DNA of 64,000 bases from Quercus robur (taxonomy: Eukaryota > Streptophyta > Magnoliopsida > Fagales > Fagaceae): the NCBI RefSeq assembly GCF_932294415.1, contig NC_065538.1:9740330-9804329 (forward strand), read 5' to 3'. Below the pieces are notes generated by a model. It had not been told where the DNA came from. It worked only from the letters and a program-made list of their open reading frames with translations, and did not search any database. Below, piece after piece: positions 1 through 64,000 of this stretch (its first letter is position 1; the number at the start of each line of letters is the position of its first letter). The translations under genes and the position numbers were made by a program.

Positions 1-66
1 TAAAAAACTTTACTGTCTAAAATATTACGAATTAAATCACATATTTTCCTTTTTGTTCTCTTGTAG

Positions 67-153
67 CTAAATGCTGGATTTCCTGAATCCAACTCTGACT
101 GTCCTAAAAAGCTTTGGAATGAAACATTGATCCTTCCTCCAGACAGTGGATAG
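67..153 (+). CDS. 3'-terminal exon of an unidentified host gene (partial, gene continues left of window)
   Basis: A pyrimidine-rich tract ending in ttgtag is followed by a 29-codon open frame (starts LNAGFPESNSDC, ends LPPDSG and TAG at 151-153). The same intron end and exon start recur at 43990-44070 (ctcttgcag then LSAGFPETNFDW), so this is a shared exon and not a chance frame. The two copies differ at synonymous and replacement positions. The upstream exons lie outside the window. In the copy near 44 kb the frame implied by the nearest upstream donor would hit a stop at once, so the phase is uncertain and this stretch could be 3' UTR. I do not recognise the family. Confidence 0.4.
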   Translation, partial: LNAGFPESNSDCPKKLWNETLILPPDSG

Positions 154-506
154 AGATGGTCTAGGCCCATCTGCTCTTTGTAGTTCCTTTGTTGTATACT
201 TATGTTTTGTAAAAAAATTAGTTTATTCAGCAACACACAAAAGCATGTGTGAATTTTCTTTATGCATTTTCTGAATGCACTTCCCTTCCATTTTACCAAC
301 CGACAAGTCTCTTTTACACCAATACTTATTAGTGTTCCCTTTAGAAGCATGATTAAATCCTTTGCACATACCCTCAGCTATTACTAGCAACAATTAGATT
401 GCATTTAGTATCGGCTTAAAAAGTCCCCTTTTTATTTTATTTTTTATTTTATAACTATTTAGTTTATTTTATAGTACCCAAATGAGATGCCATGCTATTG
501 AGGATG
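154..506. other. AT-rich intergenic stretch
   Basis: Probably the 3' UTR and downstream flank of the exon ending at 153. No further gene, RNA or repeat is recognisable. Confidence 0.4.
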
Positions 507-996
507 TGAAAATTTTGTTGCCCCTGCAAATGTTGTAAATCATATGATCTTTGTGTGAAGAAGTAATAGTAGAACACAAAATTTTTATGTAGTTAGTGTG
601 ACAAATTATGATTGAAATAAAATTATTTTTATATGGGTAAAATATTGAAATTTGTTTTTTGGAAAACTCAATTGGTGTTGTATTTGATTGAATATAATTC
701 GTTTTCTTTTAATTTGTTTTTGATAATTCGATATTTATGAGTTTTCTAGTGTGTGGTCCACAGAAAATAATTGATTTCTTTCAAAATTTATTTTTTATAT
801 CTTAATTATTTACTTATCATTATAATTAATTATTTGTTACTACTAATAATGATGAAATATAATTTTTCTAAAAAAAAAATTATTTATTTTTTAAATAAAA
901 AATTCAAAATTTGTAAGAAAGAATGAATTTAAGTATTTAATGATCATTATTTTAGAACCGTTATTATAAACTCTTTTACCATCCTTGTAATTGATT

Positions 997-1014
997 CCCC
1001 CCCCCCCCCCCCCC
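997..1014. repeat. C homopolymer run
   Basis: A run of about 18 C followed by an A-rich tract. The homologous position in unit B (near 34153) has an interrupted run, so the tract lengthened, or was interrupted, after the duplication. Confidence 0.8.
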
Positions 1015-1530
1015 AAAAAAAAAGAAAAGAAAAAGAAAAACCACGTTGTACTTTCTATGAACACATTCAAATTCACCACCACCGCCTTCTCCCCCTCTTT
1101 ATTATTATTATTATTATTTTTATATGTGACCGAATTGCCTAGTTCTGCTCTGGTCTTCATGTCTCTGCGCTTTTGTCGGCCCTGTGGCTGTGCTGTGGGC
1201 CCTTAAAGTTTTTCTTCTCCGTTGAAATTTATTGACTATCCCGTTTCATCAAAAAAGAAGATTAAAGAACCAAGAAAAAAAAAAAAAAAACAGCAAAATA
1301 CCATTCTTATCTAGAAAGAAAGATGCATTCTTGTTTCCAAAAGTTTTGAAGAGGATTTTTTGAGAGCCTACTTCTTTATTTCTCTTTTTAAGCAAAATAA
1401 TTTTATTCAGTTGTGTCTAGCAGCAGTGGAATTTGGAGAAAGGGATATCACTTTCAATAAGTCTACCGGTTATAATTATATTCTAGTGAATTGAGAACAG
1501 ACCTTACAACTATTAACTCTAGAGAATAAG

Positions 1531-1533
1531 AAC
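1531..1533. repeat. CACTA target-site duplication, left (AAC)
   Basis: AAC directly precedes CACTACAAAA and recurs at 27957-27959 after TTTTGTAGTG. The unoccupied site in unit B carries it once (34625-34627). A 3-bp duplication is the CACTA norm. Confidence 0.9.
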
Positions 1534-1543
1534 CACTACAAAA
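1534..1543 (+). repeat. CACTA terminal inverted repeat, left
   Basis: CACTACAAAA, exactly mirrored at 27947-27956. Beyond ten bases the two ends diverge: the left continues AAAAGG, the right (read inward) continues CGCGGG. Confidence 0.92.
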
Positions 1544-1555
1544 AAAAGGACCTCT

Positions 1556-2227
1556 GGCCGCGTTTTAAAAACGCGGCTATATGATTAAAAAACGTGGCTA
1601 TATCCTCTGGCCACGTTTTTTTAGGCCGCGGTTCAGAATGTGGCCTAAAACCTGTGACTATAGGACTGATGGTCCTATGGCCGCACTTTTTAAACGCGGC
1701 CCCAGCTCGGGCCCTATAGCCACGTTTAAAACGTGGCCTAAGGGTCCCGTCTTAGGCCGCGTTTTAAACGTGGCCATAGGGTTTCGTCTTGGGCCTCGTT
1801 TTAAACGCAGCCCAAGGTTAGACCTTAGGCCGCGTTTATAACGCGGCCTGAGACTGGACCCTTAGGCCGCGTTTAAGAAGTGTGGCCATACCCTCCATGC
1901 TGAGGGCCTCTACACACCTTTAAGCCGCGTTTTAACCGTGGCCTAAGGTCCAGCCTTGGGCTGCGTTTAAAACGCGGCCCAAGAGTTCACCCTGAGGCCA
2001 CGTTTGAAACACGGCCCAAGAGTTCACCCTGAGGCCACGTTTGAAACGCGGCTCAAGAGGTCACTCTTAGGCCACGTTTTAAACGCGGCCCAAGACTGGA
2101 CTCCTAGGCCGCATTTCAAACGTGGCCTAAGTTCCAGCCTTGGGCCGCGTTTTAAATGCGGCCTAAGACCCCCCGAATTCCTATTCAGAATTTGTCTATA
2201 GCCGCGTTTTTAAAACGTGGCTATAGT
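1556..2227. repeat. Left subterminal array of CG-rich palindromes
   Basis: About sixteen imperfect palindromes of the form taggccgcgttt / aaacgcggccta occur every 33-40 bp, separated by short unique spacers such as agactggacc. They start about 20 bp inside the terminus. Variants swap gccgcg for gccacg, consistent with CpG decay. In En/Spm-type elements such subterminal repeats are binding sites for the tnpA protein; that role here is inferred. Short open frames across this array are by-products of the repeat. Confidence 0.85.
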
Positions 2228-2661
2228 TTTTTTTTTTTTTTTTTTTCTCCTTTTTCTGGGCAGATGAGTTTTCCTGTATTACAATTTTGTAAAGCAACAT
2301 AAATTTTCTAAAGCACAAATTTTCTCAAACCTGTCAACAAATTGATCAATCTTTATGGAATATGTCGTTCAATACAACAACTAAATGGAGGGAAAAAGTG
2401 TAAAATCCATTGGAGACAATATAATATTACAATCATGTTTACAATATTTTACAATCATGTTTACAATATTTTGAATATCCACGAAGTTACAATATTTTGA
2501 ATATCTACGAATTTACAATATTACAGTATTCCGAATGTCCACGAAGAGTCCTCCCTGTGATGTAGCGCTATCCTGAATATATTATATACATTCTATTAGC
2601 AGCACATAAACACACAAGTTTCATTAAATTAAAGGCAAAGTTTGTATTACCTGACAAAATG

Positions 2662-5333
2662 CTAAAACCTAAACTGCTTGGCGTCTTTTGTAAGAAGGCT
2701 AGTATTTCATCCATTTTCCTCTTTGTTTCAGCCATTTCTTGCTTTGTTTCGGCCAACTGCTGCTTTGTTTCGGCCAGCTGCTGCTCATGCCGTGCATCTG
2801 ACTCCCGCTTTGCTTCGGCCAATGCTTCGGCAATTTCCTCCTTGTGTTGTGCATGCAATGACGCCATCTGGTCTTGATGCCTCTGCTCTGCGTAAGCAAG
2901 TTGGTCCCTCATCGAATTTTCCAATGCAGTCATCCGTTGGGCCGTTTCAGGGGACGACGGCCCAGGCAAACATGGCAGGTTGGACCCACTTCTTCCTGTT
3001 GGGGTTGGTCCAAAACCGACCCCACGAACACGTCCAGAACTTTCTTTGCCCATCACTTGAGCGAACGCATCATCATGTGCCCAAAGAATTCCATCGCGAC
3101 GGTCTCCTTTTAGTTTGCCCCCGTTGTCTAAAATTTCTTTCATTTTTGACTGTTTTCATACATAAACCAAATAACATATTATTTGCTATAAACATTTCAC
3201 GCACAAAATAGAAAATAAATAGGTTATGATATAGGGCTTACAATCTTATGTAGCACTACATCACTAATAGGAGTCCCATCTTTCTTGCAGTATGCTTTTA
3301 TGAAAACATCTGCACGCTCCACTGCTTCGCCGCTTTCTTTTGCCTACATCATATTCATCAGTCTCATTACAATAGTGACAATTTATGTTGGTGATATGAA
3401 GCGACAATCGACAACCAAACATAGCAAATGAAAGCTGGAACATAACATGCAATATAACTGTAAACAAATTCCGTAAACATGTAGTTTATTACGTTCAAAA
3501 AGACGAGTTGCACTCTTCATGTGAATGCTTTGTATCAAGCAATTTTTGGTACCAACACTCTTGCCGTTTGAAAAAGTGCGGCCATAGCACCCTTGTTGAC
3601 AGCTTTGAAGACATTTTCGCCGCATTTAAAACGCGGCTATAGGCCACAACTATAGCCACGTTTCTTAAATGTGGTTATATCTGTTACCTATAGCCACGTT
3701 TAAAACGCAGCTATAACCCCCTAAGTATTTTTAGAATTTGTCTATAGCCACGTTTAAAACGCGGCTATAACCCCCTAACTATTTTTAGAATTTGTCTATA
3801 GCCACGTTTCAAACGCGGCTATAACCCCCTAACTATTTTTAGAATTTGTCTATAGCCACGTTTCAAACGCGGCTACAACCCCCTGCATATATGCATCCCA
3901 ATTGTATTGGAGATGTCCACTTTCAACCTATTTAGTTTTCCTATTGAAGGTCACAAAGGAAAACAAATTTCAAAAAGAACGAATTGCTATATACCAAACC
4001 AAGCTCTTGCTAACAATGTGGCAAACATAAATATTAATGAAATCGCTAATCAAAAACAGGAAACATCACCCCAACACTATGCTCTACATCAATAAACTAG
4101 TTTCTTCCTTACCCCGACACATAATAATTTCAATTTAACCAAACAATATGTACAGAAATTTTGTTGTGAATTTTCCATATTGATTATTTCTAAACCAAGA
4201 AGTTGTGGATTGCTTAGTTTGGACCCTACGACAACATTGGGCATTGCCACCATTACTGTCATCTCCATGCAAGCCCTTCCTCAATGCTAAACTCACGCCG
4301 ACAAAATCTATTTTAATTTCCATGAATTTGAATCAACCATGTTCTTTCAACAACAAAATAAATAAATAGTAGAGCATTATGTCAGACGTTCAATTAAAAT
4401 ATGTCAGAAGTTCAATTAAAATAGTAGAGCATTAAAACTTGGCTAGTTGTTGTATAATGCATTTCTTACCATTTTGTCCGCAGTTTGGGCAAAACTTATA
4501 GGCCCTGTCCTCGCTATATCCTTCTGAAACGAACGACTTCTCTTGTTCGTATCACATAATGTCTACAAACACATTCCCGCCAACAATTTAAAACAAAGAA
4601 ATCAATTAAAACACTGTACTCAGTATATCCAAATACCCCATCACATATATTATCACTAAAAAATAATAGAGCAAGAAAATAGTGCAACCTTCGTTTTCGG
4701 ATCAAACCAATAGTCAACTAGTGCGCGGTAGTCCTGCTCCTCAGCCCAAGATGGTTTATTTTTATAGACATCATCTTTCAACGCATCTTTTGGGTAGCAT
4801 TTCTTTTTCAACTTACTCCTTCGATTTCTTCTCAACTCCCCTAGCAAGTGCATTGCCCAGTTCATTTGATTAGCTGGTCTGATAATCTCTGGGTCAATGA
4901 TCCACTTTTTCTGAAATGCAAAAATTGAGTTAGCATAGTGCAATAATTCACCCTACTAAAAATGCCATTTAGCACATACACGGCTATAAACAAGAATTAA
5001 AAGTATCCCTATTTGATACAACCTCTATCGCTATCCAAGCTTCTTCTTTGTATTTACGGTCGACATGCGTCCAAGTTCTTGGCATAAGTGGGCAATAGTT
5101 GTGGCAGATGCATAAGGTGCCCAACCACCTTTTGAATGTTTGCCCGCTTTCTCCAACCGGCTGCTGGCTCCCATTTAACCCACATACAAGTTTCTTGTTC
5201 GCCGGAAGAGCCCATATCCGCTGCATTAGCGTTATTCCACGTTTTTTATTTAAATTATTGGATATTGGGGTTTCTGGAACTGAATCTTCTGCACACCCAT
5301 CAGTGGATGGTGCGGTTTGTTGGACCAAATCTT
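2662..5333 (-). CDS. tnpA-like protein of the CACTA element (Transposase_24 / Ptta-En-Spm family), 5' exon not found
   Basis: Five minus-strand exons join in frame through canonical GT/AG sites: 5333-5023, 4910-4689, 4562-4470, 3343-3242 and about 3149-2662. The product carries the plant En/Spm accessory-transposase features: a conserved first part with KKRGITLMQRIWALP, a basic block (LRRNRRSKLKKKCYPKD), then FAQVMGKESSGRVRGVGFGP, the family signature near the C-terminus. It ends in a coiled coil of AETKQ repeats. The 5333 boundary is an acceptor (tgcag), so the start codon lies on an upstream exon I cannot identify. No internal stop is seen. By family analogy the product binds the subterminal repeats and assists the tnpD transposase. 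The 3' end is uncertain: the frame stays open to 2568, or a donor near 2661 splices to an exon at about 2571. Confidence 0.75.
3618..3890. repeat. Internal palindrome array inside a tnpA intron, with a 54-bp tandem repeat
   Basis: The array lies within the intron between tnpA exons 4562-4470 and 3343-3242. Palindromes of the subterminal type (tagccacgttt / aaacgcggcta) recur. From 3711 a 54-bp unit repeats about three and a third times (3711-3764, 3765-3818, 3819-3872, then a partial copy). Each unit has the linker ccccctaact followed by atttttagaatttgtctat and one palindrome. The same linker is in the left subterminal array near 2190, so the intron array was probably copied from there. Confidence 0.85.
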
Positions 5334-5832
5334 CTGCATATAGTAAACCATTATTAGGAATGAAATTTCAAAGTTCACAATTAGAGAGATATATGTGATC
5401 TTTGTAAATGTGGACATTTTGATACTTAAAGAAACTGATAATAACAAATAAGTCGATGTCTCTATCTAAAAGCTGTTTTTATCCCTTACAAAAATAAAAA
5501 ACTGTTTTCATCCAAGGCAGAAAAGTTGCATGTATTTATCAATCATACAAAAAAATTCAAACACAGAGATGGAGGATTATGTCCTGGGTTTGAACTTATT
5601 AGCTGCTTGTGTTACTTATCGATAATAAGTAAAAAAAAAGCGATAAATATCTGTTGGTGTAAAAAAAAAAAAAAAAGGCATAATGTTTGAGCGTGTCTTA
5701 ATATTTTAATATTATTCTGTAAAGAAACTCTTGTAATAATAATAATTTTGTATTAGTTTCACCACATAATACACCTCATCCCCCCCCCCCCCCCTAACAC
5801 ACACAGGCATAAACATTGACTTGGACCATAGT
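5334..5832. other. Upstream intron/spacer of tnpA with homopolymers
   Basis: AT-rich DNA with an A-run near 5660 and a C-run at 5780-5794. The missing tnpA 5' exon may lie here or further right. No coding segment stands out. Confidence 0.4.
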
Positions 5833-5967
5833 GAATTCGCTAGGTTGGACCTCCAGGGAGACATATTCTCTTCACCTGTAATGATAGGTGGCAGAATATT
5901 TGTTGGTTGCAGGGATGATTATGTGCACTGCATTGTTGTTGAAATTCAAAGTCTATTGCAATCATAG
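5833..5967 (+). pseudogene. Captured gene fragment: PQQ-type beta-propeller segment of an acyl-activating-enzyme-like protein
   Basis: An open frame reads [19 protein letters not shown] followed by [10 protein letters not shown], then a stop at 5965-5967. The GDIFSSPV and [11 protein letters not shown] pattern is typical of a PQQ-like propeller blade. It resembles what I recall of the C-terminal part of plant acyl-activating enzyme 19 (AASDH-like). Only about 44 codons remain and they are on the plus strand, opposite to the transposase genes. The fragment is well inside the CACTA, so it is most likely host coding DNA captured by the element. The fold type is fairly clear; the exact parent gene is less so. 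Confidence 0.5.
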
Positions 5968-8010
5968 AGCTTATTTGTGTGGCTTTCACTATCCAAACCA
6001 TCGTCATATTCATTTTTAAGCCATAAGAATCTAGCTTGACCCATGCCATGAAATGTAATGAATGGTTAACTTAATTCAGGTTTTAGCTTTGCAAGGTCTC
6101 TAAGGGGACGTAACGTAAAGAATCTAGGTTGACCCCCCACTTGGGTGTTTTTTTTTTTTTTAATTAATTTGTTTTAGAAACGAATTATATACTAGAGAAG
6201 GGAGGCAAAATCGAGTGGAACTATCCCATCCGTTTCTTTTTAACCCAAAACAGTGGGAAATAGAAGAGATGAGTATGGTTCCATGAGGAGACCCAACCAT
6301 TGAGCAAGTGTGCTGCAGAGTTGGGTTTGATAGGACTATATATAGCTGTATATATGTGTGTGTGTGTGTGTGTGCTGATTACTGCATCCCTCCCTTAAAA
6401 CCCGTAGTCAGTCCAAATCAAATGATAGAGTGACACAATTAGGTATTCTCGTCAACAACATTTCAATTCTAGATTAGGCTTATGGTAGTTGAAACTTACA
6501 AAGTTAGTTTCCTAGATAAACTGTAACAGCAGACCAGCCCAAAGATGGCATGCAAAATTAACTCCAAAATCAATTTTGCAAATTTTTTTGCTTTGGGAAA
6601 CTGTACACCAAAGGAGAAAATGATAATAAAATTTACAAAATAGGGTCACCTAGCTTAGTGCTAACATTACATACATCAAACACTGACATGAAACTATGGG
6701 TTCAGGTCCTAACTGCCCCTAAGACTCTAGCCAAATTTATAACCAAACTTTATTAGATTTAAATTTTAACAAATCTAATTGAGGTTGGCCTAAGCCAGAC
6801 CCAACAGATGTGCCCTTTTGGTGATGTAATGTGCGGCAAAAAATAACGATTACGTACAACTGTACAAGCAAGAAAAAGTTATAGTGACGTGTATATTGCG
6901 TGTAGGTTGTATTTGAGAAAACCAAGGCTGGAAATCAGATTACTTTGAAGATGACAGCAGTCACAGCAGCTATGAATTTTTTATTTTTTATTTTTTTTTG
7001 GGAGGATAGTTGTCCTTTTCATTGGCTTAGGTAGTTTCATTTAATAATATTAAAAGTTTTGTAACTCAATAAAATTATCTAATTCTACTACAAAAAATTT
7101 GAGTTCAAATCTCACATTCGGTACTTTGATGTAAACAAAAAATAAAAAATAAAAAAATAAATAATGTCATTAACACATTGAGATTACAATCCAATTGGCA
7201 CCTTTCTATGTCTCCAGTACTCATACCACGGGCTCTTTTCTCTCCCCTTCTCGTCCCTTAAATAAAAAATAATAATAATAAATAGAGGCCCTTGACTTGT
7301 CCACAATTATATACTTGAATTATAAATGCTTTAATCAAGGAGTATTTGGGTCAAAGGTAATTCCATACTCTCTTATTTGGGAGGGCATATGTTCAATCCA
7401 TGAAGACTTAGTACTATTTTACTCCCAAGGAGTTGTGTATCTTTGATACAATACAATTACTACATTTATTATTCACATTAAAAAAATTACTAAATTTATT
7501 TATTTTAAATTTCTTTCTTTTCTAATTTGTAAATGGAAGATGCTTCTAAAACATCCAAATACCCACAATAGCCCAATTCAAGAATAACATGAGATTAGAT
7601 TCGTATCCCTATATCTTTATTAACAAACAAAAGGAATTCAAGGATAGTAACAAAATTACGATAAGTTTAGGGCCATTATTATATTTATCCCCATAGAATA
7701 AACTCTCTCAACACACAACAATGAAAAGTTTGTCTTCTACCTCCATATATTAAAAAAATACAAATAAAAAAATACTTTATCCTACACACATCCTCTTCAT
7801 CATTCACCACCTTTATAGACAACCATCATCCAAAAAACTATAATAAAGTTTCAGAAACAGATATCTAAAAGAGAGAGAAAAATAAAAATTCTGTGACATC
7901 TTGTTAATAAATAAAAAAATATTAAAAAAATTTGCGTGACACTGCAATGTTGATAACATAAAAAACAAGCAACTGATGTCTAGCTGTGCATATGTAGTCA
8001 ATTATGTGAT
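5968..8010. other. CACTA internal DNA without recognisable genes
   Basis: AT-rich, with a (TG)n microsatellite at about 6355-6373, T-runs at about 6150 and 6990, and A/T-rich simple sequence at 7130-7160. No coding or RNA gene seen. Confidence 0.5.
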
Positions 8011-8211
8011 GTGAACATATATTTTGCAAGAAATAAAGACATTGATGCTGGTGATAGCTTTTTATCATGTGTCAATCGATCTGGTAATTCAATAGCGCAC
8101 TTTTTTATTAAGTTTGTTAAATATATCTTTAATGATGTAACTTGGATGGAAAATCTTTCTCCTCCTGTCTTAGAAGTTTTGTTCTTTGACGTAAATGTTT
8201 CTCGGACGTAA
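8011..8211 (+). pseudogene. RNase H-like fragment from a non-LTR retroelement or RNase H-domain gene
   Basis: The frame contains CVNRSGNSIAHFFIKF and VTWMENLSPPVLEVLFFD. This matches the C-terminal end of the plant RVT_3/RNase H-like domain, whose usual form is (V)NR..N..AH.LA+.A followed by W.E..P..+......D. The catalytic N-terminal part of the domain is absent. A long T-run follows at about 8230. It is a short relic inside the CACTA. Confidence 0.55.
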
Positions 8212-8928
8212 ATGTTTCACTTACGTGAATGATAGTTTTTTTTTTTTTTTTTCCTAAAAAAGCAAGATAAAAGGAAAAAAAGAATAGAAAAAAGAGGATG
8301 AAACATTTAATTTTAAAAGTTTGTAGTCATAGTACATCTCGATTAGAATCCTCCTTCTCTCTAACAAAGAAAAAAGAAGATTAGAATCCTCTAGCCACTT
8401 TAATGTCGGCCATTTTCCATAGCTGACACACAAAATATTCTCAAAATCCTGGTTACAGGATGGACCCCAAAAAAGAAAGAGACTATGAACAGGGAAGTCA
8501 AGTCTACCCATCAAAACTCACTACTCTGTTGAACTATGACCCGTCTAGAAGTCTTTTTTTTTTTTTTTTTTCACAGTATTTCCTCCAAGCAGCCAATAAG
8601 GTAATGCAATTGTCTTAGTCTAATTTTGTTTAGGAGGGAAATGAGGCTGAAAGGTATAAAAAGCTTTTAATGCAGTTATCTTAGTCACATGCATTTCTCT
8701 TTGTAGTATTCATGGCAGCTATGATGCAACTTCATTGAGGTAGTCCTAGGCTGTAATTGTACCTTAAGCACAATACTATACTAGCAAATATACCAAGAAA
8801 AAAATGGAGAGTGAGTGAGGAAAGGCTGGAGGTGGGTGGTCGTCATCTTTGTCAACTAGCTAGCTTCAAAGGGAAAATATAAAAGTGTTTGCTGTTTAGT
8901 CATTACTAGTAAACATAAAAGTGTTACC
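8212..8928. other. CACTA spacer, no gene seen
   Basis: Contains T-runs near 8230 and 8555 and otherwise unremarkable AT-rich DNA. Confidence 0.4.
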
Positions 8929-9316
8929 CTAAGAATAATCTACATTGTACGAATAACTACCTCCAGAAGGCGCCTGTGTCTCATCATCATCAATATCTCC
9001 TTCCTCCCATCTTGCGTGCTCAGCATCATAGGCAGCCCTTAACTCCTCCTCCATGATGTCTCGTGTGCGTGATGAACCTTGGCCAACTTCCACAACTGTC
9101 AATGGATGGTCCCTTTCCATTCCTGTAGCAAACATTCGAAAAATTAGTTACAACAGTAATAAATATCAAACGTTACATTTTAAGATATGTAAACTACCTG
9201 AGGGCTGTGACCTAGCATCACTAGTATGGGCGGCTTGCAGCTCCTCCACTCTCTGTCGTGAACTCGAGGGTCCTTCGCCGACGTCTACAACTGGCAATCG
9301 GCGTTTCTTACCCATT
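8929..9316 (-). CDS. Small acidic two-exon gene downstream of tnpD (unknown function)
   Basis: Exon 1 (9316-about 9198) starts MGKKRRLPVVDVGEGPSSSR. It splices (donor CAG|GTAG, acceptor ctacag) in frame to exon 2 (about 9126-8929), which starts GMERDHPLTVVEVGQGSSRT and ends with YSYNVDYS and a stop. The product is about 103 residues, acidic toward the C-terminus (EEGDIDDDE). The two exons are related: RRLPVVDVGEGPSSSRQR.VEEL against HPLTVVEVGQGSSRTRD..EEEL, which suggests an exon duplication. It lies on the same strand as tnpD and tnpA and between them, so it may be a third element-encoded product or alternative 3' exons of the tnpD transcript. No known domain recognised. Confidence 0.45.
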
Positions 9317-9736
9317 TCTGCGTCCAACAACTTCACAAAACAAAAAAACTGTTAATTATAGACAACAATCAATTGCATAAAATGTAAATGAAACAAACTG
9401 GGTAAAATAACTTATTTTAATATCTAACAATATATACAAACATATATCCAAGTTTAAAAGCTTCTCTTTGCCAAACACTACAACCACAACGAAATGAAAC
9501 CCTAACACCAGACGATCATATATCCAAGTTCATAAGAAATGAATTTCAAATCCAATAGCTACAAGGGAAAGGAATTGAATACATAATAAGTAAAAATTAA
9601 AGGAATTAACAATAATAAGAGGAATTAACAAATTCAACAAATACTACACAGAGGCATTCCAACTAATTAATGAATGAATACGTTTTCATTAACAACTGTA
9701 ACATCCAAATACATAATACACCACTAAACTATTACA

Positions 9737-12700
9737 CTACTCATCATCGGTATACTCATCGTTGTTCTCATCTTCATTGTCAGACTCATCGTCAATAAAC
9801 TCATCTTCATTGTTTACTCCATGAAGATCTCTTTCAGCAATGATGGAGGCATCAACTGTCATTCCCTCTACATCATCCCGAGCCCAACGAAGGTTGTCAC
9901 TCACAACCTCATTAGTACTTATATTGTAGGGAACATTTTCAGAAAAACTATATGTATCATCCTCCTCACGTTGGGGACCAACACCAGCATCAAACACGTC
10001 CCTAGCTTTAGTTTTGACAACAGCATACCAATCCTTGTGCCTTTTATCTTCCACATAAAAAACTTGCGTAGCTTGCGATGCCAAGACATATGGTTCATCC
10101 GTCATTTTATCCCCACCATGTATGAAGTGTGTAAAGTTTACCATAGGAAACCCAAATTCATCAGTCTTATATCCTCTCCTATGTTGGTCATGAACCCATT
10201 TACACTTGAATAACACATATTTCATATTGTCAGAATAATTCAACTCGATTATATCACTTAAAATACCATAGTAAGTATTGCCCCCATCAGTAGCGACACT
10301 AACTCCACTATTCTGCGTTTTCCTGTTTCCCTCATCATTTACACTCCTAAATTTTAAGCCATTTATTACATAATGCTTGAACCGCTTTACATAAATATAC
10401 GGCCATTTGGACAATGCAACAAGGGTATCACTAACTTCCTCTCTTTCCTTATCAGCACCAGTGAGGGACATCACCTAACATCAGTTGGCCAAAATAAAAT
10501 AATTCATATCAGTACAATTAATCATAGTTGAGACAGTGTTACAAGTTTAATAAGTTGAAAATGTCATACGTACGTGACCCCTAAACCAAGTACAAAACTT
10601 CTCCATGTGGTGCTTATATATAATGGCATCAGAAACGTTACGATTGTGGCCTTTTCGAAGTTCATCCTCTATCAAGCTTTTGTGCATCCTGTGCAGGCAA
10701 TTGTATTAGGGTTAATAGACCTTACGTACATTCGATTGACGTCCAATTATATTTGTATATGTAATACTTACTCACGAAAGCGGTTGATGTTTTCGGAATT
10801 GAATAGAACGTAGCGATGGGCTTGGGTCCACTCTTTATTGTTTAGTGTCATGATCGAAACCACCCCCGTTGACTCCTCAATCATCCGGGTGGGTCGATTG
10901 AATATAGTTTCCACTCCTTCCATATACCGTGAACAAAATGTTAAGCACTCCTCTACTATGTATCCTTCAGCAATAGACCCTTCCGGAGCAGCTCTATTTC
11001 GTACGTAAGACTTAAGACGTGAGAGGTACCTATAAAGGAATGATAAGATTAATGACTGGCAATGGTAATTCGAACACGCACATGAAACTATAAGTTGATC
11101 AATAGTATTACCCACATCTTACCTCTCAATGGGATACATCCAACGGTAGTGCACTGGACCACCAATCTTAGCTTCAGCAGCTAAGTGCATGACCAAATGT
11201 ACCATCACTGTAAAGAATGATGGAGGAAATATTTTTTCCAATTCACACAATGTCACTGCAATCTCTGCCTCACTAGTCACAATATCTGAAACCGTAAGGG
11301 TTTTGGAACAAATTTGTCTAAAGAAGCAAGCTAACTTTATCAACGGCCTAGTAACATGAGATGGCAAAGAACCACGTAATGCTATGGGAAAAAGTTGCTG
11401 CATCAATATGTGATTATCATGACTCTTCAAACCAGAAATCTTGCGTTCTTTCATATTCACACGGCGTGAGATATTCGAAGCGTACCCATCGGGCACTGTT
11501 ACGTCCTTCAAAACTTGCAAGAAACCATCTATCTCCAATGAAGTCATATGAAAACATGCGGCCGGTATGGTATACTGATCATCACTTTTTCGTTGTAGGT
11601 GGAGTTCACTTCTTATCCCCATGTCCGCTAAGTCAAGGCGTGCCTTGTAATTATCCTTCGTTTTATCCTTCAAGTTCAACAGTGTGCTTAGTATATTGTC
11701 CATCACATTCTTCTCTATATGCATCACATCAAGATTGTGTCGCAACTTGTGATCCTTCCAATAAGGCAAGGTAAAAAATATACTCCTTTTCTTCCAACCA
11801 CTCTGGTCTGCCTCCCTTCTCTTCCTTTTTTTGTAAGCAAGTTGACATTTCCTACCCAGACAACGTCCAAGTAAATGTTCAGTTTCCACAATAATGTCAG
11901 ATGTGATTGGTGGTTCAGGAGCCAATCGAGCATCATTAGATCCATCAAATGACATACCATCTTTGCGGAAATCGTGGTCAACATCCAACCATCGCCGATG
12001 TCCCATGTAACAAAATTTGTGACCATTTCTCAAATATCGAGACTCGGTCTGCACGGCACAAGAAGGACACGCCAACTCACCTTTGGTACTCCAACCCGAC
12101 AAATCTGCGTATGCAGGAAAATCATTTATGGTCCACATCAATGCTGCATGCAATTGGAATACTTCTTTTGAAGATGCATCGTATGCTTGTACTCCAACAT
12201 CCCACAACTCCCTTAGTTCTTCTACTAACGGTTCCAAGTACACATCTATAGCAATCCCTGGCGAGGTAGGACCAGGAATAACTAATGATAGAATCAAAGA
12301 TGACCGTTTCATGCACAGCCAAGGTGGGAGATTGTACGGGACCAACATGACAGGCCACGTACTGTGACTAGTACTCATAATTCCGAAAGGGTTGAACCCA
12401 TCTGCAGCTAATCCAAGTCTGACATTACGAGGGTCAGATGAGAAGGGTAAATGCTTACTGTCAAACATTTTCCATGCATCTGAGTCAGCAGGATGCCGCA
12501 TTAGCCCATCATCAGTACGACCATTAACATGCCATTTCATAGAACTAGCCAGATCGGGTGAAAGAAATAGTCGCTGCAATCTTGGCTTTAAGGGGAACCA
12601 CCGTAGGATCTTCGCAGCTTTCTTCTTCCCCTTAGTGGATGAAGCATGCTTACTAGCAACAGATGCCTCATTTGTTTTCCACCTTGAAGCTTTACAACAA

Positions 12701-13410
12701 GGACACGCCTCAAGGTTAACATTTTGCTTCCAAAACAGCATACAATCATTGGGACAAGCATGGATCTTCTCATAACCCAAACCCAAATCTCGAACTATCT
12801 TCTTAGCCTCATAATGGTCCTTTGGCAACTTAGCGTCTGAAGGAAGCATATCCATCAGGACTTGAAGCAACAGAGTAAATGACTTATTTGTCCAACCACA
12901 CAGAGTCTTCAACTGGAACAACACGACAATGGCTGAGAAAATGCTAAATTTTGTACAACCTTCATATAAAGGTTTGTCTACATCATCTACCATCTTGTAA
13001 AACTTCTTGGCGTCATCATTCGGACCTTCATCCGAACGTTGCGCAGTTGGACCTTCTTCCATTGGTTCGGGTGGGATTTCATGCGGGGGGCACAAATCGT
13101 GCAACATCCCATGGAAATCACCATATGGATTTTGGGTTTCTTGCACATGAGAGCTCCCACATTCAGTAGCTGGCGTAGCAGCCGCCGATTCACCATGAAA
13201 GTTCCAAACTTTGTAATTTTTAAGCATCCCCGAAGCCCAACAGTGCTCACGTACCACATTTAGCGGTTGTATAAGCAAATTCACACATTTCACACAAGGA
13301 CAATAGATCTTCCCATTGCGTGCAGATGGAGCAGCAAATTCCACGAATTGGTTTACACCTTCAAAATATTCCCTTATACCCCTCCGCTTCTCCATCCAAC
13401 TTTTGTCCAT
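9737..13410 (-). CDS. tnpD-like CACTA transposase (TPase with DUF4218 and DUF4216 domains), intact four-exon frame
   Basis: The exons are 13410-11123, 11029-10772, 10688-10574 and 10474-9737. All junctions are canonical GT/AG and keep frame, giving 1132 codons plus TGA/TAG-type stop with no internal stop. The N-terminus (MDKSWMEKRR...Y..GV..FV.FA) with cysteines in IYCPCVKCVN is the transposase-associated zinc-binding domain. The central tnp2 transposase region includes CPNDCMLFWK, CPCCKASRWK, LGLAADGFNPFG and HNLDVMHIEKNVMDN. DUF4218 spans the exon 1/exon 2 junction (MVHLVMHLAAEAKIGGPVHYRWMYPIER, then YLSRLKSYVRN). DUF4216 is in the last exon (YYGILSDIIELNY...LFKCKWVH). It ends in an acidic tail. 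The protein would bind terminal repeats and catalyse excision and insertion. The ATG at 13408-13410 starts the conserved domain directly. Confidence 0.9.
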
Positions 13411-14776
13411 TACGGAATTTTACCTACACCAAGATTTGTTACTACAAAGATACTAATTATTATAATTACATTCATTTGTCATTTGTGAAGAACAGACATA
13501 CCCAAGTATGCGGCTATTTTGTTAGAACATATAACACTTGTCCTAGACTAACTCAATGTAAGAAGTTGGAAAAGTAGTTAACCATAAGTGTTTACAAACT
13601 TAGAAAACAAATACCAAGAGTGAGTTCACAACATTTTCGGTCTATAATACCATGATGCTCAATTACTTGGGTCATTCGTCAAAAGTGAGTTCAAGACATT
13701 TTGGTTGACAATTTCATTCGTAATGATGGTGTTTGAAAATGTGCCCATTAACGAGAGTGGATGCAAGAGTGTGATGTTGGTTTCATACCAATCATGTGCT
13801 TTGAAATGACCTATATGAACATAATACATCAACAATGCATAAAGAGAAGACTAATTTTGTTTGCTTTCTGTTTTATTGGGTGTCATCGCAGAAGTAAATA
13901 ATGCAATGACACCCAATAAATGACAAAAAGTTGGCAGCTTTTGAAAAGAAAAGTAAACAAATTTATTAAAAACTAGGTGGATATAAAATTATTGGGAAAA
14001 TATATCCAAATCAAATTAAGTTATGTTGATAAAAACGGATAAATCAGAACTTACTTGTGAATATCTTTTTGTTTTTGTCATACACAAATTTTTTTCTTTC
14101 CAATTGTGGTAGTTAGGAAAATTTATTTCCAATATTCATTTCATTATAGTTAGGTTGGGATATTTACATAAATGCATGAAATGTTTATAAATAGGAGAAA
14201 ACATTAATGACACCATTCAAATATGAGTATATATAGCATTTATGCAATTCTAGTGAAACACAAAATATGCCTAGAGAAGTTTCATTCACCGCAACTGAAT
14301 CTGAGGGCAGTAGTATCAAATTATCAAGTGCTCAAACTCCATATTTGTACTCACTGATTCTCCAAATTTGACATAACACGAGGGTAACATCCAGAGCCTA
14401 TAACTACTGACATGGCCTACCTATATACAATTCTAGTATATTTGAGACAATTACAAGACTCAGAGTGAAAAACTAACAAACTCTTGTCAAGAACATGCAT
14501 TGAATATGTGAATAGAGAGTTTACTAAATCACTCTGGTAGAAGCACTCACACCTATTGTGGTTAAAACATAATGTAATTGTAAAAGGGACGCCAAAAAAC
14601 AAAATGTAAATAATAGCCTCCAACTCTGGCATTCCTTTTCCTTCAATTCTTATGTAATTAATGTTATTTCTACAAAACTTCAAACAGAGAAAGATCATAT
14701 TAATTTTATCATTGTGAGCATGACACAAATTATGAGTAGCCAAAGGGAAAAAAATCAAATATTCTACTAAGTCCAT
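13411..14776. other. CACTA cargo without recognisable gene; one perfect hairpin
   Basis: AT-rich sequence upstream of tnpD. A perfect 14-bp inverted repeat (ttattgggtgtcat at 13873-13886, partner at 13906-13919, 19-nt loop) is the only structure noticed. The open frame at 14417-14776 (minus) has no recognisable similarity. Confidence 0.4.
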
Positions 14777-14993
14777 CAGTAAAATTCTATCAAACAGAAC
14801 ACAAAAATTCTACCCTCAATATACCTGTTAAAAACAATTAATTAACAATAGAATACCCAATTCAATGCTCAAGGTCAGGAATTGACAACTTTCGTACATC
14901 TGAGTGGTAAAGAATACTCACAATTCTTTCAAGAAAGGGTGTTTATAGAAGTCTAAGTCAAATCTCCCTGTAAACTGGTTATGATCCAAGTAC
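14777..14993 (-). pseudogene. Captured two-exon fragment of a plant LRR protein gene
   Basis: Exon a (14993-14922) is exactly 72 bp, bounded by ctcag and GTGAGT. It encodes one leucine-rich repeat step: YLDHNQFTGRFDLDFYKHPF. Exon b begins at 14824 after aacag and reads in frame YIEGR before diverging to a stop near 14777. The 72-bp exon and split-codon phase are typical of plant LRR genes, which encode one repeat per exon. From memory, HPFLKELYIEGN is a junction seen in small plant LRR proteins. Both exons lie inside the CACTA cargo and are isolated from any full gene, so this is a captured or relic fragment. Confidence 0.55.
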
Positions 14994-15863
14994 CTGAGAT
15001 AGAATCAAAGAATCCTTTAGAGTATATACGAAGACAATTTCCTGTCCATGGACATGAACAATGATAACATAATCCAACGACGCATGTATCCAAACAATTT
15101 TAAATGAAGAAAGAAAATGCATTCCATTAATTGCCATTTCATCATGTGTAGTAATGTAAATTCTATTCAAATAAGCATCATCATGTGTTGTTAAATTAAT
15201 ATCAAGCAATCTATACTAGTAATTATTATTGGAATTCCTTGATTTTAAATCCAGATATCGAAACTACAAATGCAACCTAAAGGATATGCTAATCATTTTA
15301 CCCATTTCATTATTTGATAATTGATAGCATATTCCTGGTAATAATTCATTTCTTCATAAATGTTTATAATTGTTCCTAATCCATTTATTAAATGTCACCC
15401 AGAACCAATCAATAGAGTCACCCATATATCAGCACCTATATACAGGTGCTCAAGGAGTTGATAGCGAAAACCTTTTAAAATCTAAAAAGAAAAACTCCAA
15501 ACTCATCATTACATCAAGCACGTGGAAGCGTATTCCGCCTGCGGGGGGCAGGGGGGGGGGGGGAGGAAAGCTCATGGAGAAATAACAGTATGCAGAACCA
15601 GGAAAATAGATAAGGGATCCTGAATATGGAGTAATCTCAGTAAGGAAACATGACAACAATACCAAGCAAAGGAGTGACTATCGAGTACAAAAATTGTCAA
15701 TTATAACATTTTATGTCTGCCTATATTTGGATAACTTTGGCCAATGAGCTTTCATTTAATAATACTAATAAACAACACTTTCTTCATGTATAATTTTAAT
15801 GAAACTAATAATACATTATCACTAATGCCATTTTAGTACAGAATCAAAGTTTCAAACACATAC

Positions 15864-15979
15864 CTTAATTGCAACTTTCAGTCTGCTAAATTTTGCAAAA
15901 TCAACAGCTTTATGGTTATTTTCAAAACTCGCCCTATATGAATAAAATCCCTCTGAGGAATACAAAGCGGAGTCCCAAT
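15864..15979 (-). pseudogene. Isolated exon-like segment, unidentified protein
   Basis: A 116-bp open segment is flanked by an acceptor (tttcgatacag) and a donor (AAG|GTATG). It encodes WDSALYSSEGFYSYRASFEN followed by NHKAVDFAKFSRLKVAIK, which has balanced, non-repetitive composition unlike the AT-rich surroundings. I do not recognise the family. It could belong to the same captured gene as the LRR fragment at 14993-14777 (same strand, 0.9 kb upstream), but no linking exon was seen. Confidence 0.35.
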
Positions 15980-17543
15980 CTGTATCGAAAGCCGGTTGTG
16001 TTAGATGTGTACAAATATATAAACAAGTACTTTATGTACGATACAATGTGCTTAGTATAATTTCAAAATAAGCATTATCCTATAATTCATTCTTAAGTTA
16101 GTTTCAATTATAGGAAAATGAGGATATTGTGGTGTGAAAAATTAGACTAAATAAACTTCAACATTCAACAATAATAAGTTCTCTATAAGGGTAAAAAACA
16201 TATATTGACATGGTTGGAGATAACTGAAGCTAATAGATCACTTATTTGTAGAAGGTTGATGACATGGCCATTAGAGTATTTCTACCGTTAGATTTATTAC
16301 AATTCAATAAACAAGGAAGGGGATTTAAACACCCGGCTATGGCTATCGAAATTACAGGGAAATTACTGTTAATATTCCTCTAATCTAATCAACCACTCTA
16401 TTGCCTTTACCACTGGATAATGTTTCGAAAAAGAGGAAAATCCGAAATGAACCCAAATTACGATACATTTTTAGAATTAGAATTTATTAAAATGGAAATC
16501 AAAATTATTAAATATTGTTATTTGGGGAGAATTGAATTAAATTCTGATAAAATTTTTGCGTTGGAAATTTGATAAGAAAGACAATAAGTGCAATAATAAT
16601 AGAATAAAATGAAAATAAAATTTATTACTTGGTTTTTCACAAAACTTTCTATTCCAAATATGAGAGAAATTGCAAAGTATCGGTTAAAGAATTACAACGT
16701 GTTACTTGAATTATTACTCTTAAAAATAGTAATTATGCTATGGAAAAAATCCAACACAATTGTTGTGCCTGGCTCAACATTCCAGCTTTTACAAATTCTA
16801 CATATTCCTTATGCTCTTCTTTCATGGTTGGTCAGATAGATTAGGTTTTCAATGATATATCATATCACACTAAAACTGAGGATATTAAGGCATATAATGA
16901 CTACAAAACTCTTTTATAACATAATGATGAGAAGCAAGATGCAGGACATTGAAGGAATTTACCCTATAGTTTAATACTGTTAGAATTTATGACATAGTAA
17001 AATTTATTGTTATTAAAATTTTTACCCTATAGTTTTAAATATTGTTATTAAAATTTATAACATAGTAATCGCTCATGCAGGACAAGTTGACTACATAAAT
17101 AGTATGCACATGTTAGTGCGTGACATTGAAGGATTTGAGCTGTTGTTTTGATGTTGGGGGAGACAGAAGGCATGGTTGTGATCTTCCCAATGTAGGTTAG
17201 AAACTTCTGTTTCATGCTTGAAAATCATAAATGCAACAAATATATTATGCCAATTGTTCTGATTTCACGAGTTAACTACACTGTATAAGTTAGAAAAACA
17301 TTTTTTTTTTTTTTTTAATGATACCGATGACGTGATATCATTTAATAGAAAATATTATAGTTAGTTATGAACATTTTACATAGACATGATCATAGTCATC
17401 TTTACTAATTGAAAACAGGGGCTTAGATGATAATGGTTTGTTGGTATTTGTAACTCCTAGGTTAGACATTTTCATTCTTCTATTTTGTTGTGTCTAAAAT
17501 TATTTAGACATTCTTTCTTGTTAAAGTATGTTACATAGTTTAT
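15980..17543. other. CACTA cargo, no gene seen
   Basis: AT-rich. The phrase accctatagtttaa recurs at 16968, 17027 (accctatagttttaa) and 17765, which suggests local duplication around a small foldback element. Confidence 0.4.
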
Positions 17544-17767
17544 GGTAAATTCCATTAACATACCTTGAAGTTTGGATTAATACCAATTAGGTTTAAGACT
17601 TTTTAAAATTAGTCAATTTGGTTCCTAAAGCTCCCTAAATAGTTGGTTATTTTTTCTCAATTGTTTTATAGACTAAATTAGATTTAGGGACCAAATTGAT
17701 TAGTTTGAAAAGTCTTGGACCTAGATGACATTAGCCCAAATCTTAGGGAGTATGCATGGAATTTACC
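17544..17767. mobile_element. MITE-like foldback element, 224 bp
   Basis: The two ends form an imperfect inverted repeat of about 60 bp: ggtaaattccattaacatac at the left and ggtaaattccatgcatactc on the reverse strand at the right. Each continues to a shared tag near aagactttt. A related element spans about 39650-40210. It is non-coding. Confidence 0.65.
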
Positions 17768-19657
17768 CTATAGTTTAATACTAATAAATTTTCTGTTTTC
17801 AGACCTTTATTTATAACTTTTTCCATTAAACCTTTTTCAAACCCTAGTTCAACTATTTAGAACCCCTACTAGCTAGTATATATGTACAGATTCTTTTTTG
17901 TCACACTTAGTTATATAATTTTAATTGATGGTTTGTTTGTAAAGTACTGTGATTATTCCTGCCAATAGCTGACAAAAAGTCTTCACAAAACCACGTTTTC
18001 ATTATTGTTTTTTTTTTTCTTCCTAAATTTAGTATTTAAACTAATGATAAGGAATATATATATATATATATATATAGCCTTGTGACGTATTATTACGTAA
18101 TTTCTACACCTGTATGTCATTTACAACTTTGCAACATCAATCCTTACCAACTCAAGCTAACAACAATTACCATAATTATCCATTCCAAATGGCAACTAAT
18201 CCATTATGATCACAGACTCATTTTTACTGATTAAGTATGGTCATCTCTAATATACAACTACATATATAACAACACCAAAAATAGTAATAACAATCGCCCA
18301 GCACTTCTTACTAATTTCGAACCTGAAAGATTATATGCACTCTTGACCTTTCAATTCATTTACCTTATTGCTATATAGTTCATTGTACTTTTAAATGTAA
18401 TGACATTTTGTTCTATTTGACCGCAAAGATAAAGTGTAAGGAAACCCTCTAGTACCATATGTGGTGAAAGTGAAACTCAGTCTTTTCTGCGTGGAAAAAA
18501 AAGTTTGATTCTTGAAGGGGGAAAACAATAAAAAAATAATAATAATAAAATAAAGAAAGAAAGAAAAAATTTCTTTAGGCATGTGTTTTAACAAGTGGTG
18601 AGAGCAAGAAAAATATAAATAAAAATTTTGTTGAGACACGAAAATTTAAATGGAAAGAAGACTAAAGAAAAAAAGGTTGATATCATATCAATCTAAAACT
18701 AGATCTCATTCGTTTATGGAGTGTTGTCAATGAGTTTATACGCCTGAAAAAGGATTAGTTCGATTAATTAAATATGGTTTTTCTACGCTTATCCTAGCAA
18801 CATAATATTTTTTTTTTTTGGTTCAATTGTAACAAACTAACAAGTAACAACTATTGATATAATCCTTGTTAATTAACCTTCTTAACTAAAGGTTTAATTC
18901 GATTCTCAAAAAAAGAAGAAGGTTTTATTCCCTTTTCTTATATTTTAAACTCTTGTAGCAATATCCAAGATTTGTTCCTTGCGTGTAAATTTCAACTCAA
19001 AATCTTGATATTCCAAGAAGTCATCTACAGTTATTAATTTAAAATAGTTATCAAATATAATGCAGTAGATCTTTGACATTGTTAAGGCACTAGAAGAAAG
19101 GACCACTTGCTTGTTTAGGAATTAGTTCAAATATTTAAGAATGTTGAATATAATTTGGGACTTTATGTAAACCTATCAAAAAATCAGAGTCCATATCTGG
19201 ATGAATTGTTTCTTAGTTTGATGAAAATATTGACTATAATTGGGATGATATAAGAAAATTTTGACAAGTAACAATGGTCATTGGATATAGTGTTAGTGTT
19301 CCCCTTAAGTAAGGGGAATTTTCATAAGTATAATGTATATATATCTTCCTACTTATTGAAGCTAGCTACAGCATTTTCTTTTCAATGTTGGGTTTCCTAT
19401 TGGGCCAAAAGAAAGAGAAAATTAAATGACTTATCTTCTTCCACTTTTTTTTTTTTTTTTTTTTAATATTTAGCAAAAAGAAATTCTCATAGGGGTGGAT
19501 GGACACCAACCATGGACGCGAAGTCTTCCACTGTCATGGGTTGGGACTTCTTAAATAATAATGCAAGGTTGATAATACAAGTTATATGGATTATTTTTTT
19601 GATAAAGAAGTTAAGAAAGCATAATTGAGGCCAACGTGGTCTTTCATCAAACGTGTA
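17768..19657. other. CACTA cargo, no gene seen
   Basis: AT-rich DNA with a (TA)n microsatellite at 18053-18076, A-rich simple sequence near 18540-18570 and T-runs near 18010 and 19446. Confidence 0.4.
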
Positions 19658-19834
19658 TCTATAAAAACACCAAGCCGCCTATTAAAAAAAAAAAAAGCAT
19701 ACCCTAAAACGCTCTAACTTCCGTTTCTCCTCTTTCGGATACTCTCTCCTTTCGCTTCCTCTTGATTTTCTTAACACCGATGCTTACGATACAAAGATAG
19801 AGAAGGAGGGAAAAATAAACCTTGCGATTCAGAG

Positions 19835-20305
19835 ATGAGAAGAAGACAGATGTTGAGAGAACTACCACCGGTAAGTTTTTCTTTTTTTTTTTTCATTGTT
19901 TCTTAGATCTGGGTATGGGTATGAAATATGAATTAGTTTTGAGAAATTTGGTTGGATTGATTTTAATTTAGGTATTTGGGTTACATTAGGTTTTGATTTT
20001 ATTTTTTGAAATTTGGGGTTATATATGATTTAGGTCTGGAGAGGGCAAAAACAGAGAAATAAGAGAGAACAAGAGTTCTTATTCGGAAAGAGCAGAAATC
20101 TTTATCAGTAAATTTTTTTTTTTTTAAATATTGCTTTAAACGTTTGAGTTGATTTAGTATTAGGTTTGGGTATTTAATTGAATTGATTTTGATTCAATAT
20201 ATGTCTTCCTTTTTTTCTTTTTCCCCTTAAACTACACTCTTAGATACCATTTAGAGGACAGAAAAACAGCGAGTCGGAGATTGAAGAAGTTTGATTTTTT
20301 TTTTT
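19835..20305 (+). pseudogene. Possible captured 5' gene fragment within the Helitron
   Basis: Following a pyrimidine-rich, 5' UTR-like stretch (19725-19790), an ATG at 19835 opens a 12-codon exon (MRRRQMLRELPP) ending at GTAAG. A second exon-like segment (20034-20107, VWRGQKQRNKREQEFLFGKS) and a third (from 20244) can be joined in frame through AG/GT sites. The composition is very basic and no domain is recognised. Helitrons often carry such captured promoter-plus-first-exon pieces. Chance is possible. Confidence 0.3.
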
Positions 20306-22461
20306 TTAATTTGATTTTGATTGTCAATTTGTCAATTTTATTATTATTTTTTTTTCAATTAGTTTGTTCTGGGAATAGGAACAATTAAATAGGAATGTTG
20401 ATTGAAATCACTAGCAGACAAATAACTTGCGGAGAATGACTTAGTTTTGGTTGATTAGTTTTAAGTTTGGATTTGTTTTGATTAACGTTTTTGGAATCCA
20501 TTTATATATATATATATATATATGGGCATGTTGTTCCTTTGGGAAGGTTACCGTGTAAATTTTAAGGATTTCTCTGTTTTTCAGCATTGATAAAGATTAT
20601 TGATTTAGACGCTCTTATGGTATGAGCGCATCAACTTTTATATGTTTATCCAAGTCAATGATATGGACATGCAGCACCATGACAAAGATAAGATAATCAT
20701 GACCGTTTATGAATCAAGTTCTAATTCAATAAAAAACAATATATCACATGTATTAATCACGGCACACATGAATAAATCCAATACTTATGCAGAAAAAATT
20801 ACTGCAAAATTTTTAATATGAAGAAAAGAACTTTTCTTTCATTCTAAAACACAATTAACTCATTAGTGCTGTTTTGTTCTCAAAGCAAATTGACCTGTAA
20901 AATTGTTATGATTTCATTAATTTTTTTCCCACCTTTTCCCAGCAGCCAAATAGATTGTTAGAGTTCTCTTTTTTCTTCTTTTTTAGGCTATGCTTTGTAG
21001 CAAATTTGGCTTATTTGTGTTTGTATAGTTTTACAATGCAGTCTGCCTCTAAGATTACATATAGTCTTAGTTTTGCGAAATTTGAGTTTCTATTAGTCAT
21101 ATTTCTATAACTACTAAATTTAAGTCCAAACCGAGTTTTATATATATGGTTTGTGGTCTCTAGCATTTTTTCCTACAAAACAAATACATATGTATAGTTT
21201 TAAGTTTGACTAAACCATGTTTCAATAGATTTTCATACTATACGTATTTTTTTAATTTATAAATTGACATTTAATGTAATTTTTCTCTTTAGTTAAATAT
21301 GGATGATAGAATGGTTATAGCGAATGTGAAGATGAGAGACATACTTTGGTTTATGGTGGTTGACTATTTCAACAATTACATGTTGGTGCATACACATGTA
21401 TAGAAGGAAATCTATTTATGTGGGTGAGGTTGAACCAACATATATCAAAGACTGAATTATATAATGGATTGAATGGTGTGATTAGAATCCTAACTTTGAA
21501 TAAGAAAAATCTTTGAAGAGGAATGAGACTAACTTATTACTAAAAATTTTATGATATTATGATTTTGTTTAGCTATTTTATAGAGTTATCTTAGAAGTTT
21601 TATCATATCATGTTTATATTATTAGATTATGATAGTAGTAGGTTTAAGCAATAAGTGAAAATTGTAGTACCATACTAAGAGAAATTATTTATAATTCTTT
21701 GATTCTATACCTATAATCACCACCTTTACATATTTTTTCATAATTAATTTTTTTCCCCATGTTATATGCTTAATAATCAATGTTGTTTGTTCTCTAGAAT
21801 TGGTTTTTTGTTTAATTTTGCTTTCTCTTTCATTGTATTTGATAGATAGTATACCTACAAAAAACATAAATGAGTGTCTTAAGTTCATTGTATCCTCATA
21901 CATAACCATCTATTGAATGGATAGAGTATGGAGAATATGTGTCTAAAATTAATGAGAAAATTTGTGGTTTATATGTATTTATGATTTTTTTTTTTTTTTG
22001 AAGTTTCTTATCAAGCTTCTAAGATACATTTACTTTGTGCAGTATATAAATGTTGGGGTTAAACGGAATCTACAAAGGTCTATATTTATTCCTCACAAAA
22101 GGGACATGATAGGCGGAAAATAAAAAGGGGAAACGATATTTGACTGATTGGAAGGGAGCAAGAACAAAAAGAACAACTGAGATATGAAATGAGCTGATGC
22201 TGAATTAGCATCTTCAAATGCACTTGGTTGGATTGTTTTAGATTTAGATATTTGACTTAGATTTGGTTTTAATGGGTTTAAAATAAATTTTGTTTTGAGT
22301 ATTTGTATTAGATTTGGGTTAAATTCGTTTTTGGTATTTGCCTATGGTGTTTGTATTTAGATTTATAAATGGAGATATGTGTTGGGTGTTTAGTACGTGG
22401 TAAAAGTGTATTTAAATATTATTAAAAAAATTCTTTTCTAATAAATGTAAATAAAAAGGTT

Positions 22462-22490
22462 CCCGCACATAGTGCGGGTTAAAAAGCTAG
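22462..22490 (+). terminator. Helitron 3' terminal hairpin and CTAG end
   Basis: Stem CCCGCAC/GTGCGGG with ATA loop, then ttaaaaagCTAG. This is the element's replication-termination signal by family analogy, not a transcription terminator. Confidence 0.75.
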
Positions 22491-23603
22491 TTTATGTTAA
22501 TTTAGGCACCTTGACAATCTTTAATATAATAAAATTCACCTATTATCAATTTTATAGCAAAGTTTTGCAATTAATAAGAAAAACTCCCATATTTATATAT
22601 ATATATATATATATATATAATCTCCCCTATCTCATCCCCCTTCCCCTATATATGTGTGTGTGTTTCTAAAAAAAAAAAAAAAAAAACTATTACCATCTGT
22701 AGTGTTAAATTTAAATCTCTACTATGCTATCAAAATCACACATTTTTATAGCTGTGAAAGGACGCAGACAGAAAGGGATCATCAAAAAGCTTTGATAATT
22801 GTATGTCTTATGAGTGTCTGATCTTTGTTTATGTAACAAACAATTATAAAGCATGTAATGTGATATGGTAACCTTATTTCAAATTTATTACCATATAATA
22901 TGTTCCACAAAAATAAAAACATACTGCATTAGTGTGCATGCAGGGGTTAGCTTGGGATACACATGGCCTTAGGTAAAGTTAAAGTCAGTTAATTTTGTAG
23001 CATTTAGGCCTGACACTAGGTCTGTAAAGTTCATCCTTAGTCTACCTAGTGGATAAACAGCTTAGTCTACCTAGTGGGTAAACAGCTAGGGTGGTTCAGT
23101 ACAACCTGATGTTTGCAGCCTAAGTAACAGAGACTAATAAGTGAGCTAACAAGGGACACTGAAATTGCAGAAATTCTTGTTTCTACCAAAAAAAAATATG
23201 TAAAAAAAGGAATATTCAATTGGAAGAGTTGTAGGTTTATAAAATCTGTCTTAGGAAGCATAATATTTCCATCAGCTGAATTATCCTAACACCTTACATG
23301 GGTAGATCACTGCACTGTATAAATTTGCACATATTTCAATAATATAGAGAGTATGGGGCTGATCACCCTGTTTCTATCACATTTCTATTTTTAGGTGGCT
23401 TAGAAAGTAGTCAAGTCTCAACTCATTACCCTAGACAAAAAGATTTTATCTACATTTTAATTTGTAATTCTAGTATGGAAGCTTCGTTTTAGTCAAGCAC
23501 ATTTTTATGGTTTTTCTGCTTATGTCTTAGGTTTTATACTAAATAATAAGTTTGGAGGTATTTTGGTATAAGTTAAACTTTTCCTGTAAAAATGATAATA
23601 ATA
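22491..23603. other. CACTA cargo, no gene seen
   Basis: AT-rich with (TA)n at 22594-22618 and an A-run at 22668-22685. A short duplication cttagtctacctagtggat/aaacagct repeats at 23036 and 23062. Confidence 0.45.
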
Positions 23604-23904
23604 AGGGTAAGTTACACTGATACATCTGAGGTGTAGTGAAATTAAACTTGCTATATCCAACTTTCAAGAAATGACATCATACCCCCAAATGATAAAAATA
23701 ATTGAAACCCCACCCTCTTTTTTGAATTAATTTGGGGGTAGGTTTAATTATTTTTGATCATTTGGGGGTATGATGTCATTGAAGAAGAAGAAGAATTGCT
23801 ATACTAAACAAATAATGCAATTGACATTGTCACCCTCTTTTTTAAATTTCTTTGGGGCAGTGTTAATTATTTTGATCATTTGGGGGTGTGATGTCATTTA
23901 CCCT
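23604..23904. mobile_element. Foldback MITE-like element, about 300 bp
   Basis: It starts agggtaagttac and ends gtcatttaccct. Inside, gacatcatacccccaaatga has its reverse complement twice: tcatttgggggtatgatgtc at about 23759-23778, and a second variant at 23877-23896. The right arm is therefore internally duplicated. It is non-coding. Confidence 0.55.
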
Positions 23905-26900
23905 AATAATGAAGAAGAAGAAGAAAGAAAAAAATTCCTGTAAACAGTTTTCAACTGATTGGAGAGAGTTTGGATCCCAATACAATCTACCTAAAACTTA
24001 TCCTGACTTCTAGGGACTGAAGACGCATGTATTCTCCATTCAGCTTACACATATTATAAGTTCCATCAAATTGTAAACAGCTTGCACCTTTTAATGTTTG
24101 GATAGGTGTAAACAGCTTACACCTGTTGATGAATGTACCCGCCATTCATATAAAGAAGGTAATTTCCAATTGAGCACTTATTGTACCCTTCTACTTCCGT
24201 CATAGATGATTAGATCTCCACCATCAAATGTTGCATTTAACTACTTCCTTCAAGTAAGTTTTATGAACTGAAAACTTGGGGGGCACAAATAGGCCAAATT
24301 TTTCTGATAGAGCAGTACGAAAAAAGAACAGGGTCATTTTAAAACCACGAGGTATGGACTTGATATATGGATGGAAAAATATTTTTGCACTAAACTGTAA
24401 TCTCGTTCCAAATTGAAAAAGATCTAAATAGAATAACCTTATAAATATTCAATAATGCTTTATGAAATGATTTCAATGTAATTTGCACTACAAATCATGA
24501 CAATAATGATACGTAATTTTGTGGTTTGTGACACTTGCAATGTGGGCTGTGGGAAGCAAATAACGGAAGCCCATATGATACTTCTTGATATATGTAAAAG
24601 GAAACATTGGTATGAGCCTTGGTCAAGATGAAAATTTATTTTTCATTGGTAGGGAGTCTAAATTACCTCAAACCATTCAATTTCTTCTTATGGTATAAAG
24701 AAAAATAATTTGTAAATATAGGCAGCTACACCAAACAGGAAAATTAACTTATTATACCAATTAGTATAGCACTTCAAACTAAATGTCCGTGCAGATTTCT
24801 TCAATATTATGGAGAAACAACGCAAAAAGAGAAAAAGTAGAAAATTTTAAATTGAGAAGTGTTGAATCCAAGAACAGAACATCAAAGTGAGCTTTATTGC
24901 AACCAGAAAGCAGAGAAAGATCTTCTTCACTTCTAAGGAGGGTTGTCCTTAATTGTGTTGCATCCTAGGAAGCACACACACTTCATTTGGGGTGTCTTAC
25001 CTGTGTCATGCTAGTGTCATACCCACCGTGTTGTTTTACAATTTTTTAGAAATTGCTTGTATTGTCGTGTCCATGTCCATACTTCCTAGGTTGCATCCTA
25101 CGGTCGGGGTATTCAAATATTTCCTAACTACAAAGCATTTGCTTCACAGTAAATCATCAACAATTGAAACTAACTCACAAAAATTAAAATAAATTTGTGC
25201 AAAGAGACATAAACATGCAAGCAAACACTCAAACACGCATGCACATTTAGGAAACACAAATTTTCAAGAATCTTTAGAGAGAAAAAACTACTATGTTCTA
25301 ATTCAACCCCTAAAAGTTGTAAAGGCTATCATGCTAGTGCTAGCTAAGCCAAAAACTCTCTTACAAAAAAAGAAAAAGGAAGAAGAAGAAGAACCCATCT
25401 TTGTTCACCTCAAACTTATCTTACTGTGCACGCATGTGAAATTGAATACATTTTCATTGTCTGTGCGTATACTTGTGCTTGTGGATGTATTATGCTCCAA
25501 ATTTAGACCCCACAATGCTATGCAGTAACAGTTTACCCAACTAGTGCAAAAGACACGTCCCAATCACGGTAACAAGGAAAGTAGGACAATTATACTTTTC
25601 TGTATGCAGTTTTCTTGTCATGATGGCTCTAAACTCGGAGAAAGTACAAACCCATTGTCTTCACTCTTTCACAAACACTGCACATATAATTAGGCCAATC
25701 ATTCTAGGGTTTTATTTGACAGAGTTGCATGTATCTTGTTCATTTATCATTCCAAGTGCGGCAGGACTTTTTTTGTGGGGCATGTAGCTCGACTTGAAGA
25801 ACTAGTGGCAATGAATGATGCTTCAAAGCATAGCCAATAAAACGGAGCCTACAAGGAAAAATATCGAGTCTAGCAATTCCTTACACCTCTACATACTCTT
25901 GCTAGCCTTCCCCTTTAAATGAAAGTATTTCCAAACAGTGTTTCTGTCATGCATAATGACCAAGAATACTATAAATGAGAGCCACAAATACCACTCAATA
26001 CACGATTGTTGTTGGGATTTCGGCTGTGTAAGTTGAACATTAACATCTTAAGAAGTTCTCATTTTGTAAAGTCATATATAATGTAATATGCTGAAACGTT
26101 GCCTTAACCCAAGAGTTTAAGTTTATAGTTTCAGCCTAATTATGTTAATTAATTAAATATATCACCACTGAAGGTGTGTGGTCCAGTAACAAAAAGGTAT
26201 AGTTCCATGTGATTTTATTGGAGTTAATGTCTTCAATTATCCTTAGGAGCATGAAATTGGTTCTTAAAATGCTTGAGAGATTGCTATTGGGTCCCCGATA
26301 AGGTTGAGATTAAACTATGATTGAACCCACACCTAAGAGAATGTCTAGGATCCCTCAAAAACAGCTGCAGTTATATATATATATATGATGGATTATGATC
26401 ATGCTTAAATAAAGACTCCATGGCTATTCACACCTTACTATTTTTTTTGAGAAAAAAGAAAAAAAAGAAAAAAAAAAAACAATGTTATATCAACATTTCA
26501 TTCTTATCACTGTTATCAAATGTGAACTACAACACATTGACCAATCATGCTACTCACACTTATATATATTAGCAAAATTGATAAAAAAGAATGTGAATTT
26601 TCATCTTAAGACTTCTTCGATTGAGTCCACTTCTTTCAATCAGAATCTTGCTCAAAGTGGCACACTGATCCATACAGATTCCAATGTTATTGGATTATAA
26701 ATCCTACAATATTAAAGTCCTCTGTTCTAAAATATAATCAAATATTTGTGGAATGATTGATAGTTAAGCACGACAAGATTTGTGAGGTTTGAGTATATAT
26801 TGTATATAATAGGACTCTCGCTACTTTTTTGTATTTATTATTTGACAAGAATGTGGTTGACACTAGAAAACTGTAAAGCTCAAATGCCCATAATGCAGCA

Positions 26901-27050
26901 CACAACAAAGAAAAAATAAATAAATAAAACTATTACCATCTTATCTAAAAAAAAAAAAAAAAAACTATTATCATCTTATCTCAAATGTTATACTATGAAA
27001 GCCGCCAACATGTTCTACAAATCTCACACTAGAGAGAGAGAGAGAGTACA
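23905..27050. other. CACTA cargo, no gene seen
   Basis: Mixed AT-rich DNA. The stretch at 24955-25090 (catcctaggaagcacac ... cgtgtccatgtcc ... cttcctaggttgc) has the look of retroelement-derived repeat. An A-rich tract at 26450-26480 and another at 26947-26964 are present. No coding gene or RNA recognised. Confidence 0.4.
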
Positions 27051-27472
27051 TACGCTTTGTCGGCGATGGGCTCGGCGGCGTTGGGTATGGGTCGCCGATG
27101 GGTATGAGAGTTCGGCCTTGTCAGTGTTGGGGTCGTCGGCGCTGGGCTGGTCTCTCGGCGTCGGGGTCGGCGGAGTTTTTTTATGGGTTTCTCTGAAGAA
27201 AGAAAAAATTTAAAAAAAAAACTGGGTGAAATTTAGATCGGATGGAGGGTGACGGACAAAGAGGTTGAGATCGGATGGAGGGTGAGGGTTGAGGTCGGAG
27301 ATGGAGGGTGATGAGGGGTCAGATCGGTCGGAGGTGATGCGGGGTCAGATCGGACGGAGGTGATGAGGGGTCAGATCGTAGATCGGATGGTAGATCGGAT
27401 GGAGCGCTTGAAATCTGATGGGTTGGAGAGTAGATGGGTTGGAGAGTTTCTCATTGGTATTTATACTTCCCC
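27051..27472 (-). promoter_or_regulatory. Putative CACTA promoter and pyrimidine-rich leader at the right end
   Basis: Read on the minus strand, TATAAATA (27458-27465) sits just inside the right palindrome array. It is followed by about 250 bp rich in CTCC/ATCC repeats (tccatccgatct, tcacctccg), typical of a plant 5' leader. All element genes are on this strand, and En/Spm-type elements start transcription next to one terminus. The distance to tnpD is about 14 kb, so a long first intron would be needed, or cargo has separated promoter and gene. A GA microsatellite lies at 27032-27048. Confidence 0.5.
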
Positions 27473-27946
27473 TAAAGCCGCATTTTTAACATGCGGCTAT
27501 AGGGGAAGTCTGAAGCCCCGTTTCAAAAACGTGGCCCCATCCAGAACTAGAGCCGCGTTTTTAACACGCGGCTTCAGAACCGGTCCTTAGGCCGCGTTTC
27601 TAGCTCAAGAAAACGCGGCCTCAGAACAGAATTAGAGCCGCGTTTCCAACACGCGGCTTCAGGACCAGCCCTAGGCCGCGTTTTTATCTAAAAAAACGTG
27701 GCCTCAGTAAAAGAAGACCAGAAAAAAAAAAATAAAAAAAGTTTCAGAAAAAATAAAATGCGGAGGTCCTTGGGCCGCGTTTTTATCTCAAAAAAACGCG
27801 GCCTCAGAACCTATCTATGGCCCCGCGTAAAAAACGCGACCTTAAGGTTCACCTTGGGCCGCATTTTTGGAAACGGGGCTTTAGCCGTACCTTGGGCCGC
27901 GTTTTCTATGGCCGCGGCTTTAAAAACGCGGCCCAAGGCCCCCGCG
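27473..27946. repeat. Right subterminal array of CG-rich palindromes
   Basis: About ten palindromes of the same core as the left array (agagccgcgttttt / aacacgcggcttc; taggccgcgttt / aaacgcggcctca). Several have longer loops such as ttatctcaaaaaa. Spacing is about 45-60 bp. The last ends against the terminal repeat. Confidence 0.85.
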
Positions 27947-27956
27947 TTTTGTAGTG
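27947..27956 (-). repeat. CACTA terminal inverted repeat, right
   Basis: TTTTGTAGTG, exact reverse complement of 1534-1543. Confidence 0.92.
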
Positions 27957-27959
27957 AAC
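27957..27959. repeat. CACTA target-site duplication, right (AAC)
   Basis: AAC follows the right terminus and continues into agaggaaa, exactly as in the empty site at 34625 onward. Confidence 0.9.
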
Positions 27960-28275
27960 AGAGGAAAGGAGATAGACAAAAATTTCAACGGGCATGCATG
28001 GTTTAGACTAACGTGCATGCATGGTTCATGTTTAGACTTACGTGCGTGCGTGGTTCATATTTACACTTACTAGCATGGTTAATGCTTTTTTATTTTTATT
28101 TATTTTTATACTTTTTTTTTTTTTTTTTGAGAAATGGCTAATGTTAGTTGGACATTTAAATTGAGTTGGGGAACAGAGAACATTCAATACGAAAATGTTC
28201 AATTCTTTCTGTTATCAAAGAGAATACGAATGAAAGAAGAGAAGCACCTCTACCTCATATTTTAAGTTTTCAAGT

Positions 28276-29100
28276 CACACACATACACATGGACCAGCAC
28301 AGCAATTGTGCGGGGTAGAGCAATGACGCTTGCTTGGTACATTGGCAAAGGGGGTCAAATGCCCAAAACTCACATAATGTTCTGCATTCGAGGCCACGAG
28401 CATGCTCACGTGGTCCACAACGGCAACACGAAGGCCGCAAGGCACGCGTGGGACACGAGGACGGCTTTGAGGCCTTGCCGACACCCGTGAAGAGCGTCGA
28501 CTAGGAACGAATCAACTAGTTGGACGAGTGCCTTCAAGGCAGGTACGTAGCACAGGCACTCGAATTGCGTCCAAGGCATCGAGTGACGCTCGAAACAACG
28601 CTGATTGGGAGCACGCTGATCGGGAGCACGCTGATTGGAACATGCTTTGCCTAGCAATGGATGAAACTAACACCATCTGCGTTGTGATAGCATGCCTAAG
28701 CTATACCAAGAATGCATGCATCCCCCCACCACACAGCTATTGAGATCATCAACCTCTTGCCACTAGGCATGAGTGGGCGTGGCTTCAAGGAAAAGTGGCA
28801 TTGGAGAGAGCTTTTAGAATACGGTTGATCATCACCTTAGGCTTGCTCTACGTGGCAATGAATGAAAATAACACCATCCGCCTTGCAAGAGCGTGTCGTA
28901 GCTATACCACTTACACGAGAAATGCTAACCCGGGTCCACCTAGGTGATGCATTTAGGGCACACCTCACACCATGAAGCATGCGAGGTTGGGCCCAATAAT
29001 CATACTAAATAGATAGCCATAGGTTAAAGATGTATTGCTCAAGGGACTGAATCAACCTAAGGTGTGTGGTCTACATATGGACAGTGGTAAAATGAAAGTA
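28276..29100. repeat. GC-richer insertion of retroelement character in unit A
   Basis: Homology with unit B stops at 28275 (caagtcaca) and resumes near 29150. The intervening DNA is clearly GC-richer than its surroundings. It has internal near-repeats (acgctgattgggagc / acgctgatcgggagc; gaaactaacaccatctgcgt / gaaaataacaccatccgcct). It looks like part of an LTR or untranslated retroelement region, but no coding motif or clean border was found. Confidence 0.4.
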
Positions 29101-29695
29101 AAGAAGCATAGTTGTTACCCATTTATTAAAAATTGTATTTTAGATTAGTCTTTATATTTTTCTCTACACATTTTCCATATTTTCGACATGTGGATTTATA
29201 TTTTACATGCACATGTGATTTTAAAGGAATTAGTTAATTTGTTAGCGATATTTTCTTAGGCTAGCTTAATGGGTGACACCTAGAATTATTTCAGGGTGGC
29301 CGCTAAGAAACTTAAATTATATAAAATCTAATAAAAAGAAAACTTTATATATAGACAAAAAATAATAATAATAATAAAATCTTACAATTTCCTTTTACAA
29401 ATTTTCTTATTTTGAAATTGTTATATGATAGTCTCATTATCAAAATGCTGCAAGCTACATATATATTTTTCAAAATTTTAGTTGAATAAAATTTTTCTTG
29501 GACTTTTTTTTTTCTTTGTAAGGATCTAATATATTGTTAAAGGAATCAAAGTTTAAAGACAAAATTTGGCTGCAAACTTAGGCTACAACTCTCACTAAAC
29601 AAATTAACATGGTTATATATTTTGAAAATCTAACCATTTAATTGCATGGTCTTTATAGTCTTAAAAAACATGTCAAACTTCATGTTAATTGGATG

Positions 29696-30754
29696 TGAAA
29701 GCTCGGATTTGTGTGAAAATACAAGAGCTTGTTTAGATCCCCAATAAAAATTACGGCTAGATTGTTTTTACTCTAACTTAAACTAAGTTCGGAATAAGAG
29801 TAAATGAATGCAAACAACCGATAACACTACCCTAAGCCATATTCATCCATTATCAACAATAAAAGAAAAGTTTAAAGAGTAGGGAAGAGAGATGCAAACA
29901 TAAAATACTACTGAGACGTGTTATCAAAGAGGAAATCAAAGAACTCGGCGAAAAACCTCTTCGGGATCCTTCAAGTCGAAATCGATCTACTAGAGAATAA
30001 AGTTGGAGTTCACAAATAACAAAAGACCCTTCAAGCCTAGTTTACCCAATGTACTTGAGCCCTTCAAGCTCTTGCTACCAATTAGCTTCTCGGAATCTTA
30101 TCTTCTCTAACTTTCCCGAATCTCACAATTTAGCCCGATTGCATCCGCCAATGAAGGGCTCTTTCCAATGCTTCCTAGCAGCACAAAAATCTCACTTAAT
30201 ACTCAAATTGGGTGTGGTAAGTGCTTGAGCTATCAATCTCTCAAGAATTTAAAGATTAAGAGGTAGGAGTAGAGGAAAACCACAAGAAAATGTGTAGATG
30301 ATTGTGGGTATAACAATCTCTAACTCTCAAGTGTATTTTCTAGGGTTTTCTCTCTGAAAAGCGCTCCTTACAATATGTGTGTAATGAGGGTATATATAGT
30401 GTGGTTAAAGACTTGGTAAAACAAAACATGACATTTTGCCAAACAGAATGTTTCATGAGTATTTCACGGGAATGCCTTACCCGCGAGACACTCACAAAAT
30501 CCTCCAGGCTAACATGACTCTTCATCTTCTAGTCAAGTACTTTACACTTGGCTATTTCGCGGGTAAGCTTCTTGCGAGACAGTTACGAAATCCACTTGTT
30601 CATCCTTTTAAGCCGTAGTCTTCACACTCTCTCATACTCATCCCTTACAATTAAAAACCCACATAAATACAGGGAAATATGATTGAAGAAATTACAATCA
30701 AATTTGGTACGGAATTAAAGCCAACATAAAATAGTTGTAAATTACAACTTTATA
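29696..30754. mobile_element. Solo LTR (family 1), 1059 bp, 5-bp GGATG duplication
   Basis: It begins tgaaagctcgg and ends acaactttata. GGATG occurs immediately on both sides (29691-29695 and 30755-30759). Unit B has the uninterrupted site (cagatgttatttac at 36711). A related copy lies at 57793-58896, sharing the start, the central block around gtgttatc...aaaacctct, and a TATA-like motif (atatatagtg near 30390). No internal retroelement region adjoins it, so it is a solo LTR. The last base pair is TA where most LTRs end CA. Confidence 0.75.
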
Positions 30755-32768
30755 GGATGTTATTTACTATTTAATTCATAAACTTATTTTTTTTTTTTTA
30801 TGTATAATTTTAGATACAAAATCTAGAAGTTTTAAAATTTGATTAATGATATAACTGTTGATCTTTTATTTTCTTAAAATTTTTCAAGTATGGAGAATAT
30901 AAGAAAAAAATGTAATCCATTGATTTGTCAAAAATTTACATCTAATAAAAAATATTGAGTAGAGTTGTAACCTTAGTTTATAACCAAGTTTGTTGCTAAA
31001 CTTTGTTCAAAATGTAATTATGTTGGGTTCAAAAAAATTTAGGATACAAGAAGTTATTTATTATACACTCTATATTTTGACCTGTTATCAAGGCATATTT
31101 AACTTCTTGGCATCAATATCATCTTTTCTTTCCTTTTGATTTTAAGACTAGCACAACAAGTTGATTTCTTTATGAGTTTTCATATTTTGAAATCGTTACA
31201 TAATAGTTCATTATCAATTGTAAAGATAGTTTATTATTAGTTGTTATTATTTATTGTTAATGTGTGTAGATGTGACCATTTTATTTTGTTAAGTTTGTAT
31301 AGCATTTTTATTTTCATACAGTTATCATTATTTATTTGGCATTATTTTTTATAAAAATATTGTAAACTAAATGACAAAAATCAACCCACTTGCCCACACT
31401 GTCACACTCATCCGTATATAAATAATACACTAAGTGTATGCTTGAATAATTACTAACTTTACTGTTTTTTTCTTGAATCACTAATTTTATAACAAAAAGT
31501 TATTATAATTGGATAACAATATACACATTATAACAAACTCTTTGTATTTTCTAATTATTAAATTATATATAATTATATTATATTTGTACTATATATATAT
31601 ATATATATATATACACACGTGCACATTTACATACATTACAACTCACACAAATTTATAACATTATAACAAAAATAAAAAAATAAAAATAATGCACACAATC
31701 AACATCATGCGTGAAAGAGATATTTGTGATTATTGTGTTGTTTGATTTTGAAATAGGCTTGTCTATGTTGCTATTTGATTTTGGCCTAGATTGATGTGTG
31801 TGCAAAAATGTTTTTGAGAGTAAATTTAATTTGTAAAAATATACTTTAAATATATAAATATATATTTTTTTAAATTAGGGAACAACCCTAAAGTATATGT
31901 GCACCCGCCATTATCTACCCGCTAAAATCCTCCCTCGCCTTTCACGCATGAGTGGGGTGAAAGGCCTATGAGTGAAGCCCACTCCCTAGTCATTCTGATA
32001 GAGTATTGTGCGTGATGAATCATATGATCTTTAATTTGTGTGAAGAAAGAATATTCATAAGTGAAGGTTTGAGATCATGTGCGATACCTAAGGCATTTTA
32101 CCTAACCTGATGCAATACCTAAGGTATTTTCACTTGATGCATAACAATGGATGGTTGAGATTGTTCAATCTCAACCATTAAATAAAAAAAATATTAGATG
32201 CAATAATAATGAATGGTTGAGATTGAAAGTTGCTTTTGCAACTTTTAATCTCAACCTTTAAATAAAAAAAAATATTAAAATGAAGTAAAAGTTAAAGGTA
32301 AAAAATTTAAAATGTAAAAAATTTGAGAAGGAAGTGAAGTAATTGCATGTACCTGATCTCAATCTATAAATGTAAAACACGAAAAAGAAAAGTGGAGAGA
32401 GATATAGAAGATATGTTTTCCAGTTTTCCGTTTAAAAAGAATGGAGCATAACATCTTTTTTTTACTTTCGACGAGTAGAAAATGAAGTGGGAAGAAAAGA
32501 AAAGGGCCCCGCAAAGAAAAATTAAACATCTTTTTTTTGTTTGTTACTTTTGATGAAAATTAAACGATTTCTTTACCACCACCTCTTATGACTTTCTGTT
32601 TCAGAAAAATTAAACGTTTTTTTTTTCTTCTTCATTTCAATTAATATAATATAGCCAAGTTGCCACCTTATCATTACTAATGGGTGCCCACTGTCCACTC
32701 CCAATCAGCCACCCATTGACGTTAACGTTTTTTTTTGGGAAAATTTTATTAACACGTGAGATTTGGAC
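30755..32768. other. Unit A distal part, no gene
   Basis: AT-rich DNA homologous to 36712-39655 in unit B. It holds (TA)n at 31590-31612 and two small hairpins at 32150-32265 (atggttgagattg with caatctcaaccat, and a second with gaaagttg/caacttt). The hairpins are conserved at about 38990-39105 in unit B. Confidence 0.6.
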
Positions 32769-32837
32769 TAACAATTTTTCGTGTTTGTACCAATCTGAAA
32801 AAATAGAAGCCCATGGTCAAGTCTAGTTATGTGTATT

Positions 32838-32838
32838 T

Positions 32839-32878
<40 letters not shown>
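32838..32878. repeat. (GA)n microsatellite
   Basis: About 40 bp of gagaga with one interruption. It explains the low-complexity open frames on both strands here. Confidence 0.9.
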
Positions 32879-32879
<1 letters not shown>

Positions 32880-33068
32880 TGCCGACCTATTCGTACAACA
32901 TTATAAAGTGGCACTGTTTTAGCGCAAGCATTGGGGCTTTCATTGGCACCAATTCCGTAAAAGAAGCCCGGGATGCTTTGTGTGGATGTGAGGGAGAACA
33001 AAAGTGACACTAGGTCACTACCAGAGGACATTAGTATTGAATTGCATCACAAACCCTTCATAAATTAA

Positions 33069-33206
33069 AGATCCGTTTGATACATGTGTTTAAATAATAA
33101 TTTTTATTTTTTTAAAAATATATATGGGTAAAAAAAGTATGAAAATATATGTAATGTTATTTAAAAATTAAAAACATGTGTTTGAACTTGCGTACCAAAC
33201 AGAACC
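33069..33206. mobile_element. MITE-like foldback element
   Basis: The left end gatccgtttgatacatgtgttta pairs with the reverse complement of the right end (aaacatgtgtttgaacttgcgt, then accaaacagaacc). About 138 bp, non-coding. Confidence 0.5.
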
Positions 33207-33209
33207 TAT

Positions 33210-33335
33210 TGGTCCGTTTAGATTGAGGGAAATGAGGGGAGTGAAGTAGAATAAAGTAGAATTAGTAAAAAATTAGTTTATTTTCAGCTAATTCTACTCT
33301 ACTCCTCTTCACTTTCTCTCAATCCAAACAGACTA
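33210..33335. mobile_element. MITE-like foldback element, about 126 bp
   Basis: tggtccgtttagattgaggg at the left mirrors ccctcaatccaaacagacta-like sequence at the right (ctctcaatccaaacagacta). The arms are about 45 bp and nearly meet. Confidence 0.6.
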
Positions 33336-33565
33336 TAAGAGAAATAAAATCCACAACTTATAGCATGTGTGCTGTGACATTCCTAGCTAGGTGCACTAAA
33401 TAATTTCTCCCAGAGAAGTCCACGTTAAACTTCAGAAATACAGTACTGTGTGTTAATACTTCGCCATTTTAGACATATTCTGAAAATTTTGGTGCCCCTA
33501 TAAATGTTGTAAATCATATGATCTTTGTGTAAAGTAATAGTAGAACATAAAATTTTTAAGCAATT

Positions 33566-33762
33566 AGGATCCGTTTGAGATCCACTTATTTTGCTGAAAT
33601 TGAAATTTTTTTGCTGAAAATATTATAAATAAAAGTAAAAATTAGTTAAGATAGTATAGTAAAACTCATGAATAGTACTACAAAGTGTAGTGAGACTTAT
33701 AAATAGTAGAAAAAATAAGCTGAATAGTAAAATAAGTTGACAAAAATAATTTTTGCCAACTT
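33566..33762. mobile_element. MITE copy (same family as 41519-41706), unit B only
   Basis: Shares gatccacttattttgctgaa, then agtgtagtgagactta and gaatagtaaaataagttg, with 41519-41706. Unit A lacks it at the homologous position near 595. The right end is slightly shorter than in the other copy. Confidence 0.65.
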
Positions 33763-34620
33763 ATGATTGAAATAAAACTATTTTTATACAGGTAAAATAT
33801 TAAAAAAAAAAATGAAAACCTCGATTGGTGTTGTGTTTGATCAATTAGAATTCTTTTTTTTTTTTTTAATTTTTTTTTTGATAATTCGTTATTTATGAGG
33901 TTTCTAGTGTGTGGTCCACAGAAAACAATTGGTTTATTTCAAATTTTATTTTTTATATCTTAATTATTTACTTATCATTATAATTAATTATTTCTTACTA
34001 CTAATAACGATGAAATATAATATTTCTAAAAGAAAATTATATATTTTTTTAATAAAAAAGCAAAATTTATAAGAAAGAACGAATTTAAGTATTTAATGAT
34101 CATTATTTTAGAACCGTTATTATAAACTCTTTTACCATCCTTGTAATTGATTCCCCAGCCCCCAAAGAAAAAGAAAAAGAAAAACCATCCAGTACTTCTC
34201 CCCCTTTTTATTATCATTTTTTTTTTGTGACCAAATTGCCTAGATCTGCTCTGGTCTTCATTTCTTTGCGCTTTTGTCGGCCCTGTGGCTGTGCTGTGGG
34301 TCCTTAAAGTTTTTCTTCACCGTTGAAATTTATTGACTATCCCGATTGATCAAAAAAGAAGATTAAAGAACCAAGAAAAAAAAAACACAGCAAAATACCA
34401 TCCTTATCTAGAAAGAAAGATGCGCTCTTGTCTCCAAAAGTTTTCAAGAGGATTTTTTGAGATCCTACTTCTTTATTTTTCTTTTTAAGTAAAATAATTT
34501 TATTCAGTTGTGTCTAGCAGCAGTGGAATTTGGAGAAGGGGATATCACTTTCAATAAGTCTTCCGGCCATTATACTCTAGTGACTTGAGACCACACCTTC
34601 CAACTATTAACTCTAGAGAA

Positions 34621-34630
34621 TAAGAACAGA
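34621..34630. other. Empty target site of the CACTA element
   Basis: taagaacaga is continuous here. In unit A the same bases are split after AAC by the 26.4 kb element. This independently fixes both element ends. Confidence 0.9.
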
Positions 34631-34898
34631 GGAAAAGGGAGAGGCAAAAATTTCAACGGGCATGCATGGTTTAGATCGACTTACGTGCATGCATGGTTCA
34701 TGTTTAGACTTACGTGCGTGCGTGGTTCATGTTTAGACTTACCTGCATGGTTAATGTTAGTAGGACATTTAAATTGAGTTGGGGGACACAGAACATTCAA
34801 GACGAAAATGTCCAATTCCTTCTGTTATCAAAGAGAATACGAATGAAATAAGAGAGGCAACTCTACCTCATATTTTAAGTTTTCAAGTCACATCACTT

Positions 34899-35569
34899 AG
34901 TGGCGGTTTTAGGAATATTTTTTTGGAATGGTCACTAAAAAATTTAAATTACCACAATATGTTTTTAGTACCATTTTTTTTTTAAGAAAAATGAAATTAG
35001 AAATTATTTTTATTGAATAAGTTAAACGAGCTGCAAATTTTATCTTTTTGTTTTATAATAGGCTTTTCTTGAATAAAATTTTCACTTCTTGTTGTTTGGT
35101 CTTGTCTTGTCTTTGTTTGGTTTATGTTTGTTGTTCTTTGAGCTAATATTTATTGTCATTATTTAAGCTTCAAAAAAAACTGAAATTAAGAATTATATTT
35201 GGAGGCAGTATTAATTTTGGAGTAATGCTACATCCACAACATTTTTATAATAAATCTTATGCAAAAAATTGTTATTGGTGGGTAAAAAAATAATATTAGT
35301 ATTTGACTCAAATTAGAATTAGTAATAGCTTACTACATTAGATTTGTTATAAAGTTATTGTGAAAATATTATGAATGTAGTAGCATTACTCTTATTTTTG
35401 TTGAACCCAAATTTTTGTAATTCTCAAGTCAGGCTGTTTATAATTTTTATTTGGATAGTTACAATAGGTTAGTTCAGCATATAATATTTTATTTGACAAC
35501 TATATACATTTTTTTGCAAGTCAAGGTGGTCTTGTGACCACCTTTGCTTGCATGTTGAGCCACCACTGA
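34899..35569. mobile_element. Non-autonomous hAT-type element, 671 bp, 8-bp CATCACTT duplication
   Basis: CATCACTT at 34891-34898 and 35570-35577 flanks it. The ends are agtggcggttttagg and ggctcaacatg-type sequence (gagccaccactga), the CAGTGGCGG-like terminus of hAT elements. It has no transposase. The end motif caaggtggtc..gaccacc recurs in the element at 57634-59258. It is absent from unit A. Confidence 0.7.
35220..35391. mobile_element. MITE nested in the hAT element, 172 bp
   Basis: The left end gagtaatgctacatccacaa mirrors the right end (gtagtagcattactc). The arms are about 40-50 bp with mismatches. Confidence 0.6.
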
Positions 35570-35668
35570 CATCACTTCGTTCTTTGTTATATCTTCAAAT
35601 CATATCTCTCAAAATTCATATCACAACAATTTTTGCACCGAATGAAAATTTTTACGTAATGGCCTCCT

Positions 35669-35706
<38 letters not shown>

Positions 35707-37050
35707 GTTATTGGAGCATTTTAATATTAAATAATTAAAATGAATAAATGTAACAACATAAATGTAAAGATGTGACAGTGAATATGGAAGATGAGGAGTT
35801 AGTGAAAATGTTTAATCCCACATTGAAAAGGAGATAAACTATTTTATTCTTTTTAATTGTAGTGATTAATGAGTTAACATGAATTGTTTTAGATATTGGG
35901 CTAGATACGTGCGCAAAAGGGAGGTGAAGGGTGGAGGTATCAGAAGTATTATTCAGTTTCTTCTTGCGTTATTTCTATTATCATTGTGTTTGTACCAACA
36001 AGAGCCAATCCTTATAGCTACAGTATTTGATTTTTTTTGGGGGGGGGGGGGGGGTTAACAACGTCAATTGAACTTTTTTTTTTAAATATAATTTGTTATG
36101 GACATATGAACTGTTAGTTACTCAATTTATATATAATAAGTTAGTAACATAACAAATTGTCATAATATTTTTCTTTGCACATTTTCCATATTTTCAACAT
36201 GTGGATTTATATTTTACATGCACATGTGATTTTAATTAGTTAGTTAATTTGTTAGTGATATTTTCTTAGGTGAGCTTAAGGGGTGGCAGTTGGAATTATT
36301 TTCAGGGTGATTATTAAGAAACTTAAATTATACAAAATCTAATAAAAAGAAAATTTTATATATAGACAAAAAAAAAAAAAAAATCACGCAAATACATAAA
36401 ATCTTACAATTTCATTCTAAAAATTTTCTTATTTTAAAATTGTTACATGATAGTCTCATTATCAAAATGCTACAAGATACACATATCTTTCAAAATTTTA
36501 GTTGAATAAAATTTTTCTTAGACTTTTTCTTTTTATTTGTAAGGACCTAATTTATTGTTAAAGGGACCAAAGTTTAAGGACAAAGTTTGACTACAAACTT
36601 AGGATACAATTCTCACAATACGAATTAAAATGGCTACATATTTTAAAAATCTAACTATTGAATTATATGTTCTTTATATTCTTAAAAAACATGTCAAATT
36701 TCATGTTAATCAGATGTTATTTACTATTTAATCCATAAACTTATTTTTTTATGTATAATTTTAGATTACAAAATCTAGGAATTTTAAAATTTGATTGATG
36801 ATATAACTATTAATATTTGATTTTCTTAAAATTTTTCAAGTATAGAGAATATAAGAAAAAAAATGTAATTCATTGATTTTTCAAAATTTACATCGAGTAA
36901 AAAATATTGAGTAGAGTTGTAAACTTAGTTTTATAAATAAGTTTGTTGCCAAATTTTGTTCAAAGTGTAATTTTGTTGGGTTTAAAAAAAATTTAGGATG
37001 GTCACAATTTAGGGTAAAAATCTTAATTTTTTTTTAATTTATATAATTAT
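35570..37050. other. Unit B middle part, no gene
   Basis: (TA)n at 35673-35701, a G-run at about 36038-36053, then AT-rich DNA homologous to 29150-29695. From about 36998 homology to unit A is interrupted by an insertion that holds the solo LTR. Confidence 0.5.
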
Positions 37051-37817
37051 TGTGGGAGCCGGTTAATTAATAAATTATTAAAATCGTGTTAATTGGGCCT
37101 ATGGCCCATCCAAGGACGTAAAACTGTTCGAGGAGGCCCATATCAGGTTATAAGGGTAACCAAATGAAAGGAAGAGTAGATATAACGTGCGGTAAGTTCA
37201 GTATGCGTCCGAGAACAAAATCCTTCTTGGCAATATGAGTCCGAGGACGACCTGAACGCCACATTGTTACAAACACACTTTGGAACTGCGTTACCACTAA
37301 AAGGACATGGGACCAAGGATAAGAAAGAAAAGGTAAACAAATATCTTTAACAACAGCTGCCTCCGCATTAATTGCCTCTCAACCAACTCTCTGGCCGCAT
37401 TAATATGGAGATGATACCTGAACAGTGATGAGGCAGCCTTACAATTGCTGGTTGGAGGTTCCAGAAGGTGTTGGATGAGACAGGAAGAGATCCCCCGAAC
37501 CCAACCTACACGTGTGTGGTGAAGATGATACCAAGAGGGCAGTATATAATATGGAAGAATGCATTGAGAGAGGGGATCAGAACTTCACAAACAAAGAGTA
37601 CTCAGAAGAAAACCTTATGAAACAAAGAACTAAATTGGTTTCAAGGAGAAATTGATTGTGATATTAGTGCTAGTCTATCTATAAACGCTAAATTTAATCG
37701 TATTTCTTTTGGAGTTAACATAGTTCTTTGACACCCACGCTCTACAAATTTATTGTTTGGATCTTTAACGTTCGAACCCAATACCAATTTGGGATCGTTA
37801 CAAATTGAGTCCCTACA
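37051..37817. mobile_element. Solo LTR (family 2), 767 bp, ATTAT duplication
   Basis: It starts tgtgggagccgg and ends gagtccctaca, with TG...CA termini. It is flanked by ATTAT (37046-37050 and 37818-37822). A TATA-like tatataatatgg lies near 37545 and an LTR-type leader follows. It is probably of gypsy or other LTR-retrotransposon origin; there is no internal region. Confidence 0.75.
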
Positions 37818-37822
37818 ATTAT

Positions 37823-39655
37823 TATTATTATTATTTTTTAGTAGGTTAGGATGGTCCTGTGACCTCCTTGAACCTAGAGTGAACCTAGAGTGGAGCTGCC
37901 CCAGGCTAGCTCTTGTGTATGTATATATGAGTGCTTAGTGATGTAACATACACAACAATAATACAAGAAGTTATTTATTATGCTCTCTATATTCTAACTT
38001 GTTATCAAAGCATATTTAACTTCTTGGCATCAATATCATCTTTTCCTTACTCTGGATTTTAAGACTAGCACAACAAGTTGATTTCTTTACGAGTTTTTAT
38101 ATTTTGAAATCGTTACATGATAGTTCATTATCAATTGTAACGATAGTTCATTATCAATTGTTATTATTTATTGTCAATGTGTGCAGGTGTGACCATTTTA
38201 TTTCGATAAGTTTGTATAAATTTTTATTTTTATGTAGCTATCATTATTTATTTGTCATTATTTTTATGAAAATATTGTAAACTAAATGACAAAACTCAAC
38301 CCACTTGCCCACACAATCACACTCATCCATGTATAAATAATACACTAAGTGTATGCTTGAACAATCACTAACTTTATTGTTTTTTTCTTGAATCACTAAC
38401 TTTATAACAAAAAGTTATTATAATCGGATAACAATATAAACATTATAACAAACTTTCTGTATTTTCTAATTATTAAATTATACATATGTATGTGTGTGTG
38501 TGTGTGCACATTTATGTACATTACAACTCACATAAATATATAACATTATAATAAAAATAAAAATAACGCACACAATCAGTATCATGCGTGAAAGAGATAT
38601 TCGTGATTTGTGTTTTTTGATTTTGAAATAGGCTTATCTGTGTTGCTATTTGATTTAGACCTAGGTTGATATGTGCGAAAATATTTTTGAGAGTAAATTG
38701 AATAGGTAAAAATATACTTTGAATGTATATTTTTTAAAGTTAAGGGACAACCCTAAAGTATATGTGCACCTGCGCTTGTCTACCCGCTAAAATCCTCCCC
38801 CGCCTTTAACGCACGAGTGGGGTGGAACCCCTATGTCGGAACTATAAGTGAAGCCCACTCCCTAGTTATTATGATAGTGTCTTGTGCGTGATGAATCATG
38901 ACCTTTAATTTGTGTGAGGAAAGAATCTTTGTAAATGGAGGTTTGAGATCATGTGCAATACCTAGGGTGTTGCACTTGATGCAATAACAATAAAAGGTTG
39001 AGATTGTTCAATCTCAACCATTAAATAAAAAAATATTAGATACAATAGTAATGAATAGCTGAGATTGAAAGTTGTAAAATACAACTTTTAATCTCAACCA
39101 TTAAATAAAAAATATTAAAAAGAAGTAAAAAGTTAAAATTAAAAAATTAAAAATGTAAAAAATTTAAGAAGGAAATGAAGTAATTGCATTTACCTGATCT
39201 CAATCGGTAAATGCATACACGAAAAAGAAAAGTGGAGAGAGATATGGAAGATATGGTTTCCGTTTAAAGAGAATGGAGGATAACATTGTTGGTCGCAGCT
39301 GTTTTACTTTCCACGAGTAGAAAATGAAGTGGGAAAAGAAAAAGGCCCCGCATAGAAAAATTAAACGTCTTTTTTGTTTGTTTGTTTCTTTTGATGAAAA
39401 TTAAACGATTTCTTTATCACCACCCCTTATGACTTTCAGTTTCAGAAAAATTAAACTTCTATTCTTTTTTTTTTTTTTTTTTTTTGTTTCTTCATTTCAA
39501 TTAATTTAATGTAGCTAACTAATCATTACTAATGGGTGCCCACTGTCCACTGCCTAATGCCAATCAGCCACCCATTGACGATAGCGTTTCTTTTTTTCTT
39601 TTTATTTTGGCAATTTATTTTGGCAAATTCTATTAACGCATTTGGTTTGGGCTTA
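37823..39655. other. Unit B distal part, no gene
   Basis: 37838-37900 (ggatggtcctgtgacctcctt) resembles the hAT end motif at 35523 and may be the remainder of the element hit by the solo LTR. From about 37965 the sequence follows unit A. (TG)n at about 38487-38507 and a T-run at 39466-39485 are present. Confidence 0.5.
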
Positions 39656-40210
39656 ATGCTAATCAGGTCTAAATTTTTTTAAAATTTATCAATTGGGTCC
39701 CTAAAACATATGTTATGTTTGGAAATTTAGAGGAAGATGAGAGAGTAGAGGGGAATGATTATCCTCCACCTTATTTGGATGTTTTTAAAATTAAGTTAGG
39801 GGAGGGAAATAATTAGCTTTTTTTATAATTTGTAATTTTGTTAATATGGTGAGAGTAAATTTGGTAATTCATTTGCTCAAGCATTTCTATACTCTACTCT
39901 CCCTCAAAATCTCTTAATTAATTTGGAGGAATGAAAAATAAGGGGTTAGAAGTAGTTAGAACCCCTCCAAATCCCTCCTTCTCTTCCATTAAAAAAAAAT
40001 CCAAATAAGGTAATTTAACTTACTCTCCCTCCCCTTATCTACTTTACTGTCCATCCATCCAAACAAGCTAATAGTTTCTAAAAACTGTTAGGCCAGTTAG
40101 TCATTTTTCTCAACTGTTTTAGGCATTAAGGACCAAATTAATATATTTTAAAAGTCTTGAATCTAGTTAGTATTAGCTTAAACTTGAAAGTATGTTAATT
40201 AAATTTACCA
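39656..40210. mobile_element. MITE related to 17544-17767, split by another foldback element
   Basis: The outer arms (ttaatgctaatcaggtctaa at the left; gtcttgaatctagttagtat and aatttacca at the right) match the foldback family at 17544. Between about 39715 and 40075 lies a second inverted-repeat element: tggaaatttagaggaagatg and ccaccttatttggatg on one side, ccaaataagg and tccatccatccaaacaag on the other. Borders are approximate. Confidence 0.45.
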
Positions 40211-41518
40211 TTAAAAAAAATGTTACGTCTTTGCCATTATATATATATATATATATATATGTTGTATGATGTCTTAACTCTTAACTCTTATAAAATGTTG
40301 TATTAACTAATTTAATTGATAGTAGGCAATATTTTCTTATATAATAATTAAAAAAAAAAACTATGTAATAAGGATATAATAGAAAAAATTTATATAAACT
40401 ATTTTTTTCTATCATCTTTTTTTTTTTTTTTTTCCTCAACCAAACAAATAAAATTTATATTTGTTGTTTATTCTTCTACTTTTCCATATCCCAACCCTTT
40501 TCATCCTCTCTAGGTCTCACTTTTCCATGCTCTTAACCAATCAAAACAATGTTAGTTATAATTATAGGAACATTACTAATACAATTTTTTATTTAATACT
40601 AATCACTATATGTCACATTAATAATTATGAGGAAAAAAAAATTATGATATACGTTTTGTCTTTCGACTTATTGTTGTTCAAAGAAATTGAAAATGAAAAT
40701 AACCTTATCTTTCCAAAAAATTTGACAAATTTAAACCTAACTACCATACAACGATTGGTTAAAGTTATTTGATGCTAAGTTTGATTTGGAGTGAAATCAT
40801 TTGCTTTTATTAGTTTTTTAGTGTTTGGTGGGGGGGGGGGGGGAAGGAATGGCAATATTGAAAATAAAGAGTTTGGTCAAATGGAAAACTAACCCTTTGA
40901 TTTGGTTCATTTTAAGATTAATATTTAGACCCTGCAATTGAGTTGTTAATATAACATTTATAAACATCACTTGACCCAAAAGGTTCAAGCCTATGAGTTT
41001 GGACTCAACTATTTTCTATTAAACACTCTCTTTTCGTTCTTATTCAATGTGAAACTTTATTCACACGTATATACTCAATAATCTCCCTCTCACATATAAG
41101 TCTTTGCCTCTTTGTGGTTCACAAACAAGTCATACTCACTCCCCCTCGTCTATGAGCATTTTCCATCACCAATGTGTCATCTATGGGTATAGACACCCCA
41201 TTGTAACTAACACTTAACCTCATAATGTTTGCTTCACATCTCAGAGGTAAAAATGTAATTTTGACTATTTTATTTCCAAATGCATTCCAAAAAATAAATC
41301 TTAAAGTCACAATGATCAAAATGAGAAGTCGTGGGCTTAATATGTATTTGCATGAATTGAATCCCAACCACATGTGATTAATGACAGGTTGTAACAATAT
41401 TGATTGAGGATATGATTTATTGTGAAGTTGCATGCATCTAATTTAATTCGAGGGACAAAGCATTAATTAAATCCTAAAAATTTGGTTGAAAATAATTGAT
41501 TTACTTAAGGTTCGTTTG
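40211..41518. other. AT-rich intergenic stretch, no supported gene
   Basis: (TA)n at 40240-40261, a T-run at 40418-40433 and a G-run at about 40830-40842. Open frames at 40461-40772 and 41119-41433 have AT-driven composition and no recognisable motif. Confidence 0.45.
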
Positions 41519-41706
41519 GGATCCACTTATTTTGCTGAAACTGAAAACTTTTTGTCAAAGGACTGTAAATAAAGATAAAAATTAGTTGAAATAGTATAGT
41601 AGAACCCATGTATAGTATTAAAAAGTGTAGTGAGACTTATTAATAGTATAAAAAATAAGTTGAATAGTAAAATAAGTTGGCAAAAATAATCTTTGCCAAA
41701 TGGACA
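41519..41706. mobile_element. MITE, 188 bp, with CTTAA flanks
   Basis: The left end ggttcgtttgggatccac pairs with the right end gccaaatggaca. CTTAA occurs at 41514-41518 and 41707-41711. A second copy is at 33566-33762. Confidence 0.6.
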
Positions 41707-42724
41707 CTTAAGGAAGTTAGAAATTAATTGGCTAAACCTGATCTCCCAATGAGAGTCTGGAATAGTTGAAATTTGGAGAGAATCAAAGCATTAAAGTTAG
41801 AGTCACACAAAAATGGATAGAAATTTGCCATTGCTGGGCCAAAGTTCCAATCAGCTTTTGCAGTAAGAAAAATCTTCCCTTTTTCGGTTTTGCTTGCTTC
41901 CCACTCAGGTCAGACCTTCCCTACTCTAAATTTCAATCTAAATTCATATTTTCCATAGTTTCATATGTTGAACAATCATTGTTTTAGTTGTTTGGTTATG
42001 CTCTTCAAAAATGATTGAAGATAGTTTTCAAAGGGAAACTTTTGGTAACATTTATGCAGTGTTTATCTTTTTCATAACCAGGAAACATAAATATTAGCGT
42101 AAAAATTTTTCTGAGCAAATGCATTATCAATTTTTAGTTCTGCTTTGTGTTTCTGAGTCTCCAAGAAGAGAATTTTATTGCTTAAGAAGAGAACTAAACA
42201 ATATATAGAGCTCTTGTGATTGTTTGAGCACTACCCCTTACCCCTTTCCCATTCTTCATGTCTATATTACACTGGATCCATTTAATTAGGCATTTTGGGA
42301 GCTTAAAAGAACACTTTTAAATCCAAAATTCTGTTTTGCAACCACAATTTTTTATAACTTTTTTACAAACGTTCATTTTATACTCAAAACATAGTTTTCC
42401 GACAGCTTATATAAATACATCCAATATCTTCTTTGTTAATGCAAGGCTTAAACCAGTGAAATTTTGAAATGCATGGAAGCTAACGGTGTCCAAGGCCTTA
42501 AAAGAAAACATGTTCCAGACATCGTCGGTTATTATTTATATAACTAGTTTCCCAATCAAGTTAAACTGTCAGATTCCTTCTTCGATGAAGGACACTCACA
42601 ACTGCATCTCCATGGTACAGAAATATAATGAAAAAAATGAAAAAAAAATAAATAAATAAAGTTTTTCCGTTAGATATACGGGGGCACATAGACAAAGATT
42701 TTACCAGTTTAGTGCTTGTAGAAT
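41707..42724. other. Intergenic, no supported gene
   Basis: Unremarkable AT-rich DNA upstream of the decayed gene. Confidence 0.35.
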
Positions 42725-44070
42725 CTAGATATGAAATGAAGGAACATCTGAATAAAGAATAATGCATCAGAAGATTTACTTGATGAAGTCCATAACTCCA
42801 CAAATCCAAATGAGCCAAATTTAGCAACATAACTTTAACAAGCTCCAGTATTAAGGAACATGAGTTTGCAACTTAACATAGAAAATCAAAACTTTCAAAA
42901 TTTATCATTGCTTGTTTCAGCCAGCTCACATACCGTTGATTATAATGTCATGTATAGATAACAGAGCAACACTTTAATGACCCAGATGGCGGTTTCAATT
43001 CAGGGCAGTTTGAATTGAGATATGAAATGGAGGAACATTATAAGCAAGAACCCAGAGCAACACTTTTAATGACCCAGATAGTCGTTTCAATTCAAGGCAG
43101 TTTGAATTGAGTTATGAAGTGGAGGAATATATGAGCAAGAACGATAAACCAATGAATTTACTTGATGAATTCACCATTTATCAAAGTCAGCCAGATTTGG
43201 CAACACAACTGCAACGAGCTCCAGCAGCAAGGAACATGAGTTCACAACTCCAGACTTTCAAAATTTACCATTGCCTGTTGTAGCCAGCTCATGTGGCATT
43301 GAAGGTAGTACTATTTATAGATGCTAGAGTAACACTTCGATGACCCAGTTCATGACTCAAACTCTGTTAAGTGAGCAAATATTCAACGAGCTATCGTAAG
43401 GTCGGCCTTTTGTCTACCACATATCCAATGATAAACCAACGAATTTACTCGCCAATAATGCTCAAGACCAGGCCTTGGATGAGAATGTGGGAGTCAAGGT
43501 AGGCAATGACCCAACGCGCTGCCTTCTCCAGCATTGCTAACTTTGATTCCTTTCTTTGGGCTAATTCTGGAGATAACAGCTTCATGATCTCCAATTATAC
43601 TTCTCTTCCAAGTTCTTTTAAAGATTGTGGTCTCATCTTCAACTTTGATGATACAACTATAATCTGTGATGATATTCCTTTTGATATTAATACTAGAGAT
43701 TATAGTTCCTTCTTGAATGACAGGTACCCTAGGGAAGTAGAGTAATTTTCTGTCCCACTTTTAACATTGCACTTTATTAATCGCAGCATGCATGATACAT
43801 GTCTATTTGTTCTGTTCCTTATAAAGTAAGTACAGTATGGCATTAAAAGAACATATATAACATACTGCCGTTGATAGAACATGAAATACTAACAGTGAAA
43901 TAAAGAATTTTTATTCATTAGGTTACTCTCTTGCATGTCTTTTGTTATAAGAATTTCTACTACTAAAATAACGAGAACTAATTAATTTTGATTTGGTTCT
44001 CTTGCAGCTAAGCGCTGGATTCCCTGAAACCAACTTTGACTGGTGGTCATCCCAAGGATTATGCTTTTAG
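42725..44070 (+). pseudogene. Decayed gene with internally repeated coding-like segments; paralogue of the gene ending at 153
   Basis: Coding-like segments appear in shifting frames: DPDGGFNSGQFELRYEMEEH (about 42980-43040), LLDEFTIYQSQPDLATQLQR (about 43155-43215), SEQIFNEL and GRPFVYHISNDKPTNLLANN (43372-43460). They end in an open frame 43506-43745 with NFDSFLWANSGDNSFMISNY. Blocks such as gaacatgagtt..caact and caacactt.aatgacccaga recur at about 380-bp offset, so the region is internally duplicated. A donor (GACAG|GTACC, 43723) is followed by an intron and the exon at about 44008-44070, which matches 67-153. Stops and frame shifts break the middle. The acidic, Asn/Ser-rich composition would suit a transcription factor activation region, but I cannot name the family. 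Confidence 0.4.
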
Positions 44071-44204
44071 GTTACAGTTTTGTCCTTTTTTATTTTATTT
44101 TATTATTTATATCTTTTTGAGATAATTATTTTGTCCTCTTTGATTCTACGCAGGTGCGCATTGTTTCTCTTAAATTTTCTTTCCAGAGACACGTTTCTCC
44201 TAAC

Positions 44205-46665
44205 TTTTTTTTTAATAACTAAGAAAGATACATGTTCAAAAGGCTAGTTTGTGCAGGAAAAGAACAAGGCAAACCAAAATTTACAAAGAAAAGAAGAAGA
44301 AAGGGAAAAAGAAAACGAAGAAGAAAATTAATTACAAAAGAGGAGGGAAGAAAGGAATAAAGGGAGAGAGTCATTAGATGTGAATCCTCAAGTCCAAGCC
44401 CAGTCAAATAGAGAACCACTATAAATAGCAAGCAATTGATCTCCAGTGCAATCCAAGTCCTCAAAAGTCCGCCTATTGTGCTCCTTCCATAGACACCACA
44501 ATAAGCACAATGGAACAAAATTCCAAATGTTAGACGAGTGTTTCCCCAACCAATTGCACCCAGCAAAAGCAAATCTATGACCGTTCTAGGTAAGACCCAC
44601 GAAATCCCAAAAGATTTAAAAACAAAACTACATAACCGATAAGCCTTCTCATAATGTAGCAATAAGTGGTCCACAATCTCCCCACAGTGATGACACATAA
44701 TACACCAGTCAACAAAATTGAAACCCCCAAGTCTCAAATTATCACCTATATAAATCTTACTCCAAGCTACCGTCCAGACGAAGAAGGAAACACATCGGGG
44801 GCCTTAACTTTCCAAATACATTTCCAAGGAAAGACACTAGAAGAAGAACCTCTCAACTTATTGTAAAACAAGCAGATGTCAAAATCTCCATTAGGCTTCA
44901 ACTTCCATCTATTTGTTGAAGGAATATTGGATTCCAAGATGCGGAGAAAGTCGTCCCCTGAAGCCATCTCCCAATCATTAAAATCTCAAATGAATTGAAC
45001 ATCCAAACTTCTCCTTTCCCCCACCCCTAGTCTTGTCAAAGAAGACTCAACAAAGGCCTCCCTATTAGTGGAAATACCATACAACCTTGAGAAAGTCAGT
45101 TGGAGAGGTTGAGTCCCACACCACCCATCTTGCCAAAATCTCACTCTATTCCCCCCCCCCCTCCCCCAAAACAACAAACTGGGTATTTTTTCTAAAATCT
45201 TCCCAATCCATACAAATACCTCTCCATAAACCACACTCATGAACACCCATACCCAATTAAAAGTCCATCTCTCCCACTCTTCCCCAAACTTTGAAACTGC
45301 CACTCTCTTCCAAAGCCGAGTCTCCTCATTCCCAAACCGCCAAAGATATTTTCCTAGTAAGGCTTTGTTAAATGTAGTTAACTTCCTTATACATAAACCA
45401 CCATTGGCCATAGGCGTGCACATTTTGTCACATCCTACCAAGTGAGTCTTGTTATCATCCCACAAAAAAGTCCCTTTGAAACTTTTCGATTATATTTGCC
45501 ACATGAGTAGGAATAGTCAAAAGTGATAGGAAATAAGTACGAAGACTAGATAACGTACTTTTGAGCAGCGTCAAAATACCCCCTTTTGATAAAAATAGCT
45601 TCTTCCACGCGGCTAACTTTCGCTCAATTTTTTCCATAATAAAATTCTAAATTGAAAGAGATTTATGAGAAGCCTCTAACAACATGCCAAGATAGGACAT
45701 AAGCAATGTACCAATCCTAGAACCCAAAATCTTAGCCAAAGCATGCACATTATTTACCCCCTCTATTGGAATCGTTTCACTCTTCTGTACATTGACCTTC
45801 AAGTTTGTCACAACTTGAAAACAAAGTAGCAACATTTGAACATGAAGTATTTGCTCCACATCTACATCACAAAATAGAATTGTATCATCTGCAACTACCA
45901 ATAGCCTTGAAACCACTGATTAAGCCAGCACCCTCCACTTTGTTCAACATCCTACTAAAAACCTCCATCATAATCAAAAACAGGATAGGAGATAGCAGAT
46001 CCCCTTGTCTCAAACCCCTTGAACTACCAAAGAAATCAACTTGTTATGATCCCAGTGTTTCACATGGATTAAGTATAAGTTTAACCATGTGTTTATAAGC
46101 TCTTGGGCACTCTCCCCTTGCAAGCCGGTTTTCAAGAGTGAGTTCTACCCATGGGTTTCTGACATTTGGTATTAGAGCCAATCCCCACCCCAAGTAATTT
46201 GGTGTAGCTCATTGAGTATGGGATCAAATGAGTTGCGGCTTTGTGGTTGGATTCCCAAGGGGGTAACCTAAAGGCTAGATTAAAACATTTGATAGGTGAG
46301 TAGAGCCACCAAAAGAAAAGGGGCTACCATCGGGTTAGTGTCGCTAGAGTAAGCGTTCATGGACATCGACTGTGGAGTGTGGCGGTATGTTATGATCCTA
46401 CTAATTCACATGGATTAATTATAAGTTTAACCATGTGTTTTTAAACTCTTGGACACTCTCCTCTTGCAAGTCGGTTTTAAAGGATGAGTTCTTCTCATGG
46501 GTTCCTAACACAACTGAAGACCCATTGATCAAAACATAAAATTGAACTATGGATATACATGTTCGGATCCACCTACAACACTTCTCCCCAAAGCCCAGTC
46601 TCTTTAACAAATCCAGGAGAGCCTCCCAATTCACTTGGTCATATGCTTTAGTAAAGATTTTCTTA
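44205..46665 (-). pseudogene. L1-type LINE, 5'-truncated, decayed, split by a TRIM
   Basis: On the minus strand, in order, it begins near the fingers of the reverse transcriptase ([20 protein letters not shown]). It continues with [19 protein letters not shown], interrupted by the TRIM between V and D. The palm follows, with ADDTILFCD (catalytic ADD at 45884-45892; the usual F/Y before ADD is V). Then come the thumb and the connecting region ([42 protein letters not shown]). Last is a zf-RVT-like end (FPWKCIWKVKAPDVFPSS; CHHCGEIVDHLLLHYEKA). Several frame shifts separate the segments. A T9 run on the plus strand at 44205-44213 marks the poly(A) end. The endonuclease and the start of RT are missing, as is usual for truncated LINE insertions. 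Confidence 0.85.
46042..46510 (+). mobile_element. TRIM retrotransposon, 469 bp, complete, CAACT target duplication
   Basis: Two 123-bp direct repeats (46042-46164 and 46388-46510) begin tgttatgatcc and end gaca/aaca. Just inside the left repeat is tggtattagagcca (46167-46180), a one-mismatch match to the usual primer-binding site for initiator Met tRNA. A purine-rich stretch (gtggagtgtggcggta) precedes the right repeat. CAACT flanks the element (46037-46041 and 46511-46515). There is no coding capacity. Removing it and one CAACT restores the LINE reading frame. The LTRs differ at around a tenth of positions, so it is not recent. Confidence 0.9.
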
Positions 46666-46901
46666 AAAGTTTGATATTTTCTTCCTTCAACAGCTTAATT
46701 AAACCATGTTTTTCGTTGAAGCTTTTATGGGTATTTTCCCATAAAGGTAAATAGATCTTTGGCAAGCATTTACAGCAACCAAACCCACAAATTAATTAAA
46801 ACCTAGATTAAAAGATTAAAAACCCAGTTCAAATATCAATTTTTTCTCTATTTTTTTTTTGTTATTAAAAATCTAAGCCAATTAATGTTAAAGGTTCAAG
46901 A

Positions 46902-47046
46902 GGAAAATTATTGAATACTTCGGAAGTATCATAAATGTGTACTCTCCCATCTCACATAAATTATGAGTCTCACCATAAATTTAATTAATTATGTGAAAAT
47001 GAGAAGTACACATTTATGGTACTCTAGAAGTACTCAATAATTACCT
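46902..47046. mobile_element. MITE-like foldback element, about 145 bp
   Basis: ggaaaattattgaatacttc at the left mirrors gaagtactcaataattacc at the right. Arms of about 60 bp include cataaatgtgtact and its complement. Confidence 0.6.
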
Positions 47047-47502
47047 AGATGATGACAAATTAATGACTTTACACATAATTTAGGACAATAATTACAAAAC
47101 AATGTCGGTTAAAATTATGATGCTAGAAAATATGGAGAAACATTGGACAAAGAAACCTTGATGTATTTGGAAAAAAATGCTGCTTTCTAGTTAAATTAAA
47201 TTAACCATTAACGTTTCCACAGTCGACAAACAACAAAATCATATAATTCAATGGAAATTATCTGCTACTAATTAATTTTTTAGGTAAAGTTTCATTTAAA
47301 AAAGCTGAAAGGTGCCAACCAAGTACATAGACATTCACAAAATGTGGGAGTACTTAATAAAAAATCCTAACAACTATAAGAATTACTAATGAAAGAAAAA
47401 AAAATTGAACTTTCTTGTTTAGATTGATTCAAAAGTTCTTCAAACTCTATTTTCACAATTTCTTATTCTTATACAGCCATCCTAGTTTTACTTTTGCTTT
47501 AA

Positions 47503-47747
47503 GGGTCCATTTGGATACAGCTGAAAGCTAAAAACTGAAAATTGAAAATTGAAAAACACTGTAGCAAAATAATTTTTAAATATGTGAATAGTACGATAAA
47601 ACCCATTTTTAATGAAAAAGTTGCTGAAAATTGAAATTTGTGGGTCCGTGAACAGTGCACATTGTGCACTGTTCACGGGAAAAGTCAAACATTTCGGCTC
47701 AAAAAAAAAAAAAAAAAAAACAGCTGAAATGCAAAACGTGCGTCCAT
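47503..47747. mobile_element. MITE-like element with a near-perfect 33-nt hairpin
   Basis: The ends gggtccatttggatacagct and cagctgaaatgcaaaacgtg plus cgtcc form an imperfect inverted repeat. Inside, a 16-bp perfect inverted repeat (ccgtgaacagtgcaca) with a single-base centre occupies 47646-47678. An A-run lies at 47701-47720. Confidence 0.55.
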
Positions 47748-49712
47748 AATTCTTTTTCTAATTTTTGGTAGCCAAGCAAACTTTTATTAAACATGGAATA
47801 GTAAAATATAACAACACAATGACAAAAGAAAAAATTCTAAGTTCCACTGAAGCTTTTAGAACCCCAAGAAAAAAAGAAAAAAAAAAAGAAGCAAATAGAG
47901 TGATACAAAGATAAAATTCTCTAGCACAAAATATTCATCCAACAAAACTAATGTATTAAACATGAAGATAGAAAAATCAAGATACTTTGGTGGCATCCAT
48001 TACCTCTAACTTTCTTTTAGCAATTACTCCATCTGTAGTTTGCTTAGAAATCCTAGCATTATTAAACATGTAACATTTCAGTTAAGTCCATATTTAAATT
48101 CTTGGCCAATCACAATGATCATTCATTAATTAATCATTACTTATTTCATGACCATGTTTAACAAAGAAAGAGGAGGAGTTACTCATGCCATATATCTTAC
48201 TTTAAATTAGAATTCAAATATATAGAGATGCAATTCATTATGGCACTAAATGGAAAGATCAACCAAAAGTCCAACATCTTCGGTTATATATAGGAAATCT
48301 AAAACCATATTGTATGAAAACTAATATTTTTCACTATTAACAATCAAAAACAATAAAAAGGGTACTGGCTGTGCAGTAAGCATCACCAGCAACAATGAAT
48401 TATGACACAATTAAGGACACCAAACATGCTTAGAATAACCACGTTATGAGTTATATCAAACCTTTACCAACAGTAAATTAAGACAAAATATTGTACCTGT
48501 AAAAAAATCTGTCTAACTCCTCAATCAAAATTATCCATTGAATGCATACCTTCTCACAATGAGTTCTCTGCATACCAAACCTCCTTAGAAACCACCTATT
48601 CTCTTTAAACACAACTCTACTAAGCCTAACACAAAGCTCAATTGATAATCCACTCCTTAAAATTAAAAAAGAAAAACCAAATAAACTAACAAATAAAAAA
48701 AATTAAAAGATTTTCTTTCCTTTTCTTCTCTCATTTTCTTTAGCAAGCAAACTAAAAACAAAACCGAATAACTTTGAACTAATATAACATCAACCATTAT
48801 GCCAAAATTTTGATCGAACCCATAAACAAAAGCTATTGCCTGCATAGAGTGTCATGCCAATGGAAATTTTTTTTTTTCCTTCTGCGAAATAAAATTCATT
48901 TAGATCTCCTTTCAACCATAGAAATGCAAATATACGTTTCAACCATGCCAGATAATATTCATGTAGATTTCCTTAAATCATGTCAATGCAAATAAACAAA
49001 TCAAGTTCAAATTGAAGAAAATCAAGATCATTAAAATAATAAAAAATAAAATAAAAAGAAAGTAATTAGTGCAAATTAGGGTTTTTAGACATTTTTCTCC
49101 CTATTTATATGTTTTGTAGCCGTTAAAGGCAAATTAGATTATTATTAATAAATACAGACTTTTGTCAAATTCTTTTTCTGGTGGATTTTAGTTTTTCTCT
49201 TCGTGGATTCAGGGAAACCATTCGTGGATTCGATGTTTACTACCAGGAGCTAATAATTTAGTTTCTGTTTCATCAAGAGAGTATCGTGTATGTTTTCTTT
49301 AGGCTTCCACGACATCAAAATTCAGAAAATTAAATAATATGGATTACAACTGAAATCAAATAGAAGCATTTAAAGAAAAACCATTAGCTAATTACTCTAG
49401 CGAATAGTGTGTTTTATTTTTTTTATTTTTTATAATGAAATTATTGCAACCGATAGTTAAATCTATCCATTTGAATTTACTTCTATGGTAGATCCTCTGG
49501 GTTTGTAGACAGGAATTGCAAGTTGGGTTGGTAGGAAATATGTAAGGCTCACATTTATGTTTCAGTGGCACAAATGATGACTTGTGTGCATTTTCTGTCT
49601 ACTCAAATTAAAGGATGATTAACATTGTAACAATATGCAAAGTTAGCAGTTAACATTACACTATGATAAGAACATCAAAGGCCAAATAGAAACGTACCCC
49701 AGAGTTGGATAG
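47748..49712. other. Intergenic, no supported gene
   Basis: AT-rich, with A-rich simple sequence near 47870-47890 and 49030-49050. Nothing coding recognised on either strand. Confidence 0.45.
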
Positions 49713-49798
49713 AGTAAAATGTAATAAGGCCTAACAATATATAAAGCGTTCTCAAAGTAAAATGTAATAAGGCCTAACAATATATAAAGCATTCTCAA
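49713..49798 (+). repeat. 43-bp tandem duplication
   Basis: Two adjacent copies (49713-49755 and 49756-49798) of a unit containing aatgtaataaggcctaacaa. They differ only near the end (gcgttctcaa versus gcattctcaa). Confidence 0.9.
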
Positions 49799-50269
49799 TA
49801 CTTTGAAAAAATATTCACCTTAATGACTGCAGAAGAAGAAGACGATATTGAACATAGTAGCTGCACACAATACATTATCAAGTTGGCATATTGAACAAAA
49901 AAAAGGAACCAATTTCTTTAAGGTACCTGATCCTCAAATATTATTTGTTGAGCTTGTTGGAAGTTGAATTTCATTGGGTTTCCTTTCAATATTGTGGACA
50001 CTAACACTACCTGATTGCAATTTATTCCTTTGGATCATTGACTTGGTCCCTACATGCACTCTTGATTGACCTTAATTTTATATTGAGAAATAATTGCACG
50101 AATTTTTCTGCGAATTTCAGCTGCATTCAGAAATAGTGAGTGCATATGCTTGTCGAACCTTGAACATCAGGCTAATTCTGAGCCCAAGTCTTCCTTAGAG
50201 TGAACCATAGAGGACCTAGCAAAGACCTACCGTCCAAGTCTTACTTGAAAGGGTAGATGGAATAGGTAC
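49799..50269. other. Spacer before the gypsy fragment
   Basis: No gene recognised. The segment from about 50160 may be decayed gag-adjacent retroelement DNA. Confidence 0.35.
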
Positions 50270-50474
50270 TCGACTTGAGTCAGCTGAGACCAATAACTAT
50301 GAAGGAGAGATGTCCCACACAGGAGGAAATAATGAGCTTAGACGCAATAAAAAATAGGGTCTCTCTACTTATCAAAAAAAAAAAAAAGGTCTCGCCTAAT
50401 AGCGCCTTACTAGTCCAAGAGGATAAAGGAAAGAGAGTGGCTAGCGAATCTTCAAAATAAGGATCTTGCCTCTG

Positions 50475-51973
50475 ATGTTTCAAATGTAATGGAGTTGGTC
50501 ATATTGCGGATAACTGTCCTTCTAAGACCCTTGTCATTCAAGAAGAGGAAGAGAAGGTAGAAGATACGGAAGAACTTGTGTATGACCCAAATGTTGAAGA
50601 GACGATCCTAGGATGTTGAGGCAGAATGGGAAGACGATCCTAGCTACCTCGCATGCATTAAAGTCATCCTTGGTGTCCTCAAAGTGAATGTAGTAAGGTG
50701 TGCTTTGACACAATAAAAGGACAAGGATGATTGGCGGAGTGCCATCTTCCAAATTTACACTAAGTGTGGGGTCAAAACTTGCAAGGTTATTATAGATAGT
50801 GGGAGTTGTATTAAAGTAGTGTCTACTAGTGTTGTTTCTTGCCTAGGCTTGAAATTGGTTCCATACCCTAACTCATATAAAGTGTCTTGGGTAGATACCT
50901 CCTCCATAGCCATAAAAGACTATAGGGGTGTCCATGAGTCAGTTAGGTTTGGATTTGGGCTCAATTTGGAATCGATGTGATCCCATTGGGGTGGCAAGAC
51001 AAAAGACCCATTGCCGGCTACGAAAAACCAAGGGTCAAGTTGGATCGGCCTTAGGTGGATGGCAGTTGGTTTCTACTTCAATCGAAAGAGAGAGATCAAA
51101 GATCAAACTTGGTAAATAAATCACAAAGCTGAAGAACAAACCTACAAACCCAAACACTAGTAGACCAAAAATCCAAAGAACACAAACAAAAATAGAGAGA
51201 GATGATAGCAAATCTAAACTTGCAAGAGAATGAAATGAAGAAATAGAAAGAGAACATGACTGAAAATCACACTTGAGATAGAGAATTGCAAAAAGGGAGA
51301 CAAATTGGTGAGTTAGCGATGGGGGCGAATCGAAGATTTGAATTAGATGTGTTGGCCATTGAGAGAGAGAGAGAGAGAGAGAAGAGTTTGAATTGAAGAG
51401 ACTCTAAACTGACTAACTGAGGGTTATATATCACTATTAGGTCAAATGTATTAGGTTTTCAAAGGGAAGACCTGCCACTTGACCTACTAGCATCAATTTG
51501 GGGAGGAAGGGACCATTATTCAACCACCAGGCAATCAAATCAGGTGATAGACGATTCAGGTTCAGTTGATTTGGCTAGGTAGGTTTGGTCTGTGGTTTGG
51601 TTGGATAGACCTAAAAGAGAGAAGTGTACTCCCACCTTAATTCCTTACTTAAGGCTGAAATATGGTGTGATGCACCCCTAAGGATGTAGGGCATATTATT
51701 TTAGGTAGGCCTTGGCTTTATAATTTAGATGTCAACCTTTATGGATGAACAAATTCTTGTTCATTTGTGTTTAAAAGTAAGAAAATTATGCTCACACCAT
51801 TGAAACCCAAGCCAATTGACATGAGCAAGAAGAAAGATGTGACAAAAGTGAAAGGTTTGAATATCATAAGCCCAAAGGTGTTTGAAAGGGTAGCAGTTCA
51901 AGAATTAGTTGTGTTCACCTTGGTTGCCAAAAAGATTACTATGCATGCAAGTGAGGAGCCACCTGAAGAATGA
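50475..51973 (+). pseudogene. Ty3/gypsy gag-protease fragment, broken and interrupted
   Basis: A gag zinc knuckle reads CFKCNGVGHIADNC (50475-50520; CX2CX4HX4C complete) and runs on to a stop near 50620. Further along is the retropepsin part: VIIDSGSCIKVVSTSVVSCL (about 50790-50850), with the active-site DSG. After an insertion the frame resumes as WCDALRMDVGHIILGRPWLY, then LDVNLYG and KPLKPKPID-type sequence, ending EEPPEE and TGA at 51971-51973. This order is the gag-to-protease part of a plant gypsy element. RT, RNase H and integrase are missing. Stops and shifts show it is dead. Confidence 0.75.
50915..51645. mobile_element. Insertion within the gypsy protease region, unclassified
   Basis: The gypsy frame stops making sense after SIAIK near 50912 and resumes at about 51655 (KYGVMHP / WCDALRMD). 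The insert begins ggggtgtccatgagtcagtt and ends with ggttggatagacctaaaag. It contains (GA)n at 51361-51382. Its ends are weakly complementary (ggtgtcca.. / ..tggatagacc), but no target duplication was confirmed. Confidence 0.4.
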
Positions 51974-52788
51974 AGTTAGTTGTCATGCCCCAAACACAAA
52001 AGGGTCCAAAGTGTGAGAGGAGAATCATTAAGAGCGAGAATGTAGGAGATTTTTTTTCCCTTTCCTTTCCACAGGATAATAATAAATAACCATACTAAAA
52101 TTTTCACATTACAAGATAGAGCTTTATAACACATTTACTAACAATAACTAAAATCATGTGCCTCCAAATACTACATGAATATATTTTAGAGCTCCAAATG
52201 GATAACATAAAATCCATTCTAGAATACACAACCTCAACATTGAATCTAGGCCTACCACACCTAAGGCTAACAAAGCTCAAGTGCCCAACCTCTAGTAGAA
52301 TTAGCAATGGCCTCGATGAATTTAGTAAGTTGAGTCACCAACAATTTATAGCACAAATCTCCCACTTAGCATAGTTTTCCAATCACTTCCAATAAACTAA
52401 GCTCCATGCTCAATGTATAGTTAATTTATCTGTAAAACTGTTGGAGACTGGGATGAATTAAAGTCCAGTGAGTAACATAATTAATGGGGATGGGGGAAAT
52501 CTAAGTTTCATGATAACGAGCATTTTACAAAACATGCTATAATTTGGAAATTTCCAATTAATTTATGCAAAATCAATTTCATTAACAACATGACAACAAC
52601 AATAGAAATAATATAGCACCAAGCTTCCCAAAATAACTATGAAACTATATTTTATTCACTGTGAGCCATAAAAACATCTAATACTATTTCAAAACCAAAA
52701 ATCTCACCCAAGGTGCCATAAAGACAGAAATGTCACCAAGACATCATACCATCACAGACAAGTCATAACCTAAACACACTACCATGAT

Positions 52789-53065
52789 ATGTACCACTTT
52801 TGGCATATGGTCTATCTACCCTACCTAGCCCCACTCACACTCTCAAGGATTTACCTATCCCTCCATGGGCAGCAGGGGATAACATGCTATGTAATACCTC
52901 TTTTGCATGTGGTCTCTTGGCCCTGCCTAACCTCACCCACACACTCAAGGATTTACCTCTTCTCCCCATGGGTAGCAAGGAATGACACATCACACAGTAC
53001 CCCTTTTGCATTTGGTCATTTGGCTCTGTGGGCAATAACCTTACCCACACACTCAAGGATTTACT
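52789..53065 (+). repeat. Three diverged tandem copies, about 100 bp each
   Basis: Each copy runs from ttttggcatatggtc / cttttgcatgtggtc / cttttgcatttggtc to cacactcaaggatttac. The longest open frames here are products of the repeat. Confidence 0.75.
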
Positions 53066-53101
53066 CGTGACATGCAAAATGGGAGCCTCCGAATTGGCTT
53101 G

Positions 53102-53172
53102 TCGTCACAAAGATGGGGTAATCACATGTCACAAAGACAGAGTAATCACATGTCACAAAGACGAGGAAATCA
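53102..53172 (+). repeat. 24-bp tandem repeat, three copies
   Basis: gtcacaaagatggggtaatc, gtcacaaagacagagtaatc and gtcacaaagacgaggaaatc follow in tandem, spaced by acat. Confidence 0.8.
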
Positions 53173-54632
53173 CCAATATCATAGTACAAAGGCAAATCCA
53201 CATCAAAAGCTCACAAGTTAAATGTATTCAATATGCATAGTTTACTTTCAAGTAGTTTCATAAAATATTTCAATAACCAAATATTCACAATATTCTCAAA
53301 GTCCTCAAAACCATTTCTTGTCAAAAATGTTTTGCATCAGTTTTCCAAATAATACAAGTTTAGAAAAAGCGTCTTTAGTATTTCAAATAATACCATAAAT
53401 CTATGAAATCCATTATCAAAGGAATTCAAAGATGCTTGTCTTTTCCATGCCAAATATTCATACATTTCCCCATATGCAATACCAAATATGATGCACTTTT
53501 CATAAATAGTCATATATAATAGGGTCACAACACAATACTTTTTAAGAAAACATAGTTTTACAAATAATTTTTCAAAATGTGTTTAACTCAAAAACAATAT
53601 TTATGCAACATGATTATTTTCCAAAAATCCCGTTAAAAAGCTACTTACCTCAGCAGTTCAATCCAAGTTTACCTCAACTGGGCACTGCATTCAACCAGTC
53701 AAGTTACTAGGTCCATTGCTAAGTACTTTGGAACCTAGAAACACAAGTATCAAGCCTATTAATAACAAGGTCTATTGCAAATTACACTACCATATTTGTC
53801 TCCATAAATAGGAAAGGATGCCCTCAAAAATAAAACCTAAGGCCCTAAACCCTAACTTGACCATCCTAAGACAAGTGCCCCTACCCAAACGGGAGCCAAA
53901 CAAGCATACATGAAAATCATAGGGTTTATAATAAAACATTTTATTTTCCTACCACAGCCATAAGTCAAGTAAATGCAACCTCATAACTCATTGAGGTCAT
54001 CCGTCAACCACTTGACATGCCTACATCATTTAAACAATTCTATAGTTATATTTTCATATACTATCCACATAGCTACACTCATTTTTGTATGTCACAAAAC
54101 CACTCAACGATGCAAAGAAACCCATTTTTAAAATTAACTGAATTTTTTAATTTAAAAATTCCCAATCGCAAGAACAAGAAAAACCATATGATCGTTTGAG
54201 AAAACCCAACCCTCAAATTTAGTTTTCAAAACCTCCTTACCATTCATCAAAATAAATGGCTAGGCATCAAACTAATTTTACGAAAATATCACACAAAACC
54301 CAAACCCATAGATGGCATGAATTAAAACTCACAATCTATAACTTGAGATTTTTGGCCATCCATCCAAGACCACCTTCCATGTTAAATTGAACAAAACTCT
54401 AAGTAGTACTATTAACTAAAAATCACTTGGATCCACCATTAATAACAAACGTGTATATTTAAACTAAATTATCAAAAGAACATGAAAATTACCTTTGTTT
54501 TTATGATGGCCAAGTATACAAGGGAAAATTAGAGCCTTCATATGAGATTGCAAAGAAGAAACCACTAAGAGAGAAAGGTGGAGATATCTATGGAGTGTGT
54601 AGGCTAGTAAAGGAGGAAGAGAGAGTGAATTA

Positions 54633-55738
54633 GAGCATTCTCATCAAAGATCTCAAAAAATTTAGCATTTAACATCTTAAAAACCTACTTTATCTATTTT
54701 AACAATTCACTTTACAATTTACCCAACATCAAAGGTCTTATATTTTTTACTACTTCATTAAAATATTATTATTTTTGTTATTTTTTATTCTCAATCTCAT
54801 CTATTCTACTACCCAAAAACCCACTACCACTAGCCACAACCATAGTCACAGCCACCACTACCTAACCCCCAATCACCAAAATTAAAAACAAAAACAAACC
54901 ACCGTAAACCCAACAAACCCACAATCATCACCAGCCACCATCACCCACCCACCTGCCACCACCATAAACTCCAACCCAAAAATCAACCCACCACTAGCCA
55001 CCACCACTACAAAACAACCACCAAATCACAAAACCCAGCCATCAAACAACCAATCACAAAACAACCACCAAAACCCAGCCATCACAAATCACCAATTACA
55101 AAACAACCATCAAAACCCATCCATCACAAAATCACCAAATCGCCAATCACAAAACAAAAACCCAGCCACCAAATCACAAATCACAAAACAACCACTATCA
55201 CAAACACAAAACCTAGCCATCACAAAATTTCACCTACCACCAAATCTGATCTACCACTAAACTGTGACCCACGACCCAGACCCACAATGACCAGGTGACC
55301 CACAGTGACCGCCGAAGCATTGTGACTCGCACCCACTATAAACTGGTGAGAAAGAGAGGGACGACCAAGAGAGGGCTGGAGAGAGGAAGAAATAGAGAGC
55401 ACCAATGAGAAAGAAAGAAAAAAGTTAGAGAAGAGAGAAACTGGTGAGAGAGAGAAGAAAATGAGAAAGCAGACAGAGAAAAGAGAGTTTGGAGAAAGAA
55501 GAAAAAGAGAGAATAGTGAGAGCGAGAGACAGAGAGAAAAGATATTTTAATTGAAAATGTATTAAAAAATTATTATTTTTATAAGATTTGATTTACAGTG
55601 GACTATCATAGATAACAGTTCACTGTAACTCAACTGCTAAATTTTTTAACAATAACACCTTTGTTGTAGTGTGTTTTTTTGGAATGAAATGCTAAAAGAT
55701 AGCATTTTTAACTTTTGAGAGCTTTAATGTGAGTGCTC
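54633..55738. mobile_element. PIF/Harbinger-like non-autonomous element, 1106 bp, TTA duplication
   Basis: The terminal inverted repeats are gagcattctcatcaaagatc at the left and gagcactcacattaaagctc (reverse strand) at the right. TTA flanks at 54630-54632 and 55739-55741, as expected for this superfamily. The interior is non-coding: a C/A-rich block with degenerate repeats of aaacccagccatcacaaa (54880-55220), then a GA-rich block (55340-55540). Confidence 0.65.
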
Positions 55739-55810
55739 TTAAGAGATGGAGAAAGAAGAATAAAATGAGAGAGGTGGGGGGTCTACCGTATGGTGATAAT
55801 ATAATAGAGG

Positions 55811-55831
55811 GAGGGGGGGGGGGGGGGGGGG
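55811..55831. repeat. G homopolymer run
   Basis: About 20 consecutive G after gaggga. Confidence 0.9.
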
Positions 55832-55957
55832 AATTTGGACCACTTGTCCACTTAAAATATCTTAAGGGGAAAATTTTGCAAACATATCTTCTCTTAAAAT
55901 ATATTGCCAAACCTTTTTTTTTCCCCTTTTTTTTGGAGTGTTACATTCCTCCCCCTT

Positions 55958-57633
55958 AAAAGGATTTCATCCCCAAAATTATACTCGTAAAGAGATATTT
56001 TAAACAAAGACCAAGCAATCATTGTCATTAACATTTTCGACATAAACCTTTAAACTCAAAGGGTCATAGAGCACTTCAATCAATTATCGCATGAAAATTT
56101 ATTTTATCATAGAGGTATGCCTTCAACTATGACTTAAAGCTTCAAACATGTATATGGAGTTCAAAATGAAAGTGCTCATATTCAATATGGGGTTTGAGGG
56201 TAACCATTCTTGAAACCAAGAGTATTAGTGTAGTCCACTAGATCCTTTCATCAACCAAATTGTTTGTTAGCAATGTTACTGCCAAGAAATTTCAAGCGGC
56301 ACCTTACCTTCATACCAGTACATATATATGAGATGAAGAGACTCAAGAAATTACCTGGAAGGGATATATGCAAAAGTACGTCATCTTTTTCACTAATATT
56401 GTATATTATTGAGTTTGGATAAATTAAAGTGAGTGATGTTCTAATTGTTGTTCAAGGAGGAAAAGAGGAACCTAGGATAGTCGTACTCTCGATGCTTGGT
56501 AAATTAATTGCTTATTATGCCAAGAGTAGGAGCACGAAGGAGATAGAGATTTACCTGCTTAGATTGTTAACACTGGAAATTAGGCTTAAACTCATTACTC
56601 ATCACTACATTGAATCATTTATTATGTTTGAAAATCTTTGATGGTAACATTTTCAGCAATAGACTTTTGTGAATTTAATTTCTATCATGTAGCGCTTACA
56701 GAAAATCATAATTTAGTCATGCTTGTGTTTTATGGAGTTCTATATAGGTTTTTGAAACTTGTGATCTTATGCCCTTGAAGGAATTGGTAATAAGCTTCAA
56801 ACTTAATAAATCCTTGAAATATAGAAGATTGTGTGTTCTTCAAAGATAATATCCTTTGTAAAAGACTGTCTCCACCCAAAGTCCCAGAACCTTCAGATGC
56901 CAACATTGATGTGAAAAATAGTCTTCAACTGCACTTGGATATTCCCATGCGTTAGGTTCTAAAGAATTAGGATTAAATGTTCAGAAATTCATCTTGTATG
57001 TGTTGGCAAACCAAGAACCAAAAACATGTCTAGACATTGCTCAAAGTTGTACAGGTCAAAACTCAAGAATGTACAAACTGCAACAAAAAGAATTATTTTT
57101 CTCTAAAACTTGACTAATCGAATTGTGAAGCTCAATTGATCGAAAATTGCAAAAAAAGAATTTCTGCAGAAGTTTAAATAGGCCGAAGCTCACGAAAATG
57201 TTTAGGGTTTCAGTCTAACTCTCCTACGTATAAAAAGAAAACCCTAGTCACGTTTTGAAGACTCTTGGAAGACTTGTGAGTTACTCTTATGAGATCTAAG
57301 AGGTTTTGTACCTTCTAATTCTACAAGCATTAACTAGAATAAGATCTACAATAAAGTGCTGATGGAATCTAGTTGCTACATAGATCAATAAGCCATGATC
57401 TAAAATCTTTGAGTGAGATCTCAAAATCACAAGTGCAGGTACTTGTGTGCTATAAATTCAAGAGAGAAGAAGTTCATGGATTTGGAGTTTACATGTGATC
57501 GTATCAGTAAGTTACTACTAGAGGTAGCAATAGATTTAGAATTAAGATTGTAAAAACTTTGATTCTCCATAATGGATTTGTTTTATCTTGAGGATAGTTA
57601 GATCAGATCCTCCCTAAATTTTTACCCTAAAAC
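55958..57633. other. Retroelement remnants, no intact gene
   Basis: The left part may be the internal 3' end of the minus-strand gypsy element. The stretch 57000-57600 (agggtttcagtctaactctcc, tataaaaag near 57230) has the look of an LTR with a promoter, but no borders were found. The open frame at 56429-56641 is not recognised. Confidence 0.35.
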
Positions 57634-59258
57634 CAGGGGCAGCAGCACTTGAAGGCCAAGGTGGTCACAGGACCACCCTGACCTGAAAAAAAAAAAATTT
57701 ATATATAATAATTAAAATTTTATATTTGTCTATCCTTTAAAAAAAAAATTGGGAACACCCTCATTTTTTTTTTTATGCCAATAAAATTAAACTGAAAGTT
57801 CAAATAGTGTGTAAAACACCCTTGAACGTTTAGACCCCCAATTACAAAATAACCAATTCAAGCTTTATGCCAAACAACTAGTGTGCAGAAAATAAACAAA
57901 AACTATAAAACAGAATTGGTAAACAATCTAAGCCAATTAAAATCACAACCCACAGCAGATAATAAAAGACAAAGATAAAAGGAAAGGAAGATGCAAACAC
58001 AAGGACAACACACTATGTGTTATCGAAGAAGAAACCGAAACTCTCGGCGTAAAACCTCTCCGTCGTCCTCCGAGCAATAAGTAATCCACTAAAAAATGTA
58101 GTTGGGATACATGGACAGTAATAGACCCTCCAAGCCTAATCTACCCAGTGCACCTAAGCCCTCCAAGCTTCTTACTCCAACGAGGTTACGCTGAACTTAT
58201 TTCTTTTCTAACTTCCCGGATTTCGCTACTTGACCATAGCATCAACCAATGTAGATTGGTTCCTTCCTAACTGCTTCTCAGAACACCAAACAACCCTCTC
58301 ACAGTAATGGATATGGTGATAAAAGGTTTTGGTAAAATGCCTCTCAAGGGTTTAACAATGAAGAGGAAGAGAATTGAGGAATTTGAAGAGACTCTTATGT
58401 AAAGATTGTAAATGAATCAATCTTATTTTACTCTAGGGTTTCTCTCTCAAAATTCTTTCTGGAAGCTCTCTTTCTTTTGTGGGTATAAGGGGTATTTATA
58501 CTAGGGTGAGAATGGAATGTGAAGAGTCAGGTTTTACAAAACAGGGGTGACTCACGACTTGGCCTCGCGGCTTGACTGAGTTGCGAGATCCAGCCACAAG
58601 ATAACAGAACGGCCAGTTGTTCTTTTTTGTCCTGTGGTGCTCCAGCTAGCATGACGTTTCAACTTTTGGCATGCTTGGCACGTGTGCTGCATCTGACAGC
58701 TTGAAGCCGCTAGTCACCCGCGAGATCAAGTCACGACTCTCTGTTTTCTTGCACACTCTTGAGCATTTCAACACTCTATCTCACTCACTACCCTTACAAC
58801 AATCCCACCTAAATACAGGATTACTAAATTCTGAAATACAAGCAAATTTGGCCCGGAATAAAGCCAACAAGATGGTTGATTAAATTCAACCTTACATAAA
58901 CTTTGCTCTATAATTTGTTCTGCTTAATAATATATTGGAGCTTTCAAGCAAAAAGAAAAAGCTCAAAAAAAAATTTGAACTAAAATCGAAAAAAAATATT
59001 ATAACATAGCAAGCCCAAAAAATTATAATATTACTTGGTTGTGTACATTGAAAGAGATGTAGTTTGTAGCATTAATAATGAGACTATCATGCAACAATTT
59101 CAAAATATGAAAACTCATAAAAGAAAATTGTAAACTTTATGTATTTGTATGTTTTTTAATTGTTGTTATTGTCAATATATGAATTTTTCTTTTTATTAGA
59201 TTGTGTAATTTATGTTTCTTAAAGAACATCCTGATAAAAATTCTTGGAGCCGCTACTG
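57634..59258. mobile_element. hAT-type element split by a solo LTR
   Basis: The ends caggggcagcagcac and ggagccgctactg are hAT-like inverted termini. The 8-bp flanks are cctaaaac (57626-57633) and cttaaaac (59259-59266), one mismatch. The internal motif aaggtggtcacaggaccacc matches the 34899-35569 element. Removing the nested LTR leaves about 0.5 kb of non-autonomous element. Confidence 0.65.
57793..58896. mobile_element. Solo LTR (family 1), 1104 bp, TAAAC duplication
   Basis: It starts tgaaagttc and ends caaccttaca. TAAAC lies on both sides (57788-57792 and 58897-58901). It is the same family as 29696-30754 (shared gatgcaaaca, gtgttatcgaagaagaaacc, ctagggtttctctctc). A TATA-like ggtatttatac is near 58490. 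Confidence 0.8.
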
Positions 59259-59965
59259 CTTAAAACTATTGGTTTCATTGGTTTTCATAGTTTATCATAT
59301 CTTGGTGTTCTTTATTTTCTGCTGTTTGCATGATATGATTTATTTTTGTTTAACCTAGATCTGAATAATTAACCTGAATAACTACTTGGCTATTATATTA
59401 GATTAAACAATTTATTTTAAGGAGTATAAACAAACAAACACCATGAAAGATGAAAATATCCAAAAGTAGAAAATGCAAAGTGGTAGCTTCAAAATAACTT
59501 GTTATTTTGTGTTCATCACTGTGAACTCAATGTTTTTTATTATTTTTATCAATATAACTATTCTTATTACCTATAATAATAATAATTATAATAATAATAA
59601 TGATGATAACTTCGACCTCTGCTTTCATTTACCTCAGATAATGCTATGTTTCCTCAATAATTTTGTTTATGGATTTAGCATTTTTCCATGCATGTTTCTC
59701 CCTCTATATTGGCAATTCAAAGTCTACCCCATATTCACTTTGTGCTTACTGCACAACTCCATAAGTCTACCCCGTAGTTGGATAAAAAAGGGATATGGAT
59801 AGTCTAAGCTTTCTATCTCAATAATCCAAAAATAGATTTAACGATTCTATATAAACCTAGAGCTAGAAATATTTTATGAATTAGATGGGTATGACTTTTT
59901 CAATGCCTGCAAGTCAAAAGTTTACATATCTTTGACCTCTTATATGTTTGCAGCCTCCATATCTA
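59259..59965. other. Intergenic, no supported gene
   Basis: Contains an AAT-rich microsatellite near 59573-59605. The open frame at 59473-59802 is AT-driven. Confidence 0.4.
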
Positions 59966-60365
59966 TTCTATGTAGGAAACATTTGGACGGAAAACCCTCT
60001 GCAGCAATTTGGATTTGGATACTTTTCCATGATCTCGTCATATAGGACCTGAAGTTTAGGTAAAACAACAATGAACATACTATGTATTAACCACTTGAAA
60101 TATGTAAGGAAACAGGTTTCTTTTTGTTGGAAATATATAGGATTATAAAAAATAAAAGAACACACCTGTGTGAATTCGCTGTTGTAACAAGATACAACAG
60201 ATAGAATGTTCATCCACCTTTGAAACAACTCATCTAGAAGACTGGTATAACTCATTGATGAAATGATTAAACTCAGAAACAAATCTTGGTGATCACAGGA
60301 TAGTGAGAGGAAGATTTCACTCATTTCTTCAAAAATGATCACGCCTTCACTCTGAACACACACAC
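59966..60365 (-). CDS. Two 3'-terminal exons of an unidentified gene (partial)
   Basis: The upstream exon (about 60345-60167) is bounded by gttcag and CAG|GTGTG. It reads SEGVIIFEEMSEIFLSLSCD, continuing to LLDELFQRWMNILSVVSCYN and SEFTQ. It joins in phase 0 to an exon starting after cttcag (about 60052): VLYDEIMEKYPNPNCCRGFS, ending QMFPT and TAG near 59977. Composition is alpha-helical and protein-like. A further exon-like piece (VLEWAINCIK before GTATCT, about 60590-60640) may precede it. I do not recognise the protein. It could be a decayed host gene or the 3' end of one extending right. Confidence 0.4.
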
Positions 60366-60369
60366 ACAC

Positions 60370-63058
60370 ACAACATTATAACCACATGGTGATTAACAAA
60401 AGATATATATGCTACTCCAAATTTGATGCTAGTGCTTCCCTTTGCACTATTTATATTCCAATTTCCAATCTACTCAATGTAAGATGATAATAAAAGGTAC
60501 AAACAGCACTTCCCTCAAGAAATTTTAGTGAAATTATGTATGATAAAAACACCAAAAGGCAAACAGGAAAAAAGAAACTAAAGATACCTTAATGCAGTTG
60601 ATAGCCCATTCCAAAACTTTAAGACTCGTCAAGCTTTACAAGAAATTGCTTCATATCATCCATGCTAATGTTAGGATTCCCAGGTTAAAACTCAAACTTC
60701 ACTTCAAGTAGATATGAGGTATTTATAGAATACAACGGCATTTTATTGTTCAATAGCTCAATTGAGAGTAGATTTGGAGCATCAATATGCACAACCATCA
60801 GATTTGGAACAAAAAACTAGATTCTGAAATACAGTCAAAAGTAGACATAATACCACTCTTGAGCTCGAAAGTTGTTAAAGCTGAAGCAAGAAATCAAAGA
60901 AAGCAGTTGAAGAAAATAGCAGCGTATTGCATTTGCAGCAAAAGATTATAAGAAACAGAAAGCGATGTCGTGTAGTTAAATAAGAAACGTTGTCGCGTAA
61001 CTAGAGCTCTTCTTCTTAGATTCTTCTAGAAAGTTCCTTTCTTTACAAAAGTAAAACCTAATAAACACAACACTGTCAGATTCCTGGTATCCAGGAAATT
61101 CCAAGGTAAGCTATTAGGTATAAATTGAGAATGGTCAGACCACAATGAATGGATATCCATCATAAGATCTCTCTCTCTCTCTTTCTCTCTCTCACACACA
61201 CATCACCCTTTGCTGCCATGCAAAGCCATTGGTCCAAAGGTAAAATTGATTCATAATTGTAATCACAAAATTCAATGACCACGTTGAATTGCTGTACCCT
61301 CATGGCCTCGTGTTTTTCTCAAGCACACACTCCAAAGATTTGTCTATAGATTCCATTAACTTGTTCCTCTTCATCCTAGCTTATGGTAATATCTTTCTCA
61401 GCAGTGTGCATCAAAGTCCATTGTATGAAAATTCAAGATTGGGAATGTGGACAATGTACGTTGCCATTCCTTGGACAACTTACGGGTATGAGCTGTATCT
61501 TTCAAGTCGAGCCTAAATAAGATCTTGATTCTTGTGAATGATTTATTTGTGAAATCCTATTTACGTTTGTTTCATCCACTCCATCGTTTAGGATGCTAAA
61601 ATTTGTCTTTTTATAATGAAATCAATAAATTTCTAGCAGAGAGAGACCCACAAATCTTATCAGAATTAGTAATAAAAAACAATAATAGCACTGCCACTAT
61701 AAAGAATTAAGCACTTCCCCTAACCTATATAAATTCATCAGATATATAAAGAAGCAAGCACTTCCCCTTACTTCCATTCATATAATATCATTCAAAAACA
61801 TAAATTCATTGCACGCTACACACAAATAAATAATCTCATCTTTCACCAAGTAATGGTACTATTAAAATCAAGTCAAAATTTATACTCATGCTGTAATCAA
61901 ATCTCCTCTGATTAAAAATTGAGATAAAACTATTGATAGTGACAACTTAGCAAATCAAACAGTCCCAATTTCATAAGCCTATATATTCAGTGCCAATAGG
62001 CTCTCTAGTTTTTCTGTGATACGGCTGTCTCTCTGCTCTAAAAACTCGTAGCATTAAGTATATATATATATATATATATATATATAGGTAGGGTTAACAA
62101 AAGGCTGTGCAAACAGTTTCAAAACAGACTCGGGAAAACAGAATTTGTGAATCTCGCTTGAGCGATGGTCAGGTGAGCTTACAGGTGGATTAATGACTCG
62201 CTCAAGCACCAAGAACATCTGCTAAGCGAGCCTTGAGTGAAATGTCCAAGTTTTCACTTCTGTGAGCAGCTTTAACCATTACTTAATCTTCAATAGTGTA
62301 TCAACACACTACAAACCTTTTTCATATTACATTGTCAATGGGTATTGCCAATCTAAAACCTAACATACACCTTGCATCACTGGATTCTTTTTAATTGTAT
62401 GCCATATTTACTAGACGAAAAAATTCCTTTGTTTAATAATTGTAACCAAATGCCCATAAATAATAATAAAGATGATGATAACAAAAATCATACAACTTAC
62501 AATTTGGATAATGATTTGTTATTCATTCCACTATTTGATTTACAGAATCAATGTCAGTTCTAGCAATTGCTAAAACGATAAACTATAGGCGAAAAAACAG
62601 AATCCATATTTTGACGTTTGGCATTTTTATTTGTATGAATCTTTAATGTTCTTTGTTGTGCATTTCTGCCAATTTTTTCACAACATAAAGTTTTAACATT
62701 ACAGATTAAATAGATGGCTGCTTTCTTTTATTGTTAGTGTCAACTTTACAGAAAACTATGAATGTATAGATAACCACGCTGCACAGTTGCAACTAAGATT
62801 CTGAAGGATTCAACTTCTGTACCACAACACATGAACTCAATTAAGTGTTTTTTTAACATAGAGGACTTTAACAATCAAAGCTTCTTCTTATAACTTTTAG
62901 TAATATGTTTCGAGTACAAAGGATTAGAACTCAGTAATGAAATTCTCAAGAATGCACTCTTTTGGATAAATAAAGTAAAAGGCACCCATATCTTCGTGAC
63001 TCAGAAATCATAATTAAGAAAAGAAAAATACAATTCTCTATTTTACAAGATACTTTAC
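60370..63058. other. Possible intron or intergenic DNA, no clear exon apart from a weak one near 60600
   Basis: Simple repeats: (AC)n at about 60357-60372, (CT)n at 61171-61193, (TA)n at 62058-62086. The 62140-62240 stretch (cgcttgagcgatgg / actcgctcaagc / taagcgagccttgag) repeats a short motif and is probably retroelement-derived. The open frame at 61289-61516 is not recognised. Confidence 0.35.
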
Positions 63059-63109
63059 CTTACTGTCAAACATGTATGGCCCATAATTTGTGCGACCCAT
63101 GTTTTCAAC
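63059..63109 (-). CDS. Single exon resembling plant beta-galactosidase (glycosyl hydrolase family 35, BGAL17-type)
   Basis: A 51-bp segment between cttgtag and AAG|GTAAAG encodes VENMGRTNYGPYMFDSK. The stretch VEN.GR.NYG..+.D.KG is a conserved part of the jelly-roll region of GH35 beta-galactosidases, closest in my memory to BGAL17. The exon is in phase 0 at both ends. No neighbouring exons could be found to the left. Upstream exons would lie right of the window. It may be part of a real gene with long introns or an isolated remnant. Confidence 0.45.
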
Positions 63110-63904
63110 CTACAAGAACAAAGAAGATTTAAATGGAAAAAATGTATAATTCATCAGAAAATTCACTGTGTATGCTTCTGTGCATGTATATATACATATC
63201 TAGATATATTGGTATGTAATATATATTGCAGAGAACCCCCTAGCACTAACATGGTAATAAAAGAATTCATTGAATATTGCGACTCTTATGTAACATGAGC
63301 TTTACTAATTATTCAAAGCCAGGAAATATAACAACATGCTCATATAATAAACTTATAACCCGTAGTCAAATTGCATGATTATTATAATAGTAATAACAAA
63401 AACAAAAAGAATGGAAATTGTAGCTTTTTAGGAGTCGCTCCATAATAGTATCTATATATATCTAAAAGTTGAAGCGTAACATTTATTATTACTATATTTC
63501 AGTTAAGCCACGTTAGCGTCCACATCATTATCATTTTTTCTTTTCAATTTTCCTATAATTTTTTTTAACATTCACTTTTTTATTATTATAAATATTTACA
63601 TTTTCTCTAACCTTTCTCTCTCCCTTACTTTTTCATCTCTACACTACCCTCTATCTTAATATCACTATTCATCTTTACCTTCATCTTTCTTTATTTTGTC
63701 TCTTTTTATTCATACCCTCTTACTATAAATTTGTCACTCTCTCTTCCATTCTTTGTATAGTTTTTCCTCACACAAGGGTTATTTCTCTCTCTCTTACAAT
63801 TTTTTGGAGGATTTTTTTTTTCTTGCATCTCTGCTTTAGGTCGATAAATTTTTGTGTTTTTTATAACTCTAATTTGGGTTGATGGGATTTATTTTTGTAT
63901 TTTA

Positions 63905-63941
<37 letters not shown>

Positions 63942-64000
63942 ATTGTTGAATATTATCCTATTTTTACATTATAAAGAATTACAGATAATATATAAAAAAA
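63110..64000. other. AT/CT-rich right edge, no gene seen
   Basis: Pyrimidine-rich stretch at 63590-63800, and a T-run of about 34 at 63907-63940. If the exon at 63059-63109 is real, this is intron. Confidence 0.4.

Follow-up and report, generated by a model that had tools for sequence, protein, structure and literature searches.

A complete CACTA transposon of Quercus robur, long in part through host DNA built into its non-coding parts

What does a CACTA transposon of more than 26 kb consist of, and how did it come to be so long? A preliminary description of a 64-kb window of the Quercus robur genome (the whole stretch of DNA that was analysed, 64,000 nucleotides) had recognized a complete element at 1531-27959, a range that takes in the element proper plus both copies of its target-site duplication. 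Our analysis bears out this assignment, and the features that define the insertion are the following:

1534-27956, genes on the minus strand: complete CACTA (En/Spm) element, 26,423 bp, with its 5′ end at 27956
1531-1533: target-site duplication AAC, left copy
27957-27959: target-site duplication AAC, right copy
1534-1543: terminal inverted repeat CACTACAAAA, 3′ end of the element
27947-27956: terminal inverted repeat TTTTGTAGTG, 5′ end of the element
34195-34896: empty paralogous site, with the insertion point after the single AAC at 34625-34627

The terminal inverted repeats are perfect over 10 bp and of the CACTACAAAA type. Outside the element's termini, the window holds one further CACTACAAAA (at 55005) and no TTTTGTAGTG. 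By itself, the 10-mer CACTACAAAA is little proof of anything, because the genome searched (786 Mb, 42 contigs) contains 6,813 such sites on both strands versus 5,747 for the reversed control. Rather, it is the termini, the AAC duplication and the preserved empty site that together fix the insertion to the base, just as the preliminary description had proposed. When the element is excised in silico, the joined flanks (1086-1533 plus 27960-28084) align without a break to 34195-34756 (577 columns, 90.5%); GAATAAGAACAGAGGAAA is unbroken at 34618, and the paralogue reads GAATAAGAACAGAGG at the empty site, with one AAC copy. The flanks represent a tandem duplication rather than a chance match, since patchy homology of 83–93% extends across the host copies (507-1533 plus 27956-32736 versus 33481-39596). 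The simplest reading is that the insertion at AAC hit one copy after the host DNA had been duplicated. CACTA elements do excise, however, and precise loss is indistinguishable from absence in a single genome, so that the empty paralogue might once have been occupied too. Footprints are the usual outcome of excision, yet there is none at the empty site (34618-34635), and a single insertion after the duplication is the simpler account; we regard former occupancy followed by precise excision as very improbable.

Is this an ordinary member of its superfamily? CACTA-starting inverted repeats, a 3-bp target-site duplication and a TNP2-type transposase are all present, along with these features:

1534-2240: 3′ subterminal repeat array, ~37-bp units with GGCCGCGTTTT/AAAACGCGGCC
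27467-27956: 5′ subterminal repeat array
3619-3884: internal repeats with the same GGCCGCGTTTT/AAAACGCGGCC-type motif, in 54-bp tandem units at 3688-3884
27053-27466, minus strand: leader, conserved in the siblings e2 and e3 (below), with a TATA-like box at 27458-27465 (by eye)
9740-13410, minus strand: TNP2 transposase gene, with Transpos_assoc, Transposase_21, DUF4218 and DUF4216
2568-5367, minus strand: TNPA-like second gene, in partial exon pieces, with a weak Transposase_24 match

All 16 sites in the 64-kb window that match GGCCGCGTTTT with at most one mismatch lie at the element's ends, 10 of them in 1556-2200 and six in 27551-27895, matching the asymmetric, GC-rich subterminal repeats that are characteristic of CACTA elements. 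The TNP2 gene matches PF02992 (E=5.9e-96) as well as PF13963, PF13960 and PF13952, and covers residues 1-1130 of a 1,130-residue Q. robur protein, running from 13410 to 9740. Its exons are free of stops and frameshifts, stops being confined to intron-looking stretches. A 766-aa open reading frame in it is 96% identical to the Quercus robur LOC126721563 protein, the next named matches coming from Quercus, Lithocarpus and Castanea. The Transposase_24 match of the second gene scores 23.4 bits, below the cut-off of 28.7. Judged from these genes, autonomy of the element is plausible. The leader ends at a putative splice donor, GT at 27053, identified by alignment with e2 and e3, and the ~14-kb region ahead of TNP2 apparently constitutes a leader intron. 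An Rfam scan of the window gave no matches at the gathering threshold. Nested LTR retrotransposons were considered and rejected, long direct repeats being absent within the element.

Further copies place the element in a mobile family. Our survey covered 88 of 100 listed CACTACAAAA sites, all within the first 12 Mb of contig C1, and was complemented by loci that genome searches with segments of the element returned. Three copies bounded by the same termini had both ends read, and with TCT, CGT and TTA their target-site duplications differ, as expected of elements that move. The first, e2 (C1:63083-92115), measures 29,033 bp including an N run of ~5 kb and is flanked by TCT; e3 (C1:2778532-2801231; 22,700 bp; CGT) is devoid of the first half of TNP2; the third, a sister of 27,788 bp on C35, is considered below. 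Another sibling, e6, has its 3′ end at C1:5763669 and no 5′ end within 30 kb upstream; its TNP2 matches the whole protein in two pieces that lie in different frames and overlap near residue 630, and thus likely carries a frameshift. Two small derivatives measure 1,201 bp (C1:7686843-7688043) and 2,143 bp (C1:8467615-8469757). Set aside as remnants were C1:4531955, which has the same 5′ end but matches e1, e2 and e3 over 156 bp only, and C1:5685521, matching at the 3′ subterminal array only; CACTACAAAA-type ends also bound the pairs C1:689198/707103, 1566626/1575943 and 3035635/3039502, which lack the subterminal repeats of the family (0–1 motif hexamers each). The preliminary description had called 26 kb much larger than is typical. 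Large the element is, but its siblings span 22,700 to 29,033 bp, and published CACTA elements reach 20.5 and 25 kb.

The larger copies have TNP2 (~96%) and the 3′ gene region in common. To the window element, e2 and e3 are homologous at the ends and around TNP2 and TNPA, with homology absent from most of 13,700-27,030: they diverge from just past the GT at 27053 to ~290 bp before the TNP2 start codon. Exceptions inside this divergent 14-kb region are islands of 78 and 68 bp common with e2, a stretch adjoining a Helitron-like insert common with e3, and a further 98 bp common with e6. Likewise, e2, e3 and e6 differ from the window element over ~5,515-8,893; as far as e3 and e6 can be aligned there, they agree with each other at 97–98%. 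The non-coding compartments of the window element are made up as follows:

17064-19377: captured host segment A, 98% to C37:66810443-66812756
23570-25276: captured host segment B, 96% to C38:43990532-43992260
25272-26911: captured host segment C, 96% to C38:12598001-12599658, overlapping B by CTTTA
6707-8590: captured host segment D, in two pieces, 96–97% to C39:44111251-44113224
16945-17063: filler, partly copies of nearby sequence
19641-22490, plus strand: Helitron-like insertion with 3′ hairpin CCCGCACATAGTGCGGG and CTAG at 22487-22490, next base T
5891-6710: lineage-specific segment, 97% to a sibling at C3:64.497 Mb and ~90% to C4:41.776 Mb
13420-16944: older intron sequence, 97% to the C3 sibling at C3:64.487 Mb
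22492-23552: older intron sequence, 94–98% with five places among the matches listed, one of them partial

The preliminary description had been silent on what fills the element: stretches from four host loci, the Helitron-like insert, and extensive non-coding compartments that surround an intact-looking transposase gene. Four stretches, together ~7.5 kb, match four separate host loci at 96–98%, and the element is thus long partly through host DNA built into its non-coding parts. These matches come from genome searches with 13420-27466 (71 matches listed, the best 38 of 1460 candidates scored), with 5390-8950 (43 matches, the best 40 of 115) and with segment A (83 matches, the best 40 of 411). 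Segment D resolves into 6777-8590, corresponding to C39:44111251-44113067 (97%), and 6707-6777, corresponding to C39:44113154-44113224 (96%). Segments B and C had a single donor match each among the best 38 of 1460 candidates, which is no proof of uniqueness because the same search missed the sister's copy of A. Homology of the C3 sibling at C3:64.487 Mb to the window element continues into TNP2, and part of the older intron sequence (13961-15136) is also found at 12 or more other places at 89–92%, one of them partial, among the matches listed.

What kind of DNA was captured? A Pfam search of all six frames of 13420-27519, with E-values up to 0.1, found no domain, and the captured material is mainly non-coding DNA, its segments holding no demonstrated gene. 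Flanks of the donor loci were retrieved over 700 bp plus 2.5 kb (3.2 kb per side) for A, B and C, and over 370–450 bp for D. A LOB-domain gene, two exons of which match PF03195 (E=7.6e-19 and 4.1e-16), ends just short of donor A, and donor B has a piece of a START domain on one side (PF01852, E=9.4e-13) and a transportin-like match on the other, which at 21.6 bits is below its cut-off. At donor C there is an open reading frame that we take to resemble UFO-type F-box proteins, a likeness for which a Pfam scan and a PDB search (0 matches) gave no support. From these surroundings, the captured stretches look like flanking or intergenic DNA. Compared with the sampled copies, the retrieved flanks of donors A–D matched none of the family's ends, genes or intron apart from short exceptions: next to donor D, 34 bp repeat a portion of D; farther out beside donor C, 38 bp match a stretch of e6 at 87%; and some dispersed matches fall on host sequence in the window.

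Might the extra segments instead be undescribed non-autonomous transposons, nested in the CACTA intron? There is one real case of nesting, the insert at 19641-22490, which has the hairpin, CTAG and following T of a Helitron 3′ end (by eye). On the plus strand, e3 reads AAA/TTTATG at this site, and homology to e3 stops exactly at the Helitron 3′ end, at an A/T site. At the 5′ end, several copies begin at 19641, adjoining TCTTTC; the preceding base is G, where the 5′ TC of a Helitron would follow a host A. Parts of the insert recur, among the matches listed, at nine other places at 92–96% and four more at 84–88%. Segments A, B and D, moreover, contain small dispersed or palindromic repeats. Those in A (~230 bp) and D (~185 bp) indicate that the donors hold repeats of their own, and the other 79 matches of the segment A search fall into the former. 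Full or near-full matches, in contrast, were confined for A to the window, the C37 donor and the C35 sister (among the best 40 of 411 candidates), and for D to the window, the sister and the donor (among the best 40 of 115). Furthermore, B and C abut and overlap by 5 bp without a target duplication, and by eye the displayed junctions have no terminal repeats of their own. We consider it unlikely that A–D are nested transposons rather than captured host DNA.

If host DNA was captured, the junctions may tell how. Segments B and C meet at ATCTTTA/GAGAG, where donor B reads ATCTTTA/CTTAG and donor C CACTTTA/GAGAG. The two donors, 31 Mb apart on C38, thus abut with a common CTTTA, a 5-bp microhomology. 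The chance of five or more shared bases at one junction is ~0.008 at the given base composition, a figure that covers B/C alone, this sole donor-donor junction being one observation. Next to segment A, the 119-bp filler (16945-17063) includes a 25-bp exact copy of 17758-17782, which lies inside A, and a 15-bp copy of 17762-17776. The chimeric junction with its 5-bp overlap and the templated filler are both signs of template switching in break repair. The published model of CACTA capture is a different one (PMC13317346, PMC8903248, both consulted in part): neighbouring elements inserted in tandem lose their facing ends and re-mobilize together with the intervening host DNA. This yields one contiguous host stretch per event, whereas B and C, whose sources on C38 are 31 Mb from each other, meet here without intervening DNA; in addition, segment A is bordered by templated filler, and the captured DNA occupies non-coding parts of an element that has both gene regions. 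A series of independent events might still account for this, but we attach a low probability to tandem insertion as the source of the mosaic.

The sister copy (C35:37733076-37760863) is complete and has TTA on both sides. It shares the 5′ end of the window element down to 26112 at 99%, including 800 bp of C, and departs from it at that point. Segment A is present at 99–100%, with a 393-bp deletion; across the A-left junction with the filler the two copies agree at 99.75% (401 bp), and across the A-right junction at 98.75% (480 bp). The stretch 5390-8950, including D, is shared at 99%. Identity is 98.7–100% for the cargo and 5′ end, and 95.6% for the final 365 bp at the 3′ end. Since a complete sister with its own target-site duplication shares A, D, part of C and the filler, the host DNA has moved. 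Segment B and the B/C junction were seen in the window element but, among the matches listed, not in the sister. Could the mosaic then be an assembly artefact that joined unrelated contigs? Long repetitive elements are often misassembled, and the B/C junction is without a second witness. However, the sister repeats both junctions of A (the left one with its filler), the D compartment and the ends, between different flanks and with a different target-site duplication; an artefact appears hardly conceivable. The C3 sibling shares the segment 5891-6710 but, among the matches listed, neither A nor D, which suggests that capture was stepwise. Identity is 96–98% between cargo and donors and 99–100% between the cargo of the two sisters, which fits a capture that predates the split of the sisters, as read from relative identity.

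Together, these observations lead us to think it quite likely that a full-length CACTA element inserted at AAC, that its lineage gained host DNA from four loci via break repair, and that this cargo moved. A full-length element with an intact-looking TNP2 entered AAC in one copy of the older tandem host duplication, as the joined flanks display directly. Comparison with the siblings shows that its lineage has gained the host DNA and the Helitron-like insert in two gaps, from the leader to the transposase and from TNP2 to TNPA. Most likely, capture would start from breaks inside the element, for example gaps from its own excision. Repair synthesis would then jump, where short microhomologies allow, to templates at other loci and leave templated filler, as one junction and one filler suggest. 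The cargo leaves the transposase frame uninterrupted because the receiving stretches are probably removed by splicing or separate one gene from the next. Finally, the cargo has been moved, as the complete sister on another contig shows.

How does this compare with known systems? The literature was accessible to us in part, and the comparisons below apply to those portions. CACTAs that carry host fragments are already well known: in wheat, 140 capture events were counted on one chromosome (PMC4290129). It is not the size of the oak element that is the surprise, but its content. The 20.5-kb Tgmt* element of soybean similarly has CACTA ends, a 3-bp target-site duplication, subterminal stem-loop repeats, tnp2 followed by a DNA-binding-protein part, and a long stretch of left border, 6,122 bp, ahead of its first predicted exon; unlike Tgmt*, with its subterminal motif TTGGCAG, the oak element uses GGCCGCGTTTT and has ~14 kb before TNP2, with host DNA from three loci and the Helitron-like insert (PMC2613891). 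Tgm-Express1, also from soybean, is a CACTA with pieces of several unrelated host genes as well, yet is 5.7 kb long and made of five gene fragments, whereas the oak element keeps an intact-looking TNP2 and its cargo is mostly non-coding (PMC1947982). Chenopodium CACTAs, up to 16.5 kb long in the available text, show the same order of TAD, Transposase_21, DUF4218, DUF4216 and then Transposase_24 (the match to the latter being below cut-off in oak), and some complete elements hold fragments of captured genes upstream of their coding sequence; the same text describes no chimeric donor-donor junction or templated filler (PMC8978399). Among the Cactavine elements of grapevine, CACTAs of 10–25 kb, one family has a PPR-gene fragment downstream of the transposase ORF, but this is one captured fragment, as opposed to four donors and a Helitron-like insert in the oak lineage (PMC2528002). 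Pack-CACTA and Pack-TYPE elements likewise move host DNA between CACTA ends, as is seen here for A–D, but are defined as non-autonomous, without a transposase of their own, and the oak element has the TNP2 gene (PMC8903248, PMC13317346). A limited search of this partly accessible literature turned up no description of a CACTA that has a transposase and in which microhomology and filler join several host pieces from unlinked loci.

The window thus holds a real, complete CACTA of the ordinary kind that is also an unusually legible record of host-DNA accretion. How cut-and-paste elements acquire unlinked host DNA is an open question, and this family offers base-exact junctions, donors identifiable at 96–98%, and a sister that dates which junctions predate the move. 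The C3 sibling has only part of the added sequence and makes the order of events readable, while the neighbouring tandem empty site represents a clean pre-insertion control. Large CACTA size can arise by accretion in non-coding compartments with the transposase frame open. A wider reading, which we entertain as a serious possibility rather than a probability, is that the leader intron and inter-gene gap of this family act as sinks where template-switch repair stitches in unlinked host DNA, leaving TNP2 unbroken; transposase-bearing elements, and not only Pack derivatives, would then keep collecting and spreading flanking or intergenic host DNA. A 2026 review considers that another, undiscovered mechanism may exist for the capture of unlinked fragments by DNA transposons (PMC13317346, seen in part). 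If true, sinks of this kind would constitute such a capture route.

Short relatives of the window element occur elsewhere in the genome, and repeats of other kinds lie in the window (bare coordinates are window positions):

C1:7686843-7688043, 1,201 bp: short element L026, with the ends and subterminal motif of the window element's CACTA family
C1:8467615-8469757, 2,143 bp: short element L087, with the same ends and motif
3688-3884: 54-bp tandem repeat inside the window element, 3.6 copies, containing the subterminal motif
17541-17770: dispersed MITE-like repeat of ~230 bp within captured host segment A, matched on both strands
44219-46694, minus strand: ORFs resembling, by eye, a degraded LINE-type reverse transcriptase plus zinc-knuckle region

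L026 and L087 are probably non-autonomous deletion derivatives of the family. The 54-bp repeat may vary in copy number, since alignments of sibling copies to it fall in several registers. The ~230-bp repeat is present in both the C37 donor and the window element, and deleted in the second complete copy on C35.

The surrounding host DNA is a tandem duplication (507-41699), whose copies are 83-93% identical, in patches, and carry extra insertions not common to both; no gene was identified within it.

Six CACTACAAAA sites lie on a single strand of C1:9865357-9945040, ~14-16 kb apart among the matches listed, as if part of a large tandem array. Loci L022 and L085 also have CACTACAAAA ends, and their subterminal motifs, e.g., GCTGCGTTTT, are related to yet distinct from those of the window element, which suggests that sister families of its CACTA family exist in this genome.
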